Shown: positions 1-51,141 of the stretch, piece by piece
Layout: each line of letters opens with the position of its first letter
How positions within the stretch are numbered: position 1 is the first letter of the stretch
Source of the DNA: Prolixibacteraceae bacterium
GTDB lineage: Bacteria > Bacteroidota > Bacteroidia > Bacteroidales > Prolixibacteraceae
DNA: 51,141 nucleotides
Direction of reading: 5' to 3'
Assembly (NCBI GenBank): GCA_019163175.1
Contig: JAFLKN010000024.1
Location: forward strand, 1 to 51,141
Notes under the pieces: generated by a model
The model's database searches: none
Told to the model about the DNA's origin: nothing
The model's input: only the letters and a program-made list of their open reading frames with translations
Translations under genes and position numbers: made by a program

Positions 1-53
1 AGCGCACCTGGTTTGGGACCAGGGGGTCGTAGGTTCGAATCCTACTACCCCGA
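1..53 (+). tRNA. tRNA-Pro (UGG), 3' part
   Basis: The window opens inside the D arm. An intact anticodon arm follows, with stem CCTGG/CCAGG around loop TTTGGGA, giving anticodon TGG (proline). The T arm has stem GTAGG/CCTAC around TTCGAAT, and the 3' acceptor strand is TACCCCG with discriminator A at 53. The 5' acceptor strand lies outside the window. The next bases are CGA, so CCA is not encoded and must be added after transcription. Confidence 0.93.
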
Positions 54-69
54 CGAAAATTTAAAATTG

Positions 70-104
70 ACCGCTGTAAATCTAAAATTTACAGCGGTTT
101 TTTT
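70..104 (+). terminator. Rho-independent terminator of the tRNA transcript
   Basis: A perfect 12-bp inverted repeat (70-81 and 87-98) encloses a 5-base loop and is followed by a run of T to 104. It lies 17 bases past the tRNA and separates it from the next gene. Confidence 0.88.
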
Positions 105-176
105 ATTTAGTACATTTTTGTTCAGGAAGGATAATTTATGCTTCTCTTAAACGTTTTTATACTTCAGAGAAAATAT

Positions 177-184
177 TACCTTCG
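177..184 (+). promoter_or_regulatory. Candidate -7 box TACCTTCG
   Basis: The box matches the Bacteroidota -7 consensus TAnnTTTG with one change. A T-rich stretch at the -33 position (about 154-157) lies 19 bases upstream. Transcription would start near 191, leaving a leader of about 18 nt before the start codon at 209. Confidence 0.4.
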
Positions 185-208
185 CAAACCTAAAAAATTT
201 TAGAACGT

Positions 209-607
209 ATGTTAAAAGGAATATTAGCTATTAGTGGTCAACCAGGATTATTTAAACTGGTAACCGAAGCAAAAAATAGTATTATTGTGGAATCTTTGTT
301 GACTGGCAAGCGAATCCCTGCCTATTCAACTTCCAAGATCAGTACATTGACTGACATTTCAGTTTTTACTGAAACTGCTGAAATCCAATTGAAAGATTTA
401 TTTAAACGTATTCAGGAAAATGGAAAAATCATTTCACCGAAAGCATCATCAAACGAAATAAAGGCATTTTTCGGAGAAGTTTTACCCGAATACGACAAAG
501 ACAGGGTTTATGTCTCAGATATGAAGAAAATTTTCCAATGGTATCAATTACTTAGTGAGAAAAATTTACTAATAGATGATACTGAGGAAGAAAAAACTGA
601 AGAATAG
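209..607 (+). CDS. DUF5606 domain protein
   Basis: This 132-aa soluble protein opens with the conserved LKGILAISGQPGLFK segment that marks the DUF5606 family, which is widespread and essentially confined to Bacteroidota. The family has an N-terminal small beta domain and a helical C-terminal half. Here the C-terminal tail is strongly acidic (DDTEEEKTEE). There is no signal peptide or membrane segment, so it should be cytoplasmic. Its function is not established. It is a single-gene unit with a candidate promoter just upstream and a shared terminator downstream. The start codon sits 25 bases after the -7 box, which fits the short leaders seen across the window. Confidence 0.87.
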   Translation: MLKGILAISGQPGLFKLVTEAKNSIIVESLLTGKRIPAYSTSKISTLTDISVFTETAEIQLKDLFKRIQENGKIISPKASSNEIKAFFGEVLPEYDKDRVYVSDMKKIFQWYQLLSEKNLLIDDTEEEKTEE

Positions 608-634
608 TCTACCGGAGAAGTAAAGTATAATATT

Positions 635-658
635 AAAACCGCAGAATTCTGCGGTTTT
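635..658. terminator. Bidirectional terminator between convergent genes
   Basis: A perfect 24-base palindrome with GC-rich centre (ACCGCAG/CTGCGGT) has A-rich and T-rich flanks, so it can terminate both the DUF5606 gene and the exonuclease gene on the opposite strand. Confidence 0.82.
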
Positions 659-664
659 CCTTTT

Positions 665-1204
665 TTAGAATAACCTTAATTGTCCGGGTGGCTGTTTCGA
701 TTCCTTATTGGCTTTTTGTGCAAGAATGAGCTCAAATAATTTAACTGTAGCCAATGCGTCCCCAGCAGCCCGATGCCTTCCCTTAATCTGGATATTCAGT
801 TCTTCGCACAAATTACCTAATGAATATGACCGATGCCCCGGCAAAAACTTACGTCCAAGACGAACAGTACACATTGTTTTTCGTTGATAATCGTAACCCA
901 AACGCTTAAATTCTTCCTGAATAAACCTATAATCGAACGTAACATTGTGCGCAACAAATACCTTATCATGAGTTAATTCAACAATTTTCCGAGCAATCTC
1001 ATAAAACTTAGGGGCATTTTTAACCATTTCATTATCAATTCCCGTAAGTCTGGTTATAAAACCTGGAATATAACATTCAGGATTTATTAAACTACTAAAT
1101 GAATCCGTAATCTGAAATCCATCATACAAAAAAATGGCTATTTCAGTGATCTTACCATTGATCGATGCTTGTCCTGTCGTTTCTATGTCAATAATTGCGT
1201 ACAA
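665..1204 (-). CDS. DnaQ-like 3'-5' exonuclease (DEDDh family)
   Basis: This 179-aa protein is a stand-alone RNase T/DNA polymerase III epsilon-type exonuclease. Exo I is AIIDIETTG near the N-terminus (Asp6 and Glu8), the Exo II region carries FVAHNVTFDYRF, and Exo III is HRAAGDALAT, supplying the catalytic His and Asp of the DEDDh type. The length is that of the bare nuclease domain, without the GIY-YIG extension found in some relatives. The first codon is TTG: the in-frame codon two positions upstream is a stop (TAA), so no upstream ATG is possible, and Met-Tyr-Ala-Ile-Ile-Asp fits the family start exactly. It probably acts in DNA repair or RNA trimming, and which of these cannot be told from sequence. 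Confidence 0.88.
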   Translation of the reverse strand: MYAIIDIETTGQASINGKITEIAIFLYDGFQITDSFSSLINPECYIPGFITRLTGIDNEMVKNAPKFYEIARKIVELTHDKVFVAHNVTFDYRFIQEEFKRLGYDYQRKTMCTVRLGRKFLPGHRSYSLGNLCEELNIQIKGRHRAAGDALATVKLFELILAQKANKESKQPPGQLRLF

Positions 1205-1588
1205 TGCTTATTCTTTGGTGTAAAATTACAATTTAAGTACATCCCTAAACTTAGAATTCTATTAAAACTGATTTTTCAACTTAAATAGCAGGGGATTATA
1301 CGTTTCAATATTAATATAATGAAGAATACAAGCTAAAAAAAAATGCTAGACCTATTCTTTTTCTAAAAATATTAGAAAAATATTGTAATTTGAAATAGAA
1401 CTACTATTTTGCAGAATATTTACTTCTTTCTCAGTATGAAAAGAAAATGACCATATAAAAATAAATGTAAGGTCTTGTCTTTTAAATATTATTCAATTAT
1501 ACGACAAAACAATATTATTTAGTTATTGTTTCACTACAAAAAAATAGAGATTAAACAATTCACATTTTAGAAACCAAAAACAAATAAC
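1205..1588. other. AT-rich intergenic region with a 9-bp inverted repeat
   Basis: These 384 bases separate the divergent exonuclease and OmpA genes. A perfect inverted repeat (TTTTTCTAA at 1358-1366 and TTAGAAAAA at 1372-1380) lies near the middle. TATTTTG at 1405-1411 resembles a -7 box one base short of consensus, which would give the OmpA mRNA a leader of about 170 nt. No coding sequence was seen. Confidence 0.35.
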
Positions 1589-2920
1589 ATGAAAAAACAA
1601 CTTTTACTTTCCTTAATTCTGGCAATTGCTGTTTCAGTAAGCGCTCAAACAGTTGATAAAAAATGGGGACTGGGAATAGGAGCCGGCGCTTACGGTGCAA
1701 CAAACGCTGATGGTGTTGGCTTAATGCCCGAATTGTATTTAAGCAGATACCTAAGCCCAAAATTAGACCTCATGCTTAAAGGTGATATTGGAGTTTTGAA
1801 TTCTTTCGCTACAGGGAATGATCTTTTCAATGCAACTCTAAACTTAAGATACAAACTTAGCGACGAGAACAAAAAATTTCGTCCATATTTATTTGCAGGT
1901 CCTGGTTTTTTAAGCGATAACTCAACTACCGGATTAAATTTTGATTTGGGAGTTGGTTCTAAATACTATTTTGGCCCTAGCACTGCTTTATACGCGGAAG
2001 CCGGATATATTAATGGGATTGAAGGCACACGAACAACAAACAATATCCCGAAAACAGTTCATGACAATTTCTGGAAAGCTACTTTAGGTTTAGAATTTGA
2101 TTTTGGGAAAACAAAAGACTCTGACATGGATGGAGTTTCAGACAAAAAAGATAAGTGCCCAAATACTCCCGTAGGAGTTGCAGTTGATACAAAAGGATGT
2201 CCTATTGATTCTGACGGAGACAATGTTGCTGATTATATTGATGATTGCCCTACTGTTGCCGGCTTAACATCATTAAAAGGTTGTCCTGATAAAGATAAAG
2301 ATGGTATTGCAGATAAAGACGATGCTTGTCCTGATGTATTTGGATTAGCAAGTTTAAAAGGCTGTCCTGATGAAGATGGTGATGGTGTAACTGATAAAGA
2401 TGACAAATGCCCCGGAACAAAAAAAGGATACAAAGTTGATTCAACAGGATGTCCATTCGATCAGGATAAAGATGGAGTAATTGACGAAGAAGATGAGTGT
2501 CCAACAGTTTTTGGGTTAAAAGAAAACAAAGGCTGTCCGAAAAAAGAATTGACTGCTGAAGAAATTGAAGCACAGAAAATGAAAGTTGCTCCGGTTTATT
2601 TTGACTTCAATAAAGCGAATTATATTACAGGAGAAAAGTCTAAGATCGACAAGCTTGTGACCTTATTGAAAGAAAACAGCAATTATAATGTAAATATTAC
2701 AGGACATGCCGATGAGAAAGGGACTGAAGCTTACAACATGAACCTCTCTAAGAATCGTCTAAATTCGGTAGTTAAAGCAATTATTAAAGGCGGAATAAAA
2801 AAGAACCGAATATTATCGCAAAAAGCATTGGGTAAAACTACACCAGCTGCTTCAAATGCAACAGATGAAGGTCGCGCTCTAAACCGCAGGGTCGAATTTC
2901 AAGTTGTAAAAACGAAATAA
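1589..2920 (+). CDS. OmpA-family outer-membrane protein with TSP3 calcium-binding repeats
   Basis: This 443-aa protein has a signal peptide (about residues 1-20, ending VSVSAQ). An N-terminal eight-stranded-barrel-like region (about 21-175) ends in LGLEFDFG. A series of thrombospondin type-3 repeats follows (about 178-320), each rich in D-x-D-x-DG and Cys-Pro-x-T motifs (for example DSDGDNVADYIDDCP), predicted to bind Ca2+. The C-terminal OmpA peptidoglycan-binding domain (about 330-443) contains ITGHADEKGTEAYN and NRRVEF. The family spans from the outer membrane to the peptidoglycan and stabilises the envelope. It stands alone between its own long upstream region and a terminator. Confidence 0.94.
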   Translation: MKKQLLLSLILAIAVSVSAQTVDKKWGLGIGAGAYGATNADGVGLMPELYLSRYLSPKLDLMLKGDIGVLNSFATGNDLFNATLNLRYKLSDENKKFRPYLFAGPGFLSDNSTTGLNFDLGVGSKYYFGPSTALYAEAGYINGIEGTRTTNNIPKTVHDNFWKATLGLEFDFGKTKDSDMDGVSDKKDKCPNTPVGVAVDTKGCPIDSDGDNVADYIDDCPTVAGLTSLKGCPDKDKDGIADKDDACPDVFGLASLKGCPDEDGDGVTDKDDKCPGTKKGYKVDSTGCPFDQDKDGVIDEEDECPTVFGLKENKGCPKKELTAEEIEAQKMKVAPVYFDFNKANYITGEKSKIDKLVTLLKENSNYNVNITGHADEKGTEAYNMNLSKNRLNSVVKAIIKGGIKKNRILSQKALGKTTPAASNATDEGRALNRRVEFQVVKTK

Positions 2921-2983
2921 TGGCAAAGGATTATACCTTTAAATCGTAATAAAATCTAAAGGTTCAATTGATGTTAAGATAGT

Positions 2984-3020
2984 AAAAGGGGCTTTCTCGG
3001 ATGAGAGAGTCCCTTTTGCT
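2984..3020 (+). terminator. Terminator downstream of the OmpA gene
   Basis: Two 15-base arms (2984-2998 and 3003-3017) pair with a few G-T wobbles around a 4-base loop, and the 3' arm ends in TTTT. It lies 64 bases past the stop codon. Confidence 0.7.
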
Positions 3021-3056
3021 ATTAATAAGATTATAAAAATTCAAGGAATAAATAAT

Positions 3057-3064
3057 TAAATTTG
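3057..3064 (+). promoter_or_regulatory. Candidate -7 box TAAATTTG
   Basis: An exact TAnnTTTG match sits 25 bases before the lytic transglycosylase start codon. Transcription would begin near 3071 and give a leader of about 19 nt. No clear -33 TTTG was found. Confidence 0.5.
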
Positions 3065-3089
3065 ATGAATTAGATAATCAGATACTGCT

Positions 3090-4097
3090 ATGCCAATTTT
3101 AACCCGAAGCAGAATTTCACTGGCTTTTTTGATCTCGTTTTTTCTACTGTTCAACATGATTGTTATCCATTATTTGGATGAATCAAGCAATTGGATTTAT
3201 TATTTGTTGCCGAACAAGTATATCGCTTATATATTAAGCATTACATTTTACTTTGCACTTTATCTTATTAATCGGCTTATCTGGTTTAAATGGATCAAAA
3301 ACAGACTAAAAAAAGCACTTAATAAGTATCAGTTTAAATCAAAAAATTTAAAGACTGTAAATCTTTATTTTGTAGCCATACTTCTCTTTTTCGGACTTTT
3401 TCTTTACAACTACTGGAATATAGATTTAATTGTAGATCAACGTTACAGCGAAATTGCAGATGTATTTTCTCCTTTTGTGAATAAGCTAACCGGGAACAAA
3501 GATATTCCTGAAATAACATGGAATGACTCCCCTACCTCGGTGACAGAAAGTAATGAGATATTAAAAACTCCTAAATACTCGGAATATGGCCGCTTTTTGC
3601 GAACATATCGATTTCATGAGGTAATAGAAAAGGCAGAACAACACTATGGGATAGAAAAAAATCTTCTGGCAGGATTAATCATGCAGGAAAGTTTTGGTAA
3701 TCCGTTAGAAGTCAATTCAGGCAATGATGGTGGCGCTGGATTGATGATGTTTCAGCCTGGAACGGCACGTGAATATGGATTGAAGACATATGGCTTATCG
3801 AGAACCACAGGTAGGGATGTATCTCATGGGAAACAAATTAAAACCCTAATCATTCAAAAGCAAAACAACTACGAAATACTATCAAAAATGGATGAACGAT
3901 TCCATGTTGAAAAATCAGTTGGAGCAGGTGCCAAATTTCTGGCAACATTATACGATCGCCATCACACATGGGATAAGGCATTATCTGCCTACAACAGGGG
4001 AACACCAGCTTTTGTGCCATCCGCGACTAAACACGTACGATTAGCTCGCTATTACCAAAGTCAATATGCAAGATACTTAAGGAAAAGACAGAATTAA
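3090..4097 (+). CDS. Membrane-anchored lytic transglycosylase (SLT domain)
   Basis: This 335-aa protein has three predicted membrane spans (about residues 11-28, 45-70 and 92-111), a linker, and a C-terminal soluble lytic transglycosylase domain (about 175-325). The catalytic Glu is residue 200 in LIMQESFGNP, followed by the expected GAGLMMFQPGTA motif and, near the end, ALSAYNRGTPA, the usual AxxAYNxG element. SLT enzymes cleave the MurNAc-GlcNAc bond of peptidoglycan and release 1,6-anhydro products. Here the domain should face the periplasm, held to the inner membrane. The polytopic N-terminus is less usual than a signal peptide or lipobox. It is monocistronic, and its start is supported by the -7 box at 3057. 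Confidence 0.88.
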   Translation: MPILTRSRISLAFLISFFLLFNMIVIHYLDESSNWIYYLLPNKYIAYILSITFYFALYLINRLIWFKWIKNRLKKALNKYQFKSKNLKTVNLYFVAILLFFGLFLYNYWNIDLIVDQRYSEIADVFSPFVNKLTGNKDIPEITWNDSPTSVTESNEILKTPKYSEYGRFLRTYRFHEVIEKAEQHYGIEKNLLAGLIMQESFGNPLEVNSGNDGGAGLMMFQPGTAREYGLKTYGLSRTTGRDVSHGKQIKTLIIQKQNNYEILSKMDERFHVEKSVGAGAKFLATLYDRHHTWDKALSAYNRGTPAFVPSATKHVRLARYYQSQYARYLRKRQN

Positions 4098-4202
4098 TAA
4101 TTTAAAGCCAAAACCCAAATTAAAGGTTTATTTACAACAGTTTTCGACAAAATTAAGCTGAAATTTCAACCTTTAGGACTTCGAAAGACTATTAAAAAGA
4201 TA

Positions 4203-4225
4203 GCCCCGACTTAAATGGTCGGGGC
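4203..4225 (-). terminator. Terminator of the seven-gene minus-strand operon
   Basis: An 8-bp perfect GC-rich stem (GCCCCGAC/GTCGGGGC) encloses a 7-base loop. Read on the minus strand it is followed by TATCTTTTTAAT, a T-rich tail, and it lies 64 bases past the last gene of the operon. Confidence 0.78.
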
Positions 4226-4288
4226 CTGAATTTATATCACAATATGAAAATAGAGAGAGAAAAATAATCTCATATGTATCAATTACAA

Positions 4289-7273
4289 CTATCCTTTGTT
4301 GCTTTTGTCATAAATCAGATTTCCTGGAGTTTCCTTAAATATTTGATTAATGATATAATTAAAACGGAATAAGCTAATTACCAACATAAGAAAAATAGTT
4401 ATTACCGTTGGGTTTGATATAAATTTACAAATCAAGTTAGTATCGCAAATAGAATATTGAAAGAATGTAAATCCCGAGAATTTCGGTAATACAAACCCGG
4501 TTAGGAACTCAAAGATAATCTTATTAAAATGACAATAATCTCCAATCAGATAGCTCAAGCCGATACCCGCCAACAAGGTTAATATAATAAAAGAACCCAT
4601 AATGCACTGATATATAACTTTAGTATCAACTCCAAAAGCCATCAATAATCCAATATTTTTCTTTATACTATTCAAATGATTAGACAAGATATTGGATAAC
4701 AGAATAGTAATTATCAGAATGGAAAAAATAAGAAGAAATGCAGATAACATGATAGTAACCCACTTCATGATATTATAATTTTTTATCCTCTCAATATTTT
4801 CCATATTCAAACTGAGATTAGAAATTTTAGATACCTTTTGAGAGAAATTATAAATACTATCATACCTTGAAACATATATATTAGCATTGTCGTAATCTAT
4901 AAGTTTTTTACCTCCAATTGTATTCAAATATGATAGCTGAATCCGATCTTTAGAAATTTTGTTTTCCTTAAGGAACTTAATGACATCAGAACAATTGATT
5001 AAATTATCATAAATTAATTCATTAATTTCCTTAGTTATATTTGGAACACAAATCCGATATTCATATAAATCACTAATATTCCTGATTTGCTTAATAATCT
5101 TATTCTCTTCCACAAATCCAAAAACAGGATCTTTACTATTCTTTGTTTTAATAACCAACTTATGAGCCAACGAAACACTATCAAGCTTATTCATTAAAAT
5201 AGAATCAAATTTGATTAACAATTTTGAATCCATTTTAATCCATAATACAAATTGATCTTTAGCAAGTTCCCAATTATCATCAAAAAATATTGAATGGTAA
5301 AGGTTGTCAAGACAGACGACATCTGCTCCTCCTGGTAACTGATCTACAATACCCCTGATCGGTAGAGGTTGTTTAAATTTTTCACCATTAACATTAATAG
5401 TACGTATTATATAAGTCGAATCCTTTTGCTCTAATGCGGCCAAAGCAGCTCTAGTAACAATAACAGAAAAATCATCATCACCAACAAAATCACTACCATA
5501 AGGCCTTAATGTTTCAATTTGAAGCAAAGTTCCCCTCATTGGATCATCTGATTGCATCGATTTCACTGATAATTGTTTGCTATGACTAGACTCCCAAAAA
5601 TATTCTGCCGTTGAATCTGAATAATTTAATTCTTTGATGAAATTAAAGTTGGTCGACTCCTGTTTAAAGTATGTTATTGTATCAATTCCATAATTCTTTA
5701 TCGATATAGTAGTATCCGGATATGATATATCCTCTTGAACCTTTCCCATCAATCCTTCAATTCCAGGATAGTTTGAGGAGATATTAATTGTATTAACAAA
5801 CGGATTTTTATCTTGCCTAGCAACAAAATCGAGTATGCCATTGGCTGTTCCAATAAGATAAAAAATAAGGAATTGAATAAATAACACAAAGATTAAATTT
5901 TTGGGAAATGTTCGGCCAAAAAACTCTTTCAATTCATTATAAACAAATATATTAAGAAAGTCAGGTTTGAGATTACCATGATTTTTCCATATTTTCTTCA
6001 ATAAGGCAATTTCTGCCTTAATTAAGACTTTGAAAGTCCGAAGTGTTGCCCGATGAAAAAGAAATAGTACATTTTGGAATATTGATTTTTTCGGATCCCA
6101 TAAATCTGATTTGCCTTTATAATTAATTAAAATGCCGTCTTCAACTTGAAATTCATTAATGAGCGCATTTCTAGTTTTACGCATCGGAACTTCACAAACT
6201 ACTTTTTTAATCAAGTCGTCAACATTAACCTGATTCGTATTTGTTTGGGTAGGAAGTGAACTGTATTTTTCAAAAATAACTTCATCAAACTCAACTTTAT
6301 TCGCCACAATATCTTCGGAGAGTCTCAATACAACCTCACTATTATCAGAATTAATGAGAAAATCGATCTTTTCTCTAAAATGTTGTGCATTTGTATTTTC
6401 CCAATCAATCCGATGAAATGTAAACTCCGGAAGAACAGTATACATCTTTCTCCCATTCAAGTTGAGTATTGGTGTTAAAACGATAATTTTATCGGCGAAT
6501 TGAAGTGCTAAATCAATACTATGCGTAACAATAATTGCGCTCCGTCCGGCTTTTTTCTTTATACACTCTTTGGCATATTTTAATACTTCATTTGCGTTGT
6601 GAGGATCCAAGTTTCCTGTTGGCTCATCTCCAAAGAGCACCTCAAAATCTGGGAAAATCCCTCTTCCAAAGGCCATTCGCTGCCGTTCTCCACCCGAATA
6701 TTCACTTGGTTTATTTTTGAAAAACAAAGTTTTCAGATGGAGGTTTTTCACAAGACTTCCAATTATTTTATGGTAACTTTTAGCAAGAGGATTTCCTTTA
6801 ATTAAGTCGGTTAATGCAATATTATCGATCGCTGAAAAGTTGGGCATTAGATAAGTATCCTGAAAAACAAATGAATATCCTTTACCTCTAATCTCATTCC
6901 TAGCTTTACGTTTCATTTTTAAATCACCAGATAGAAAAACAGCAACTAATCGAAGGATTTTGAAAACTAGATTTTTCTGTATTGCATCGGTTTTTGCCCA
7001 CAAAGAATTTAGTCGTATACCTTGAGATTTCCTCTTTTTCTCGACATATTTATCATATTTATTATCGGAATTAAAAAAGACCTCAGAATCATCAGTCATT
7101 GTTTTGTTCATTAGACCCAAAGCCTCAATAAAAGTGGTTTTCCCAGAACCTGAGGGACCTATGATAATAGTCAATTTATCCTTCGGAATTTCAATATTCT
7201 CTGCATAAAAAACAGTAGAATTTTTATACCTACATTCGAGCTTCTTAATAGAAAATTTACTATTCATTGTCAT
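4289..7273 (-). CDS. ABC transporter, ATPase fused to MacB/FtsX-type permease
   Basis: This 994-aa protein has an N-terminal ATPase domain (about 1-275) with Walker A GPSGSGKTT (39-47), Q-loop Gln138, signature SGGER (193-197), Walker B VLFGDEPTG (212-220) and H-loop THS. The span from Walker A to the Q-loop is about 90 residues, roughly twice that of LolD/MacB ATPases, because of a basic insertion (about 65-130). A cytoplasmic linker follows, then one membrane span (about 490-515), a large periplasmic region (about 520-850) and three C-terminal spans. That is the topology of MacB-type mechanotransmission transporters, which use ATP to move or extract envelope substrates rather than pump across a channel. 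At 994 aa it is far longer than MacB (about 650). It overlaps the preceding gene by ATGA, implying coupled translation. No MacA-like adaptor is encoded nearby. The substrate is unknown. Confidence 0.85.
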   Translation of the reverse strand: MTMNSKFSIKKLECRYKNSTVFYAENIEIPKDKLTIIIGPSGSGKTTFIEALGLMNKTMTDDSEVFFNSDNKYDKYVEKKRKSQGIRLNSLWAKTDAIQKNLVFKILRLVAVFLSGDLKMKRKARNEIRGKGYSFVFQDTYLMPNFSAIDNIALTDLIKGNPLAKSYHKIIGSLVKNLHLKTLFFKNKPSEYSGGERQRMAFGRGIFPDFEVLFGDEPTGNLDPHNANEVLKYAKECIKKKAGRSAIIVTHSIDLALQFADKIIVLTPILNLNGRKMYTVLPEFTFHRIDWENTNAQHFREKIDFLINSDNSEVVLRLSEDIVANKVEFDEVIFEKYSSLPTQTNTNQVNVDDLIKKVVCEVPMRKTRNALINEFQVEDGILINYKGKSDLWDPKKSIFQNVLFLFHRATLRTFKVLIKAEIALLKKIWKNHGNLKPDFLNIFVYNELKEFFGRTFPKNLIFVLFIQFLIFYLIGTANGILDFVARQDKNPFVNTINISSNYPGIEGLMGKVQEDISYPDTTISIKNYGIDTITYFKQESTNFNFIKELNYSDSTAEYFWESSHSKQLSVKSMQSDDPMRGTLLQIETLRPYGSDFVGDDDFSVIVTRAALAALEQKDSTYIIRTINVNGEKFKQPLPIRGIVDQLPGGADVVCLDNLYHSIFFDDNWELAKDQFVLWIKMDSKLLIKFDSILMNKLDSVSLAHKLVIKTKNSKDPVFGFVEENKIIKQIRNISDLYEYRICVPNITKEINELIYDNLINCSDVIKFLKENKISKDRIQLSYLNTIGGKKLIDYDNANIYVSRYDSIYNFSQKVSKISNLSLNMENIERIKNYNIMKWVTIMLSAFLLIFSILIITILLSNILSNHLNSIKKNIGLLMAFGVDTKVIYQCIMGSFIILTLLAGIGLSYLIGDYCHFNKIIFEFLTGFVLPKFSGFTFFQYSICDTNLICKFISNPTVITIFLMLVISLFRFNYIINQIFKETPGNLIYDKSNKG

Positions 7274-9888
7274 AATTTCTGAAATATATTTTTACAAAAT
7301 TCATTATCATAAGGGAAATATTCACCACTAATCCACCAAGCTTCAAACAAGTTACTCTGACTGTAATCTTTTGAAATATTTGATATTTGTCCTTTACACC
7401 TCGCAATATCATGAATATATGATCTTTGATCATATTTAAGACTTGAATAATGAGTAAGCGCTCTAGAAATTAACCGGTTTAATTCCGCCTGCTGCTCTGG
7501 AGGAGAAAGCTTTTTCAAATCATTTCCCGTCAATAAATCATAACAATATTTAAATACGTCAGAATGATCTTTCAAATATGATTGCGTAAACTTACTTTCA
7601 TCTGCTAAAATTGATTGAATCATCAATTTGGTTGTAAACCAATCAAAATAATAAACTCCCAACATCTCATCTGTAAAAATTGATCTTGTTGTTAAGTTCT
7701 CCATCTTAATATCTGCCCATTCCTTTCTTCCTTTATTCTGTGTTAAGAAAAGTGAGGCTTCCCTTAACGTAATTTTTCCGAAATCCAACGCATCAACAAC
7801 TTGAAGTCGCTTAACCAAAATATTATACCAAATATTATATAACCTTTCCCTCGCAGAAAGACTATTATTAACCTTAACACTATTATCTGGAATTAATCTC
7901 TCAAGCTGTTCTTTGATTGTATTCAATTCATTTTCCTTAAAATATTGAACATCATTAAATAATTTAAATTTATTTCTTTGATTATTTCTATTTACAGTAT
8001 ATTGGGATAAAAATCCATCAATATAATACCAATTGTTTATTCCATATATTGCTTTTTTATCAAAATCAGGATCCTGTGGATCAATTCTAAGGTATGATAA
8101 CGCACTTCTTGGAATTCGGCAAGGCATATCGACCTTAAAATCAGCCATCGGGGCTTCAATAATAAGTTTTCTTAGCTGTGCCCCAAGAGCTTCCCCAGTT
8201 AATGAGTCGTTCGGGCTAGGAAAAATTAACATACTTGGTATTCTAAGGTCTTCGTTTGGAAATCTTTTATTTCTACCCATATTTTGAATCGAATTCGGTG
8301 GGATAACAATATTTGATCTTTCGCGATAATATCTAATTAGAAGATTTTTAAACTGACTTCGAAATTGGTCATAGGCGGGCTCTACAGTTCTATCTTTTAC
8401 TTGAATAGCACTTATACTGTAATTTTTTCTGAGCAAAATATCCAATACTTCCTGTTCACTAACAAAACTCGGAGAAGTTCTTCGCTGATGACTACTAGCA
8501 TCGCCAATTACAATTACAAATGTCTTTTCAAACTCCCTTATATCATTAAGCCTTTCATTTATATATTTAAAACCCATAAATAATGCTTCAGGTTGATCAT
8601 CTGCCAATCTTATTTGTGGAACTAACCTGTTGTTAATAAAACTAACTATCTCAGTAGAGTTAGTCGTCATTGTAGGACCACTTCTTTCAAATGGCAATGG
8701 ATATGGATCGTCACGATAAATAATTGCATGATATCGCAATCTAATTCGACTACCTTCAATATTTTGGGTTAAACTATTAAAAGCATCTCTTAAGTTATCA
8801 ATAATAGTATTTTTATAGGGTATAATACTATGAGTACCATCAATTAAAAATACAAGATTGATAGTATTTAATTGATCAAGTAAATCTCTAAAACAGGTCA
8901 AAAATACATTTCTTGCAGAATCAGTTCTAAAATCTCCCCCACGAGATAAATACCCTACTTTATAAATAGACTCATTAACAGTGCTTATTATAGGACTTCT
9001 AAAAATAGTTCCCTTAATCCTTTGCGGCTGATATCTAGAAATAGAATCAATATCTTCGTCGTAAAGTGCAGGTATTTGAAATTGTTGTCTACCATTTAGA
9101 TATGCCTCAGCATCTTCTCTGATCCCAAATATTCGAGCAGGTAATTTAGAGTCAAACAACATTCCCCTTTCCTTAACGGCCTCTATATTCCAATTTTTCT
9201 CGAAACACATATTATGATTCCAAGAAGAAGTTCTATTCTTAGGTATCCAACCGATAAGGTTATTTCCAACAAATGATTCTTTTTCTGGGTACCTGCCTAA
9301 TAATAATTTATTATCAAATTCTTTATATACATAAAATATTGTATATACATCATAAGTACCGGTATTATCACCAACATTCATATTGGGGTCTGAATAAAAT
9401 GTTGGATTTTGGTAATTACCAGGTGTATTAAAAATAAATACTTTTCTTGTGTATAACCCATCTATACTTTCATCTAACAAAGGATTATTCTTTGTACGAA
9501 TACAATAACGAGACAATACCATACTTTCTTCTTTAACCCAACCGATCTCATTTGCTGTACCAATAAATTGACCTCCAGCATTTACAAATAACCCTCTAGC
9601 AACTCTTAAACTATTATGAAGTGAATCATAATCAAAAACATAAACTGTTTCATCAAATTTCAACTTGAAATTTGGGATAACCGAGTTAAGGGTTCTGTCA
9701 GAAAAAACCTGATTATCTTTTCTATCTGAAACAACATACCATTTTCTAGTTGTTCGACTATCGGTTCTGCGCCAATGTCCATCTATATAAATGACTCTAT
9801 TTGTTGGTTGAGGAATAACCCTAATTTGACCACTTACTGAAGAAATAATGAAAAGCACAAAAAAAAGTATACTAAAGATTGGTTTCAT
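7270..9888 (-). CDS. Secreted VWA-domain protein, possibly TssR-like
   Basis: The start chosen is the ATG at 9888, two bases after the upstream stop codon, because it begins a clean signal peptide (MKPIFSILFFVLFIISSVSGQ). The mature part is about 850 aa. The N-terminal third contains two SH3-like stretches with G-W-V/I cores (GWVKEESM and GWIPKNRT). A von Willebrand A-like domain starts near residue 343, with MIDAS motif DGTHS (Asp350, Thr352, Ser354) and a later IGDASSH. The C-terminal 300 residues are helical and charged. There is no lipobox, so it is probably periplasmic. SH3-like plus VWA-like segments recall TssR of Bacteroidota type VI secretion (subtype iii), but no other T6SS gene is visible, so this is a weak suggestion. 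It is coupled by overlap to the ABC transporter. Confidence 0.7.
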   Translation of the reverse strand: MKPIFSILFFVLFIISSVSGQIRVIPQPTNRVIYIDGHWRRTDSRTTRKWYVVSDRKDNQVFSDRTLNSVIPNFKLKFDETVYVFDYDSLHNSLRVARGLFVNAGGQFIGTANEIGWVKEESMVLSRYCIRTKNNPLLDESIDGLYTRKVFIFNTPGNYQNPTFYSDPNMNVGDNTGTYDVYTIFYVYKEFDNKLLLGRYPEKESFVGNNLIGWIPKNRTSSWNHNMCFEKNWNIEAVKERGMLFDSKLPARIFGIREDAEAYLNGRQQFQIPALYDEDIDSISRYQPQRIKGTIFRSPIISTVNESIYKVGYLSRGGDFRTDSARNVFLTCFRDLLDQLNTINLVFLIDGTHSIIPYKNTIIDNLRDAFNSLTQNIEGSRIRLRYHAIIYRDDPYPLPFERSGPTMTTNSTEIVSFINNRLVPQIRLADDQPEALFMGFKYINERLNDIREFEKTFVIVIGDASSHQRRTSPSFVSEQEVLDILLRKNYSISAIQVKDRTVEPAYDQFRSQFKNLLIRYYRERSNIVIPPNSIQNMGRNKRFPNEDLRIPSMLIFPSPNDSLTGEALGAQLRKLIIEAPMADFKVDMPCRIPRSALSYLRIDPQDPDFDKKAIYGINNWYYIDGFLSQYTVNRNNQRNKFKLFNDVQYFKENELNTIKEQLERLIPDNSVKVNNSLSARERLYNIWYNILVKRLQVVDALDFGKITLREASLFLTQNKGRKEWADIKMENLTTRSIFTDEMLGVYYFDWFTTKLMIQSILADESKFTQSYLKDHSDVFKYCYDLLTGNDLKKLSPPEQQAELNRLISRALTHYSSLKYDQRSYIHDIARCKGQISNISKDYSQSNLFEAWWISGEYFPYDNEFCKNIFQKL

Positions 9889-9889
9889 A

Positions 9890-12139
9890 TTAATAAATTT
9901 TATATTCCCAATTAATTTGATTGATAGATCTATAACGGTTAAGTAAATCAACTTCTTTAAAATTAAAGTTAGACCAAACAACTACTTTTATTTTATTAAA
10001 CTGGTTTCCAAACACAACTCGTTCCAACTTTGATATAAGTTCAACATTTCGCTTATACATCTGTATGAAATCGCTCATTTGTTCATCAGTGTTAAAAACC
10101 ATATCTTTATATAAATAGAAAACATGAAGATTTATATTTCTTCCTTTTGTTGTCACTTTATTCTGTTTAAAGCTAGCCATAAAATCTTCAATCAGATTCA
10201 TGTCAGGGCTATCCAACTGATCCTGAATTAAAGTTAAATAAGATGATATACCATTACATTTGCCATCTGGATGAATTAACTGAATAGAATTATTTGCAAA
10301 AAGAATTCTATCAGCTGCTGATGATTGCTCACAAAGACTATCAACTCTTTTAGACATAGCGTCATATACTGAAAACATGTTATCTGGATGTGAGCTAGAA
10401 AATTTAAATAACACAACAATATCTAAATCTGGTATTTTTGAAATATTGACCTCGCTATTGTTATTCAAATCAACAGGCAGAAGCATGTTGTCATCCATAA
10501 CCTCAGTACCTCCAGTCCAAAAATTATAATTTATTCGTTTAACTAATTCCAGATGATTTTGGTCTTTGGGAATCTTGACATTTAGAAAATAAATATCTCC
10601 CTTCTTGCTTATTTTACCTTGCTTTAGAACACTCTGATTATTCACTCTAAATTGATATTCAAGAGTCTTCAGGTTCTTCATTATAAAATTTGAAGAAGGC
10701 GATAACTTAATCTTTTCCGAAGTGAGATTACTGTGACTGATTTTATTCTCTTTCAGATTCAATAAGCGTTTGTCGATAATTGGATAATATGGGCTGCGAA
10801 CTGGTGAAATATTGTAGGTCAATCCGAAATTAGCCGAAGCCATTGAAAGGTCTGCCGGCAGCTTCTGAACCAGAGGGGCAATATTGCCTTCTCCCGAACT
10901 AAATGCGCTTGCAGTTTCTTTCAAGGTAACATCGTTCAGAAAGAATCTAAAGCCGACTCCAGCTTCAAGCGATAATTTTTTATTTACTCTCAGATTAATT
11001 CCAGCTGATGTATTAACTGAAGTGAGTGGCTTAATAGAATTGCTATTTTCTGATGTATTAGCCGGATATTTTGTAAACCCATATTCCGGCAGGTCTTTTA
11101 GATCAATCGAAAAATTATTACCGAACTGATAACTACCATAATACTCTGCGGAACCCAGAGTATTTGTAAAGCCCAAATTTGCAGGCACATAATATGACAT
11201 TCCTGCAGAAGCGAAGAAATTAAAAACATTTTTATACCTATAAAACTGCGCTTTAAAACCAACAGGTATTTCAATAAAACTAAGCTTGTTCTTCTGTGAA
11301 AGGTCTTTGTAAATTGCATGCTTCTGAAAATCAGAACCATCAACATCAACCGCATTATACGACTCTGAAAAATCGGTTAAAGCTGTATTAAAATCGCTGT
11401 TGTAATAACCTACCCCCAACTGAAAATAATAACTGAAATACTTTTTACCTGTTAATAAAAAATTGGTTTTCAAATTATAAGCCTGATAATTTAATTTCGA
11501 AATACCAGTAATCTTATCTGATGAACTAATACCTTGCTGAAAATCAAATGTTAAACTTTCGGGTGTGAATCGGGAGGGATATGTAGTTTTTGTAGTTGAA
11601 ACTTTTATAATACTAGCTCTTCTTAGGGTAGAATTATTTGGATCGTTGTATGATAAGAGTGAAATGTAATATGGAACTTCTTTAAATTCATTAACATCCT
11701 TTTTATAATTCTGGTAATAGAGCAATTTATTTAATCTGTATTGATAAAGCTTGTAACCATATCTGGATTGTAGAGTTATTCTTTCTCCAAATTGGAGAAA
11801 CGTGCCTCTTATATTTGTGATGTATTCTTTATCGGTTGATGTAAATACCTGATTGAGTTCGTCTATTTTTAATGGTGATTTAGCCACAAAACCAAATTCA
11901 GGACCAGTGTAATACAGATCATGAATAATTGAAACAGTATCGACAACGTCCTTATGGAAAAGAGATTTATATCTTTCTAAATTCTTAAATGACTCAATCG
12001 TCATGCAAGTATCAAATTCAATAAACATTTTATGAATGTGGTCAGGTATTTTTAATGCATTTTCCTGAGCCCTTACCGGGATCTGACAGCATACAAAAAT
12101 GATTAAAGCTGTTATTATAAGTTTAATTTTTGATGCCAT
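9890..12139 (-). CDS. Outer-membrane barrel protein with C-terminal soluble domain, function unknown
   Basis: This 749-aa protein has a signal peptide (about 1-24, ending IPVRAQ). Residues about 190-445 alternate hydrophobic and polar residues with frequent Tyr/Phe and short turns, as in outer-membrane beta-barrels (for example GYYNSDF, IPVGFKAQFYRY, SLEAGVGFRFFL). About 300 residues of non-barrel sequence follow, including an alpha/beta stretch starting LDIVVLFKFSSSHP that may be a degenerate VWA or Rossmann-like fold. Segments YYGSYQF, NNFSIDLKDL and EYGFTKYP have counterparts in the same order in the barrel gene at 13509-15041, so the two are probably paralogues. It lies 4 nt after the T9SS gene upstream and 1 nt before the VWA gene. 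I do not recognise a named family. Confidence 0.68.
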   Translation of the reverse strand: MASKIKLIITALIIFVCCQIPVRAQENALKIPDHIHKMFIEFDTCMTIESFKNLERYKSLFHKDVVDTVSIIHDLYYTGPEFGFVAKSPLKIDELNQVFTSTDKEYITNIRGTFLQFGERITLQSRYGYKLYQYRLNKLLYYQNYKKDVNEFKEVPYYISLLSYNDPNNSTLRRASIIKVSTTKTTYPSRFTPESLTFDFQQGISSSDKITGISKLNYQAYNLKTNFLLTGKKYFSYYFQLGVGYYNSDFNTALTDFSESYNAVDVDGSDFQKHAIYKDLSQKNKLSFIEIPVGFKAQFYRYKNVFNFFASAGMSYYVPANLGFTNTLGSAEYYGSYQFGNNFSIDLKDLPEYGFTKYPANTSENSNSIKPLTSVNTSAGINLRVNKKLSLEAGVGFRFFLNDVTLKETASAFSSGEGNIAPLVQKLPADLSMASANFGLTYNISPVRSPYYPIIDKRLLNLKENKISHSNLTSEKIKLSPSSNFIMKNLKTLEYQFRVNNQSVLKQGKISKKGDIYFLNVKIPKDQNHLELVKRINYNFWTGGTEVMDDNMLLPVDLNNNSEVNISKIPDLDIVVLFKFSSSHPDNMFSVYDAMSKRVDSLCEQSSAADRILFANNSIQLIHPDGKCNGISSYLTLIQDQLDSPDMNLIEDFMASFKQNKVTTKGRNINLHVFYLYKDMVFNTDEQMSDFIQMYKRNVELISKLERVVFGNQFNKIKVVVWSNFNFKEVDLLNRYRSINQINWEYKIY

Positions 12140-12143
12140 GGTA

Positions 12144-13505
12144 TTAAAATAAATTATTGATTAGAATTGTTTTTGAATACTCCTCGCCATTATTTGCACT
12201 AATTCCGATGTTATATAGTCCATTTTTTAAATCCTGAATATCCATTTGAATTAAGCCTGTAGGGTTGTCAAATTGAATAGTCCGCACCAATATTCCATCA
12301 AGTCGAAATACAGAAACAGTTATTTTGCCCAGATCCTCAGGAACTTCAATATTTAAAGTTTTTGAGGCAGGATTGGGGAATAACCGGGTTTGAAGTGACA
12401 ATTGGTATTTACTATCGTTTTCAAGGCTATAAACAACCCGGGATTTACAAAAACTACTACTGGGTAATGAAATCTCAACCCAATACTTATTAACTGGATT
12501 AATATTTTCATACAAAGCATACGACCTATTTGCCACTTTTAAAATAACATCCTTTCCGCTTGAATCGGTGTAACCCCATACATAATCTAACATCTCACCC
12601 TTCACTGCCGGATGGTAAATCAACAAATTACTATTCTTTGCTTTTCTAAAGACTTTTCCAGCCTCAGGAACAAGTTCGTGCAAAAGCAGAAACTCTTTAG
12701 ATTTGAAATAGGTACACCCGTTAATCGTTTTATACTCCATTTTGAGTGTAAGCTGTTTTTCTGTTTTTGTTTCCAGCCATTTAATCGAATATGAATCGCC
12801 ATTGGGGACTGTCGAGTATTTTGTATAAAGTGATTCGCCATCCCAAATGGTAAAACCTTTGGATTGAATCTTTTCATTCCCATTTACTTTTAGGGTAACC
12901 AAATCAATTCCGTTTCCACAAATAACTTCTGATAGTTCGATATTTACTTCTGGGGGTGAAACAACAGTAATATCTTTGAGTAGAGTATTTGTACAGCCAA
13001 ATTCATTCTGACCATTAATTTTCAATTTGTAGACTCCAGATGTTGTTGGGTAGTAATTTACATCCGCTCCTTCACCAATCAAATTCTCGTTGATATACCA
13101 CTTGTATGTTAACTTCTGCGTACTACTTGCCGATAATGTGTTTAAGCTACTCAGGCATACCGGGTCTACATTAACATTAAAATCAACATCTGTGTAAAAT
13201 GAAATCACAGCTTTATTACTTTTCTTTATTCCATTAAGTAGTGCCTGTACATAAATAATTTTCTTTTGGAACAACGATGTCTCCATGACAAGCGTTGACT
13301 TATTCTGGTTAGTCAATTCGACAAAAGTGCCATTAATATCATAAGCATATTGCCATGTTATAATATCGTCAGTGTAGTATTCAGTCAGATTTAATGAAGC
13401 CTGACTCCCATAACAAACAGTAATATTTTGTGGTGATATTTTTTGCCCCTGGGCCACCTGAAATATCAGAACGGATGCAAAAAATAATAGTTGAAGTTTT
13501 TTCAT
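12144..13505 (-). CDS. T9SS type A cargo with Ig-like domains
   Basis: This 453-aa protein has a signal peptide (MKKLQLLFFASVLIFQVAQG). Several Ig/PKD-like repeats follow, marked by Cys at strand ends and the phrase YKWYINENLIGEG. The C-terminal sorting domain (about 370-453) has LFPNPASKTLNIEVP, DLKNGLYNIGI and a terminal strand, as in TIGR04183-type cargo. T9SS cargoes cross the outer membrane and are released or attached to surface lipopolysaccharide. The segment YWVEISLPSSSFCKSR parallels YYVETAYNKGFCFSR in the protein encoded at 15052-16779, suggesting that the two are paralogues. It is followed 4 nt later by an outer-membrane barrel gene, repeating the cargo-then-barrel order upstream. 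The function is unknown, and binding or structural roles are likelier than catalysis because no enzyme motif is visible. Confidence 0.8.
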   Translation of the reverse strand: MKKLQLLFFASVLIFQVAQGQKISPQNITVCYGSQASLNLTEYYTDDIITWQYAYDINGTFVELTNQNKSTLVMETSLFQKKIIYVQALLNGIKKSNKAVISFYTDVDFNVNVDPVCLSSLNTLSASSTQKLTYKWYINENLIGEGADVNYYPTTSGVYKLKINGQNEFGCTNTLLKDITVVSPPEVNIELSEVICGNGIDLVTLKVNGNEKIQSKGFTIWDGESLYTKYSTVPNGDSYSIKWLETKTEKQLTLKMEYKTINGCTYFKSKEFLLLHELVPEAGKVFRKAKNSNLLIYHPAVKGEMLDYVWGYTDSSGKDVILKVANRSYALYENINPVNKYWVEISLPSSSFCKSRVVYSLENDSKYQLSLQTRLFPNPASKTLNIEVPEDLGKITVSVFRLDGILVRTIQFDNPTGLIQMDIQDLKNGLYNIGISANNGEEYSKTILINNLF

Positions 13506-13508
13506 ATT

Positions 13509-15041
13509 CTACCTATTTATAGTTGAATTATATGAACCAATTGAGCTATTTTTCTTCTTTAATTGAAATGCAAATCTTTGTACAGATAGTCTAAAGCCAA
13601 ACAATAAATTTCGGGTTGGACTGGAATAATACGGATAGCTTAATAATTCTCCGTTCCATGATGTAATCTGGGATTGACTTATAGCTGTTTTACTGAAATT
13701 ATTCAATAGCCCATAACTCAGAAAGCATCCGAAATTAAGCGTTGTTGATGGATTTATTTTGTATTTATAACCGGCTTCAACTTCAGCAGCAACGCTAATC
13801 TTTTTTAACGGATATTCTTCCAATCCAGATTTTGCAGCATAATCATAGCCGTAACTTCTTTTCTCATCAATCTTGAAATCATCGACTGTTATGGAAAATG
13901 GTTGCGACGGTCCGGCGATATTAAAATGGCCAATATAATCAACTGTTCCTGATGTATAGCTTGATTTATAAGCTAATGGGAAACCTAATGTAATTGTCGG
14001 ATTAAAATAAAGAAGACGTTTTGAATTTAAGTTACCCAACCGAAGATCGAATCCCATCCCGACTGGTACAGTAATCATTTTCAAACGCGTTTCTTCAACG
14101 ATATCATTTAAATGCATTTCTTTTTTATACTGGGTAATTAATCCTGCATTTAAGGGGGTAATCGGAGACTCTTCGTCAGTAACATCCAGGCTTAAGGAAG
14201 ATAATTCATGCTTAAAATCAATTTGTCGGTATCCAATACCCAAAATAAAAGAAGGAGAAAACTTGGGTGCAGCATTCGGAATTTTAAGCTGAATTAGTGC
14301 CCCGAACTCCTGATTGCCAGTATTGTGATTTTCAAAATCCAGAATTCGGTGTTCTTCCATCAATAGTTTTCCACTGGAATAACCAATTTGCGGTGTAATG
14401 TAAAAATCATATCTCCATTGCGATGCCAATTCTTCAATTTCAACCTTTGCAATCTTCGGATATGAATAGCCTGTTTCTGTGGTATCAGCGTTATAAACGC
14501 AAGTCAGTCTAACTGGTAATGATTTAAATTCATAGGAATTATCTCCTTTACAAACCGATATTCTATAAAAAAATCCAATTACCGACTGGTACTGATTTCC
14601 TTTTACTTTCTTTTCATGCTTGTAAAGGTTAACATTCAAAACTCCGTCTTCATCAGGAATATAAGTAAGTGCCTGTAGGTTCTGATTTCCTTGAACCATG
14701 GAATAGTAATCATTAAATGTGATGTACAAATCAGCATCTTTAATCTTTTCTGCTTTCTTATTTACACTATTAAAATAATTCAGAAGAGCATCCGAATAAA
14801 TATTGGGCAATTGAACTTGATTTAAAGAGTCAATAAATAAAGCGATAAATTCATCCGCTATTCCCGAATCAAATGGCTCACATTTTGGATCAGATGTATT
14901 TTGCTTCGATAAATCGGAAGACGATATGTATTTATTCGCGATTTCATACAATTGACGCCGAAGTTTTGCATCTTTTGATGTTTGAGCAGTTAAAACCCCA
15001 ACCCCGGATAAAAGGAAAACTAATACTATCAAATATTTCAT
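13509..15041 (-). CDS. Outer-membrane barrel protein, function unknown
   Basis: This 510-aa protein has a signal peptide (MKYLIVLVFLLSGVGVLTAQ). An N-terminal soluble part of about 200 residues precedes a region of amphipathic strands with short turns (about 205-500), including ALIQLKIPN, PSFILGIGYRQIDF, TVPVGMGFDLRL and LLFGFRLSVQRFAFQL, typical of an outer-membrane beta-barrel ending near the C-terminus. It lacks the 300-residue C-terminal extension of its probable paralogue at 9890-12139. It sits between two T9SS cargo genes with gaps of 10 and 3 nt. It could be a surface anchor or partner for the neighbouring cargo, as PorP/SprF-like proteins are for some T9SS substrates, but that is inference and membership of that family was not recognised. 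Confidence 0.68.
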   Translation of the reverse strand: MKYLIVLVFLLSGVGVLTAQTSKDAKLRRQLYEIANKYISSSDLSKQNTSDPKCEPFDSGIADEFIALFIDSLNQVQLPNIYSDALLNYFNSVNKKAEKIKDADLYITFNDYYSMVQGNQNLQALTYIPDEDGVLNVNLYKHEKKVKGNQYQSVIGFFYRISVCKGDNSYEFKSLPVRLTCVYNADTTETGYSYPKIAKVEIEELASQWRYDFYITPQIGYSSGKLLMEEHRILDFENHNTGNQEFGALIQLKIPNAAPKFSPSFILGIGYRQIDFKHELSSLSLDVTDEESPITPLNAGLITQYKKEMHLNDIVEETRLKMITVPVGMGFDLRLGNLNSKRLLYFNPTITLGFPLAYKSSYTSGTVDYIGHFNIAGPSQPFSITVDDFKIDEKRSYGYDYAAKSGLEEYPLKKISVAAEVEAGYKYKINPSTTLNFGCFLSYGLLNNFSKTAISQSQITSWNGELLSYPYYSSPTRNLLFGFRLSVQRFAFQLKKKNSSIGSYNSTINR

Positions 15042-15051
15042 AACTAATATT

Positions 15052-16779
15052 TTATAAGCGTATTAATGACTTAACAAACAACTTTGTATCAGATTTTACA
15101 GTGATAATATATAGACCCGACAGAAATCTATTCTTATTAATTTTGGTTCCATTCTTGAATGATTCCTGATAAATGCTTCTTCCATTGATATCAACGATAT
15201 TCAGGGTAAATCTTGATTCCATATCGCTGGCAATACAAATATCGCTGGCATCTACAAAACATCTGATATTATTTTCTTTTCCATGAAGTTCAGTAGGTTT
15301 TAAGTCAATAAATGCGGCTTTTGCAATATTCCAATTGTTGTTAAACGAACAGGGATAAGACCGGCTAAAACAAAAGCCTTTGTTGTAGGCAGTCTCAACG
15401 TAGTATATTTCACCCGATTTTGCACCTGCTGCATTTATATAATAAGGTTTACTTGTTTCTCCTAGTTGAGTCTCTACATTACCTTGTACTTTTATCCATC
15501 TGTATATATTTGCTGAAGTATCTGAACATGCCAAAATCTTCATTTCAGAATCAATAAATATTGGGAACGATTTCTTTGTAGCAAGTGTATCTTTTACATG
15601 TACAATCAGTTCTTTTTTGTAAGAGCATCCATTTTTACTTGTGGCTGTAACCACTACTTTTTGCGATGGGGTAACTTTTGACCAATTGATTAATACAGAA
15701 GCATGGTTTCCGGAAAGTTTTATATCATTACTCATCCATTGATAGGAATAATTTGATGTATCAGGAGCTGAAATCCAATAGTAATTATCAGGGCTATTCT
15801 TGCAAACAATTTGAGAACCAACTATTGAAAAATCATATTCAGGCTCAACCGTAATATTTTGCGTTGAAGATGTAATGATATTGCCCTGGTATAAAAAATT
15901 ATATTGGATTGGCATTTTCCCTTCAACACCATAAGGATTAAATATTACAGATTTTCCAACAATACCTCCACCACTGTAATACCCTCCATTGGGTTCCCCG
16001 TATGGGCCAAGATTAATATTTCCATTCAAGGGGCATACACCTTTTGTCAGATTGTCGGGTAAAATAAATTTAATGTAAAATATTGAAAGCTTAACAACTT
16101 CGCTGTATTCAGCAGGAGCGGTAGCAATCAATCCCTTTCCTTTGGCCCTTATATACACTATATTTTCTCCAGGGACCAGATTTTTTTTGTCAATTAAAAT
16201 ACGACCATCAGTACCAGACATAGTTGTAAAATTCCCAATCGAGTTGCCTATCTTATATTCCAATGAATCAATAGCTTTATTGCCTCTTCTGGCAACATCA
16301 ACAATTTTTTGTACTGCCTTAAAATCAATTTGAACATCTGCCAAATCACGAATTACGAACACATTTTTATCTTTTAACGGAGCAATCGAGACACCACTCT
16401 GTTGAACCAGAATGCTTTCGATAGTTGGCCGTAAAAAAATAAATTTAATATCGGTTGTACACGAATTGTATAAAACTGTGAGAAGGTTTGTATCCTTCTT
16501 TAATTCTAAAGTCTCAATAATTAATTCGGAAGATAAATAATCAATTACTTTGACTTCAAATTTCTTATACGCCCCACCGTTTAAGGAATACCGAAACTCT
16601 TCAGCTATTGTTTTAGTGCAATTCGCAGAAATTTTATAATCTCGGTATATAATGTTGTCATAAGAATATTCGACAGGAGTCGGATTAATAAGCTTTTTGT
16701 CAATGCTGCATTGCTGAGAAATTCCCTGGAGAGAATAAAAAAGCAGCACCAATCCTATTAGGAAAAATTTCTTATTCAT
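15052..16779 (-). CDS. T9SS type A cargo with Ig/PKD-like repeats
   Basis: This 575-aa protein has a signal peptide (MNKKFFLIGLVLLFYSLQG). The middle holds Ig/PKD-like units with the recurrent YSYQWMSNDIKLSG type of segment and paired Cys. The C-terminus (about 490-575) is a T9SS sorting domain with the MESRFTLNIVDINGRSIYQ strand, FLSGLYIITV and a terminal basic strand VKSLIRL, although the usual PNP start is not clear. A glycine-rich GEPNGGYYSGGGIVG stretch lies near residue 260. It starts 5 nt after the giant beta-helix gene and ends 10 nt before a barrel gene. No catalytic motif is visible, so a structural or adhesive surface role is the most economical guess. Confidence 0.75.
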   Translation of the reverse strand: MNKKFFLIGLVLLFYSLQGISQQCSIDKKLINPTPVEYSYDNIIYRDYKISANCTKTIAEEFRYSLNGGAYKKFEVKVIDYLSSELIIETLELKKDTNLLTVLYNSCTTDIKFIFLRPTIESILVQQSGVSIAPLKDKNVFVIRDLADVQIDFKAVQKIVDVARRGNKAIDSLEYKIGNSIGNFTTMSGTDGRILIDKKNLVPGENIVYIRAKGKGLIATAPAEYSEVVKLSIFYIKFILPDNLTKGVCPLNGNINLGPYGEPNGGYYSGGGIVGKSVIFNPYGVEGKMPIQYNFLYQGNIITSSTQNITVEPEYDFSIVGSQIVCKNSPDNYYWISAPDTSNYSYQWMSNDIKLSGNHASVLINWSKVTPSQKVVVTATSKNGCSYKKELIVHVKDTLATKKSFPIFIDSEMKILACSDTSANIYRWIKVQGNVETQLGETSKPYYINAAGAKSGEIYYVETAYNKGFCFSRSYPCSFNNNWNIAKAAFIDLKPTELHGKENNIRCFVDASDICIASDMESRFTLNIVDINGRSIYQESFKNGTKINKNRFLSGLYIITVKSDTKLFVKSLIRL

Positions 16780-16784
16780 ATCTT

Positions 16785-19700
16785 TTATATAATTATTAAT
16801 TGTTTTGTGTATGATTTTGTCTTCGTAACAACGCGCAGTATATATGGACCTTTAGGTAATTCTGGAATATCTAGTTTCGATATTTTACCCATATAATTAT
16901 CGGTTAGCTTCGACTGATGTAAAACCTTGCCCAGCATAGACAATAACTCAACCAATACCTCCTCATCTTCAATGTAGACCTTCAGATTAATCACTTTTGT
17001 GGCAGGATTGGGGAATATATCAAATGACTGAGTAAGCGAAGTTGATTCTGAATTTGTAATACGGCTGGGTTCCGGTCTCAAAATTGAATTACAATCGTCG
17101 AAACGATCTGGTCCGCCAGTAATCCCCATATCATTCCGAGGTAAACCACCAAAGATTAGTGGGGCACGATCGTTAAATGCAGGATCAGGATTTCCGGCGT
17201 CTTTACATACCGAGTTAAACTCTAAACAGAAGCTATTTTTTTCAATCTTGGGTGCTGTTGAAATACAAAAATTACCGACTGAACCGAGATTCTCAATATT
17301 CGAATATTCAAGATCTAATTTTATATTTTCAGGAACTTTATACTGCGGCCTACCCTTTGAGCCATAGTTATTCAAATGAAGAATTGAATTTGCTATTTGG
17401 TAAGTATTAGGAGATTGTTTCGGCTCAACATAAAAGCCATAATAATTATGGTCGTATATGGTGCAATTCGTAAGCTTAAAAGTATAAGAGTTTGCATCTT
17501 TATCCTGATTTAGCGGATTGACCATTATCGCAGAGCCTGTTGCTTCTTTTGAATCGTTTTGATAAAACAAACAATTCACCAACCAGGAATCTGAACTTCC
17601 GGCATTGAAATACACAGCACCAGCTCCGTTCGATTTATTTTGAATGAATTTATTTCGCGTAAATCTTGATTTACTATTCTCCAGAAAAACAGCACTTCCT
17701 TTGTAGGAACTATTTTCCTTAAACGTATTATCCAGAAGACTTATACCCTCAGGTTTTAAATCAATTAAAAATAAACCACCACCATCGGAATATGTATCTT
17801 GCAGCTCATTTTTCTGGAAAATCGAATTCTTTATTCCGCCAGATGCTTCGGAAATATAAAAACCACCCGCTTTTGATTTGGCGATGTTATAATCTATCTC
17901 ATCGTTATCAATTTGAATATTTCCATTCCTGAAGTACAATGAACCTCCAGACTCCGCATAATTGGCAAAATAAATATTCCCATTAAATGTGGCAGCATTA
18001 GCGTTTGTCAAATAAACAACCCCTCCAAAACCTTCATTTGATCTGTTATTGTAACTTTCGTTGTTGGTAAATTTGAATTCATTTACAGCCGAAACAAAAA
18101 CGGCTCCACCTGAATTTTTACTGAAAATACCATCAAATTTACAATCATCGATTTTTACTTTATTGATATTTTTAAGGAACAAAACTCCACCGTTTCCGCC
18201 TGAAGTAAATGTCCTTTTCAAAAGGTCATCATTATTTTTACAGGAATCATTCGCAAAAATCAAAGAGGAACGATCCAATCCGTTTACATCCTCAAAATAA
18301 ATTAATCCGCCATTTCGCCCAGAATAATTGTGATAGAAATAATTATTGACAACCCTGGCACTATCAATAGTTCCCTTTATATACAAAACGCCACCGTCAA
18401 GATCAGCATAGCAATTTTGCACTGAATCTGCTACTGAATTTAAAAATTCCAGATTCTTAATTGCAATGCCATCCTTAAAGCTTCCGAAGCCTCCAAACAG
18501 AGCTGAGTTTGATTTAATTTTTGTTGAAATGAAACTTATTGAATCCATTTTCATCACATCAAAAAATACTCCTGCACCCGATCCAGTGCTCATGCATTTG
18601 ATAAAATTATCGTCTTCGATTAATGTAGAAGTGATCTGTGGAGCATTGAAATAGTAGATACCTCCACTATTTACAGCGGTCCCGCTAAAGCTGTTTTTTG
18701 TCGACAAGAAGCGATTTAGATTACCAGTATGAAAACTAAATGCTCCAGTATTTCCTGATTCTGCTTTTCCAACTGTATTCTCAGAAACAACAAGTGAACC
18801 GATAGTATTCAATCCGGCGTTATAATTTACCAAAGCACCATTGCCTTTACTGGCAATACTTTCAGCAATCTTACCTTTGGAAAATTCAAATTTTGACAAT
18901 CCTGTTTTACTTGTATTTATAATTTCAATTACCCCACCACTTGAGGCTACCGTTCTATTGATTGAGTTACCATTGAATCGAATTAACTCCGAAAAACAGC
19001 CCTCGCCAAAAATCAATCCGCCAACACTGTCAGCACGAAGGCTGTTCATTTTATTATCACTAAAATCAAGAACTTTTATTTCATTTCGATCGTCGCTATT
19101 TTTTACGAAAACCAAACCACCTGATTTGCTGACTTTAAATAAGTTGTAATTCAAAAAATCATTATTCTGAATACTAATATTTTCAAGTTTGTAGATCCCA
19201 TCAACATATAAAACACCTCCATTTGTGGCAACCAGATCAGACTTTGGATTATCAAACAGGTTGTTGGAAATCGTAATACTTTTTGACTCGCCTCCATTAT
19301 TTTTAATGCAGACAATACCACCATTGCCACCAACATTAACATTGCTTTTTATCTTATTGCTATTAAATTCAAAATTCTGATTTAAAGTACCATTAAAATG
19401 GATCAAGCCTCCATCGGCCACAACATTAGCAACCGAATTAATTGTATTTCCATTTACAATGAAGGCATTACTACTGCGCTTCAATACACCTTCAAAAGAA
19501 AGAAATGCTCCTGAATTTGCTTCCAAAACGCCAGCGAAAGTATTATTTGTCAACTTTAACTGATCGGCATGATTTATAACTTTGATATAAGCAAGTCCAC
19601 CATTTCGCTTAGCCTTGGCCTTTTCTTTAACTTCTATTCCTGAAACATTAAATGTTGAGATTGAATCAGAAAATACGGCACAAAAGCCACCGTTTCCGGC

Positions 19701-22700
19701 CGCTTCAGTCGAATTAATTTTTTCGGTAAGTATATCTAAATGATTAATATAACCTACTTCATAATTATAAACGCCACCATTACCATTTGCAAAACAAGAA
19801 TTAAGATATGAATTTGCTGAAATCGTTAACTGATCAAGAAAACTTCCATTATAATGCACGAAACCTCCTGAGCCATTTGAACTAATTGATTCGATTGTAT
19901 TTCCGAATATTTCAAAATTTACAAGTCCATTTTTTGCATTATTTGAAATACTAAATGCACCACCATTATTAAACGAATTGGCTTTTAAGCTTGAATTCTG
20001 CTTAATTACAACTGAGTTTGAAATACCTCCATTGTAAGAAATAAAGCCGCCACCGTCTCCAATCGATTTTGAGGTAACTGAATTATTAATGCATTTCAAA
20101 TTAGTTAGGCTCCCATTCAAATTTTTAAAGAAGATAGTACCACCAGATCCTTTGGAAGATGCTTCTAATAAGGTATTATCTTTAAAAATAAAGTCACCGT
20201 TTGTTACCCCTGTTCCTTCATAATAAAGTAAACCACCAGAGCCATTGCTCGATTTTAAATTTCCAAATGCATTCCCATCTAAATTAAAATTGATCAGACC
20301 GTTTTTTATCGTGTTGTTGATATAAAAAGCGCCACCATCATTCAGCGCAATGGAATTCAATTTCGTATTTTTTTCAATTTTTACATTGCCTGAAATTGCT
20401 CCAACATAATACAGTAAACCTCCTGAACCTCCAACACTGGTAGTCTTCACATCATTGTTCGAGTATTCCAGATTCGTAAATATGCCATTTTGATTCTTAT
20501 AATAAATGCTTCCACCCGAGCCTTTGGAAGAAGCTTCTGCAACCGAATTACCTATAAAAATAAAATCACCACTTGTCAGGCCATCGCCTTCGTAATAGAG
20601 CAATCCGCCAGAGCCATCGCTCGATTTTATGTTTCCAAATACGTTATCAGCTATATTGAAATTCAGCAAGCCATTTGCAACTGTATTTTTAATACAAAAA
20701 GCGCCTCCATCGTTCATCGAATTAGAATTCAATTTGGTATTCTTTTCAATTTTTACCAAACCTGAAATTGCCCCGGCATAATACAGTAAGCCTCCTGAAC
20801 CCCCTAAACTAGTAGTTTTAACATCATTGGTAGAGTATTCCAGGCTAGCTAACTTCCCTACGGCCAAATTTTCAAAACAGAGGGTTCCTCCATTTTTACC
20901 GGCTGTGGAACTGGCTATGATATTGTCTTTAATTGTAAGATTACCGTTGGCTTTTCCGGTATAATAGAGCAATCCGCCGGAACCGTTGGTAGATACAAAG
21001 GTCCCGAACTGTTTGTTGTTGATGATACTAAATCCGCTCAAACCAATAACATCAGTATTGTTGATGTAAAACGCACCACCATTGGTCCCCGAGGTTGAAT
21101 TCAGTTTGGTATTTGCTTCAATCTTAATTGCTCCTGAAATAGCGCCGTCATAATAAATTAATCCGCCTGAACCAGCCGCCAACGAGGATTCCACACTATT
21201 ACCCGAATATTCCAAACCAGTCAATATTCCACTCGGGTTTTTGAAGTAAACAGTTCCTCCATCAATTCCGGCTTTGGAACTTGCGATGGTGTTTCCGCTA
21301 AAAATAAAATCAGAATTTACTTTTCCTGAATAAAAAAGTAATCCCCCCGAACCCTTAGCTGATTCAAAAATTCCGAGTTGTTTATTGTTGATGATACTGA
21401 ATCCGGTTAAGCCGGTAAGATCAGTATTATTAATATAAAATGCGCCACCGCTAGTTCCGGCGGTAGAATTCAACTTATTATTTGCTTCAATTTTAATTAT
21501 TCCGGAAATTGATCCGTTGTAATACATCAATCCACCCGAATTCTCTGATTTAGTGGAAGTTATTGCATTACCATAGAAGCTAAAATCACTTACTTTACCA
21601 TTTATATTTTCAAAGCAAATTGTTCCACCATTTGTTTTAGCCGAAGAACTTGTAATTGTATTTGATTTAAAATTGAATACACAATTATTAACATTGCCCG
21701 TATAATACAACAGCCCACCAGCTCCTATTAGCGATTCTGTTTTCTCAAATTGGTTATTATCATTAATGTTAAGGCCGATCAAGCCATTTGTATCATTATT
21801 ATTAAAGAAAAATGCACCACCACTTAATGAAGAAGTCGAGTTAAGCTTTTTATTTCCCGTAATATTAATTGAACCTGAAATTGCTCCAAAAGAATACATC
21901 AAACCTCCTGAACCTCCTTCACTAGTAGTCTTCACATCATTGTTCGAGTATTCCAGATTCGTAAATATGCCATTCTGATTCTTATAATAAATGCTTCCAC
22001 CCGAGCCTTTGGAAGAAGCTTCTGCAACCGAATTACCTATAAAAATAAAATCACCACTTGTCAGGCCATCGCCTTCGTAATAGAGCAATCCGCCAGAGCC
22101 ATCGCTCGATTTTATGTTTCCAAATACGTTATCAGCTATATTGAAATTCAGCAAGCCATTTGCAACTGTATTTTTAATACAAAAAGCGCCTCCATCGTTC
22201 ATCGAATTAGAATTCAATTTGGTATTCTTTTCAATTTTTACCAAACCTGAAATTGCCCCGGCATAATACAGTAAGCCTCCTGAACCCCCTAAACTAGTAG
22301 TTTTAACATCATTGGTAGAGTATTCCAGGCTAGCTAACTTCCCTACGGCCAAATTTTCAAAACAGAGGGTTCCTCCATTTTTACCGGCTGTGGAACTGGC
22401 TATGATATTGTCTTTAATTGTAAGATTACCGTTGGCTTTTCCGGTATAATAGAGCAATCCGCCGGAACCGTTGGTAGATACAAAGGTCCCGAACTGTTTG
22501 TTGTTGATGATACTAAATCCGCTCAAACCAATAACATCAGTATTGTTGATGTAAAACGCACCACCATTGGTCCCCGAGGTTGAATTCAGTTTGGTATTTG
22601 CTTCAATCTTAATTGCTCCTGAAATAGCGCCGTCATAATAAATTAATCCGCCTGAACCAGCCGCCAACGAGGATTCCACACTATTACCCGAATATTCCAA

Positions 22701-24509
22701 ACCAGTCAATATTCCACTCGGGTTTTTGAAGTAAACAGTTCCTCCATCAATACCAGCATTGGAACTTGCTAAGGTATTTCCGCTAAAAATAAAATCACCA
22801 TTAATGTTTCCCGATAAATAGGAAAAGCCACCAAAGCCTTTAATTGCATTCGTTGAACCGGTTATTTCATTCCTAATAATAGAAATTTTCACGTTGGATG
22901 AAACTTGAGCCGAATTAGTTTGCAGACTGAAAGCACCACCGTTTTGATCAGCTGATGAGAAAATAGATTTGTTATCAGCTATTGAAATATTTCTAATATT
23001 GCCAACATTAATATTTCCTATTCCACCGTTACCGCTATTATCTTTATCAGTATAATTCTCTTTACCCAAACCATGAGTATTCACTTCATAATTGAAATTT
23101 TCGATCATACCAATATCCGTAAAACTAAAGACCCCACCATTTCTGCTGGAATGATTGCCAAGTATCTTTTTTGAATTTTTGAAACTTACAGTATTTATTA
23201 AACCAGAACCTGTAAAACTTAACACTCCACCGTTACCCGACAAAGCTTCGTTGTATTCAAACGAGGAAGAATCAATCAACAAAGAGTTTAATGACTTGAG
23301 CCCTTTTGCAAAAATTGCCCCTCCATTTGAAGAAGAGTTATACTTAAATTCACAGTTTATAATATTTAAATAATCCACATCTGAATCACTCCCCAAAATC
23401 CGAATTGCTCCACCCTCGGTTTGTCCATTTGAATTTTGGCCAAAAAAGGAATTTGCTACTTGAAATTTTGATTGGCTATCACTTGGCAGAAAAGTAATTG
23501 CTCCACCCCCACTATTATTTTGGAAAGTACAATTGTCTAATAAAGTTGAATTGCTTCGGATAAAGACGCCACCGTATTCCCCAATATTATCAACGACTCT
23601 GATGTTTTTTGCCATCAAAGAACTTAGTGTACTTGGATTAATAAAAATGCTACTTAGCTCAACTGTATTTCGCTCAATTATATCCCCATCCAATTGAATT
23701 GCCTGAATAAAATTGGAATCATCAATTAAGATTGCGCCGGCCGGATGTACCGAACTTGTTGCATTGGCAAAATTATAACTGCAATTCGTAAATCTATTTC
23801 CTTTAAAATCCAACAAAGTACATTCATTTATCGACAGCATGCGAAAACCGGTAAATCCAATATCTGGCTTTTCTTTACCCGAGAAAGTATTGTTGTAACA
23901 CTTGAAGCTGTTAGTTATACTGCCGTGTGTAAAAGATATCCCAAAGTCTTCACAGTTCTCAAACGTATTTCCACTTATAACAATTGAATCTTCATAAACA
24001 TCCTTCAAGTATATAGCTCCCGACTCATTGTTTAAAAAGGTACAATTGGAGATTCCTTCAAATTCGGAATGAATAAAACTTAAAGCTCCTCTGAAATTAT
24101 CAAGACCAACAGTATTTCGAAACGAGCAGAGGGCAAAATCGGGTGAAGGTGCATTCTCAAGGAAACTAATTCCTCTCCAGGAGAACTCGCTATCTAAACA
24201 TGTAAATACTATTTTTCTTAAGGCATCTCCTTTTGCTATAAGTTTTCCTTTAACTTCTAATCCTATTTTATTTCTAAAATTTAGTGTTGCCCCAGCTTCT
24301 ATTAACAAGGTATCGCCCTTCTTAATGTATATGGCATCGTCAACAATATAATTAAAGTCGTTTGTTAATGTCCCCTTTAAAAATCCGGTTAAATGCTTAT
24401 CTGGTAGATTAGTAGATTCAAGAGTTATACTGCTTCCAAAAGTATCTTGGATTGCAAATGCAGTTGTTATGAAAAGCATAAAAACTGCTTTAAAAATAGA
24501 TTTGCTCAT
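16785..24509 (-). CDS. Giant repetitive beta-helix surface protein with T9SS sorting domain
   Basis: This 2574-aa protein has a signal peptide (about 1-26). An N-terminal parallel beta-helix segment (IYIKKGDTLLIEAGATLNF) resembles autotransporter or polymorphic outer-membrane-protein caps. More than 2000 residues of short repeats follow, built on G-G-x-[FILV]-x-[FY] turns alternating with S/N-rich N-N-x-F segments (for example SGGLLYY then NGGAFYINN). They predict a very long right-handed beta-solenoid. The C-terminus carries FPNPATKVINLKVY and LPKGPYILRVV, a T9SS type A sorting domain, so it is exported across the outer membrane and probably surface attached. Roughly 830 bp of the repeat region occur twice almost without change. 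It is the first gene of the operon and has a candidate promoter at 24570. Adhesin or sheath-like roles are plausible, and no enzyme motif was seen. Confidence 0.85.
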   Translation of the reverse strand: MSKSIFKAVFMLFITTAFAIQDTFGSSITLESTNLPDKHLTGFLKGTLTNDFNYIVDDAIYIKKGDTLLIEAGATLNFRNKIGLEVKGKLIAKGDALRKIVFTCLDSEFSWRGISFLENAPSPDFALCSFRNTVGLDNFRGALSFIHSEFEGISNCTFLNNESGAIYLKDVYEDSIVISGNTFENCEDFGISFTHGSITNSFKCYNNTFSGKEKPDIGFTGFRMLSINECTLLDFKGNRFTNCSYNFANATSSVHPAGAILIDDSNFIQAIQLDGDIIERNTVELSSIFINPSTLSSLMAKNIRVVDNIGEYGGVFIRSNSTLLDNCTFQNNSGGGAITFLPSDSQSKFQVANSFFGQNSNGQTEGGAIRILGSDSDVDYLNIINCEFKYNSSSNGGAIFAKGLKSLNSLLIDSSSFEYNEALSGNGGVLSFTGSGLINTVSFKNSKKILGNHSSRNGGVFSFTDIGMIENFNYEVNTHGLGKENYTDKDNSGNGGIGNINVGNIRNISIADNKSIFSSADQNGGAFSLQTNSAQVSSNVKISIIRNEITGSTNAIKGFGGFSYLSGNINGDFIFSGNTLASSNAGIDGGTVYFKNPSGILTGLEYSGNSVESSLAAGSGGLIYYDGAISGAIKIEANTKLNSTSGTNGGAFYINNTDVIGLSGFSIINNKQFGTFVSTNGSGGLLYYTGKANGNLTIKDNIIASSTAGKNGGTLCFENLAVGKLASLEYSTNDVKTTSLGGSGGLLYYAGAISGLVKIEKNTKLNSNSMNDGGAFCIKNTVANGLLNFNIADNVFGNIKSSDGSGGLLYYEGDGLTSGDFIFIGNSVAEASSKGSGGSIYYKNQNGIFTNLEYSNNDVKTTSEGGSGGLMYSFGAISGSINITGNKKLNSTSSLSGGAFFFNNNDTNGLIGLNINDNNQFEKTESLIGAGGLLYYTGNVNNCVFNFKSNTITSSSAKTNGGTICFENINGKVSDFSFYGNAITSTKSENSGGLMYYNGSISGIIKIEANNKLNSTAGTSGGAFYINNTDLTGLTGFSIINNKQLGIFESAKGSGGLLFYSGKVNSDFIFSGNTIASSKAGIDGGTVYFKNPSGILTGLEYSGNSVESSLAAGSGGLIYYDGAISGAIKIEANTKLNSTSGTNGGAFYINNTDVIGLSGFSIINNKQFGTFVSTNGSGGLLYYTGKANGNLTIKDNIIASSTAGKNGGTLCFENLAVGKLASLEYSTNDVKTTSLGGSGGLLYYAGAISGLVKIEKNTKLNSNSMNDGGAFCIKNTVANGLLNFNIADNVFGNIKSSDGSGGLLYYEGDGLTSGDFIFIGNSVAEASSKGSGGSIYYKNQNGIFTNLEYSNNDVKTTSVGGSGGLLYYVGAISGNVKIEKNTKLNSIALNDGGAFYINNTIKNGLINFNLDGNAFGNLKSSNGSGGLLYYEGTGVTNGDFIFKDNTLLEASSKGSGGTIFFKNLNGSLTNLKCINNSVTSKSIGDGGGFISYNGGISNSVVIKQNSSLKANSFNNGGAFSISNNAKNGLVNFEIFGNTIESISSNGSGGFVHYNGSFLDQLTISANSYLNSCFANGNGGVYNYEVGYINHLDILTEKINSTEAAGNGGFCAVFSDSISTFNVSGIEVKEKAKAKRNGGLAYIKVINHADQLKLTNNTFAGVLEANSGAFLSFEGVLKRSSNAFIVNGNTINSVANVVADGGLIHFNGTLNQNFEFNSNKIKSNVNVGGNGGIVCIKNNGGESKSITISNNLFDNPKSDLVATNGGVLYVDGIYKLENISIQNNDFLNYNLFKVSKSGGLVFVKNSDDRNEIKVLDFSDNKMNSLRADSVGGLIFGEGCFSELIRFNGNSINRTVASSGGVIEIINTSKTGLSKFEFSKGKIAESIASKGNGALVNYNAGLNTIGSLVVSENTVGKAESGNTGAFSFHTGNLNRFLSTKNSFSGTAVNSGGIYYFNAPQITSTLIEDDNFIKCMSTGSGAGVFFDVMKMDSISFISTKIKSNSALFGGFGSFKDGIAIKNLEFLNSVADSVQNCYADLDGGVLYIKGTIDSARVVNNYFYHNYSGRNGGLIYFEDVNGLDRSSLIFANDSCKNNDDLLKRTFTSGGNGGVLFLKNINKVKIDDCKFDGIFSKNSGGAVFVSAVNEFKFTNNESYNNRSNEGFGGVVYLTNANAATFNGNIYFANYAESGGSLYFRNGNIQIDNDEIDYNIAKSKAGGFYISEASGGIKNSIFQKNELQDTYSDGGGLFLIDLKPEGISLLDNTFKENSSYKGSAVFLENSKSRFTRNKFIQNKSNGAGAVYFNAGSSDSWLVNCLFYQNDSKEATGSAIMVNPLNQDKDANSYTFKLTNCTIYDHNYYGFYVEPKQSPNTYQIANSILHLNNYGSKGRPQYKVPENIKLDLEYSNIENLGSVGNFCISTAPKIEKNSFCLEFNSVCKDAGNPDPAFNDRAPLIFGGLPRNDMGITGGPDRFDDCNSILRPEPSRITNSESTSLTQSFDIFPNPATKVINLKVYIEDEEVLVELLSMLGKVLHQSKLTDNYMGKISKLDIPELPKGPYILRVVTKTKSYTKQLIII
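20441..21266. repeat. Long direct repeat, copy A (inside the giant gene)
   Basis: This 826-bp stretch recurs at 21926-22751, an offset of 1485 bp (495 codons, in frame). By eye only one base differs (within GCCATTTTG versus GCCATTCTG), and divergence sets in on both sides. Older, weaker copies of the same units lie nearby, for example around 20160-20260. Confidence 0.9.
21926..22751. repeat. Long direct repeat, copy B (inside the giant gene)
   Basis: This is the second copy of the block at 20441-21266, in the same orientation and reading frame. The intervening 659 bp (21267-21925) are related but clearly diverged, so the pair looks like a recent in-frame segmental duplication or a gene-conversion tract. 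Confidence 0.9.
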
Positions 24510-24569
24510 ACTTATAGATTTGAGGCCTTTTACACGAATATTGGATTAGATAAATTTAAAAGATTTTTT

Positions 24570-24577
24570 CAAAAATA
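24570..24577 (-). promoter_or_regulatory. Candidate operon promoter, -7 box TATTTTTG
   Basis: Read on the minus strand, the box matches TAnnTTTG exactly and lies 60 bases before the start of the giant gene. Transcription would start near 24563, giving a leader of about 54 nt. The -33 region is T-rich but has no exact TTTG. It is the only good match in the gap upstream of the seven-gene run. Confidence 0.48.
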
Positions 24578-24845
24578 CAACTCTTAAAAGCAATTTAAAA
24601 GCTTTATAAATAAAAGAGGAAACAACTTTATAATCGATTTTCCAAGAATAAAATTTGCTTTTTTGGATAGAATTTTTTTTAAACATTTTTTTATATCCTT
24701 TCACCTTAATTTGACAGCTAAAATGTTGTGCCCATTTAGAAGTAGCATGGATCATTCAGGTATAAAATTACAATTCAAAAGTTAGCTGCAAATGAATTGA
24801 TTCAGGAATGACTTATGGCAATACCAATAAATGATGAAAATCAAA

Positions 24846-24853
24846 TATCTTTG
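24846..24853 (+). promoter_or_regulatory. Candidate argS promoter, -7 box TATCTTTG
   Basis: An exact TAnnTTTG match ends 25 bases before the ATG at 24879. Transcription starting near 24860 would exclude the longer reading-frame start at 24831, so this site decides the argS start. The rest of the 369-base gap (24510-24878) between the divergent units shows only AT-rich sequence. Confidence 0.52.
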
Positions 24854-24878
24854 TTGCTCAAATTTCAAAACAATAAAA

Positions 24879-26672
24879 ATGTCGATTGAACTTATTTTAA
24901 GTACCAAAATCATTGAAGCCATTGCTCAATGCTACAACCACCAAGTTGAGCCATCATTGGTACAATTACAAAATACACGGAAAGAATTTGAAGGTGATAT
25001 TACGCTGGTCGTTTTTCCATTCGTTCGGATGTCGAAAAAATCGCCCGAAGCAACCGCAGCCGAAATTGGCGACTACCTTCAACAGCATGTTGCTGAGGTG
25101 GAAAAATACAATGTGGTAAAAGGATTTCTGAACCTGGTTATTTCACCAGCATATTGGGTTTCTGTGCTAAACTCGGCTTCCGTCCATTCCAACTTCGGAA
25201 TCACAGAAGCTGCTGAAGTGTCGAAACTGGTGATGGTTGAATATTCGTCGCCCAATACCAATAAGCCATTGCATCTGGGGCATATCCGCAACAATCTGCT
25301 GGGCTTTTCGCTTTGCGAAATCCTGAAAGCCAACGGAAATAAAGTGGTAAAAACCAATATTGTAAACGACCGGGGAATCCACATTTGCAAGTCGATGTAT
25401 ACCTGGAAAATGTGGGGAAACGGGCAAACACCAGAAAGTACCGGAATTAAAGGCGACCATTTGGTTGGTAATTTCTACGTTAAATTCGATCAGGAATATA
25501 AGAAGGAAATCGCGGCTTTAATTGAGCAGGGAGAAACTAAAGAAAATGCAGAACAAAATGCACCTTCGATGCAGGGAGCGCGCGAGTTGCTCCTGAAATG
25601 GGAAGCCAAAGACCCGGAAACCGTTGAACTTTGGAAAACCATGAATGACTGGGTTTACGCCGGGTTCGACGTAACTTACAAAGCGATGGGTGTCGATTTC
25701 GACAAAATTTACTACGAATCGGAAACTTATTTATACGGAAAAGACGAAGTCCTGCGCGGATTAGCCGAAGGTGTTTTCTATCAGAAAGATGATTCTTCGG
25801 TTTGGGCCGATCTGACTCCGGAAGGTTTGGATCAGAAAATCCTGCTACGCAGCGATGGCACTTCGGTTTACATGACCCAGGATATTGGTACGGCCAAAGA
25901 ACGGTTCCAGGACTACCCCATCGACAAAATGGTATATGTGGTTGGAAACGAGCAAAACTACCATTTTCAGGTCTTATCCATTTTGCTCGATAAGCTTGGC
26001 TTTGAATTTGGCAAAGGCTTGCACCATTTTTCTTACGGAATGGTCGAACTTCCCCAAGGCAAAATGAAATCGCGTGAAGGCACTGTGGTTGATGCTGACG
26101 ATTTGATGGCCGAAATGATCGAAGTGTCTCGCAAAACATCTGAAGAACTGGGTAAGCTGGAAGGTTACACACCTGAACAAGCTGCAGAAACCTATAAAAT
26201 GATTGCTTTGGGCGCATTAAAATATTTCATCCTGAAGGTTGACCCGAAGAAAAATATGCTTTTCAATCCGGAAGAATCAATCGATTTCAATGGCAATACC
26301 GGACCATTTATTCAATATACTTATGCCAGAATTCGTTCTGTACTTCGTAAAGCTACCGATCGTGGCATTGAATTAAACCGTGAACTTGCCAGTTCAACAG
26401 AACTTTCAGGTAAAGAATTACAGCTTATCAAATCGGTTACTCAATTCCCGGTAGCAGTAAAAGAGGCCGGTGATATGTATAGCCCTGCCCTGATAGCGAA
26501 CTACATTTACGAATTGGTGAAAGAATTTAACCAGTTCTACCACGAATGCCCGATTCTGGTGGAAGAAAACGTTGAAACAAGAAACCTCCGGCTGGTAATT
26601 GCCGAAACGGTGGGAAAAACTATAAAAACCGGTATGAAATTATTGGGAATCGACGTTCCGGAACGGATGTAA
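24879..26672 (+). CDS. argS: Arginyl-tRNA synthetase
   Basis: This class I synthetase charges tRNA-Arg with arginine in the cytoplasm. The start at 24879 gives 597 residues, the usual length, and begins MSIELILS. An in-frame ATG 48 bases upstream lies before the predicted transcription start. The N-terminal tRNA D-loop-binding domain (about 1-110) is followed by the HIGH motif in KPLHLGHIRNN, the catalytic core (DIGTAKERF, VVGNEQNYHFQ), the KMSKS equivalent in GKMKSREGTVVDADDL, and the C-terminal DALR anticodon-binding domain (about 475-597) ending in LLGIDVPERM. It is a single transcription unit converging on uvrB. Confidence 0.97.
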   Translation: MSIELILSTKIIEAIAQCYNHQVEPSLVQLQNTRKEFEGDITLVVFPFVRMSKKSPEATAAEIGDYLQQHVAEVEKYNVVKGFLNLVISPAYWVSVLNSASVHSNFGITEAAEVSKLVMVEYSSPNTNKPLHLGHIRNNLLGFSLCEILKANGNKVVKTNIVNDRGIHICKSMYTWKMWGNGQTPESTGIKGDHLVGNFYVKFDQEYKKEIAALIEQGETKENAEQNAPSMQGARELLLKWEAKDPETVELWKTMNDWVYAGFDVTYKAMGVDFDKIYYESETYLYGKDEVLRGLAEGVFYQKDDSSVWADLTPEGLDQKILLRSDGTSVYMTQDIGTAKERFQDYPIDKMVYVVGNEQNYHFQVLSILLDKLGFEFGKGLHHFSYGMVELPQGKMKSREGTVVDADDLMAEMIEVSRKTSEELGKLEGYTPEQAAETYKMIALGALKYFILKVDPKKNMLFNPEESIDFNGNTGPFIQYTYARIRSVLRKATDRGIELNRELASSTELSGKELQLIKSVTQFPVAVKEAGDMYSPALIANYIYELVKEFNQFYHECPILVEENVETRNLRLVIAETVGKTIKTGMKLLGIDVPERM

Positions 26673-26698
26673 AAAAGTCAGAAGACTGAAGTCAGAAG

Positions 26699-26735
26699 CA
26701 AAACCCCAAAATCAGAAATGGTTTCGGGGTTTTGT
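26699..26735. terminator. Terminator shared by argS and uvrB
   Basis: CAAAACCCC and GGGGTTTTG form a strong stem around an 18-base loop in the 64-base convergent gap. A T-rich stretch follows on the plus strand and A-rich sequence precedes it, so either strand could use it. Two copies of AGTCAGAAG lie just before it. Confidence 0.68.
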
Positions 26736-26736
26736 T

Positions 26737-28752
26737 TTATTTCGATTTACCTTTCAGGATTTCCTGGTAGCGGAACATTTCATCGCGAAGGCGGGCAGCT
26801 TCGTAAAAATCGAGTTCTTTAGCTGCAGCTTCCATGTCTTTTTTGAGTTTGGCAATTGCCTTTTCAAGTGCAGGTGCACTCATATACTGAACAACCGGAT
26901 CAGCAGCCAGATTAGTAGGCTCGTCACCACCGTATGCTTTCACTTTCATGCCCACACTTCCGTAACCCACAATCTCGCGGCTAGCCTTTACAATTTGGGT
27001 TGGAGTAATGTTATTCTCAATATTGTATTTCAACTGTTTGGCGCGGCGGTAATTTGTCGAATCGATGGTTTTTTGCATTGAGTTCGTCACTTTATCGGCA
27101 TACATGATCACCATTCCGTTTAGGTTTCGGGCAGCACGGCCGGCTGTTTGCGTCAATGAGCGTTCCGAACGCAAAAAACCTTCTTTATCGGCATCCAAAA
27201 TAGCCACCAGCGATACCTCAGGCAAATCCAATCCTTCCCGGAGCAGGTTGATACCAACCAGCACATCAAATTCACCTTTTCGCAAATCCTCCAGAATCTG
27301 GATACGTTCGAGGGTATCCACATCTGAGTGGATATACCGCGTTTTTACGCCCATGTTGGCCAGGTAACTGCTCAGTTCTTCTGCCATTCGCTTGGTCAGA
27401 GTAGTTACCAGTACGCGTTCGTTGCGTTCAATCCTCAAATGGATTTCATGCATCAGATTATCGATCTGGTTGATGCTCGGGCGAACCTCAATAATTGGAT
27501 CAAGCAATCCGGTTGGACGAATGATCTGTTCCACCACAATTCCTTCCGATTTTCCCAATTCATAATCTGCAGGCGTGGCGCTAACAAAAACAGTTTGATC
27601 GACTACACTTTCAAATTCATCAAAGGTCAATGGGCGGTTATCGATGGCCGAAGGAAGGCGGAAAGCATACTCAACCAGGTTCATTTTGCGCGAACGGTCA
27701 CCGCCAAACATTGCTCTTATTTGGGGCAATGTTACGTGACTTTCATCGATGACCGTAACAAAATCATCAGGAAAATAATCGAGCAAACAGAACGGACGAG
27801 AGCCGGGCAAGCGTCCATCAAAATATCGTGAATAATTCTCAATACCCGGACAATAGCCCAATTCACGCATCATTTCCATGTCGTATTCCACCCTTTCCTG
27901 AATGCGCTTGGCCTCAACGGGTTTACCAATTTCCTGAAAAAATGCGATCTGTTTAACCAAATCGTCCTGTATCTGACGAATGGCCAACTGCATCCGTTCT
28001 TTAGTAGTAACAAATATATTGGCCGGATAAATCACTGCAACATCAAGTGATTCGATGGTTCCGCCCCCAACCGGATCTAACGAATAAATTTCTTCAATAT
28101 CGTCGCCCCAGAAAACAATCCGGAAAGCAATATCAGCATATGCCGGAAAAATATCTACGGTGTCGCCTTTTACCCTAAAATTTCCACGATTAAATTCCAC
28201 CTCGTTGCGCGAATAAAGAGCATCTACCAATCTTCGGAGAAATACGTTCCTACTGATGGTTTCACCTCTCGAAACCTGGGTAACGTTGGCATGAAAATCT
28301 TCCGGATTCCCGATTCCATACAAACACGAAACCGATGAAACCACAATCACATCACGCCTTCCGGAGAGCAACGAAGAAGTCGTACTCAAGCGAAGTTTCT
28401 CAATATCTTTATTAATGGAAAGATCCTTTTCGATGTAGGTATCGCTCGATGGCAAATAGGCTTCGGGCTGGTAATAATCGTAATACGACACAAAATATTC
28501 CACCGCATTTTCAGGAAAGAACTGCTTCATTTCGCTATACAGCTGGGCTGCCAGCGTTTTATTGTGACTCAATACCAGCGCCGGACGGTTTACTTCGGCT
28601 ATTACATTAGCCATGGTAAACGTTTTTCCTGAACCGGTTACGCCAAGCAGGGTCTGAAATGTTGTTCCTTCACGTAACCCTTCTGCCAGCTGCTTAATAG
28701 CTTCAGGCTGGTCACCGGTTGGTTGATATTCAGAAACAATTTTGAAGTCCAT
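26737..28752 (-). CDS. uvrB: UvrABC system protein B
   Basis: UvrB is the DNA-damage-verifying helicase-like subunit of nucleotide excision repair. It is loaded by UvrA and recruits UvrC. The 671-aa length is standard. Visible motifs are Walker A GVTGSGKTFT (about 38-47), the beta-hairpin region YYDYYQPEAYLPSSDTYIEKD, the DEAD-like VIDESHVTLPQ, helicase motif VI QTAGRAARN, and the C-terminal UVR motif (KKDMEAAAKELDFYEAARLRDE) that binds UvrC. It lies 66 bases after an endonuclease/phosphatase-family lipoprotein gene on the same strand and has no clear promoter of its own, so cotranscription is possible. The typical SOS operator of Gram-negatives is not recognised. Confidence 0.97.
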   Translation of the reverse strand: MDFKIVSEYQPTGDQPEAIKQLAEGLREGTTFQTLLGVTGSGKTFTMANVIAEVNRPALVLSHNKTLAAQLYSEMKQFFPENAVEYFVSYYDYYQPEAYLPSSDTYIEKDLSINKDIEKLRLSTTSSLLSGRRDVIVVSSVSCLYGIGNPEDFHANVTQVSRGETISRNVFLRRLVDALYSRNEVEFNRGNFRVKGDTVDIFPAYADIAFRIVFWGDDIEEIYSLDPVGGGTIESLDVAVIYPANIFVTTKERMQLAIRQIQDDLVKQIAFFQEIGKPVEAKRIQERVEYDMEMMRELGYCPGIENYSRYFDGRLPGSRPFCLLDYFPDDFVTVIDESHVTLPQIRAMFGGDRSRKMNLVEYAFRLPSAIDNRPLTFDEFESVVDQTVFVSATPADYELGKSEGIVVEQIIRPTGLLDPIIEVRPSINQIDNLMHEIHLRIERNERVLVTTLTKRMAEELSSYLANMGVKTRYIHSDVDTLERIQILEDLRKGEFDVLVGINLLREGLDLPEVSLVAILDADKEGFLRSERSLTQTAGRAARNLNGMVIMYADKVTNSMQKTIDSTNYRRAKQLKYNIENNITPTQIVKASREIVGYGSVGMKVKAYGGDEPTNLAADPVVQYMSAPALEKAIAKLKKDMEAAAKELDFYEAARLRDEMFRYQEILKGKSK

Positions 28753-28818
28753 AAAAAAGTTTCAAGTTTCTTGATTCGAGTCTCCGCTAGCTATTTGTTG
28801 GTGGATGTATACCAAATT

Positions 28819-29835
28819 TTATTTTACAATCATCTTCAAACAAACCGGAAAATGATCGCTTACACCAGCTACATACTTATTACCAACATACGATCGATTT
28901 GGCGTTTTGTCTCCATTCTTATTGGTGAAAATCATCCAGTCATTGGAAAAAATAAATCCCTTTTTGTCCAATACCTGAAAGCGTTTACCTTTAATTAATG
29001 CATCAGAAACAACCAGATTGTCTAACATGTTCCAGCTTCCACTGAAAAAATAGGTTCCCAATCCCTTGGCGTCATCAGGCATCATCAGGTTAACCAGTCT
29101 GGCACCTGAATCCGGAGATTCTGCACCCAATGTTTCAAACAAACTTTTGTTGGCTGGCTCATCGTTCATGTCGCCCATGATGATAATCCGGGCATTTGCG
29201 TCTTTAGCCAAAATCTGATCGGTTCTACTTTTGAGTACCGAAGCTGCTAACACCCTTTTGGGTTCAGTTTTCTCATCACCACCAATCCGCGATGGCCAAT
29301 GATTTACAAAAATGTGAACTGTTTTATTTTTTATTTTCCCGGTAACGTGCAAAATATCACGAGTTTTAAACTCTGGGTCATCAGGAAAAACTACGGGCAA
29401 AGTTTCGTGACTGACTTCCTGAAACACATCTTGACGGTAAATCATGGCTACATCAATTCCACGATAGTCGGGACTTTCTTCATGAATGATACCATATTTT
29501 TGATTCTTGAGGACTCCAGTCTGAATTAAATCTTCCAGTACGGTGCGGTTTTCAACTTCCACCAGCCCAACAATTTCAGGAAGTTCTTTCTGATTAACTT
29601 CAGAAATTACCCGTACCAAGTCGTTAAGCTTTTTCTGGTAGCGTTCGCTGTCCCATTTCTTTTCACTAGTTGGAAGAAATTCTTCGTCCGGAATTTTCGG
29701 ATCATCAACTGTATCAAACAAATTCTCTACGTTATAAGAAACCACTGTACATTCATTGCGAAGCGTTCTTTTTACCGAAGAACATGAACTAAAAATAAAA
29801 ATCAGGACAACTAAAAAGTATAAATTATTTTTCAT
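28819..29835 (-). CDS. Endonuclease/exonuclease/phosphatase-family lipoprotein
   Basis: This 338-aa protein has a lipoprotein signal (MKNNLYFLVVLIFIFSSC, with Cys18 as the likely lipidated residue). The EEP fold follows: VVSYNVENLFDT supplies the first active-site Asn, LVEVENR the metal-binding Glu, NHWPSRIGG the catalytic-region His, IIMGDMNDEP the Asp-x-Asn pair, and VSDHFPV the terminal Asp-His. EEP enzymes hydrolyse phosphodiester or phosphomonoester bonds in DNA, RNA, lipids or inositol phosphates. Because this one is exported and lipid-anchored, extracytoplasmic nucleic acid or phosphoester scavenging is likely. It begins 3 nt after the HAD phosphatase gene. Confidence 0.87.
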   Translation of the reverse strand: MKNNLYFLVVLIFIFSSCSSVKRTLRNECTVVSYNVENLFDTVDDPKIPDEEFLPTSEKKWDSERYQKKLNDLVRVISEVNQKELPEIVGLVEVENRTVLEDLIQTGVLKNQKYGIIHEESPDYRGIDVAMIYRQDVFQEVSHETLPVVFPDDPEFKTRDILHVTGKIKNKTVHIFVNHWPSRIGGDEKTEPKRVLAASVLKSRTDQILAKDANARIIIMGDMNDEPANKSLFETLGAESPDSGARLVNLMMPDDAKGLGTYFFSGSWNMLDNLVVSDALIKGKRFQVLDKKGFIFSNDWMIFTNKNGDKTPNRSYVGNKYVAGVSDHFPVCLKMIVK

Positions 29836-29838
29836 AGT

Positions 29839-30447
29839 CTATTTTCCTATTGTAACTTCATAATATTGAGTAACATCAACCACCATCATTCCGGCAGTTT
29901 GCGCGGCTTGTATTCCGAGAATTCCGTCTTCAAAAACCTCACAATCTTCCGGAGGCACTCCCATCTGTTCGGCACATTTCAGAAAAGTCTCAGGATTTGG
30001 CTTGAAATTCGCCACATCCTCACTTGTTACCAAAATATCAAAATAGTCCTTCAATCCGATAATTCCCAACGTTTTCATTGAAAGTCGTCTTGACCCTCCG
30101 GTTCCGACAGCCATCGGTATTTTACCATGATTTTCCCGAACAAGATCCGTTACTATTTTGATTTCAGGAGTCAGGTGCATGCTATTTTCAAACTCAGCCT
30201 CTTTGATATCGCCCATTTCCTTTGGATCAATATTTTTTCCAAAAATCTCATTGAGCTTTTCAACGGTTGGATAAAGCGGTATGCCTGCCAGGCGTGAGAA
30301 TAATTCAGGCGTAAATTCAATACCATACCGGGCTGCTGCATTTTTCCATGCAATGTAATGAATTGGCATTGTATCGGCCAAGGTTCCATCCAGGTCAAAT
30401 ATCAATCCCTTTGCTTTGGGATTTACTTTTAGGTTTGCTTTTATCAT
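29839..30447 (-). CDS. HAD-superfamily phosphatase/beta-phosphoglucomutase-like
   Basis: This 202-aa cytoplasmic HAD hydrolase has motif I FDLDGTLADT (Asp18, Asp20), motif II VGTGGSRR, motif III Lys in FKPNPETF and motif IV FEDGILGIQAA. The helical cap follows motif I (about 30-85), as in beta-phosphoglucomutase and YqaB/YniC-type sugar-phosphate phosphatases. The Asp20 acid/base and the cap type do not decide between mutase and phosphatase. The start at 30447 was chosen because a -7 box lies at 30471-30478. The open frame extends 60 codons further upstream but would run through that promoter. It is the first gene of a run with the EEP lipoprotein and perhaps uvrB. Confidence 0.88.
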   Translation of the reverse strand: MIKANLKVNPKAKGLIFDLDGTLADTMPIHYIAWKNAAARYGIEFTPELFSRLAGIPLYPTVEKLNEIFGKNIDPKEMGDIKEAEFENSMHLTPEIKIVTDLVRENHGKIPMAVGTGGSRRLSMKTLGIIGLKDYFDILVTSEDVANFKPNPETFLKCAEQMGVPPEDCEVFEDGILGIQAAQTAGMMVVDVTQYYEVTIGK

Positions 30448-30470
30448 TATTTTTTTTGTCTGATTTGCGC

Positions 30471-30478
30471 CAAAATTA
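30471..30478 (-). promoter_or_regulatory. Candidate -7 box TAATTTTG (minus strand)
   Basis: An exact TAnnTTTG match lies 23 bases before the HAD start codon at 30447, predicting a leader of about 17 nt. No -33 TTTG is evident. It fixes the start of the HAD gene. Confidence 0.48.
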
Positions 30479-30560
30479 GCCATTAAAACTGCAAGAACAG
30501 TTGTAATGTTTTTTGTTTGCTTAAAAATTAACACTTTTGCTATAGAGTAAATCCGATAAT

Positions 30561-30950
30561 ATGATCTCAAATACAATAGTTCAATATGCCAGTCTGGCAC
30601 AATGGGCACTTTTTCTGGGCATTGCATTAACTCTTTTCGGTTGGTTCGAGAAAAAGGATAAGGTTTTAATTGCCGGGCAACTTTTATTCCTTGTGCTGAG
30701 TTTATCCGCCATTTGGATTCTTTTTATTGAGAATGTAAGTAGCCCACAGGCAATAGACGGAAAAGTAACCAAGGAGATGGCTCTAATGATTTTTTTTAAA
30801 GGATCTATCCTGCTGGGAGTATTAGACCTTGCTTCGTTACTGATAAGAATATTTAAACTTCGTTTTCAAAAATTAAGCTATGCAGTAGTTATACTTGTAG
30901 CATTAATGTTGTTTTTTATGGTGTTTAATATCCTTCAAATGCCCGCCTAA
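30561..30950 (+). CDS. Small integral membrane protein, unknown function
   Basis: This 129-aa protein has four predicted membrane spans (about 10-28, 38-56, 72-92 and 103-125) joined by short loops; the charged FEKKD loop lies between the first two. No catalytic or binding motif was recognised. It is divergently oriented from the HAD gene, with a possible degenerate -7 box (CACTTTTG) about 20 bases upstream, and is followed closely by a strong terminator, so it is a single-gene unit. The coding sequence has normal start and stop context and hydrophobic segment spacing, which argues that it is real. Confidence 0.72.
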   Translation: MISNTIVQYASLAQWALFLGIALTLFGWFEKKDKVLIAGQLLFLVLSLSAIWILFIENVSSPQAIDGKVTKEMALMIFFKGSILLGVLDLASLLIRIFKLRFQKLSYAVVILVALMLFFMVFNILQMPA

Positions 30951-30987
30951 ACCAATGGTAAAACCCAAATGGTGACAGTCTGAAAAT

Positions 30988-31020
30988 AAAGATACCGTGG
31001 GTTAATGCCACGGTATCTTT
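30988..31020 (+). terminator. Rho-independent terminator
   Basis: A perfect 10-bp stem (GATACCGTGG/CCACGGTATC) encloses a 7-base loop, extended by AAA/TTT pairs. Its left arm and loop start (GATACCGTGGGTT) are identical to those of the terminator at 46818. Confidence 0.88.
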
Positions 31021-31265
31021 GAAAATTCCTAAAATCTGCAACTTTCCTTACAGACAAAATGAGAAAACCCTGAGAAAAAATGAACAATCGAGTATGTAAA
31101 AAACAAATGCGTTTAAATCAGTTCCAAACTGGAGAATACCTCCAAAACTCAATTAAAAGAACTACGCTTTCATTATAGACTTCCAGATAAATCAGTCCTC
31201 TTAATTGACGAAACAAATCTAGTGTTGAGAACTCAATCTGTCGATTAGAGGGTGGTTAGAAATTT

Positions 31266-31283
31266 ATTAGAAATTCATTAGAA
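31266..31283 (+). promoter_or_regulatory. Candidate OmpR-family operator, 11-bp direct repeat
   Basis: ATTAGAA occurs twice with starts exactly 11 bases apart, the spacing on which dimeric OmpR-type regulators bind head to tail. It lies 25 bases before the -7 box of the adjacent response-regulator gene, consistent with autoregulation. An overlapping inverted repeat (ATTCATT at 31273-31279 and AATGAAT at 31285-31291) is also present. The remaining bases from 31021 to 31265 hold nothing recognisable. Confidence 0.42.
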
Positions 31284-31308
31284 TAATGAATTATTGCTGA
31301 TTGTATCT

Positions 31309-31316
31309 TAGTTTTG
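31309..31316 (+). promoter_or_regulatory. Candidate -7 box TAGTTTTG
   Basis: An exact TAnnTTTG match inside GTATCTTAGTTTTG. The same 14-base context recurs with two changes before the paralogous regulator gene (46541-46553). The predicted start near 31323 leaves about 12 nt of leader and excludes the TTG start at 31314. Confidence 0.52.
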
Positions 31317-31334
31317 CCACAAAAAATAAGGGAA

Positions 31335-32027
31335 ATGGTCGAAACACATATCTTAATCGTTGAAGATGAATTACGATTAGCCGAAATCATTCAAAAGCAG
31401 CTACAAGAATCTGGATTTAAAGCAGATGTGGCCAATGATGGATATGTTGGGAAAAGGATGATAGAAAACTTCAATTACGATCTGGTCATTCTTGATATAA
31501 ATCTACCCTTGATGAATGGATACGAACTATGCAAAGAGATCAGAAAAAAGAACAGCAAAATTCCAATCATCATGCTTACTGCCCTTGGAACGCCAGATAA
31601 CAAACTAATTGGATTTGAAGCCGGTGCCGACGACTATGTACTTAAGCCTTTTGATTTTAGAGAGTTACATGCCAGAATAAATGTTTTCATTAAGAGAAAA
31701 AATATTACCGTACCCGAGTCGCGCAAATTAAATATTGCTGACTTCGAAATGGATTTGGACACAAAGACTGCCTCGCGGGCAGGTAAGAAAATTGATTTGA
31801 CTTCGAAAGAATTTGCCTTAATGGAAACGTTTCTGTTAAATAAGGATAAGCTTTTGTCGCGCGAATTTATTATTGAGAAAGTCTGGGATCTGGACTTTGA
31901 AACAGGAACAAATATTATTGATGTGTACGTGAATTACTTACGAAAGAAAATCGACAAAGACTTTGAGCCTAAGATTATCCACACTAAATTTGGGTTTGGA
32001 TTTTACTGCAGCGAAAAAGAGTTGTAA
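31335..32027 (+). CDS. OmpR-family response regulator
   Basis: This 230-aa DNA-binding regulator has a receiver domain (about 1-120) with acidic pocket Glu10-Asp11, phospho-acceptor Asp54 in VILDINLP, Thr82 and Lys104 in VLKPFDF. A winged-helix domain (about 130-230) contains LTSKEFALMETFLLNKDKLLSRE and the recognition helix segment TNIIDVYVNYLRKKID. The ATG at 31335 is preferred because the predicted transcript begins just before it. The partner kinase gene starts one base after its stop codon. It is a close paralogue of the regulator at 45785-46474 and of the CusR/CopR type. The signal sensed cannot be inferred. Confidence 0.93.
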   Translation: MVETHILIVEDELRLAEIIQKQLQESGFKADVANDGYVGKRMIENFNYDLVILDINLPLMNGYELCKEIRKKNSKIPIIMLTALGTPDNKLIGFEAGADDYVLKPFDFRELHARINVFIKRKNITVPESRKLNIADFEMDLDTKTASRAGKKIDLTSKEFALMETFLLNKDKLLSREFIIEKVWDLDFETGTNIIDVYVNYLRKKIDKDFEPKIIHTKFGFGFYCSEKEL

Positions 32028-32028
32028 T

Positions 32029-33375
32029 ATGAACATTAAAACACGATTATCCTTTCAATTTACTTTTGTCGTAATCGGCATCCTGCTTTTCTTTTCAGTA
32101 CTTGTATATTACTTTTCATACTCTAGTCAACGCTCAAAATTTAGGGAAATTCTGTTAGAGAAAGCCCAAAATACAGCCATTTTATTAATTAGTGTCGAAG
32201 GGATTGACTCCACCTTATTGAAGAAAATTCATCAAACTACAAGTTCTTTGGTCGAGGAAGAAATTGCACTTACCGATTCGGCTAACAACATCATATATAG
32301 CAACCGGACACATTATTTGTCGGAGAGAACCTTGCTCGAAAAATCATTTACATCGAGCCCGAACTATTTTGCAATCGGAGAAAAAGATGGCGTAAGCTAC
32401 AATCATACCATCGAGAAAAAAGCCTATCACGTTTATGTTTTAGCCTATGATGATTCGCGCGCCGAAAATTTAATTGAGCTGAGAACCATTTTATTTTGGA
32501 GTATCCTCTTTAGTGTCTGGCTTTCCATTACAGCATCCTATTTTTTCTCCAAATTGGCTATAAAACCAATATCGAATATCATTTCACAGGTAAAAGAGAT
32601 TAACTCGTCGAGGTTGAACAGCCGGTTAAACGAGGGGCGCCGAAGAGATGAGATCGAACAATTAGCCATTACCTTCAACCAAATGTTATCTGACCTCGAG
32701 TTGGTTTTTAAAAGTCAGGACGAATTTGTTTCGAATGCTTCACATGAATTAAGAACACCATTCGCCATCATGATTGCTGAATCAGATTATATTTTGGGGA
32801 AAGAACGAAACTCAGAGGAATACATTAAGCATATCTCTGGAATGGTTGAAGACCTCCGTAAACTCAATGCCTTGCTAAATAGTTTGCTCGAATTGGCACA
32901 ATTAAATCGCAATATTCAGATATTCTTATCTCCAATCAGGATTGACGAACTGATTTTCAGCACAGTGCAAGAAATAAAAACGAAATATCCCGGAAGAAAA
33001 ATTCTTCCAAAGATAGAGTACTCTGAAAATGAAAATGACCTGCTGATAACCGGCAATCAGGGATTACTTGAAATCGCTTTAAAAAATCTGATTGATAACG
33101 CATGTAAATTTTCTACGGAACAGGTAGAGATCAAACTTTTCATTTCCGAAGAAAGAATAATTGTCAAAATTATCGATCATGGTATTGGAATTCCGGCCGA
33201 CGAAATCAACACTATTTTTAAACCTTTCAGAAGGGGAACCAATGTAAAATACATTGGAGGCTTTGGTGTTGGTCTTTCAATTGTTTCAAAAATTATTGAG
33301 CTGCACCGAGCCAAGATCAAAGTTTCGAGTAATGAAAATGACGGTACGTGTTTCGAAATTTTATTCAGAAAATAA
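32029..33375 (+). CDS. Sensor histidine kinase
   Basis: This 448-aa inner-membrane kinase has two spans (about 10-33 and 160-185) flanking a roughly 125-residue periplasmic sensor, then a HAMP domain (KPISNIISQVKEINSSRL). The phospho-acceptor H-box SNASHELRTP carries His239. The ATPase domain has an N-box in NLIDNACKF and G-boxes in DHGIGIP and GGFGVGLSIV. It autophosphorylates and passes phosphate to the regulator gene one base upstream. Start MNIKTRLSFQFTF matches the paralogue MKLNIRTRLTFQFTY at 45781, confirming that the 22 upstream in-frame codons are not used. It converges with the dedA gene with a 13-base gap and no obvious terminator. Confidence 0.93.
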   Translation: MNIKTRLSFQFTFVVIGILLFFSVLVYYFSYSSQRSKFREILLEKAQNTAILLISVEGIDSTLLKKIHQTTSSLVEEEIALTDSANNIIYSNRTHYLSERTLLEKSFTSSPNYFAIGEKDGVSYNHTIEKKAYHVYVLAYDDSRAENLIELRTILFWSILFSVWLSITASYFFSKLAIKPISNIISQVKEINSSRLNSRLNEGRRRDEIEQLAITFNQMLSDLELVFKSQDEFVSNASHELRTPFAIMIAESDYILGKERNSEEYIKHISGMVEDLRKLNALLNSLLELAQLNRNIQIFLSPIRIDELIFSTVQEIKTKYPGRKILPKIEYSENENDLLITGNQGLLEIALKNLIDNACKFSTEQVEIKLFISEERIIVKIIDHGIGIPADEINTIFKPFRRGTNVKYIGGFGVGLSIVSKIIELHRAKIKVSSNENDGTCFEILFRK

Positions 33376-33388
33376 TTTCAATCGGGCT

Positions 33389-34009
33389 CTATTCTTTTTT
33401 CTTTTTATACTTCCAAATCAGGTAAGCAACAAACAACGCTCCGCAAGCCAGCAAGATATAAGAAAGTTCGTGCATATATTTATAAAGTAAATCTTGCTTT
33501 GTGTATAGATAGTAGCTAAGTGAAGCCAGAATAATATGCCAGATTGCTGAACCCATGGCAGTATAAAGAACAAACTGCTTAATATTCATCTTGGCAAGAC
33601 CGGCCGGAATAGAAATTAAGTGTCTGATTCCGGGAATTAAACGACCAATAAATGTAGAACTTCTTCCATGTCGGTTAAAATATGATTCTGCATGTTCTAC
33701 TTTAGCCTGATTCAGTAAGAACAATTTTCCAACTTTCGACTCTGCAAAACCATAAACAATAACCCGCCCGAGCCACCTTGCCATCACATAATTGAACATG
33801 GCTCCAATCACCGCTCCAAGAGTAGCAAACACCACAACAAGATAAACATTTAGCTCGCCTGTCTTTAATGCTTGCCAAATGGCTGGAGGAATAACCACCT
33901 CGGAAGGAAGCGGCACAAAAGAGCTTTCAATTGCCATCAGTAAAGTGATGGTAAAATAGTTCATATGGTTCATGTACCAGTCTGCCAATGATTGGAAATA
34001 TTCGAGCAT
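33389..34009 (-). CDS. DedA/VTT-family membrane protein
   Basis: This 206-aa polytopic inner-membrane protein of the DedA (SNARE-associated, VTT) superfamily has the early membrane-re-entrant motif ESSFVPLPSEVVIPP with its acidic residues, and the amphipathic FIGRLIPGIRHLISIPAGLAKM segment, whose Arg residues are essential in Escherichia coli DedA proteins. Three further hydrophobic segments and a Lys-rich C-terminus (WKYKKKKE) follow. Members translocate undecaprenyl phosphate or phospholipids, or support membrane potential homeostasis, and which applies here is unknown. The start at 34009 is fixed by a promoter with both boxes immediately upstream. Confidence 0.9.
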   Translation of the reverse strand: MLEYFQSLADWYMNHMNYFTITLLMAIESSFVPLPSEVVIPPAIWQALKTGELNVYLVVVFATLGAVIGAMFNYVMARWLGRVIVYGFAESKVGKLFLLNQAKVEHAESYFNRHGRSSTFIGRLIPGIRHLISIPAGLAKMNIKQFVLYTAMGSAIWHIILASLSYYLYTKQDLLYKYMHELSYILLACGALFVAYLIWKYKKKKE

Positions 34010-34032
34010 GGGATTTTGATTTATGTTGCGGT

Positions 34033-34063
34033 CAAAGATAATCGGACTAGTGAAAATAACAAA
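34033..34063 (-). promoter_or_regulatory. dedA promoter with -33 and -7 boxes
   Basis: On the minus strand TTTG (34060-34063) and TATCTTTG (34033-34040) are separated by 19 bases, the textbook Bacteroidota arrangement, and the leader is about 17 nt. The -33 box overlaps the T-tract of the purL terminator. Confidence 0.68.
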
Positions 34064-34067
34064 CAAA

Positions 34068-34100
34068 GAAAAAGGGCTTTCCCACAAAATGAGAAAGCCC
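34068..34100 (-). terminator. purL terminator
   Basis: GGGCTTTC (34074-34081) and GAAAGCCC (34093-34100) form an 8-bp stem. Read on the minus strand it is followed by CCTTTTTCTTTG. It lies 24 bases past the purL stop codon. Confidence 0.75.
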
Positions 34101-34123
34101 GCATATTTTCATGAACTTATCAA

Positions 34124-37100
34124 CTATAACATTTTACGCTCAATCCACTTCTTCGCGTTCACAAACGCTTCCATCCATGGGGCAACCTCGTCAAATTTCC
34201 TTTCCTGAGGATAGAATGGCCAATGGTATGGTTTGAAAGCCCTCTCCAAATGCGGCATCATCACCAAATGGCGACCATCTTCTGAACAAAGCGACGCCAC
34301 GTTGTAATCGGAACCATTCGGATTTCCCGGATAGGCTGCATTCGCGTATTTCATTGGAATCTGATAAGCAGATTCTTCCTGTGTTAAACTGAATTTTCCT
34401 TCGCCGTGAGCCACCCAAACTCCCAGTTTCATTCCTACCATCGACTCTAGCATCACCGACTTATTTGGAAGGATTTCGACACCAATAAAGCCAGATTCGA
34501 ATTTATGTGATTCGTTGTGAAGCATCTTTGGTTTTTCGGCGCGATCCGGATAAACCAGTCCCAATTCAATCATCAACTGGCAACCGTTGCAAACACCTAA
34601 ACTCAAGGTATCTTCACGTTTGTAGAAATTTTCAAGAGCCAATTTGGCAGCCTCATTGTATTTGAATGCTCCGGCCCATCCCTTTGCTGACCCCATTACA
34701 TCAGAATTCGAGAAACCACCAACAAACACAATCATGTTAACGTCTTCCAGTGTTTCGCGACCAGCAATCAGATCGGTCATGTGCACGTCTTTCACATCCA
34801 TTCCAGCCAGATACATCATGTAGGCCATTTCGCGGTCGCCATTTACCCCTTTTTCACGAATGATCGCGGCTTTGATTCCGCTTGGCTTCCGACGTTTCAG
34901 GTCGATTTCCAAATCAGCAGCTTTTCCTGAGAAGCCTTTGAAATCGTATTTCAGTTCGTTTTTCTTGTAACTTCCAAAACGCTCCAAAGCCTTTTCCTCA
35001 CCCGATTGTTTCCGATCGAGTAAATAAGACGAAGTGAACCATAAATCACGCAGTGAATTCAGGTCAAAATTGAATTCATTTTCACCATTCTTCACTGTAA
35101 ATGCGCGGCTTCCTGAAGGTTTTCCAATCAAGATAAGTCTAACTCCGGAAGCATTCAATTTAGCTTCAAAAGCAGCTGCATCGGCCACCTGAACAACGAT
35201 TCCGGGGTTTTCGCCGAACAGCACTTTTACGCTATCCGATTCACCGATTCCGCTCAAATCAAGCTTCATTCCTGAATAGTTATCGGCAAAACACATTTCC
35301 AGAAGGGTGGTAATCAAACCTCCGGAAGAAATATCGTGTCCGGCCAAAATATTTTTGTCTTCAATGCAATCCTGAATCGCATTGAACGCAGCAGCAAAGT
35401 ATTTGGAATCGGTAACTGTTGGCGCTTTGTTGCCCAATTTATTAATGATCTGCGAGAAAGCGCTTCCACCCAGGCAACGGTTCATTTTCGAGAAATCGAC
35501 AAAATAGATGGACGTATTCGGGTCATTAATCAGCACCGGTTCAACCACTTTTTTAACATCCGAAACTTCTGCGGAAGCCGATATGATAACCGTTCCCGGC
35601 GAATAAACCACTCCGTCTTTGTATTTCTGGGTCATCGACATCGAATCTTTTCCGGTCGGAATATTGATTCCCAGTTCGCAAGCAAAATCGCTGGCGGCCT
35701 TTACTGCTTTGTAAATGCGGGCATTTTCGCCTTCATTTTTGGCTGGCCACATCCAGTTAGCGCTCAACGAAACGCCTTTCAGCTGATCGGAAAGCGGAGC
35801 AAAAACCAGGTTGGTCAACGATTCCGCAATTGAAAGTACCGAACCAGCTTCTGCATCAACCATGGCTGCAACTGGTGCATGTCCAATGGTAGTTGCCAAT
35901 CCTTTTTCGCCCTGATAATCGAGGGTAATTACACCCACATTATTAAGCGGAAGTTGCAACTGTCCAACACACTGCTGTTTGGCAATACGTCCGGTTACCG
36001 AGCGGTCAACCTTATTGGTCAACCAGTCTTTACAGGCCACTGCTTCGAGCTGCAAAACATCTTCGAGATAATCTTCTATTTTAGACTGATCGTATTCCAG
36101 ATCAGCAAATTTTTCATTGCGGGTAGTGTCTGTCAAAACCGTTTTTGGCGGTTTGCCAAACATGTACGACAATTGCCAATCGATTGGCTTTTCACCGGTT
36201 TTCGAGTTTTCGAAGGTAAACTGCATGTCACCGGTAGCCTCGCCAATCACATACATTGGTGCACGTTCACGGTCGGCAATACGCTGCAACAGCGGCACAT
36301 CTTTTTCGTGCATCACCAGTCCCATACGTTCCTGCGATTCGTTGCCTATGATTTCCTTCTGCGAAAGCGTTGGGTCGCCAACCGGTAATTTCGAGGTGTC
36401 AATTTTGCCTCCGGTAGCTTCAACCAATTCCGACAAGCAGTTTAAGTGACCGCCAGCGCCGTGGTCGTGTACTGTTATAATCGGATTTTCAGACGATTCG
36501 CTTAACGCGCGAATAGCATTGTAAACACGTTTCTGCATTTCAGGATTAGCACGCTGAACAGCATTCAATTCGATGTGGTTTTCGAATTCGCCGGTTGCCA
36601 CTGATGAAACAGCACCGCCACCCATTCCGATGCGGTAATTGTCGCCACCCAAAAGCACGACTTTGTCGCCTTTGGTGGGTTCGTCTTTCAGACTATCTTT
36701 TTTAGCGCCGAAACCTATACCTCCTGCGAGCATGATTACTTTATCGAAACCATATTTCCGGTCATTTTCAAAATGCTCAAAAGTCAATACCGAACCGGTA
36801 ATAATCGGTTGTCCGAATTTATTCCCGAAGTCGCTTGCACCATTCGAGGCTTTGATCAAAATTTCTTCAGGAGTCTGATACAGCCAGTCGCGTTCTTCGG
36901 TGGCCTGTTCCCAACTGCGGGCATCTTCGGTACGTGGGTACGAAGTCATGTATACCGCAGTTCCGGCAATGGGCAAACTACCTTTTCCTCCGGCAATTCG
37001 GTCGCGGATTTCTCCACCAGTGCCGGTTGCAGCACCATTGAAAGGCTCAACTGTAGTTGGAAAATTATGTGTTTCGGCTTTTAGCGAAAGTACGGTTTCA

Positions 37101-37813
37101 ATATCGGTAACTTCAAAAAAATCGGGTTTATCCTGGGTTTTTGGAGCGAACTGCTCAACAACTGGACCTTGAACAAAAGAGCAATTGTCTTTGTATGCCG
37201 AGATGATAAAATTCGGATTTTCCTGCGATGTTTTTTTGATCATCTGAAACAGCGACATCTCCTGCTCTACCCCATCGATTATAAACGTTCCGTTGAAAAT
37301 TTTGTGGCGGCAATGTTCCGAGTTCACCTGTGAAAATCCGAAAACCTCACCATCAGTTAATTTCCGTCCTAATTTTTCTGAAACCGAATTCAGGTAGTCA
37401 ATTTCTTCCTGACTTAAAGCCAAACCTTCCTGTTCGTTGTAAGTTGCAATATCTCCAATTTCCAGAATTGGTTCAGGCTTTTTATTGATGGTAAAAATCG
37501 TTTGATCCAAATTGTGGTACAAGGCCTTCAGCATCGGGTCAAATCCTGCTGATTGGTCGGCAACCTGAATATATTCCTCAATTCGCAGAATGCTCTGGAT
37601 TCCCATATTTTGGGTGATTTCTACAGCATTGGTACTCCAGGGAGTCAGCATTTCTTTACGAGGACCAACAAACCAGCCGTTTAAAACTTCGCCGTCAAGC
37701 TTTTCAGCCTCGCCAAACAACCAAATCAACTTTGTAATATCTTCCTTATTAAGGCTTTGGACAGAATTTAAAGCAATAAATGTGTCTTGTGGAGTCTTAA
37801 AAAATAGAATCAT
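34124..37813 (-). CDS. purL: Phosphoribosylformylglycinamidine synthase, single-chain type
   Basis: This purine-biosynthesis enzyme converts FGAR, glutamine and ATP to FGAM in the fourth step. At 1229 aa it is the large fused form, with an N-terminal PurS-like domain, a linker domain (QVNSEHCRHKIFNG), two ATP-grasp-like AIRS halves (LKAETHNFPT, GGAVSSVATG, DHGAGGHLNC and later TGKDSMSM, GHDISSGG) and a C-terminal class I glutamine amidotransferase with nucleophile Cys in LGVCNGCQLM and the HGEGKF His region. The start MILFFKTPQ at 37813 is preferred over an ATG 33 bases upstream, since it matches the family N-terminus. It is monocistronic, with promoter at 37870 and its own terminator. Confidence 0.96.
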   Translation of the reverse strand: MILFFKTPQDTFIALNSVQSLNKEDITKLIWLFGEAEKLDGEVLNGWFVGPRKEMLTPWSTNAVEITQNMGIQSILRIEEYIQVADQSAGFDPMLKALYHNLDQTIFTINKKPEPILEIGDIATYNEQEGLALSQEEIDYLNSVSEKLGRKLTDGEVFGFSQVNSEHCRHKIFNGTFIIDGVEQEMSLFQMIKKTSQENPNFIISAYKDNCSFVQGPVVEQFAPKTQDKPDFFEVTDIETVLSLKAETHNFPTTVEPFNGAATGTGGEIRDRIAGGKGSLPIAGTAVYMTSYPRTEDARSWEQATEERDWLYQTPEEILIKASNGASDFGNKFGQPIITGSVLTFEHFENDRKYGFDKVIMLAGGIGFGAKKDSLKDEPTKGDKVVLLGGDNYRIGMGGGAVSSVATGEFENHIELNAVQRANPEMQKRVYNAIRALSESSENPIITVHDHGAGGHLNCLSELVEATGGKIDTSKLPVGDPTLSQKEIIGNESQERMGLVMHEKDVPLLQRIADRERAPMYVIGEATGDMQFTFENSKTGEKPIDWQLSYMFGKPPKTVLTDTTRNEKFADLEYDQSKIEDYLEDVLQLEAVACKDWLTNKVDRSVTGRIAKQQCVGQLQLPLNNVGVITLDYQGEKGLATTIGHAPVAAMVDAEAGSVLSIAESLTNLVFAPLSDQLKGVSLSANWMWPAKNEGENARIYKAVKAASDFACELGINIPTGKDSMSMTQKYKDGVVYSPGTVIISASAEVSDVKKVVEPVLINDPNTSIYFVDFSKMNRCLGGSAFSQIINKLGNKAPTVTDSKYFAAAFNAIQDCIEDKNILAGHDISSGGLITTLLEMCFADNYSGMKLDLSGIGESDSVKVLFGENPGIVVQVADAAAFEAKLNASGVRLILIGKPSGSRAFTVKNGENEFNFDLNSLRDLWFTSSYLLDRKQSGEEKALERFGSYKKNELKYDFKGFSGKAADLEIDLKRRKPSGIKAAIIREKGVNGDREMAYMMYLAGMDVKDVHMTDLIAGRETLEDVNMIVFVGGFSNSDVMGSAKGWAGAFKYNEAAKLALENFYKREDTLSLGVCNGCQLMIELGLVYPDRAEKPKMLHNESHKFESGFIGVEILPNKSVMLESMVGMKLGVWVAHGEGKFSLTQEESAYQIPMKYANAAYPGNPNGSDYNVASLCSEDGRHLVMMPHLERAFKPYHWPFYPQERKFDEVAPWMEAFVNAKKWIERKML

Positions 37814-37869
37814 TTTGGAATATTTAGGTAAAAATACGATTGGCAAATGCCTTAAAAAATTGAACGCGA

Positions 37870-37877
37870 CAAAGATA
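37870..37877 (-). promoter_or_regulatory. Candidate purL promoter, -7 box TATCTTTG
   Basis: An exact TAnnTTTG match on the minus strand, 56 bases upstream of the ATG at 37813, would give a leader of about 50 nt. No PurR-type operator or purine riboswitch was recognised in the divergent gap (37814-38204). That gap otherwise holds AT-rich sequence with a short GAGAT/ATCTC hairpin near 37976-37987. Confidence 0.48.
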
Positions 37878-38156
37878 AATATTTCAGGCTTAAAGCAGTT
37901 AAAAAAGTAAATAACAGGACAGTGTTAACAATTGGATAAAGGGAGAGGCAAAGTCATTTAAATAATGGTAAAAAGAGATAAATCTCAGCATTTAACTTTT
38001 GGCAAGAGGCACAAAATAACACATCTAAAAATCTATATATTTAGCTGTTTATCAACTCAAAAGACATTTCTTAACACTAATTTTACAAACCACTTCTTTT
38101 ATCCAGAACTGTTTTAAATAAGGATTTTAGTCAGGGTCGTGTGGAAATTTAATATC

Positions 38157-38164
38157 TATATTTG
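38157..38164 (+). promoter_or_regulatory. Candidate -7 box TATATTTG
   Basis: An exact TAnnTTTG followed by C lies 40 bases before the CoA-transferase ATG at 38205, giving a leader of about 34 nt. It lies inside the longer open frame, so the start at 38139 would precede transcription. Confidence 0.52.
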
Positions 38165-38204
38165 CCCCCGATTTCAAAAGGCAAATCATTCAAAATCACA
38201 TTAT

Positions 38205-39521
38205 ATGAAACAAATTAAATACGTATCTCCTCAAGAAGCAGTAAAAGTTGTTAAATCGGGCGACAGGGTTCACCTGAGTTCAGTTGCAGTGACTCCACAT
38301 GCGTTGATCAGACCATTGGTCGATCGCGGAAGAAATGGAGAACTGTACGATGTTAAAATACAACACATCCACATTGAAGGTCAGGTTGACTATGCCAATC
38401 CTGAATTTGAAGGAATTTTCCAGGGCGAACAGTTTTTCGTGGCTGGTAATATGCGCAAACAGACTCAGGCTGGTTATGCTGACTACATCCCGGTATTTTT
38501 GAGCGAAACTCAGAAACTGATCCGCGAAGGATACCTGAAAGTGAATGTGGCTATGATTTTAGTTTCACCTCCTGACAAACATGGTTTTGTTTCATTGGGA
38601 ACATCAGTTGATGCAACTTTAGCAGCAATACAATGCGCTGATACTGTTATTGCTGCTGTAAATCCAAATGTTCCGCGTTGCTGGGGAGATGCCATGATTC
38701 ATGTGGACCAGATTGATATTTTTGTAGAGGATGATCTTCCTTTGTACGCTCATGGATTAGTGCCATTGACTGAAATTGAAGAAGCTATCGGTAAAAACGT
38801 TGCCGCATTGGTTGAAGATCGTGCCTGTTTGCAAATGGGTATCGGTGGTATTCCAAACGCAGTTTTGGCCCAGCTACATAACCATAAAGATCTTGGCGTT
38901 CACTCCGAAATGTTCTCGGATGGAATATTACCATTGGTTGAAAAAGGAATTGTTACCGGAAAATATAAAAATATTGATAAAGGTAAAATGGTAGCTTGCT
39001 TCCTGATGGGTTCACAAGCTCTTTACGACTTTGTTGATGATAACCCACGTGTTGCCATGATGGACGTTGAACATACCAACAACGTTGCCGTTATCCGCAA
39101 ACTCGACAGAGTAACCGCGATTAATTCATGTCTTTCGATTGACATTACCGGTCAGGTTTGTGCCGACTCAATTGGAACCAAACATTATTCTGGAGTAGGC
39201 GGTCAAATCGACTTTATTCGTGGCGCAGGTCACTCAAAAGGAGGGAAACCAATTATTGCCTTACCATCAGTAACCGCAAAAGGAGTTTCAAAAATTACCC
39301 CAACCTTGATTGAAGGCTCAGGCGTTGTAAGTACCCGTGCCAACATTCACTGGGTAGTTACCGAAAATGGAGCAGTTAATCTTTACGGGAAAACACTTCA
39401 GGAACGCGCTCGTTTACTTACGTCAATTGCCCACCCTGACCATAGGGAAGCATTGGAAAAAGCAGCATTCGAACGTTTCGGTTCACATTTTCATTTTGTA
39501 AAAGATAGTAGTAGACTCTAA
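38205..39521 (+). CDS. Acetyl-CoA hydrolase/CoA-transferase family protein
   Basis: This 438-aa cytoplasmic enzyme is of the Cat1/AbfT class I CoA-transferase family, which moves CoA between acetyl-CoA and acids such as succinate, propionate, butyrate or 4-hydroxybutyrate. The two-half fold is visible: the N-terminal half has HIHIEGQVDYANPEF and LVSPPDKHG, and the C-terminal half has GIGGIPNAVL, the putative catalytic Glu in LGVHSEMFSDG, and the oxyanion-loop region SGVGGQIDFIRGA. Its position just upstream of the methylmalonyl-CoA decarboxylase genes suggests conversion of propionyl-CoA or succinate within the succinate-propionate route, but substrate choice is inference. The start is fixed by the -7 box at 38157. 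It is its own unit, with a terminator downstream. Confidence 0.9.
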   Translation: MKQIKYVSPQEAVKVVKSGDRVHLSSVAVTPHALIRPLVDRGRNGELYDVKIQHIHIEGQVDYANPEFEGIFQGEQFFVAGNMRKQTQAGYADYIPVFLSETQKLIREGYLKVNVAMILVSPPDKHGFVSLGTSVDATLAAIQCADTVIAAVNPNVPRCWGDAMIHVDQIDIFVEDDLPLYAHGLVPLTEIEEAIGKNVAALVEDRACLQMGIGGIPNAVLAQLHNHKDLGVHSEMFSDGILPLVEKGIVTGKYKNIDKGKMVACFLMGSQALYDFVDDNPRVAMMDVEHTNNVAVIRKLDRVTAINSCLSIDITGQVCADSIGTKHYSGVGGQIDFIRGAGHSKGGKPIIALPSVTAKGVSKITPTLIEGSGVVSTRANIHWVVTENGAVNLYGKTLQERARLLTSIAHPDHREALEKAAFERFGSHFHFVKDSSRL

Positions 39522-39532
39522 TAAATAAAATC

Positions 39533-39563
39533 AAAAAAGGCAGGCCTCAAAATCTGCCTTTTT
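39533..39563 (+). terminator. Terminator of the CoA-transferase gene
   Basis: AAAAAGGCAG and CTGCCTTTTT form a 10-bp stem around a 10-base loop with a built-in T tail, 12 bases past the stop codon. The stretch up to the next promoter (39564-39747) holds no gene. Confidence 0.82.
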
Positions 39564-39747
39564 CTTTACAATTAGTTTACATTAGATCTGAACCTTTGAT
39601 TTCTGAATAATCAACAAATCAATATAAATAACTCACAAACAACAATTTAATCCTAATCAATATTCACTGAATCAGTAAGTGTTGAAAAACACACAGGTCG
39701 ATTTTCGAATATTTGAGCAATTGGTTTAAAAAGATATATTGCAGACG

Positions 39748-39755
39748 TACCTTTG
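39748..39755 (+). promoter_or_regulatory. Candidate promoter of the decarboxylase operon, -7 box TACCTTTG
   Basis: An exact TAnnTTTG followed by C lies 54 bases before the mce start codon. TTGG at 39721-39724 is a possible weak -33 element, 23 bases upstream. Confidence 0.52.
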
Positions 39756-39809
39756 CTGCGCTAAGATTTCAAGAGTAAATTATTCCTTATCATTTAATTA
39801 ATTACACAA

Positions 39810-40214
39810 ATGGAAATAACACATATCGAACACATTGGAATAGCTGTAACCAATCTGGAAGAAGCCATTCCTTATTATGAAAATGTTTTGGGCCTGAAAT
39901 GTTATGCCGTTGAAGAGGTGGCTGATCAGAAGGTAAAAACAGCCTTTTTCAAGGTTGGGCAAACCAAAATTGAACTTTTGGAATCGACCGATCCGGAAGG
40001 CCCAATTGGTAAATTCATTGAGAAAAAAGGCCCGGGTGTACACCACCTTGCTTTTGCTGTTGAAAACGTAAACGAGGCTCTTGCTGATGTTGCTTCCAAT
40101 GGCGTTCAGCTAATCGACAAAACAAGCCGTAAAGGTGCTGAAGGTTTAAACATCGGATTTCTTCACCCCAAATCGACACTGGGCGTATTAACCGAACTTT
40201 GCTCTGACAAATAA
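39810..40214 (+). CDS. mce: Methylmalonyl-CoA epimerase
   Basis: This 134-aa vicinal-oxygen-chelate enzyme interconverts (S)- and (R)-methylmalonyl-CoA, linking methylmalonyl-CoA mutase to the decarboxylase. The hallmark metal ligands lie in IEHIGIAVTNLEEA (His near residue 6), IELLESTDPEGPIGKF (Glu), GVHHLAFAVEN (His) and the terminal VLTELC (Glu). Length and motif spacing are standard. It is the first gene of a five-gene run and lies 24 bases before the carboxyltransferase gene. Confidence 0.95.
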   Translation: MEITHIEHIGIAVTNLEEAIPYYENVLGLKCYAVEEVADQKVKTAFFKVGQTKIELLESTDPEGPIGKFIEKKGPGVHHLAFAVENVNEALADVASNGVQLIDKTSRKGAEGLNIGFLHPKSTLGVLTELCSDK

Positions 40215-40238
40215 TCAACTTATCTATCAATACATCCT

Positions 40239-41798
40239 ATGAACAACCAAGACAAAATAAAAAAACTAATTGACCTACGCGTTGAAGCAAAACTCGGAGG
40301 TGGAGAAAAAAGAATTGAAGCACAACATGCAAAAGGCAAAATGACTGCCCGCGAGCGTATTACCTTGTTATTAGACGAAGGTAGCTTTGAAGAATACGAC
40401 ATGTTTGTGACTCACCGCTGTGACAATTTCGGTATGGAAAAAACGAAATTTATGGGCGATGGAGTAGTAACCGGCCAGGGTACCATAGACGGACGTGTTG
40501 TGTACATTTATGCACAAGACTTTACCGTATTCGGAGGTTCATTGTCTGAAACTTATGCACTTAAAATTTGCAAAGTGATGGATATGGCTATGAAAGTTGG
40601 TGCTCCGGTTATCGGAATCAACGACTCAGGTGGCGCTCGTATTCAGGAAGGTGTGACCGCATTGGCTGGTTATGCTGAAATTTTTGAGCGTAACATCATG
40701 GCTTCAGGAGTTATCCCGCAGATCTCTGCTATTTTTGGTCCATGTGCCGGGGGTGCAGTGTATTCACCTGCCTTGACTGATTTTATCATCATGAGCAAAA
40801 ATACCAGTTACATGTTTGTTACCGGACCCAAAGTGGTAAAAACAGTAACCGGCGAAGTAGTAACTGACGAACAACTGGGTGGTGCTTCAGTTCACGGCTC
40901 AAAATCTGGTGTTACCCATTTTGTAGCTGAAGACGAAGAAGAGGGTATTCTTTTGATTCGCAAAATGCTGAGCTATATGCCACAGAATAATCTGGAAGAT
41001 GCTCCATTGGCAGCCTGTGATGATCCGATCGATCGTTTGGAAGATTCGTTAAACACTGTAATTCCAGACAATCCGAACAAGCCTTATGATGTAAAGGATG
41101 TTATTCACTCGATTGTTGATTACAACGAATTCCTTGAAGTACACCGCAACTATGCACAAAATATTGTTGTAGGCTTTGCCCGTTTCAACGGAACTTCTGT
41201 AGGTATTGTGGCAAATCAACCTTGCTATCTTGCAGGTGTGCTTGATATTAACGCTTCGCGTAAAGCTGCCCGTTTCGTTCGTTTCTGCGATGCATTCAAT
41301 ATCCCACTGGTAACCTTGGTTGATGTACCTGGATTCCTTCCCGGAACTGCTCAGGAATATGGCGGTATCATTTCTCATGGTGCTAAATTGTTGTTCGCTT
41401 ATGGCGAAGCTACAGTTCCAAAAGTTACTGTTATCCTTCGTAAATCATACGGTGGTGCTTATTGCGTAATGAGTTCGAAACACCTGCGTGGCGATATTAA
41501 CTACTCATGGCCAACCGGCGAAATTGCAGTAATGGGTCCAAAAGGCGCCATTGAGGTTTTAAAAGGAAAGAAAATTGCCGAGATTGAAAATGAGGCAGAA
41601 CGTAACGCTTATATTGAATCGCAAGAGGAAGATTACAAAGAAAAATTCGCCAACCCATACAAGGCAGCCCAATATGGTTACATCGATGATATTATTGAAC
41701 CACGAAACACCCGTTTCCGGGTTATTCGCGCCCTTCAGGCTTTAGCTACCAAAAAAGATGTGATGCCTGCCAGAAAACATACCAATATTCCTTTATAA
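40239..41798 (+). CDS. mmdA: Methylmalonyl-CoA decarboxylase alpha subunit (carboxyltransferase)
   Basis: This 519-aa carboxyltransferase transfers the carboxyl group of methylmalonyl-CoA to biotin, releasing propionyl-CoA. It has the crotonase-like two-half fold of acyl-CoA carboxylase beta chains: [22 protein letters not shown] at the N-terminus, the oxyanion loop of the first half in [25 protein letters not shown], and in the second half [16 protein letters not shown] with [11 protein letters not shown]. Sequence alone does not separate it from propionyl-CoA carboxylase beta subunit. Neighbouring OadG, BCCP and OadB genes, with no biotin carboxylase, favour the Na+-pumping decarboxylase. 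Confidence 0.94.
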
Positions 41799-41807
41799 TC
41801 AACGATC

Positions 41808-42707
41808 ATGCAAAAAAGAATTAAACACTTTTTACACGGAATTGCCGTTCTGCTTTTGATCGTTTCAGGAATTGGTTCTGCAAATGCACAATCGGTTTTT
41901 GATCTTAGGTTTAATGAAATTCTGGTATTGAATGATTCAAGTACTGTTGACGACTATGGTCAACATAGTTCATGGATCGAAATCTATAATTCAGCCTATA
42001 ACTCAGTCAATCTTGGTGGTTGTTACTTAACTGACGACTTAAGTAATCCAACCAAATTTCTGATCCCAAAAGGTAATCCCAAAACCGTTGTACCATACAA
42101 TCAGTTTATTGTATTTTACGCTGACAGTCAACCAACAAAAGGGATATTTCACTTAAATTTTAATCTAAGAAATGCAAAAACAATCGCTCTTTTTGATCCA
42201 AGTGGAACAAAAAAGATTGATCAATTAGATATTCCTCAGACTCAACAAGTGAATATTACTTATGGTAAAAAGATCGAATCAGCACAGGAATGGGATTTCC
42301 TCGCATTAACCACTCCCGGCGCAACAAACGATCCCAGCCCCAGAATAACTGAAGGAGAAAAATTTGTTAAGATGGATCCATATGGAATTGGAATGACCAT
42401 GATTGCTATGTTTGTGGTGTTCTCAGCGCTGGCTATTCTTTACATCATTTACAAAAATCTGGGTCGCTTCTTTATCAGGAGAGGTGTCGCCGCAAGTAAA
42501 CCTTCATCAGGAGAAACAAAAACTGAACCTAAACAAGACGAAGACGGAATGTCCGGTGAAGTAAATGCTGCAATTGCTATGGCACTTTACTTATATCAAA
42601 ACGAAACTCATGATTATGAGAATACCGTTCTAACAATTAATAAGGTATCGAGAAATTATTCTCCATGGAGTTCTAAAATTTATACGTTAAGAAAATTACC
42701 GCGTTAA
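41808..42707 (+). CDS. OadG-type gamma subunit with extracytoplasmic lamin-tail domain
   Basis: This 299-aa protein has a signal peptide (about 1-28, ending SANAQ). A lamin-tail-like domain (about 30-150) follows, with FNEILVLN, SSWIEIYNSAYNSVNLGG and YLTDDLSNPTKF. One membrane span lies near residues 195-217 (GMTMIAMFVVFSALAILYII) and a cytoplasmic tail of about 80 residues completes it. The span and tail correspond to the small OadG subunit that assembles with the beta subunit and, in Klebsiella, binds Zn and holds the complex together. The added periplasmic domain is absent from the classical 80-90-aa OadG. Gene position between mmdA and the biotin carrier supports the assignment. Confidence 0.82.
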   Translation: MQKRIKHFLHGIAVLLLIVSGIGSANAQSVFDLRFNEILVLNDSSTVDDYGQHSSWIEIYNSAYNSVNLGGCYLTDDLSNPTKFLIPKGNPKTVVPYNQFIVFYADSQPTKGIFHLNFNLRNAKTIALFDPSGTKKIDQLDIPQTQQVNITYGKKIESAQEWDFLALTTPGATNDPSPRITEGEKFVKMDPYGIGMTMIAMFVVFSALAILYIIYKNLGRFFIRRGVAASKPSSGETKTEPKQDEDGMSGEVNAAIAMALYLYQNETHDYENTVLTINKVSRNYSPWSSKIYTLRKLPR

Positions 42708-42719
42708 TAACCAAATGAT

Positions 42720-43163
42720 ATGAAAAAATTCAAATTAACCATAAATGGAAATCAGTATGAGACTGAAATCCTATCAGTTGAAGATAACATTGCCGAAGTT
42801 GAAGTAAACGGAACTTTGTATAAAGTTGAAGTTGACAAAACCATGAAAGCCGTTAAAACTCCGAAACTGGTTCGTCAAACAGTCGTTCCTTCGACAGACA
42901 GCCATCCATCAGTAGCAAAAACAAGCAGTCCTTCAGCACCCAAAGGCACCGGCAGTATTCATTCTCCGCTACCAGGTGTAATATTGGAAATGTTTGTACG
43001 TGAAGGTGATATAGTTAAGATGGGACAAAAACTTCTGATGCTTGAAGCGATGAAAATGGAAAACAACATTGAAGCCGACAAAGCCGGAAAAGTTGTTTCC
43101 ATTCTTAAACACAAAGGTGACAATGTGATGGAAGGTGATGTGTTAATAATAATAGGAGAATAA
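42720..43163 (+). CDS. Biotin carboxyl carrier subunit
   Basis: This 147-aa protein has a biotinyl domain (about 75-147) with LEAMKMENNI, where Lys112 is the biotinylation site. An N-terminal beta-rich region (FKLTINGNQYETEI) is separated from it by a flexible Thr/Ser/Pro/Ala-rich linker (about 55-80). It carries the carboxyl group from the MmdA active site to the membrane beta subunit. The linker length is typical of decarboxylase gamma (MmdC-type) carriers. It starts 12 nt after the OadG gene and ends 3 nt before mmdB, so the three are cotranscribed. Confidence 0.94.
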   Translation: MKKFKLTINGNQYETEILSVEDNIAEVEVNGTLYKVEVDKTMKAVKTPKLVRQTVVPSTDSHPSVAKTSSPSAPKGTGSIHSPLPGVILEMFVREGDIVKMGQKLLMLEAMKMENNIEADKAGKVVSILKHKGDNVMEGDVLIIIGE

Positions 43164-43166
43164 GAT

Positions 43167-44321
43167 ATGGGTACTTTTTTTGATTTTATTAGTGACCATT
43201 TAATGCAATTTTTGCAATTTACTGCTTTTGCAAACATGACTATTGGTCATGTTATCATGATCAGTATTGGCTTGTATTTCATATACCTGGCCATTGCAAA
43301 AGAATTTGAGCCCATGCTACTAGTTCCAATTGGATTTGGGATTTTGGTGGGTAACGTTGCTTTCGCTCCCGGCTATCAGATTGGCATTTATGAAACAGGA
43401 AGTGTTCTTAACTATCTGTACTTTGGAGTATTGAACGGAATTTATCCGCCATTGATCTTTCTCGGAATTGGAGCTATGACAGACTTTTCTGCTTTGATTT
43501 CGAACCCGAAACTGATCCTGATCGGCGCTGCTGCACAGTTAGGTATTTTTGGTGCTTATAGTATTGCTCTTGCACTTGGCTACTCCTCGGCTGAAGCAGG
43601 TGCTATTGGAATCATTGGTGGTGCCGATGGTCCGACTGCGATCTTCCTTGCTTCCAAACTAGCTCCTGAATTGCTTGGTGCAATTGCCATTTCAGCATAT
43701 TCCTATATGGCTCTTGTTCCGGTTATTCAACCTCCTGTAATGAGATTGCTGACTACACACAAAGAACGCTTAATCCGCATGAAACCTCCACGCGTAGTTT
43801 CAAGAATTGAAAAAGTAATCTTTGCGATCGCGGGTATGTTGCTTACAACTTTCATCGTCCCCAGTGGTATGCCACTGTTAGGTATGCTTTTCTTCGGAAA
43901 CCTGTTGCGCGAAAGTGGTGTAACCAAACGGTTGGCTGATACTGCAAAAGGCCCAATGATTGATGTGGTTACCATTCTGATCGGATTGACCGTAGGAGCC
44001 TCAACTCAGGCTACAACATTTCTGACACTGAAATCAGTAGGTATTTTTGCTTTGGGTGCAGCATCATTCGTAATTGCTACTTTCGGTGGGGTAATGTTTG
44101 TTAAAATCATCAACCTATTCCTGAAAGAAGGAAACAAGATGAATCCGCTGATCGGAAATGCAGGAGTTTCTGCAGTGCCCGATAGTGCCCGTGTTTCGCA
44201 GGTTGTAGGTTTGGAATACGATAAAACCAATCATCTATTGATGCACGCTATGGGACCTAATGTTGCCGGCGTTATTGGTTCTGCTGTTGCCGCTGGGGTA
44301 TTGTTAAGTTTCCTTGCTTAA
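43167..44321 (+). CDS. mmdB: Na+-translocating decarboxylase beta subunit
   Basis: This 384-aa polytopic inner-membrane protein (about nine spans) decarboxylates carboxybiotin and exports Na+. It shows the OadB/MmdB signatures: IGGADGPTAIF with the Na+-site Asp154, the YSYMALVPVIQPPVMRLL segment, and NPLIGNAGVSAVPDSARVSQ with the Asn, Gly, Ser and Arg positions known from Klebsiella OadB. Length is slightly below OadB (about 430) and equal to MmdB of Veillonella. It is the last gene of the five-gene operon, followed by a strong terminator. It generates a sodium gradient that the NhaD protein downstream could interconvert with protons. Confidence 0.95.
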   Translation: MGTFFDFISDHLMQFLQFTAFANMTIGHVIMISIGLYFIYLAIAKEFEPMLLVPIGFGILVGNVAFAPGYQIGIYETGSVLNYLYFGVLNGIYPPLIFLGIGAMTDFSALISNPKLILIGAAAQLGIFGAYSIALALGYSSAEAGAIGIIGGADGPTAIFLASKLAPELLGAIAISAYSYMALVPVIQPPVMRLLTTHKERLIRMKPPRVVSRIEKVIFAIAGMLLTTFIVPSGMPLLGMLFFGNLLRESGVTKRLADTAKGPMIDVVTILIGLTVGASTQATTFLTLKSVGIFALGAASFVIATFGGVMFVKIINLFLKEGNKMNPLIGNAGVSAVPDSARVSQVVGLEYDKTNHLLMHAMGPNVAGVIGSAVAAGVLLSFLA

Positions 44322-44343
44322 GGATATTTATTCTATAATTTGT

Positions 44344-44376
44344 AAAAGAGGTTGCCAGTATTGGCAACCTCTTTTT
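44344..44376. terminator. Bidirectional terminator between mmdB and the histidine kinase gene
   Basis: AGAGGTTGCCA and TGGCAACCTCT form an 11-bp stem around a 4-base loop, flanked by A-runs and T-runs suitable for both strands. Confidence 0.86.
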
Positions 44377-44401
44377 GTTTACAACTACCTATGATAAAAC
44401 A

Positions 44402-45781
44402 CTAAATATTTAGGAATGGAATACAGACTGTAACTTTAGTTCCTTTATGCAGCTGAGATTCAACAGCAATTGTTCCCCGGTGTATCTGGATAATTTTCTC
44501 TGTAAGAGAAAGTCCGAGGCCGTTTCCGGTAATATTTTTGACATTCTTTGACCTAAAAAAAGGATGAAATATTTTTTCCATATCTGCAGTATCTATTCCC
44601 ATTCCATTATCAATAAATTCTGTAACAATGTATTTTCCTCTGGCGGATAAAAATACGTCGACCGATTTATCCGGAGAAAACTTACAGGCATTATCCATCA
44701 GATTTATCATTGCTGTTTTAAGCAAATGTTGGTTGCCAAAAACGGTCAACTCCTTTTCATCTTCAATCGGTTCGCTAAATTTTATAGCAACTTTGTAGTC
44801 CTTTTTCCGTTCAATCAACTCCGCTCTGGTTTCCCATAAAATTTCATCAATTCGTAAATCATGAAGCGCAATTGCAGAAATGTCGGAACTTGCCTTGGCC
44901 AGATCAAGTAATCCGTTTGAAAGTGCATTCAGGTTTTTAATGTCTTCGAGTACAGATTCCAAAATGGTCACGTATTCTTCATTTGTCCTTGGTTTCATAA
45001 GCGAAACTTCGATCTGTCCGGTAATGGAAGTTAGCGGCGTTCGCAATTCGTGCGATGCGTTGGAGACAAAGCTTCTTTGCATTTCAAAAGCCGATTCCAG
45101 GCGCTCAAGCATTTGATTAAAAGTGATGGCAAGTTGTGCAATTTCATCGGTTCCATTTCCTTCATTTACACGCATATTTAAACTGGAAATGGTAATCTTA
45201 TCTACCTGTTTTACCACATTCGACATGGGTTTAAGCGCTTTGGTCGCATAAATTCTGCCAACAAAAATCGTAGATCCAATGCTGATAAAAAACCCAACGA
45301 GTATAATCCATGCCAGGTTCCGGAGTTTGCTTCTCCCGTAATTATCGAATGCAGATGCAATTACAACAAAATGATCAGACCCAAGCGTAAAAATGAGTCC
45401 GATTGCCTCATTTTTGTCCTCATGGTAACGGATACTTTTCGATAACCTTATTTGATCAAGCCGTGTTTTTGAAATAGGATCGGAATCGCTGTCCAAACTA
45501 TTATATATCTGACGATTTGTATTGTCATAGATCAATACCTTTTCTTCATAAAGTGCATTGAGACTATTTCTATCAATGATCTTCATTAAATTATAATCCA
45601 CTTCCTTTACTTCGATTAATAGCTTGGCGGTAGTCAAGGCTTTTTTTTCCAATCTGGAATAAAATTCAGCTTCACGGTAACTTGCTGAGAAATAATAAAT
45701 AATAAAAGAAAAGAGCAGAAGAATGAACGTAACGATATATGTAAATTGAAAAGTAAGGCGAGTGCGTATATTAAGTTTCAT
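44402..45781 (-). CDS. Sensor histidine kinase (paralogue of 32029-33375)
   Basis: This 459-aa membrane kinase has a first span near 10-32, a periplasmic loop of about 120 residues, a second span (about 153-175) and a HAMP domain (KALKPMSNVVKQVDKI). The H-box FVSNASHELRTPL has His244, the N-box is NLMDNACKFSPD, and the G-boxes are DNGMGID and GNGLGLSL. Compared with the other kinase in the window, the cytoplasmic half is closely similar, whereas the periplasmic loop is divergent, so the two likely sense different cues. It follows its regulator gene by 3 nt. Confidence 0.93.
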   Translation of the reverse strand: MKLNIRTRLTFQFTYIVTFILLLFSFIIYYFSASYREAEFYSRLEKKALTTAKLLIEVKEVDYNLMKIIDRNSLNALYEEKVLIYDNTNRQIYNSLDSDSDPISKTRLDQIRLSKSIRYHEDKNEAIGLIFTLGSDHFVVIASAFDNYGRSKLRNLAWIILVGFFISIGSTIFVGRIYATKALKPMSNVVKQVDKITISSLNMRVNEGNGTDEIAQLAITFNQMLERLESAFEMQRSFVSNASHELRTPLTSITGQIEVSLMKPRTNEEYVTILESVLEDIKNLNALSNGLLDLAKASSDISAIALHDLRIDEILWETRAELIERKKDYKVAIKFSEPIEDEKELTVFGNQHLLKTAMINLMDNACKFSPDKSVDVFLSARGKYIVTEFIDNGMGIDTADMEKIFHPFFRSKNVKNITGNGLGLSLTEKIIQIHRGTIAVESQLHKGTKVTVCIPFLNI

Positions 45782-45784
45782 TTT

Positions 45785-46474
45785 TCAAGCTTTTATAATG
45801 TAGCCAACTCCTGTCTGAGTATGAATAAGTTTTTGAGTAAAATCTTTATCAATTTTCTTACGAAGAAAATTCACATACACATCAATAATGTTTGTTCCCG
45901 TATCGAAATTGATATCCCAAACCTTCTCTGCAATATCTGCTCTGGACAAAACTTTACCCTTATTTTGCAGCAAATACACCAAAAGCGCAAATTCCTTTTG
46001 AGTAAGATCAATCCTTCTTTCGCCACGATTAACTTCATAGGTATTCAGGTTAACCTCAAGATCAAGCAATTTCAGAACATTGTCTTCGGTTTCAGCAATA
46101 GCAATTCTTTTTAAAAGCGAACGGATGCGTGCCAGTAATTCACGAAACTCGAAAGGTTTTACAAGGTAATCATCAGCTCCTGAATCAAATCCTGAAAGTT
46201 TATCTTCTGTAGTTCCCAAGGCAGTCAGCATAATGATGGGGATTTTCTGGTTCGTGTATCGTATTTCACGACACAATTCAAATCCATTTTTGTAAGGAAG
46301 GTTCAGATCGAGAATGATCAAATCATAATTTTCAGCATCGAACATTCTTTTTCCCATCAAACCATCGTAAGCAATTTCACAAGAATAGCCGTTTTCCTCA
46401 AGGCCGAGCTTGACAAATGAAGCCACTTTTATTTCGTCTTCCACAACAAGTATTCTGATATTCTCTTGACTCAT
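45785..46474 (-). CDS. OmpR-family response regulator (paralogue of 31335-32027)
   Basis: This 229-aa protein has a receiver domain with Asp56 in IILDLNLPYKNG, Thr and Lys in LVKPFEF, and a winged-helix output domain with LTQKEFALLVYLLQNKGKVLSR and NIIDVYVNFLRKKIDKDF. The recognition-helix region is nearly identical to that of the other regulator, so their binding sites may overlap. It is the first gene of a two-gene operon located between the Na+-decarboxylase cluster and the NhaD gene, which makes sodium or energy status a reasonable but unproven signal. Confidence 0.93.
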   Translation of the reverse strand: MSQENIRILVVEDEIKVASFVKLGLEENGYSCEIAYDGLMGKRMFDAENYDLIILDLNLPYKNGFELCREIRYTNQKIPIIMLTALGTTEDKLSGFDSGADDYLVKPFEFRELLARIRSLLKRIAIAETEDNVLKLLDLEVNLNTYEVNRGERRIDLTQKEFALLVYLLQNKGKVLSRADIAEKVWDINFDTGTNIIDVYVNFLRKKIDKDFTQKLIHTQTGVGYIIKA

Positions 46475-46540
46475 GTCAATAAGATTAGTTCAAACATTTT
46501 ATTCCATTTACACACTGGAGATTCAGTAGGTTGTATATCA

Positions 46541-46548
46541 CGAATCTA
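46541..46548 (-). promoter_or_regulatory. Candidate -7 box TAGATTCG (minus strand)
   Basis: The box lies within GTATCTTAGATTCG, which matches the promoter core of the paralogous regulator (GTATCTTAGTTTTG) at 12 of 14 positions. Transcription would begin near 46534 with a leader of about 60 nt. Confidence 0.42.
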
Positions 46549-46589
46549 AGATACGATTTGAAGCAGAGCTTATGGACTTAAATTTCAAT

Positions 46590-46607
46590 TTTAATCGTTC
46601 TTTAATC
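46590..46607. promoter_or_regulatory. Candidate OmpR-family operator between divergent genes
   Basis: TTTAATC occurs twice with starts exactly 11 bases apart (GATTAAA on the minus strand). It sits 20 bases before the -7 box of the 37-aa protein and 42 bases upstream of the regulator's own -7 box, so a bound regulator could act on both. Confidence 0.45.
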
Positions 46608-46627
46608 TACCGCCTTGAATACAAGAG

Positions 46628-46635
46628 TAAATTTG
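46628..46635 (+). promoter_or_regulatory. Candidate -7 box TAAATTTG
   Basis: An exact TAnnTTTG match, with TTTA at the -33 position (46601-46604). Transcription near 46642 would leave a leader of about 20 nt to the ATG at 46662, fixing the short start of this gene. Confidence 0.52.
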
Positions 46636-46661
46636 AATTGAATATAAATAAAACAGACATC

Positions 46662-46775
46662 ATGAAAAAAGGAAGGTTTATGGAGAAATATGGCATGTGG
46701 CTTTTTGTTGGAGGTCTTGTGGTCATTTTCGTAATATTAAAACTCATAGGATTTCCGGAAATCTTAAGCCAATAG
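46662..46775 (+). CDS. 37-aa single-span membrane protein
   Basis: The start at 46662 gives MKKGRFMEKYGMWLF, then one hydrophobic segment (about residues 12-30) and a short C-terminal tail ending EILSQ. The frame is open for 30 more codons upstream, but those lie before the predicted transcription start and look like non-coding sequence. The gene has a promoter, a strong terminator (46818-46852) and a candidate operator for the adjacent regulator. Small single-span proteins in such positions often modulate a kinase or a transporter. A link to the neighbouring kinase or NhaD is inference. I do not recognise a family. Confidence 0.66.
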   Translation: MKKGRFMEKYGMWLFVGGLVVIFVILKLIGFPEILSQ

Positions 46776-46817
46776 AATATTAATGCATGAATTGAACTTG
46801 TATGGTTTTCATTTTGG

Positions 46818-46852
46818 GATACCGTGGGTTTTTACTCATGGTATCTTTTTTA
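46818..46852 (+). terminator. Rho-independent terminator
   Basis: Twelve-base arms (46818-46829 and 46834-46845) pair with two G-T wobbles around TTTT and are followed by a T-run. The left arm and first loop bases (GATACCGTGGGTT) are identical to the terminator at 30991. Confidence 0.85.
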
Positions 46853-47119
46853 GTAAACTATGGTAATCTTCTTCTCTTTAAACTATTTGATGAATCAGTA
46901 ATAGTTGAATTCTATCAAATATTAAGTTCTGAAAAAGGATAGAATCGCGAAACCATTTGTATTGGATATTGTTTTGCTTGAATTAATTGTTGTTTTATAG
47001 CTTTTAAGATTATTTGTATTTAAAACTTAATCAATTTAGCAACAGCCATTTACTGGCACTAAATTACTGAATACCGATTTAGAGTTGCTGTTTTCTTTAA
47101 TCACCTTATACGTAAATAT
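46853..47119. other. AT-rich region upstream of nhaD
   Basis: No gene or clear promoter is present. TAGAGTTG at 47080-47087 differs from TAnnTTTG by one base and would leave a leader of about 26 nt for nhaD, so it is the best available but weak candidate. Confidence 0.25.
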
Positions 47120-48559
47120 ATGTTCTATCTAATTCTGATCATCTTCATACTGGGATATTTAGCCATTGCACTGGAACATCCCCTGAAAATTGATAAAGCT
47201 GCAACAGCTTTAATCATTGGAGTTTTAACATGGACTGTATATATTCTCAATGCAGAAAGCCTTTTGCAGCTCGGGTTTAGTCCTTCATGGCACGAGTTTG
47301 TCAGTCAGGCACAAAGTATAACCGACCATATAAAGCCAACTATTTCCGATTCACAATGGATAAATTCGGAGTGGGCCGAAAAAATTAATGTTTTAACACA
47401 TCCGTATCACTTTGTTGTTGAAGAACTGGAGCATCATTTGATTGAAATAGCCGAGATTCTGTTTTTTCTTCTTGGAGCAATGACTATTGTTGAAATTATT
47501 GACCAGCATGAAGGATTTAAAGTGATTACAGATCGAATTACAACCACTCATAAAGTAAAACTGCTCTGGATAATTGTAGGTATTACCTTTTTCATGTCGG
47601 CTGTACTTGATAATTTGACTACCACCATAGTAATGGTTGCCTTGCTTAAAAAGCTGATCAACGACAAGAAAACACGGTGGTTCTTTGTGTCGATGGTGGT
47701 TTTGGCTGCAAACTCCGGGGGAGCCTGGTCGCCGATTGGAGATGTAACAACTATCATGTTGTGGATAGGTGGACAAGTCACCGCATTTTCAATCATTGCC
47801 AAAGTGATTCTGCCCAGCATGGTCAGCATTTTAGTTCCCCTTACAATCATTTCATTTTTCATGAAAGGCAGCGTCGAAAGACCAAAGAATTTTGGAAATG
47901 AATCAGCATTCACCAGCTTTGGCGAACAGATGACTGTATTTATTATCGGAGTCGGACTATTACTATTTGTCCCTGTATTTAAAACCGTCACTCATTTACC
48001 ACCTTTTATGGGAATGTTGTTTGGATTGGGAGCACTTTGGATAGTCACCGAAATTATGCATAGAAAAAAACCACTTCAGGTTAGCGGAAAGCTAAAAGTG
48101 TATCACATCATACAAAATGTAGATACATCTACGGTCCTGTTCTTTTTGGGAATCTTATCCGCAGTGGCCTGTCTGCAATCAGTCGGTCATCTCAACATTA
48201 TGGCAGGCTGGTTAAACGATAAGCTCGGAAATGTTTATGCCATTAACATGGCAATAGGCGTTCTGTCTTCAATCGTGGACAATGTGCCGCTGGTTGCCGG
48301 TGCAATGGGAATGTATGATATTGCCCTACCTGGAGCAACTGGCTATGAAGCCATGTTTGTTCAGGACGGTACCTTCTGGGAATTACTGGCATATTGTGCC
48401 GGAACTGGCGGAAGCATCCTGATTATTGGCTCAGCTGCAGGTGTTGCTGCTATGGGCATCGAAAAAATTGACTTTATATGGTATATGAAAAAGATTAGTT
48501 TACTGGCGCTCGCAGGTTATTTTTCCGGAATCGCTACTTTCTATTTGATGTTTGGATAA
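47120..48559 (+). CDS. nhaD: NhaD-type Na+/H+ antiporter
   Basis: This 479-aa inner-membrane protein of the ion-transporter superfamily has about 11-13 spans. Diagnostic segments are FLLGAMTIVEIIDQHEGF, FFMSAVLDNLTTTIVMVALL, AANSGGAWSPIGDVTTIMLWI and the C-terminal counterpart SSIVDNVPLVAGAMGMYD, plus GTGGSILIIGSAAGVAAMG. The two inverted D-N-[LV]-[TP] elements are the ion-binding re-entrant parts. NhaD exchanges cytoplasmic Na+ (or Li+) for protons. In this neighbourhood it can convert the Na+ gradient made by the decarboxylase into a proton gradient, or expel Na+. It is monocistronic, with a strong terminator. Confidence 0.93.
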   Translation: MFYLILIIFILGYLAIALEHPLKIDKAATALIIGVLTWTVYILNAESLLQLGFSPSWHEFVSQAQSITDHIKPTISDSQWINSEWAEKINVLTHPYHFVVEELEHHLIEIAEILFFLLGAMTIVEIIDQHEGFKVITDRITTTHKVKLLWIIVGITFFMSAVLDNLTTTIVMVALLKKLINDKKTRWFFVSMVVLAANSGGAWSPIGDVTTIMLWIGGQVTAFSIIAKVILPSMVSILVPLTIISFFMKGSVERPKNFGNESAFTSFGEQMTVFIIGVGLLLFVPVFKTVTHLPPFMGMLFGLGALWIVTEIMHRKKPLQVSGKLKVYHIIQNVDTSTVLFFLGILSAVACLQSVGHLNIMAGWLNDKLGNVYAINMAIGVLSSIVDNVPLVAGAMGMYDIALPGATGYEAMFVQDGTFWELLAYCAGTGGSILIIGSAAGVAAMGIEKIDFIWYMKKISLLALAGYFSGIATFYLMFG

Positions 48560-48632
48560 TCAAGGTCGAAACAAACGGACAACCTATTTTTATCTCGACT
48601 TCGAAAATCGGCATAGTATAACGTATATTATT

Positions 48633-48673
48633 CCACTGACAGGGTTTTGAACCCTGCCAGTGGATTTTTTTTT
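48633..48673 (+). terminator. nhaD terminator
   Basis: CCACTG-A-CAGGGTT pairs with AACCCTG-C-CAGTGG (one mismatch) around a short TTG loop, followed by nine T. It lies 74 bases past the stop codon. The stretch from 48674 to 48855 is AT-rich, with an imperfect palindrome GTTAAATGAACATTAAC near 48802-48818. Confidence 0.9.
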
Positions 48674-48855
48674 GTTAATTGCTGCCAAAATCAGGTTAAA
48701 AAAATTACAAGAATATTTTTTAATCTCACCATGATATTCAAACGACAGTCATCATTTAGGTTAAAAAAAACATTGCTTACTTTTTCAACACATTTCCAAT
48801 GTTAAATGAACATTAACAAGCCCACCAGATAAGGATAGTCCCCATCTGTAATGCC

Positions 48856-48863
48856 TAAATTTG
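48856..48863 (+). promoter_or_regulatory. Candidate -7 box TAAATTTG
   Basis: An exact TAnnTTTG followed by C lies 22 bases before the ATG at 48886, giving a leader of about 16 nt. It may drive the three-gene run up to the second OadB-like gene. Confidence 0.5.
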
Positions 48864-48885
48864 CAGGGTATTTATTCAGCAAGTG

Positions 48886-49245
48886 ATGAAGTTTTTTGTC
48901 CTTTTTGTTGGGCTGTTAAGTTTGCTTTTTTTCAATCAAGGAGAAATCAAAAACGGATCGAATTATCGCCATTTTTCGATAACTGATGAAAATTGTCGTT
49001 TCGAATCTGGACATGCTGATAGCATCTGGAATTTTGAAAAGAATGAAAGCAACATATTCGAATTAAGTAATAAAAAGTTATCGGAAAACAAAAAGAGATT
49101 GACCGGTAACGAGTACAGTATTTCGAATAAAACTGCAAAGAATTACTCAAAAATAGCAGGTCTTCTACCTATTCTGAATTCAAAGACAAACCTTTTTCTT
49201 ATATACCAATTTTCGCTATCGCTTTGGCAGGTTTTTCTTCAATGA
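48886..49245 (+). CDS. Small exported protein, unknown function
   Basis: This 119-aa protein starts at ATG 48886, one codon after a possible GTG. The N-terminus MKFFVLFVGLLSLLFFNQG is a signal peptide or membrane anchor. The middle is polar and rich in Asn, Ser, Glu and Lys (about 20-85), and the C-terminus is hydrophobic (LFLIYQFSLSLWQVFLQ), which could be a second span. No family is recognised. A -7 box just upstream and its place before an OadG-like and an OadB-like gene suggest that it is expressed with them. Coding status is less certain than for neighbours because the composition is low in Gly and Ala and no homologue comes to mind. Confidence 0.48.
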   Translation: MKFFVLFVGLLSLLFFNQGEIKNGSNYRHFSITDENCRFESGHADSIWNFEKNESNIFELSNKKLSENKKRLTGNEYSISNKTAKNYSKIAGLLPILNSKTNLFLIYQFSLSLWQVFLQ

Positions 49246-49382
49246 TAAGTGCGAATTAAATTCAAACAGCTAGTTTCCACTAACTGCTCATTTCCCCCAA
49301 ACACTTTGATTATTAACATCAATTGAATCATAACAGGAGATCCTATCTGGGGTCATCCAGTACAAATTTTATATCTAAAATC

Positions 49383-49655
49383 ATGAATGCAAGTTATTTT
49401 GTTTTAGTTGCGGCGCTTCTGGCGTTTGCTACAGGTTTTTTTGTTGCCGCCATCATTTGGAGCATCAGATGGTTTTTAACACCGCGCGAAGAACGGGTTG
49501 TTTCATCAAAATCAGTCCATTTGTTACACATTTTTTCGAAAAACGAACTCCACAATACTCTTGGAGTTGCAGTAGGTAGTAACAAATCGGGGTTAATGAA
49601 TAATGACTCAGTTAGTAACATGGAACTATATCGGTATTACCATGGAAAAAATTGA
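49383..49655 (+). CDS. OadG-like small single-span membrane protein
   Basis: This 90-aa protein has one strong span near the N-terminus (ASYFVLVAALLAFATGFFVAAIIWSI, about 3-28), then RWFLTPREERVV and a 55-residue polar cytoplasmic tail. The layout (span first, tail after) and the immediate overlap with an OadB-like gene match the gamma subunit of Na+-translocating decarboxylases, though sequence identity to OadG is not visible by eye. The start at 49383 is preferred to the in-frame ATG at 49323, which adds 20 polar residues before the span. It overlaps the next start by 14 nt. Confidence 0.58.
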   Translation: MNASYFVLVAALLAFATGFFVAAIIWSIRWFLTPREERVVSSKSVHLLHIFSKNELHNTLGVAVGSNKSGLMNNDSVSNMELYRYYHGKN

Positions 49656-50862
49656 TTTTGGAACCTTATTCCCAGGAATAGGAACTTTATTCACTGGGGG
49701 AATTGATGTGCTCCTGGCAAGGATCGCTTTAATTGCCCTTGGTTTATTTCTGGTCTACCTGGGGAAAAAGAAAATTCTGGAGCCCTTACTCATGATTCCT
49801 ATGGGACTTGGTATGGCAACAATTAATGCAGCAGTAATGGTATTGCCCGGAGGCAAACAAGGCAACCTGTTTGTCGATCCGTTGATTACCGATACCAATG
49901 AACTATTTAATATTTTGCAAATCGACTGGCTGCAACCCATTTATACATTCACCTTTTCAAATGGACTAATAGCCTGTTGCATATTCATGGGAATTGGTGT
50001 TTTACTTGATGTTGGGTATATGCTTCGTCGCCCGTTCCTTAGTATCTTTTTGGCATTATTCGCCGAAATGGGGACATTTTTGGTAGTTCCGATTGCATCA
50101 GCTATGGGAATGAGTCTGAACGACAGTGCCTCGATCGCAATGGTTGGTGGCGCTGATGGCCCGATGGTTTTATTCACATCAATGATTCTTTCCAAAGATC
50201 TTTTCGTACCCATCACCATTGTGGCATACCTATATCTTGGATTCACCTATGGCGGATATCCATACCTGATTAAACTATTGGTACCAAAACATATTCGGGG
50301 AATTCAGCCTCCACCTCCCAAGCAGGTGAATAAAATCAGTTCGTCGCAGAAACTCACCTTTGCAGTTGTGATGTGCGTCATTCTGTGTTTGTTGTTCCCG
50401 GTTGCTGCCCCGCTTTTCTTTTCATTGTTTATTGGTGTAGCCGTGCGCGAAGCTGATATTACACCAGTAGTCGACTTTATTAAAGGTCCACTACTGTATG
50501 GATCAACTTTCTTTTTAGGTCTTTTACTCGGAATTTTGTGTGAGGCGCATCTTATACTTAACCCAAAAATTCTTCCTTTACTTCTGCTTGGTATTCTCGC
50601 TTTGCTATTGTCAGGTATTGGAGGATTATTAGGGGGATACATTGTGTATTGGTGGACAGGTGGTAAATTTAATCCGGTAATTGGTATTGCCGGAGTTAGT
50701 TGTGTGCCGAGTACTGCCAAAGTAGCCCAAAAAGCTGTTAGCGAAGTTAATCCAAAGGCTATTATCCTTCAGGATGCTTTAGGTGCAAACATTTCAGGAG
50801 TAATAACTACTGCTATAATTACCGGGCTGTACGTAACTTTAATCCCCTATTTCTTAAAGTAA
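49642..50862 (+). CDS. Second OadB-like Na+-translocating decarboxylase beta subunit
   Basis: This 406-aa polytopic protein is clearly related to MmdB at 43167. EPLLMIPMGLGMATINA aligns with EPMLLVPIGFG, GGADGPMVLF carries the Na+-site Asp (residue 172), and NPVIGIAGVSCVPSTAKVAQ keeps the Asn, Gly and Ser positions but has Lys where the Klebsiella OadB-type sequence has Arg. The QPP motif after the YxY element is replaced by YGGYPYL. No carboxyltransferase or biotin carrier gene accompanies it, so it either shares those subunits with the mmd complex or has another role. The start at 49642 gives the same N-terminal length as MmdB, and ATG 49603 is the alternative. Confidence 0.85.
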   Translation: MEKIDFGTLFPGIGTLFTGGIDVLLARIALIALGLFLVYLGKKKILEPLLMIPMGLGMATINAAVMVLPGGKQGNLFVDPLITDTNELFNILQIDWLQPIYTFTFSNGLIACCIFMGIGVLLDVGYMLRRPFLSIFLALFAEMGTFLVVPIASAMGMSLNDSASIAMVGGADGPMVLFTSMILSKDLFVPITIVAYLYLGFTYGGYPYLIKLLVPKHIRGIQPPPPKQVNKISSSQKLTFAVVMCVILCLLFPVAAPLFFSLFIGVAVREADITPVVDFIKGPLLYGSTFFLGLLLGILCEAHLILNPKILPLLLLGILALLLSGIGGLLGGYIVYWWTGGKFNPVIGIAGVSCVPSTAKVAQKAVSEVNPKAIILQDALGANISGVITTAIITGLYVTLIPYFLK

Positions 50863-50911
50863 ATAAGGTAAAGTGAATCTTGTCAATTCACGAAGTATTG
50901 ATAGATAGTTC

Positions 50912-50952
50912 AAGCGGTGGATTCCTTAAACGAAGGGATTCACCGCTTTTCG
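50912..50952 (+). terminator. Terminator of the OadB-like gene
   Basis: AAGCGGTGGATTCCTT pairs imperfectly with AAGGGATTCACCGCTT around AAACG, followed by TTTCG. It lies 50 bases past the stop codon. Confidence 0.78.
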
Positions 50953-51087
50953 TTATTATCCAAATCCATTGCAGTTGTGAACTGCGAAAATGATCGATTA
51001 AAATGCCATTACAATTTATTAACAAAGGGTCACAATTTCTTTAACATCATTTAAGAATTAATTTACCTGAATATCAATACCGGAGGC

Positions 51088-51095
51088 TATCTTTG
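51088..51095 (+). promoter_or_regulatory. Candidate -7 box TATCTTTG near the window end
   Basis: An exact TAnnTTTG match points to a gene beyond the window. The stretch 50953-51141 contains no start codon followed by a gene. Its last 24 bases are built from repeats of TTAGTTAGG-like units. Confidence 0.45.
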
Positions 51096-51141
51096 TAATA
51101 CATTTTTTTTCATAAGTTTAGGTTTAGTTAGGTTAGTTAGT

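Follow-up and report, generated by a model that had tools for sequence, protein, structure and literature searches.

TssR is part of the membrane complex of T6SSiii, the T6SS of Bacteroidota, and in B. fragilis it binds the PKD protein TssP (PMC10781749). The 2024 study in question, as far as its passages on the membrane complex go, detected no homologues of the complex parts outside T6SS loci and treats the origin of the complex as hard to identify, because the set is encoded by no T6SS-independent locus (PMC10781749). Our searches of open-licence PMC papers brought up no account of a TssR-like protein beyond T6SS. The window analysed here (the whole stretch of DNA, 51,141 nt) carries a TssR homologue within a minus-strand operon of seven genes, listed below with the flanking features.

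3090..4097, plus strand: SLT, a lytic transglycosylase with an SLT domain and a membrane anchor, convergent with the operon
4202..4226, minus strand: intrinsic terminator, 9-pair stem with 7 G-C pairs
4289..7273, minus strand: ABC, 994 aa, nucleotide-binding domain (NBD) fused to an FtsX/MacB-type permease
7270..9888, minus strand: VWA protein, 872 aa, homologous to TssR over almost its full length; its signal peptide lacks a lipobox motif
9890..12139, minus strand: BARB, 749-aa barrel followed by a C-terminal extension of Ig-like and alpha/beta parts (model of low confidence)
12144..13505, minus strand: T9B, 453 aa, T9SS C-terminal domain, weak Ig/PKD-type matches
13509..15041, minus strand: BARA, 510-aa predicted outer-membrane beta-barrel
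15052..16779, minus strand: T9A, 575 aa, T9SS C-terminal domain, weak PKD-type match (below cut-off)
16785..24509, minus strand: GIANT, 2574 aa, secreted solenoid (right-handed beta-helix) with a C-terminal domain of T9SS type A
24570..24577, minus strand: weak candidate -7 promoter element, TATTTTTG

From GIANT to ABC the junction gaps are 5, 10, 3, 4, 1 and -4 nt, with ATG as the start codon. The preliminary description, which had seven minus-strand genes lying 1-10 nt apart or overlapping and encoding three T9SS cargo proteins, two barrels, a VWA/SH3-like periplasmic protein and an ATP-driven transporter of MacB topology, is thus borne out in both layout and protein types. The first possible start of the VWA open reading frame is a TTG at 9981; the ATG at 9888 fits and was taken as the start, since it gives a signal peptide and agrees with the relatives. 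That description also had one candidate promoter and one terminator. The terminator at 4226-4202 is a strong one; four terminator-like sites occur in its half of the window against 4.3 expected, a chance-level count, so that the weight rests on the strength and place of this particular site. The candidate promoter is weak: an exact TAnnTTTG, which we take to be the Bacteroidota -7 motif, is present at 24577 (1 versus 0.3 expected), but a TTTG at the distance of a -33 element is lacking.

TssR homologues outside T6SS loci

The window VWA protein matches the VWA domain of TssR (PF20782) at 7.7e-7 and 28.9 bits, above the cut-off of 25.7, and this domain was found in all 29 sequences scanned, the window and two hybrid loci included. 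The N-terminal domain of TssR was recognised in 25 of the 29 (best 1.8e-23); in the window protein this domain by itself scored 0.0076, below cut-off. A profile of the operon VWA proteins aligned with the TssRs of T6SS loci over 698 columns (probability 100, E 5e-52, 16% identity), and the VWA alignment gave nothing against PDB sequences at E 1. Judged by these sequence comparisons, the window protein is a member of the TssR family, with homology reaching beyond the VWA domain. The earlier remark that the locus has no recognised name consequently stands for the operon, for which our searches found none, and falls for the component then called VWA/SH3-like.

The 28 TssR homologues outside T6SS loci are spread over several families and form a clade separate from the 12 T6SS TssRs, with a 100/99 branch between the two. 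TssR of B. fragilis is described as having a lipoprotein signal. By a simple motif, a lipobox is present in 8 of the 12 T6SS proteins, 1 of the 28 proteins outside T6SS loci and 0 of the 7 from seven-gene loci.

Conservation of the operon and of its TssR-ABC core

The order GIANT T9SS - T9SS/Ig - barrel - PKD/Ig - barrel - VWA - ABC is conserved in seven genomes from several families, which answers positively the check for conserved co-occurrence proposed earlier. In four of these operons ABC is a single fused protein, and in three it is split. Four copies of the giant are complete, and the remaining three are truncated at the end of the fetched stretch or of the contig. When profiles were built from the six other genomes only, the best match for each of the five genes tested was the window gene in the corresponding place, so the conserved order is more than chance. 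Because the T9A profile includes the common T9SS domain, 281 of the 393 genomes of the order match it at E 1e-8; full-length scores alone were used, with three candidates scored in most listed genomes. The full-length matches were only the five operon copies that built the profile, and the next match, at 100 bits, was a sixth operon absent from it. Similarly, the transglycosylase profile at E 1e-20 matched 2 of 140 family genomes, both with the operon and both used for the profile, with no third. Operon copies match such profiles by construction, and the absence of other matches is the informative part. This genomic evidence gives good support to the view that the seven genes act as one functional unit reaching from the cytoplasm to the surface of the cell; the support comes chiefly from the conserved order and more weakly from the lack of full-length T9A and transglycosylase matches elsewhere in the genomes searched.

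The TssR-ABC pair is a more widespread core than the seven-gene set. A MacB/FtsX-type ABC gene lies within three genes downstream of TssR at 27 of 28 non-T6SS loci, 1 of 2 hybrids and 0 of 12 T6SS loci. Upstream of the pair at 14 other TssR-ABC loci, a T9SS C-terminal domain was found in 6 and a related barrel in 3. In eleven other genomes of the family, no T9SS or barrel gene was found upstream of the TssR-like gene within the stretch seen. Building a solenoid is therefore not what defines the machine, and the core either is able to act in the absence of these surface proteins or has its targets elsewhere. Hence, of the initial reading of one machine that spans the envelope and builds, displays or senses a large solenoid, the single unit is retained, and solenoid building is not its defining feature. 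Broader surveys are mixed in content: 39 of 395 genomes of the phylum matched the VWA search, a set in which TssR is mixed with other VWA proteins and from which 10 neighbourhoods were read beside that of the window, and at the order level 13 of 27 matching genomes, among the matches listed, did so through the VWA region alone.

All three surface proteins of the window carry a T9SS C-terminal domain by Pfam or NCBIfam, that of T9A falling slightly under the Pfam and over the NCBIfam cut-off. The Pfam domain was recovered at 19 of the 21 C-termini of the seven operons (E 0.01), and SprA_N, a marker of the T9SS translocon, is present in 17 of 17 genomes tested, including six of the seven with the operon. 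GIANT matches Beta_helix (8e-9) and Por_Secre_tail (4e-11) and nothing further in NCBIfam and Pfam. A direct duplication inside the protein, at a lag of 495 aa, leaves some 300 aa nearly the same in both copies. FxxN motifs and GG-rich repeats, the repeats most often 29 residues apart, both exceed shuffled expectation. These repeats and motifs recall chlamydial polymorphic membrane proteins, as far as their motifs are given in PMC11166332 and PMC10715098, whereas the T9SS domain sets GIANT apart from them. The SprB-type surface adhesins of gliding Bacteroidota share the giant size and the T9SS domain, yet GIANT is a beta-helix encoded beside TssR and ABC; a SprB-repeat giant lies upstream in a Portibacter-type TssR-ABC locus. 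Portibacter marinus has a TssR-ABC locus whose surface genes are a different set. BARA and BARB are homologous by profile comparison, and the single match of BARB to PDB sequences, at 0.38, was read as chance. Six window proteins (the set without ABC and GIANT) had no match among PADLOC anti-phage models, and the PADLOC matches of a relative's ABC protein look like generic ATPase matches.

A proposed trans-envelope complex and two transport alternatives

By its NBD followed by TM1, a large periplasmic domain and TM2-4, the ABC protein is assigned to type VII (MacB/FtsX/Lol); its predicted topology has four TM regions, and some 350 aa separate TM1 from TM2. An FtsX Pfam match in a relative was weak (0.13, below cut-off). 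Both the NBD sequence and this arrangement are shared with MacB, FtsEX and LolCDE, but no MacA, EnvC or LolA-type partner was seen in the window operon, whose synteny partner of ABC is the TssR homologue.

We see about an even chance that the locus encodes a T6SS-free trans-envelope complex in which the ABC protein, driven by ATP, would act by way of the TssR homologue on parts in the outer membrane and at the surface. In the inner membrane, ATP hydrolysis by the MacB/FtsX-like ABC would move its large periplasmic domain, and this motion would be handed to the periplasmic VWA protein and relayed to the PKD/Ig protein and the two outer-membrane barrels. The barrels may hold, or gate the display of, the giant beta-solenoid exported by T9SS and the second T9SS protein. 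The proposal is built on what the sequences show: the gene identities, the conserved order, the homology to TssR, its linkage with ABC, the T9SS translocon and the lack of a TssN match. The mechanism is inferred, including that the proteins form one complex and that the solenoid would be the target of the force. The transmission of force rather than substrate is an idea borrowed from FtsEX and MacB. For the PKD protein the proposal draws on the reported TssR-TssP binding in B. fragilis (PMC10781749) and on the PKD-type domain that the T9B profile has in common with TssP, a match limited to 96 columns in a widespread domain type. The TssR-like genes that have no surface genes upstream and the poor models of ABC and BARB count against the proposal. 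In two genomes the membrane-anchored transglycosylase might open peptidoglycan for the complex. Its gene, the kind of linked peptidoglycan hydrolase that FtsEX-like control would call for, adjoins two of the seven operons, with none seen beside the other five, and was not part of the seven-gene set described initially; in the relative G050 it lies directly downstream of ABC on the same strand, whereas its opposite orientation in the window speaks against a place in the complex.

A tripartite exporter is an unlikely alternative, in which ABC would pump a peptide or a lipid in the manner of MacAB-TolC, with the TssR-like protein as adaptor, the barrels as exit duct and the T9SS proteins as accessories. 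An ABC protein, a periplasmic protein and barrels are indeed encoded together, and full-length MacB chains rank first for the ABC model in Foldseek, although the models are poor (pLDDT 51 for ABC, 53 for BARB) and such matches give weak support. Against an exporter, no MacA-type adaptor or TolC-type duct is present among the Pfam matches of the seven operon genes, BARB structurally resembles OmpT, NspA and OmpW-type barrels best (Foldseek, low-confidence model), and the six TssR-ABC pairs tested have no related barrel upstream. Improbable, in our view, is outer-membrane delivery or quality control of the Lol/YbbAP kind, in which ABC would extract or pass on proteins or lipids of the envelope, to be carried by the TssR-like protein to the barrels and T9SS cargo. 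PMC12646458 counts LolCDE and YbbAP among the type VII ABC systems, and LolD gave the best matches of the ABC profile to PDB sequences; the NBD match, however, reflects the superfamily in common, and TssR, in the relevant passages of PMC10781749, is a membrane-anchor part of T6SSiii and is not described as a carrier.

Relation to T6SSiii

The operon resembles TssNQOPR in its TssR homologue, which is alike over nearly the whole length, and in the PKD-type domain that the T9B profile has in common with TssP (96 columns, probability 93.9, a common domain type). It differs in possessing an ABC ATPase, two barrels and T9SS surface proteins, and in having no lipobox and no TssN found. A search for TssN, a T6SSiii marker, was positive in all three T6SS control genomes and in none of the seven genomes with the seven-gene set (drafts, one of them only 76% complete); VipB was dropped as a marker since it missed the T6SSiii controls too. 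Comparison of the window proteins with 12 T6SS loci gave no TssO, TssN or tail-type match, the T9A profile had no PKD-type match to TssP, and the only matches between proteins of the seven-gene loci and T6SS loci lay in TssR, PKD-type and generic regions. Two hybrid loci combine TssR, a T9SS-type protein and a barrel with T6SS genes, and one of them also has ABC.

The TssR homology and the two hybrids would both be expected of a degenerate T6SSiii that kept TssR and lost its tail. Such a remnant is nonetheless quite doubtful, given the order kept in seven genomes, the position of the non-T6SS TssRs of several families on their own side of the 100/99 branch and the restricted matches to T6SS loci; ABC, T9SS proteins and barrels are not known as T6SS parts. 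Chance proximity of unrelated envelope genes, which the divergence of giants and barrels might suggest, is very improbable and already contradicted by synteny, namely the conserved order in seven genomes and the TssR-ABC linkage at 27 of 28 loci.

We suggest tentatively, as a possibility somewhat short of even, that TssR-ABC systems make up a general class of machines that span the envelope of Bacteroidota, are driven by ATP and act on surface proteins, and that the T6SSiii anchor was recruited from this class. TssR homologues stand in conserved operons without T6SS genes and with their own ATP motor, and the hybrids link both settings; if the recruitment took place, the two hybrid loci would be descendants of the transition. 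The origin of the T6SS anchor thereby becomes directly testable, and a route is suggested by which surface events in Bacteroidota may be driven from the cytoplasm.

At most pair loci a second ABC gene lies upstream of TssR. It is msbA-like and adjoins a purB-like gene (putative assignments, made by eye), and was taken as lying outside the system.

Layout of the operon and its predicted products

The seven closely packed minus-strand genes claimed in the preliminary description are confirmed: they span 24509-4289 and are separated by 5, 10, 3, 4, 1 and -4 nt. The window is an entire contig of 51141 bases, from a draft genome of 5.9 Mb that is 96% complete. Their order is GIANT (the largest surface protein), T9A, BARA (barrel), T9B, BARB (barrel), the VWA protein and ABC. 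The terminator also stood, as a strong hairpin at 4226-4202; the promoter proved poorly defined, with one exact match to a candidate -7-like element at 24577, against an expectation of 0.3, and without a -33 partner where one was looked for. The operon and its flanks include the following features:

16785-24509 (-): GIANT, 2574 aa, beta-helix and T9SS type A C-terminal domain
Upstream of the operon, divergent: arginyl-tRNA-synthetase-type gene
Downstream of the operon, convergent: SLT transglycosylase gene
1589-2920 (+), just upstream of the transglycosylase gene, convergent with the operon: OmpA-family gene, barrel and TSP3 repeats

Part of GIANT is directly duplicated at a lag of 495 aa, with about 300 aa near-identical, which points to recent expansion of repeats or to gene conversion. 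T9A and T9B carry a T9SS C-terminal domain like that of GIANT, and their Ig/PKD-type matches are weak and under the cut-off. Neither BARA nor BARB matches a Pfam family above threshold. Their family profiles, built from relatives only with the window excluded, are homologous to each other over 266 columns (E = 9e-25) and are matched by the window proteins; among structural matches to a low-confidence predicted model of BARB, outer-membrane barrels rank best. The ABC protein contains a nucleotide-binding domain (ABC_tran, 1.2e-13, Pfam) and four predicted transmembrane regions, the first two separated by about 350 residues, a predicted architecture that is of the FtsX/MacB plan; the FtsX Pfam match is weak (0.13) and comes from a relative.

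The VWA protein as a homologue of TssR

In Bongiovanni et al. (2024; PMC10781749), the membrane complex of the Bacteroidota type VI secretion system (T6SSiii) is given as TssNQOPR, in which TssR is a lipoprotein with a VWA domain and binds TssP, a protein with PKD domains; the paper states that no membrane-complex homologues were detected outside T6SS loci. The VWA assignment of the preliminary description holds, and the protein is further identified here as TssR. The window protein matches the Pfam model TssR_VWA over the cut-off (7.7e-7) and the TssR N-terminal domain under it (0.0076). Among 29 scanned sequences (the window, 26 others from TssR-ABC loci and two from hybrid loci), the VWA model matched 29, the N-terminal 25, the C-terminal 12 and the middle 10. 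In a profile-profile comparison, the seven operon VWA proteins aligned over 698 columns (probability 100, E = 5e-52, 16% identity) with 12 TssRs that were placed in T6SS loci on the basis of neighbouring genes. Judged by sequence, the operon VWA protein is a TssR homologue, and as regards TssR the loci described here contradict the no-homologue statement in PMC10781749.

A TssP-type PKD protein adjoins TssR in 11 of the 12 T6SS loci and aligns with its counterparts; its PKD domains were called by Pfam in one case, and the remaining T6SS-locus neighbours were identified by eye. All three genomes checked for TssN proved positive; they hold four of the 12 T6SS TssRs. A lipobox motif is present in 8 of these 12 proteins, compared with 1 of 28 TssRs outside T6SS loci.

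Conservation of the seven-gene order

The preliminary description had proposed scoring the co-occurrence of all seven genes in other genomes, and the same order is indeed found in seven genomes. A TssR-like protein is encoded in 13 of 140 family genomes, the window's own included, and in none of the 20 listed genomes that share a genus with it. The whole order recurs in G050, one of the 12 other positive family genomes; in the remaining 11, surface genes were not found upstream in the stretch seen, which was mapped for ten, the contig of G118 holding little beyond the TssR-like gene. ABC follows the TssR-like gene in nine of these 11, and the contig ends earlier in the other two. In a draw of 393 genomes from the order, 27 match at 1e-10: ten are of the TssR-ABC type, four have the match in a T6SS locus, and 13 involve only the VWA region among the matches listed. 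Six of the ten TssR-ABC genomes carry all seven genes in this order: that of the window, G050, and G686, G731, G862 and G888, the last four from four different families. The seventh carrier is a Bacteroidales MAG record (JAGLWB010000328). Three of the seven loci have ABC as two separate genes; GIANT is complete in four loci, in two of which it was read from two adjoining stretches, and cut by stretch or contig ends in three.

Profiles from the six other genomes, with the window excluded, each ranked its counterpart first among the window's proteins, at 3e-63 (T9A), 2e-56 (T9B), 2e-18 (BARA), 2e-43 (BARB) and 5e-93 (VWA protein). Without its C-terminal domain, GIANT matches, in four pieces (2e-27 or better), its counterparts in the other three genomes that have it complete, and does not match the three cut giants. 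The T9A profile has full-length matches scoring more than 600 bits in 5 of 393 order genomes, each of them an operon copy used to build the profile; sixth is the operon of G888, absent from the profile sequences, at 100 bits, and next below, at 92 bits, is a genome without a TssR match in the order survey. The SLT transglycosylases of the window and G050 are 45% identical, and the gene lies after ABC on the same strand in G050 and convergently in the window. A profile of the two found no further match at 1e-20 among 140 family genomes, and no SLT gene was seen in the stretches beside the other five operons, of which that of G862 stops soon after ABC.

TssR-ABC loci and their partners

In 27 of 28 cases outside T6SS loci, ABC lies at most three genes downstream of the TssR-like gene; the sole exception is a second, lone TssR copy in G686 (L152, 9496-11982). 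ABC is near TssR in one of two hybrid loci (L109 and L112) and in none of the 12 T6SS loci. Four genomes first entered the comparison through the ABC search, and the TssR search recovered them too. By a profile built in this analysis, a T9SS C-terminal domain is encoded upstream in 7/7 seven-gene, 6/14 other TssR-ABC and 2/2 hybrid loci, and in 0/6 loci with TssR and ABC but no surface genes seen upstream (pair loci), these six being one close group. The TssR tree was rooted at the midpoint and the window sequence sits on a long branch, so that it gives no evolutionary direction; the 12 T6SS TssRs group together (100/99), the 28 sequences from outside T6SS loci fall together on the opposite side (100/99), and the hybrids branch basally on the T6SS side. 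Among the seven-gene sequences, the six from pair loci cluster as a single nested group, a pattern consistent with the surface genes having been lost.

L109, from a Saprospiraceae MAG, encodes a T9SS-type protein and a barrel (both identified by profiles built here), a PKD protein, TssR and a fused ABC, then TssO, TssN and a TssK-like gene, the latter recognized because it resembles a gene that was identified by eye. L112 encodes TssO, a T9SS-type protein, a barrel, a PKD protein, TssR and PAAR; the contig stops before any ABC. TssN is present in both hybrid genomes. It (PF17555) was found in none of the seven seven-gene genomes, which are drafts (one 76% complete), with three of three T6SS controls positive, and in none of 13 draft TssR-ABC genomes in another search. 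The sheath model VipB was dropped as a T6SS marker, as it missed T6SS controls too.

Type VII ABC proteins work by mechanotransmission. Most likely, the ABC protein would hand ATP-driven motion to the TssR-like protein, which would relay it to components in the outer membrane and at the cell surface; that a complex forms, that force is transmitted and that the target is at the surface are what we infer. The main rival explanation is a tripartite exporter. The existence of pair-only genomes weighs most heavily against a mechanism centred on GIANT.

Other partners of TssR-ABC vary. Portibacter-type genomes have a giant T9SS protein with SprB repeats, a second T9SS protein and a 504-aa protein; G589 has SrfB, a Virul_Fac (SrfC-type) protein and a subtilase; G644 has FHA and PP2C proteins, and an FHA-ABC protein lies near TssR-ABC in L116. 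The FHA and PP2C neighbours suggest phosphorylation control in that branch.

FHA genes stand beside TssR-ABC in L085 and L116, and a PP2C gene in L085; PP2C calls in L116, L149 and L151 were made by eye. Upstream of the Portibacter-type locus, L095 carries PAAR, STAND NTPase, ThiF, JAB, VWA-FHA and ion-channel genes. In L086/L107, three tandem TssR-like genes and a split ABC lie directly upstream of genes for SrfB, a 329-aa protein, a Virul_Fac (SrfC-type) protein and a subtilase. In L110, from a Paludibacter MAG, a tubulin-like (Tubulin_2) protein is encoded at 14358-16850, five genes downstream of the TssR homologue. Most mapped pair loci (L026-L036) have a second ABC gene, msbA-like by eye, upstream of TssR. 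In L027 the pair is followed by an M48 peptidase, identified with Pfam; the same arrangement was noted by eye in others. A TssR-ABC contig labelled Erysipelotrichaceae (L108) is probably mis-binned, because its TssR gene groups with Bacteroidota in the tree.
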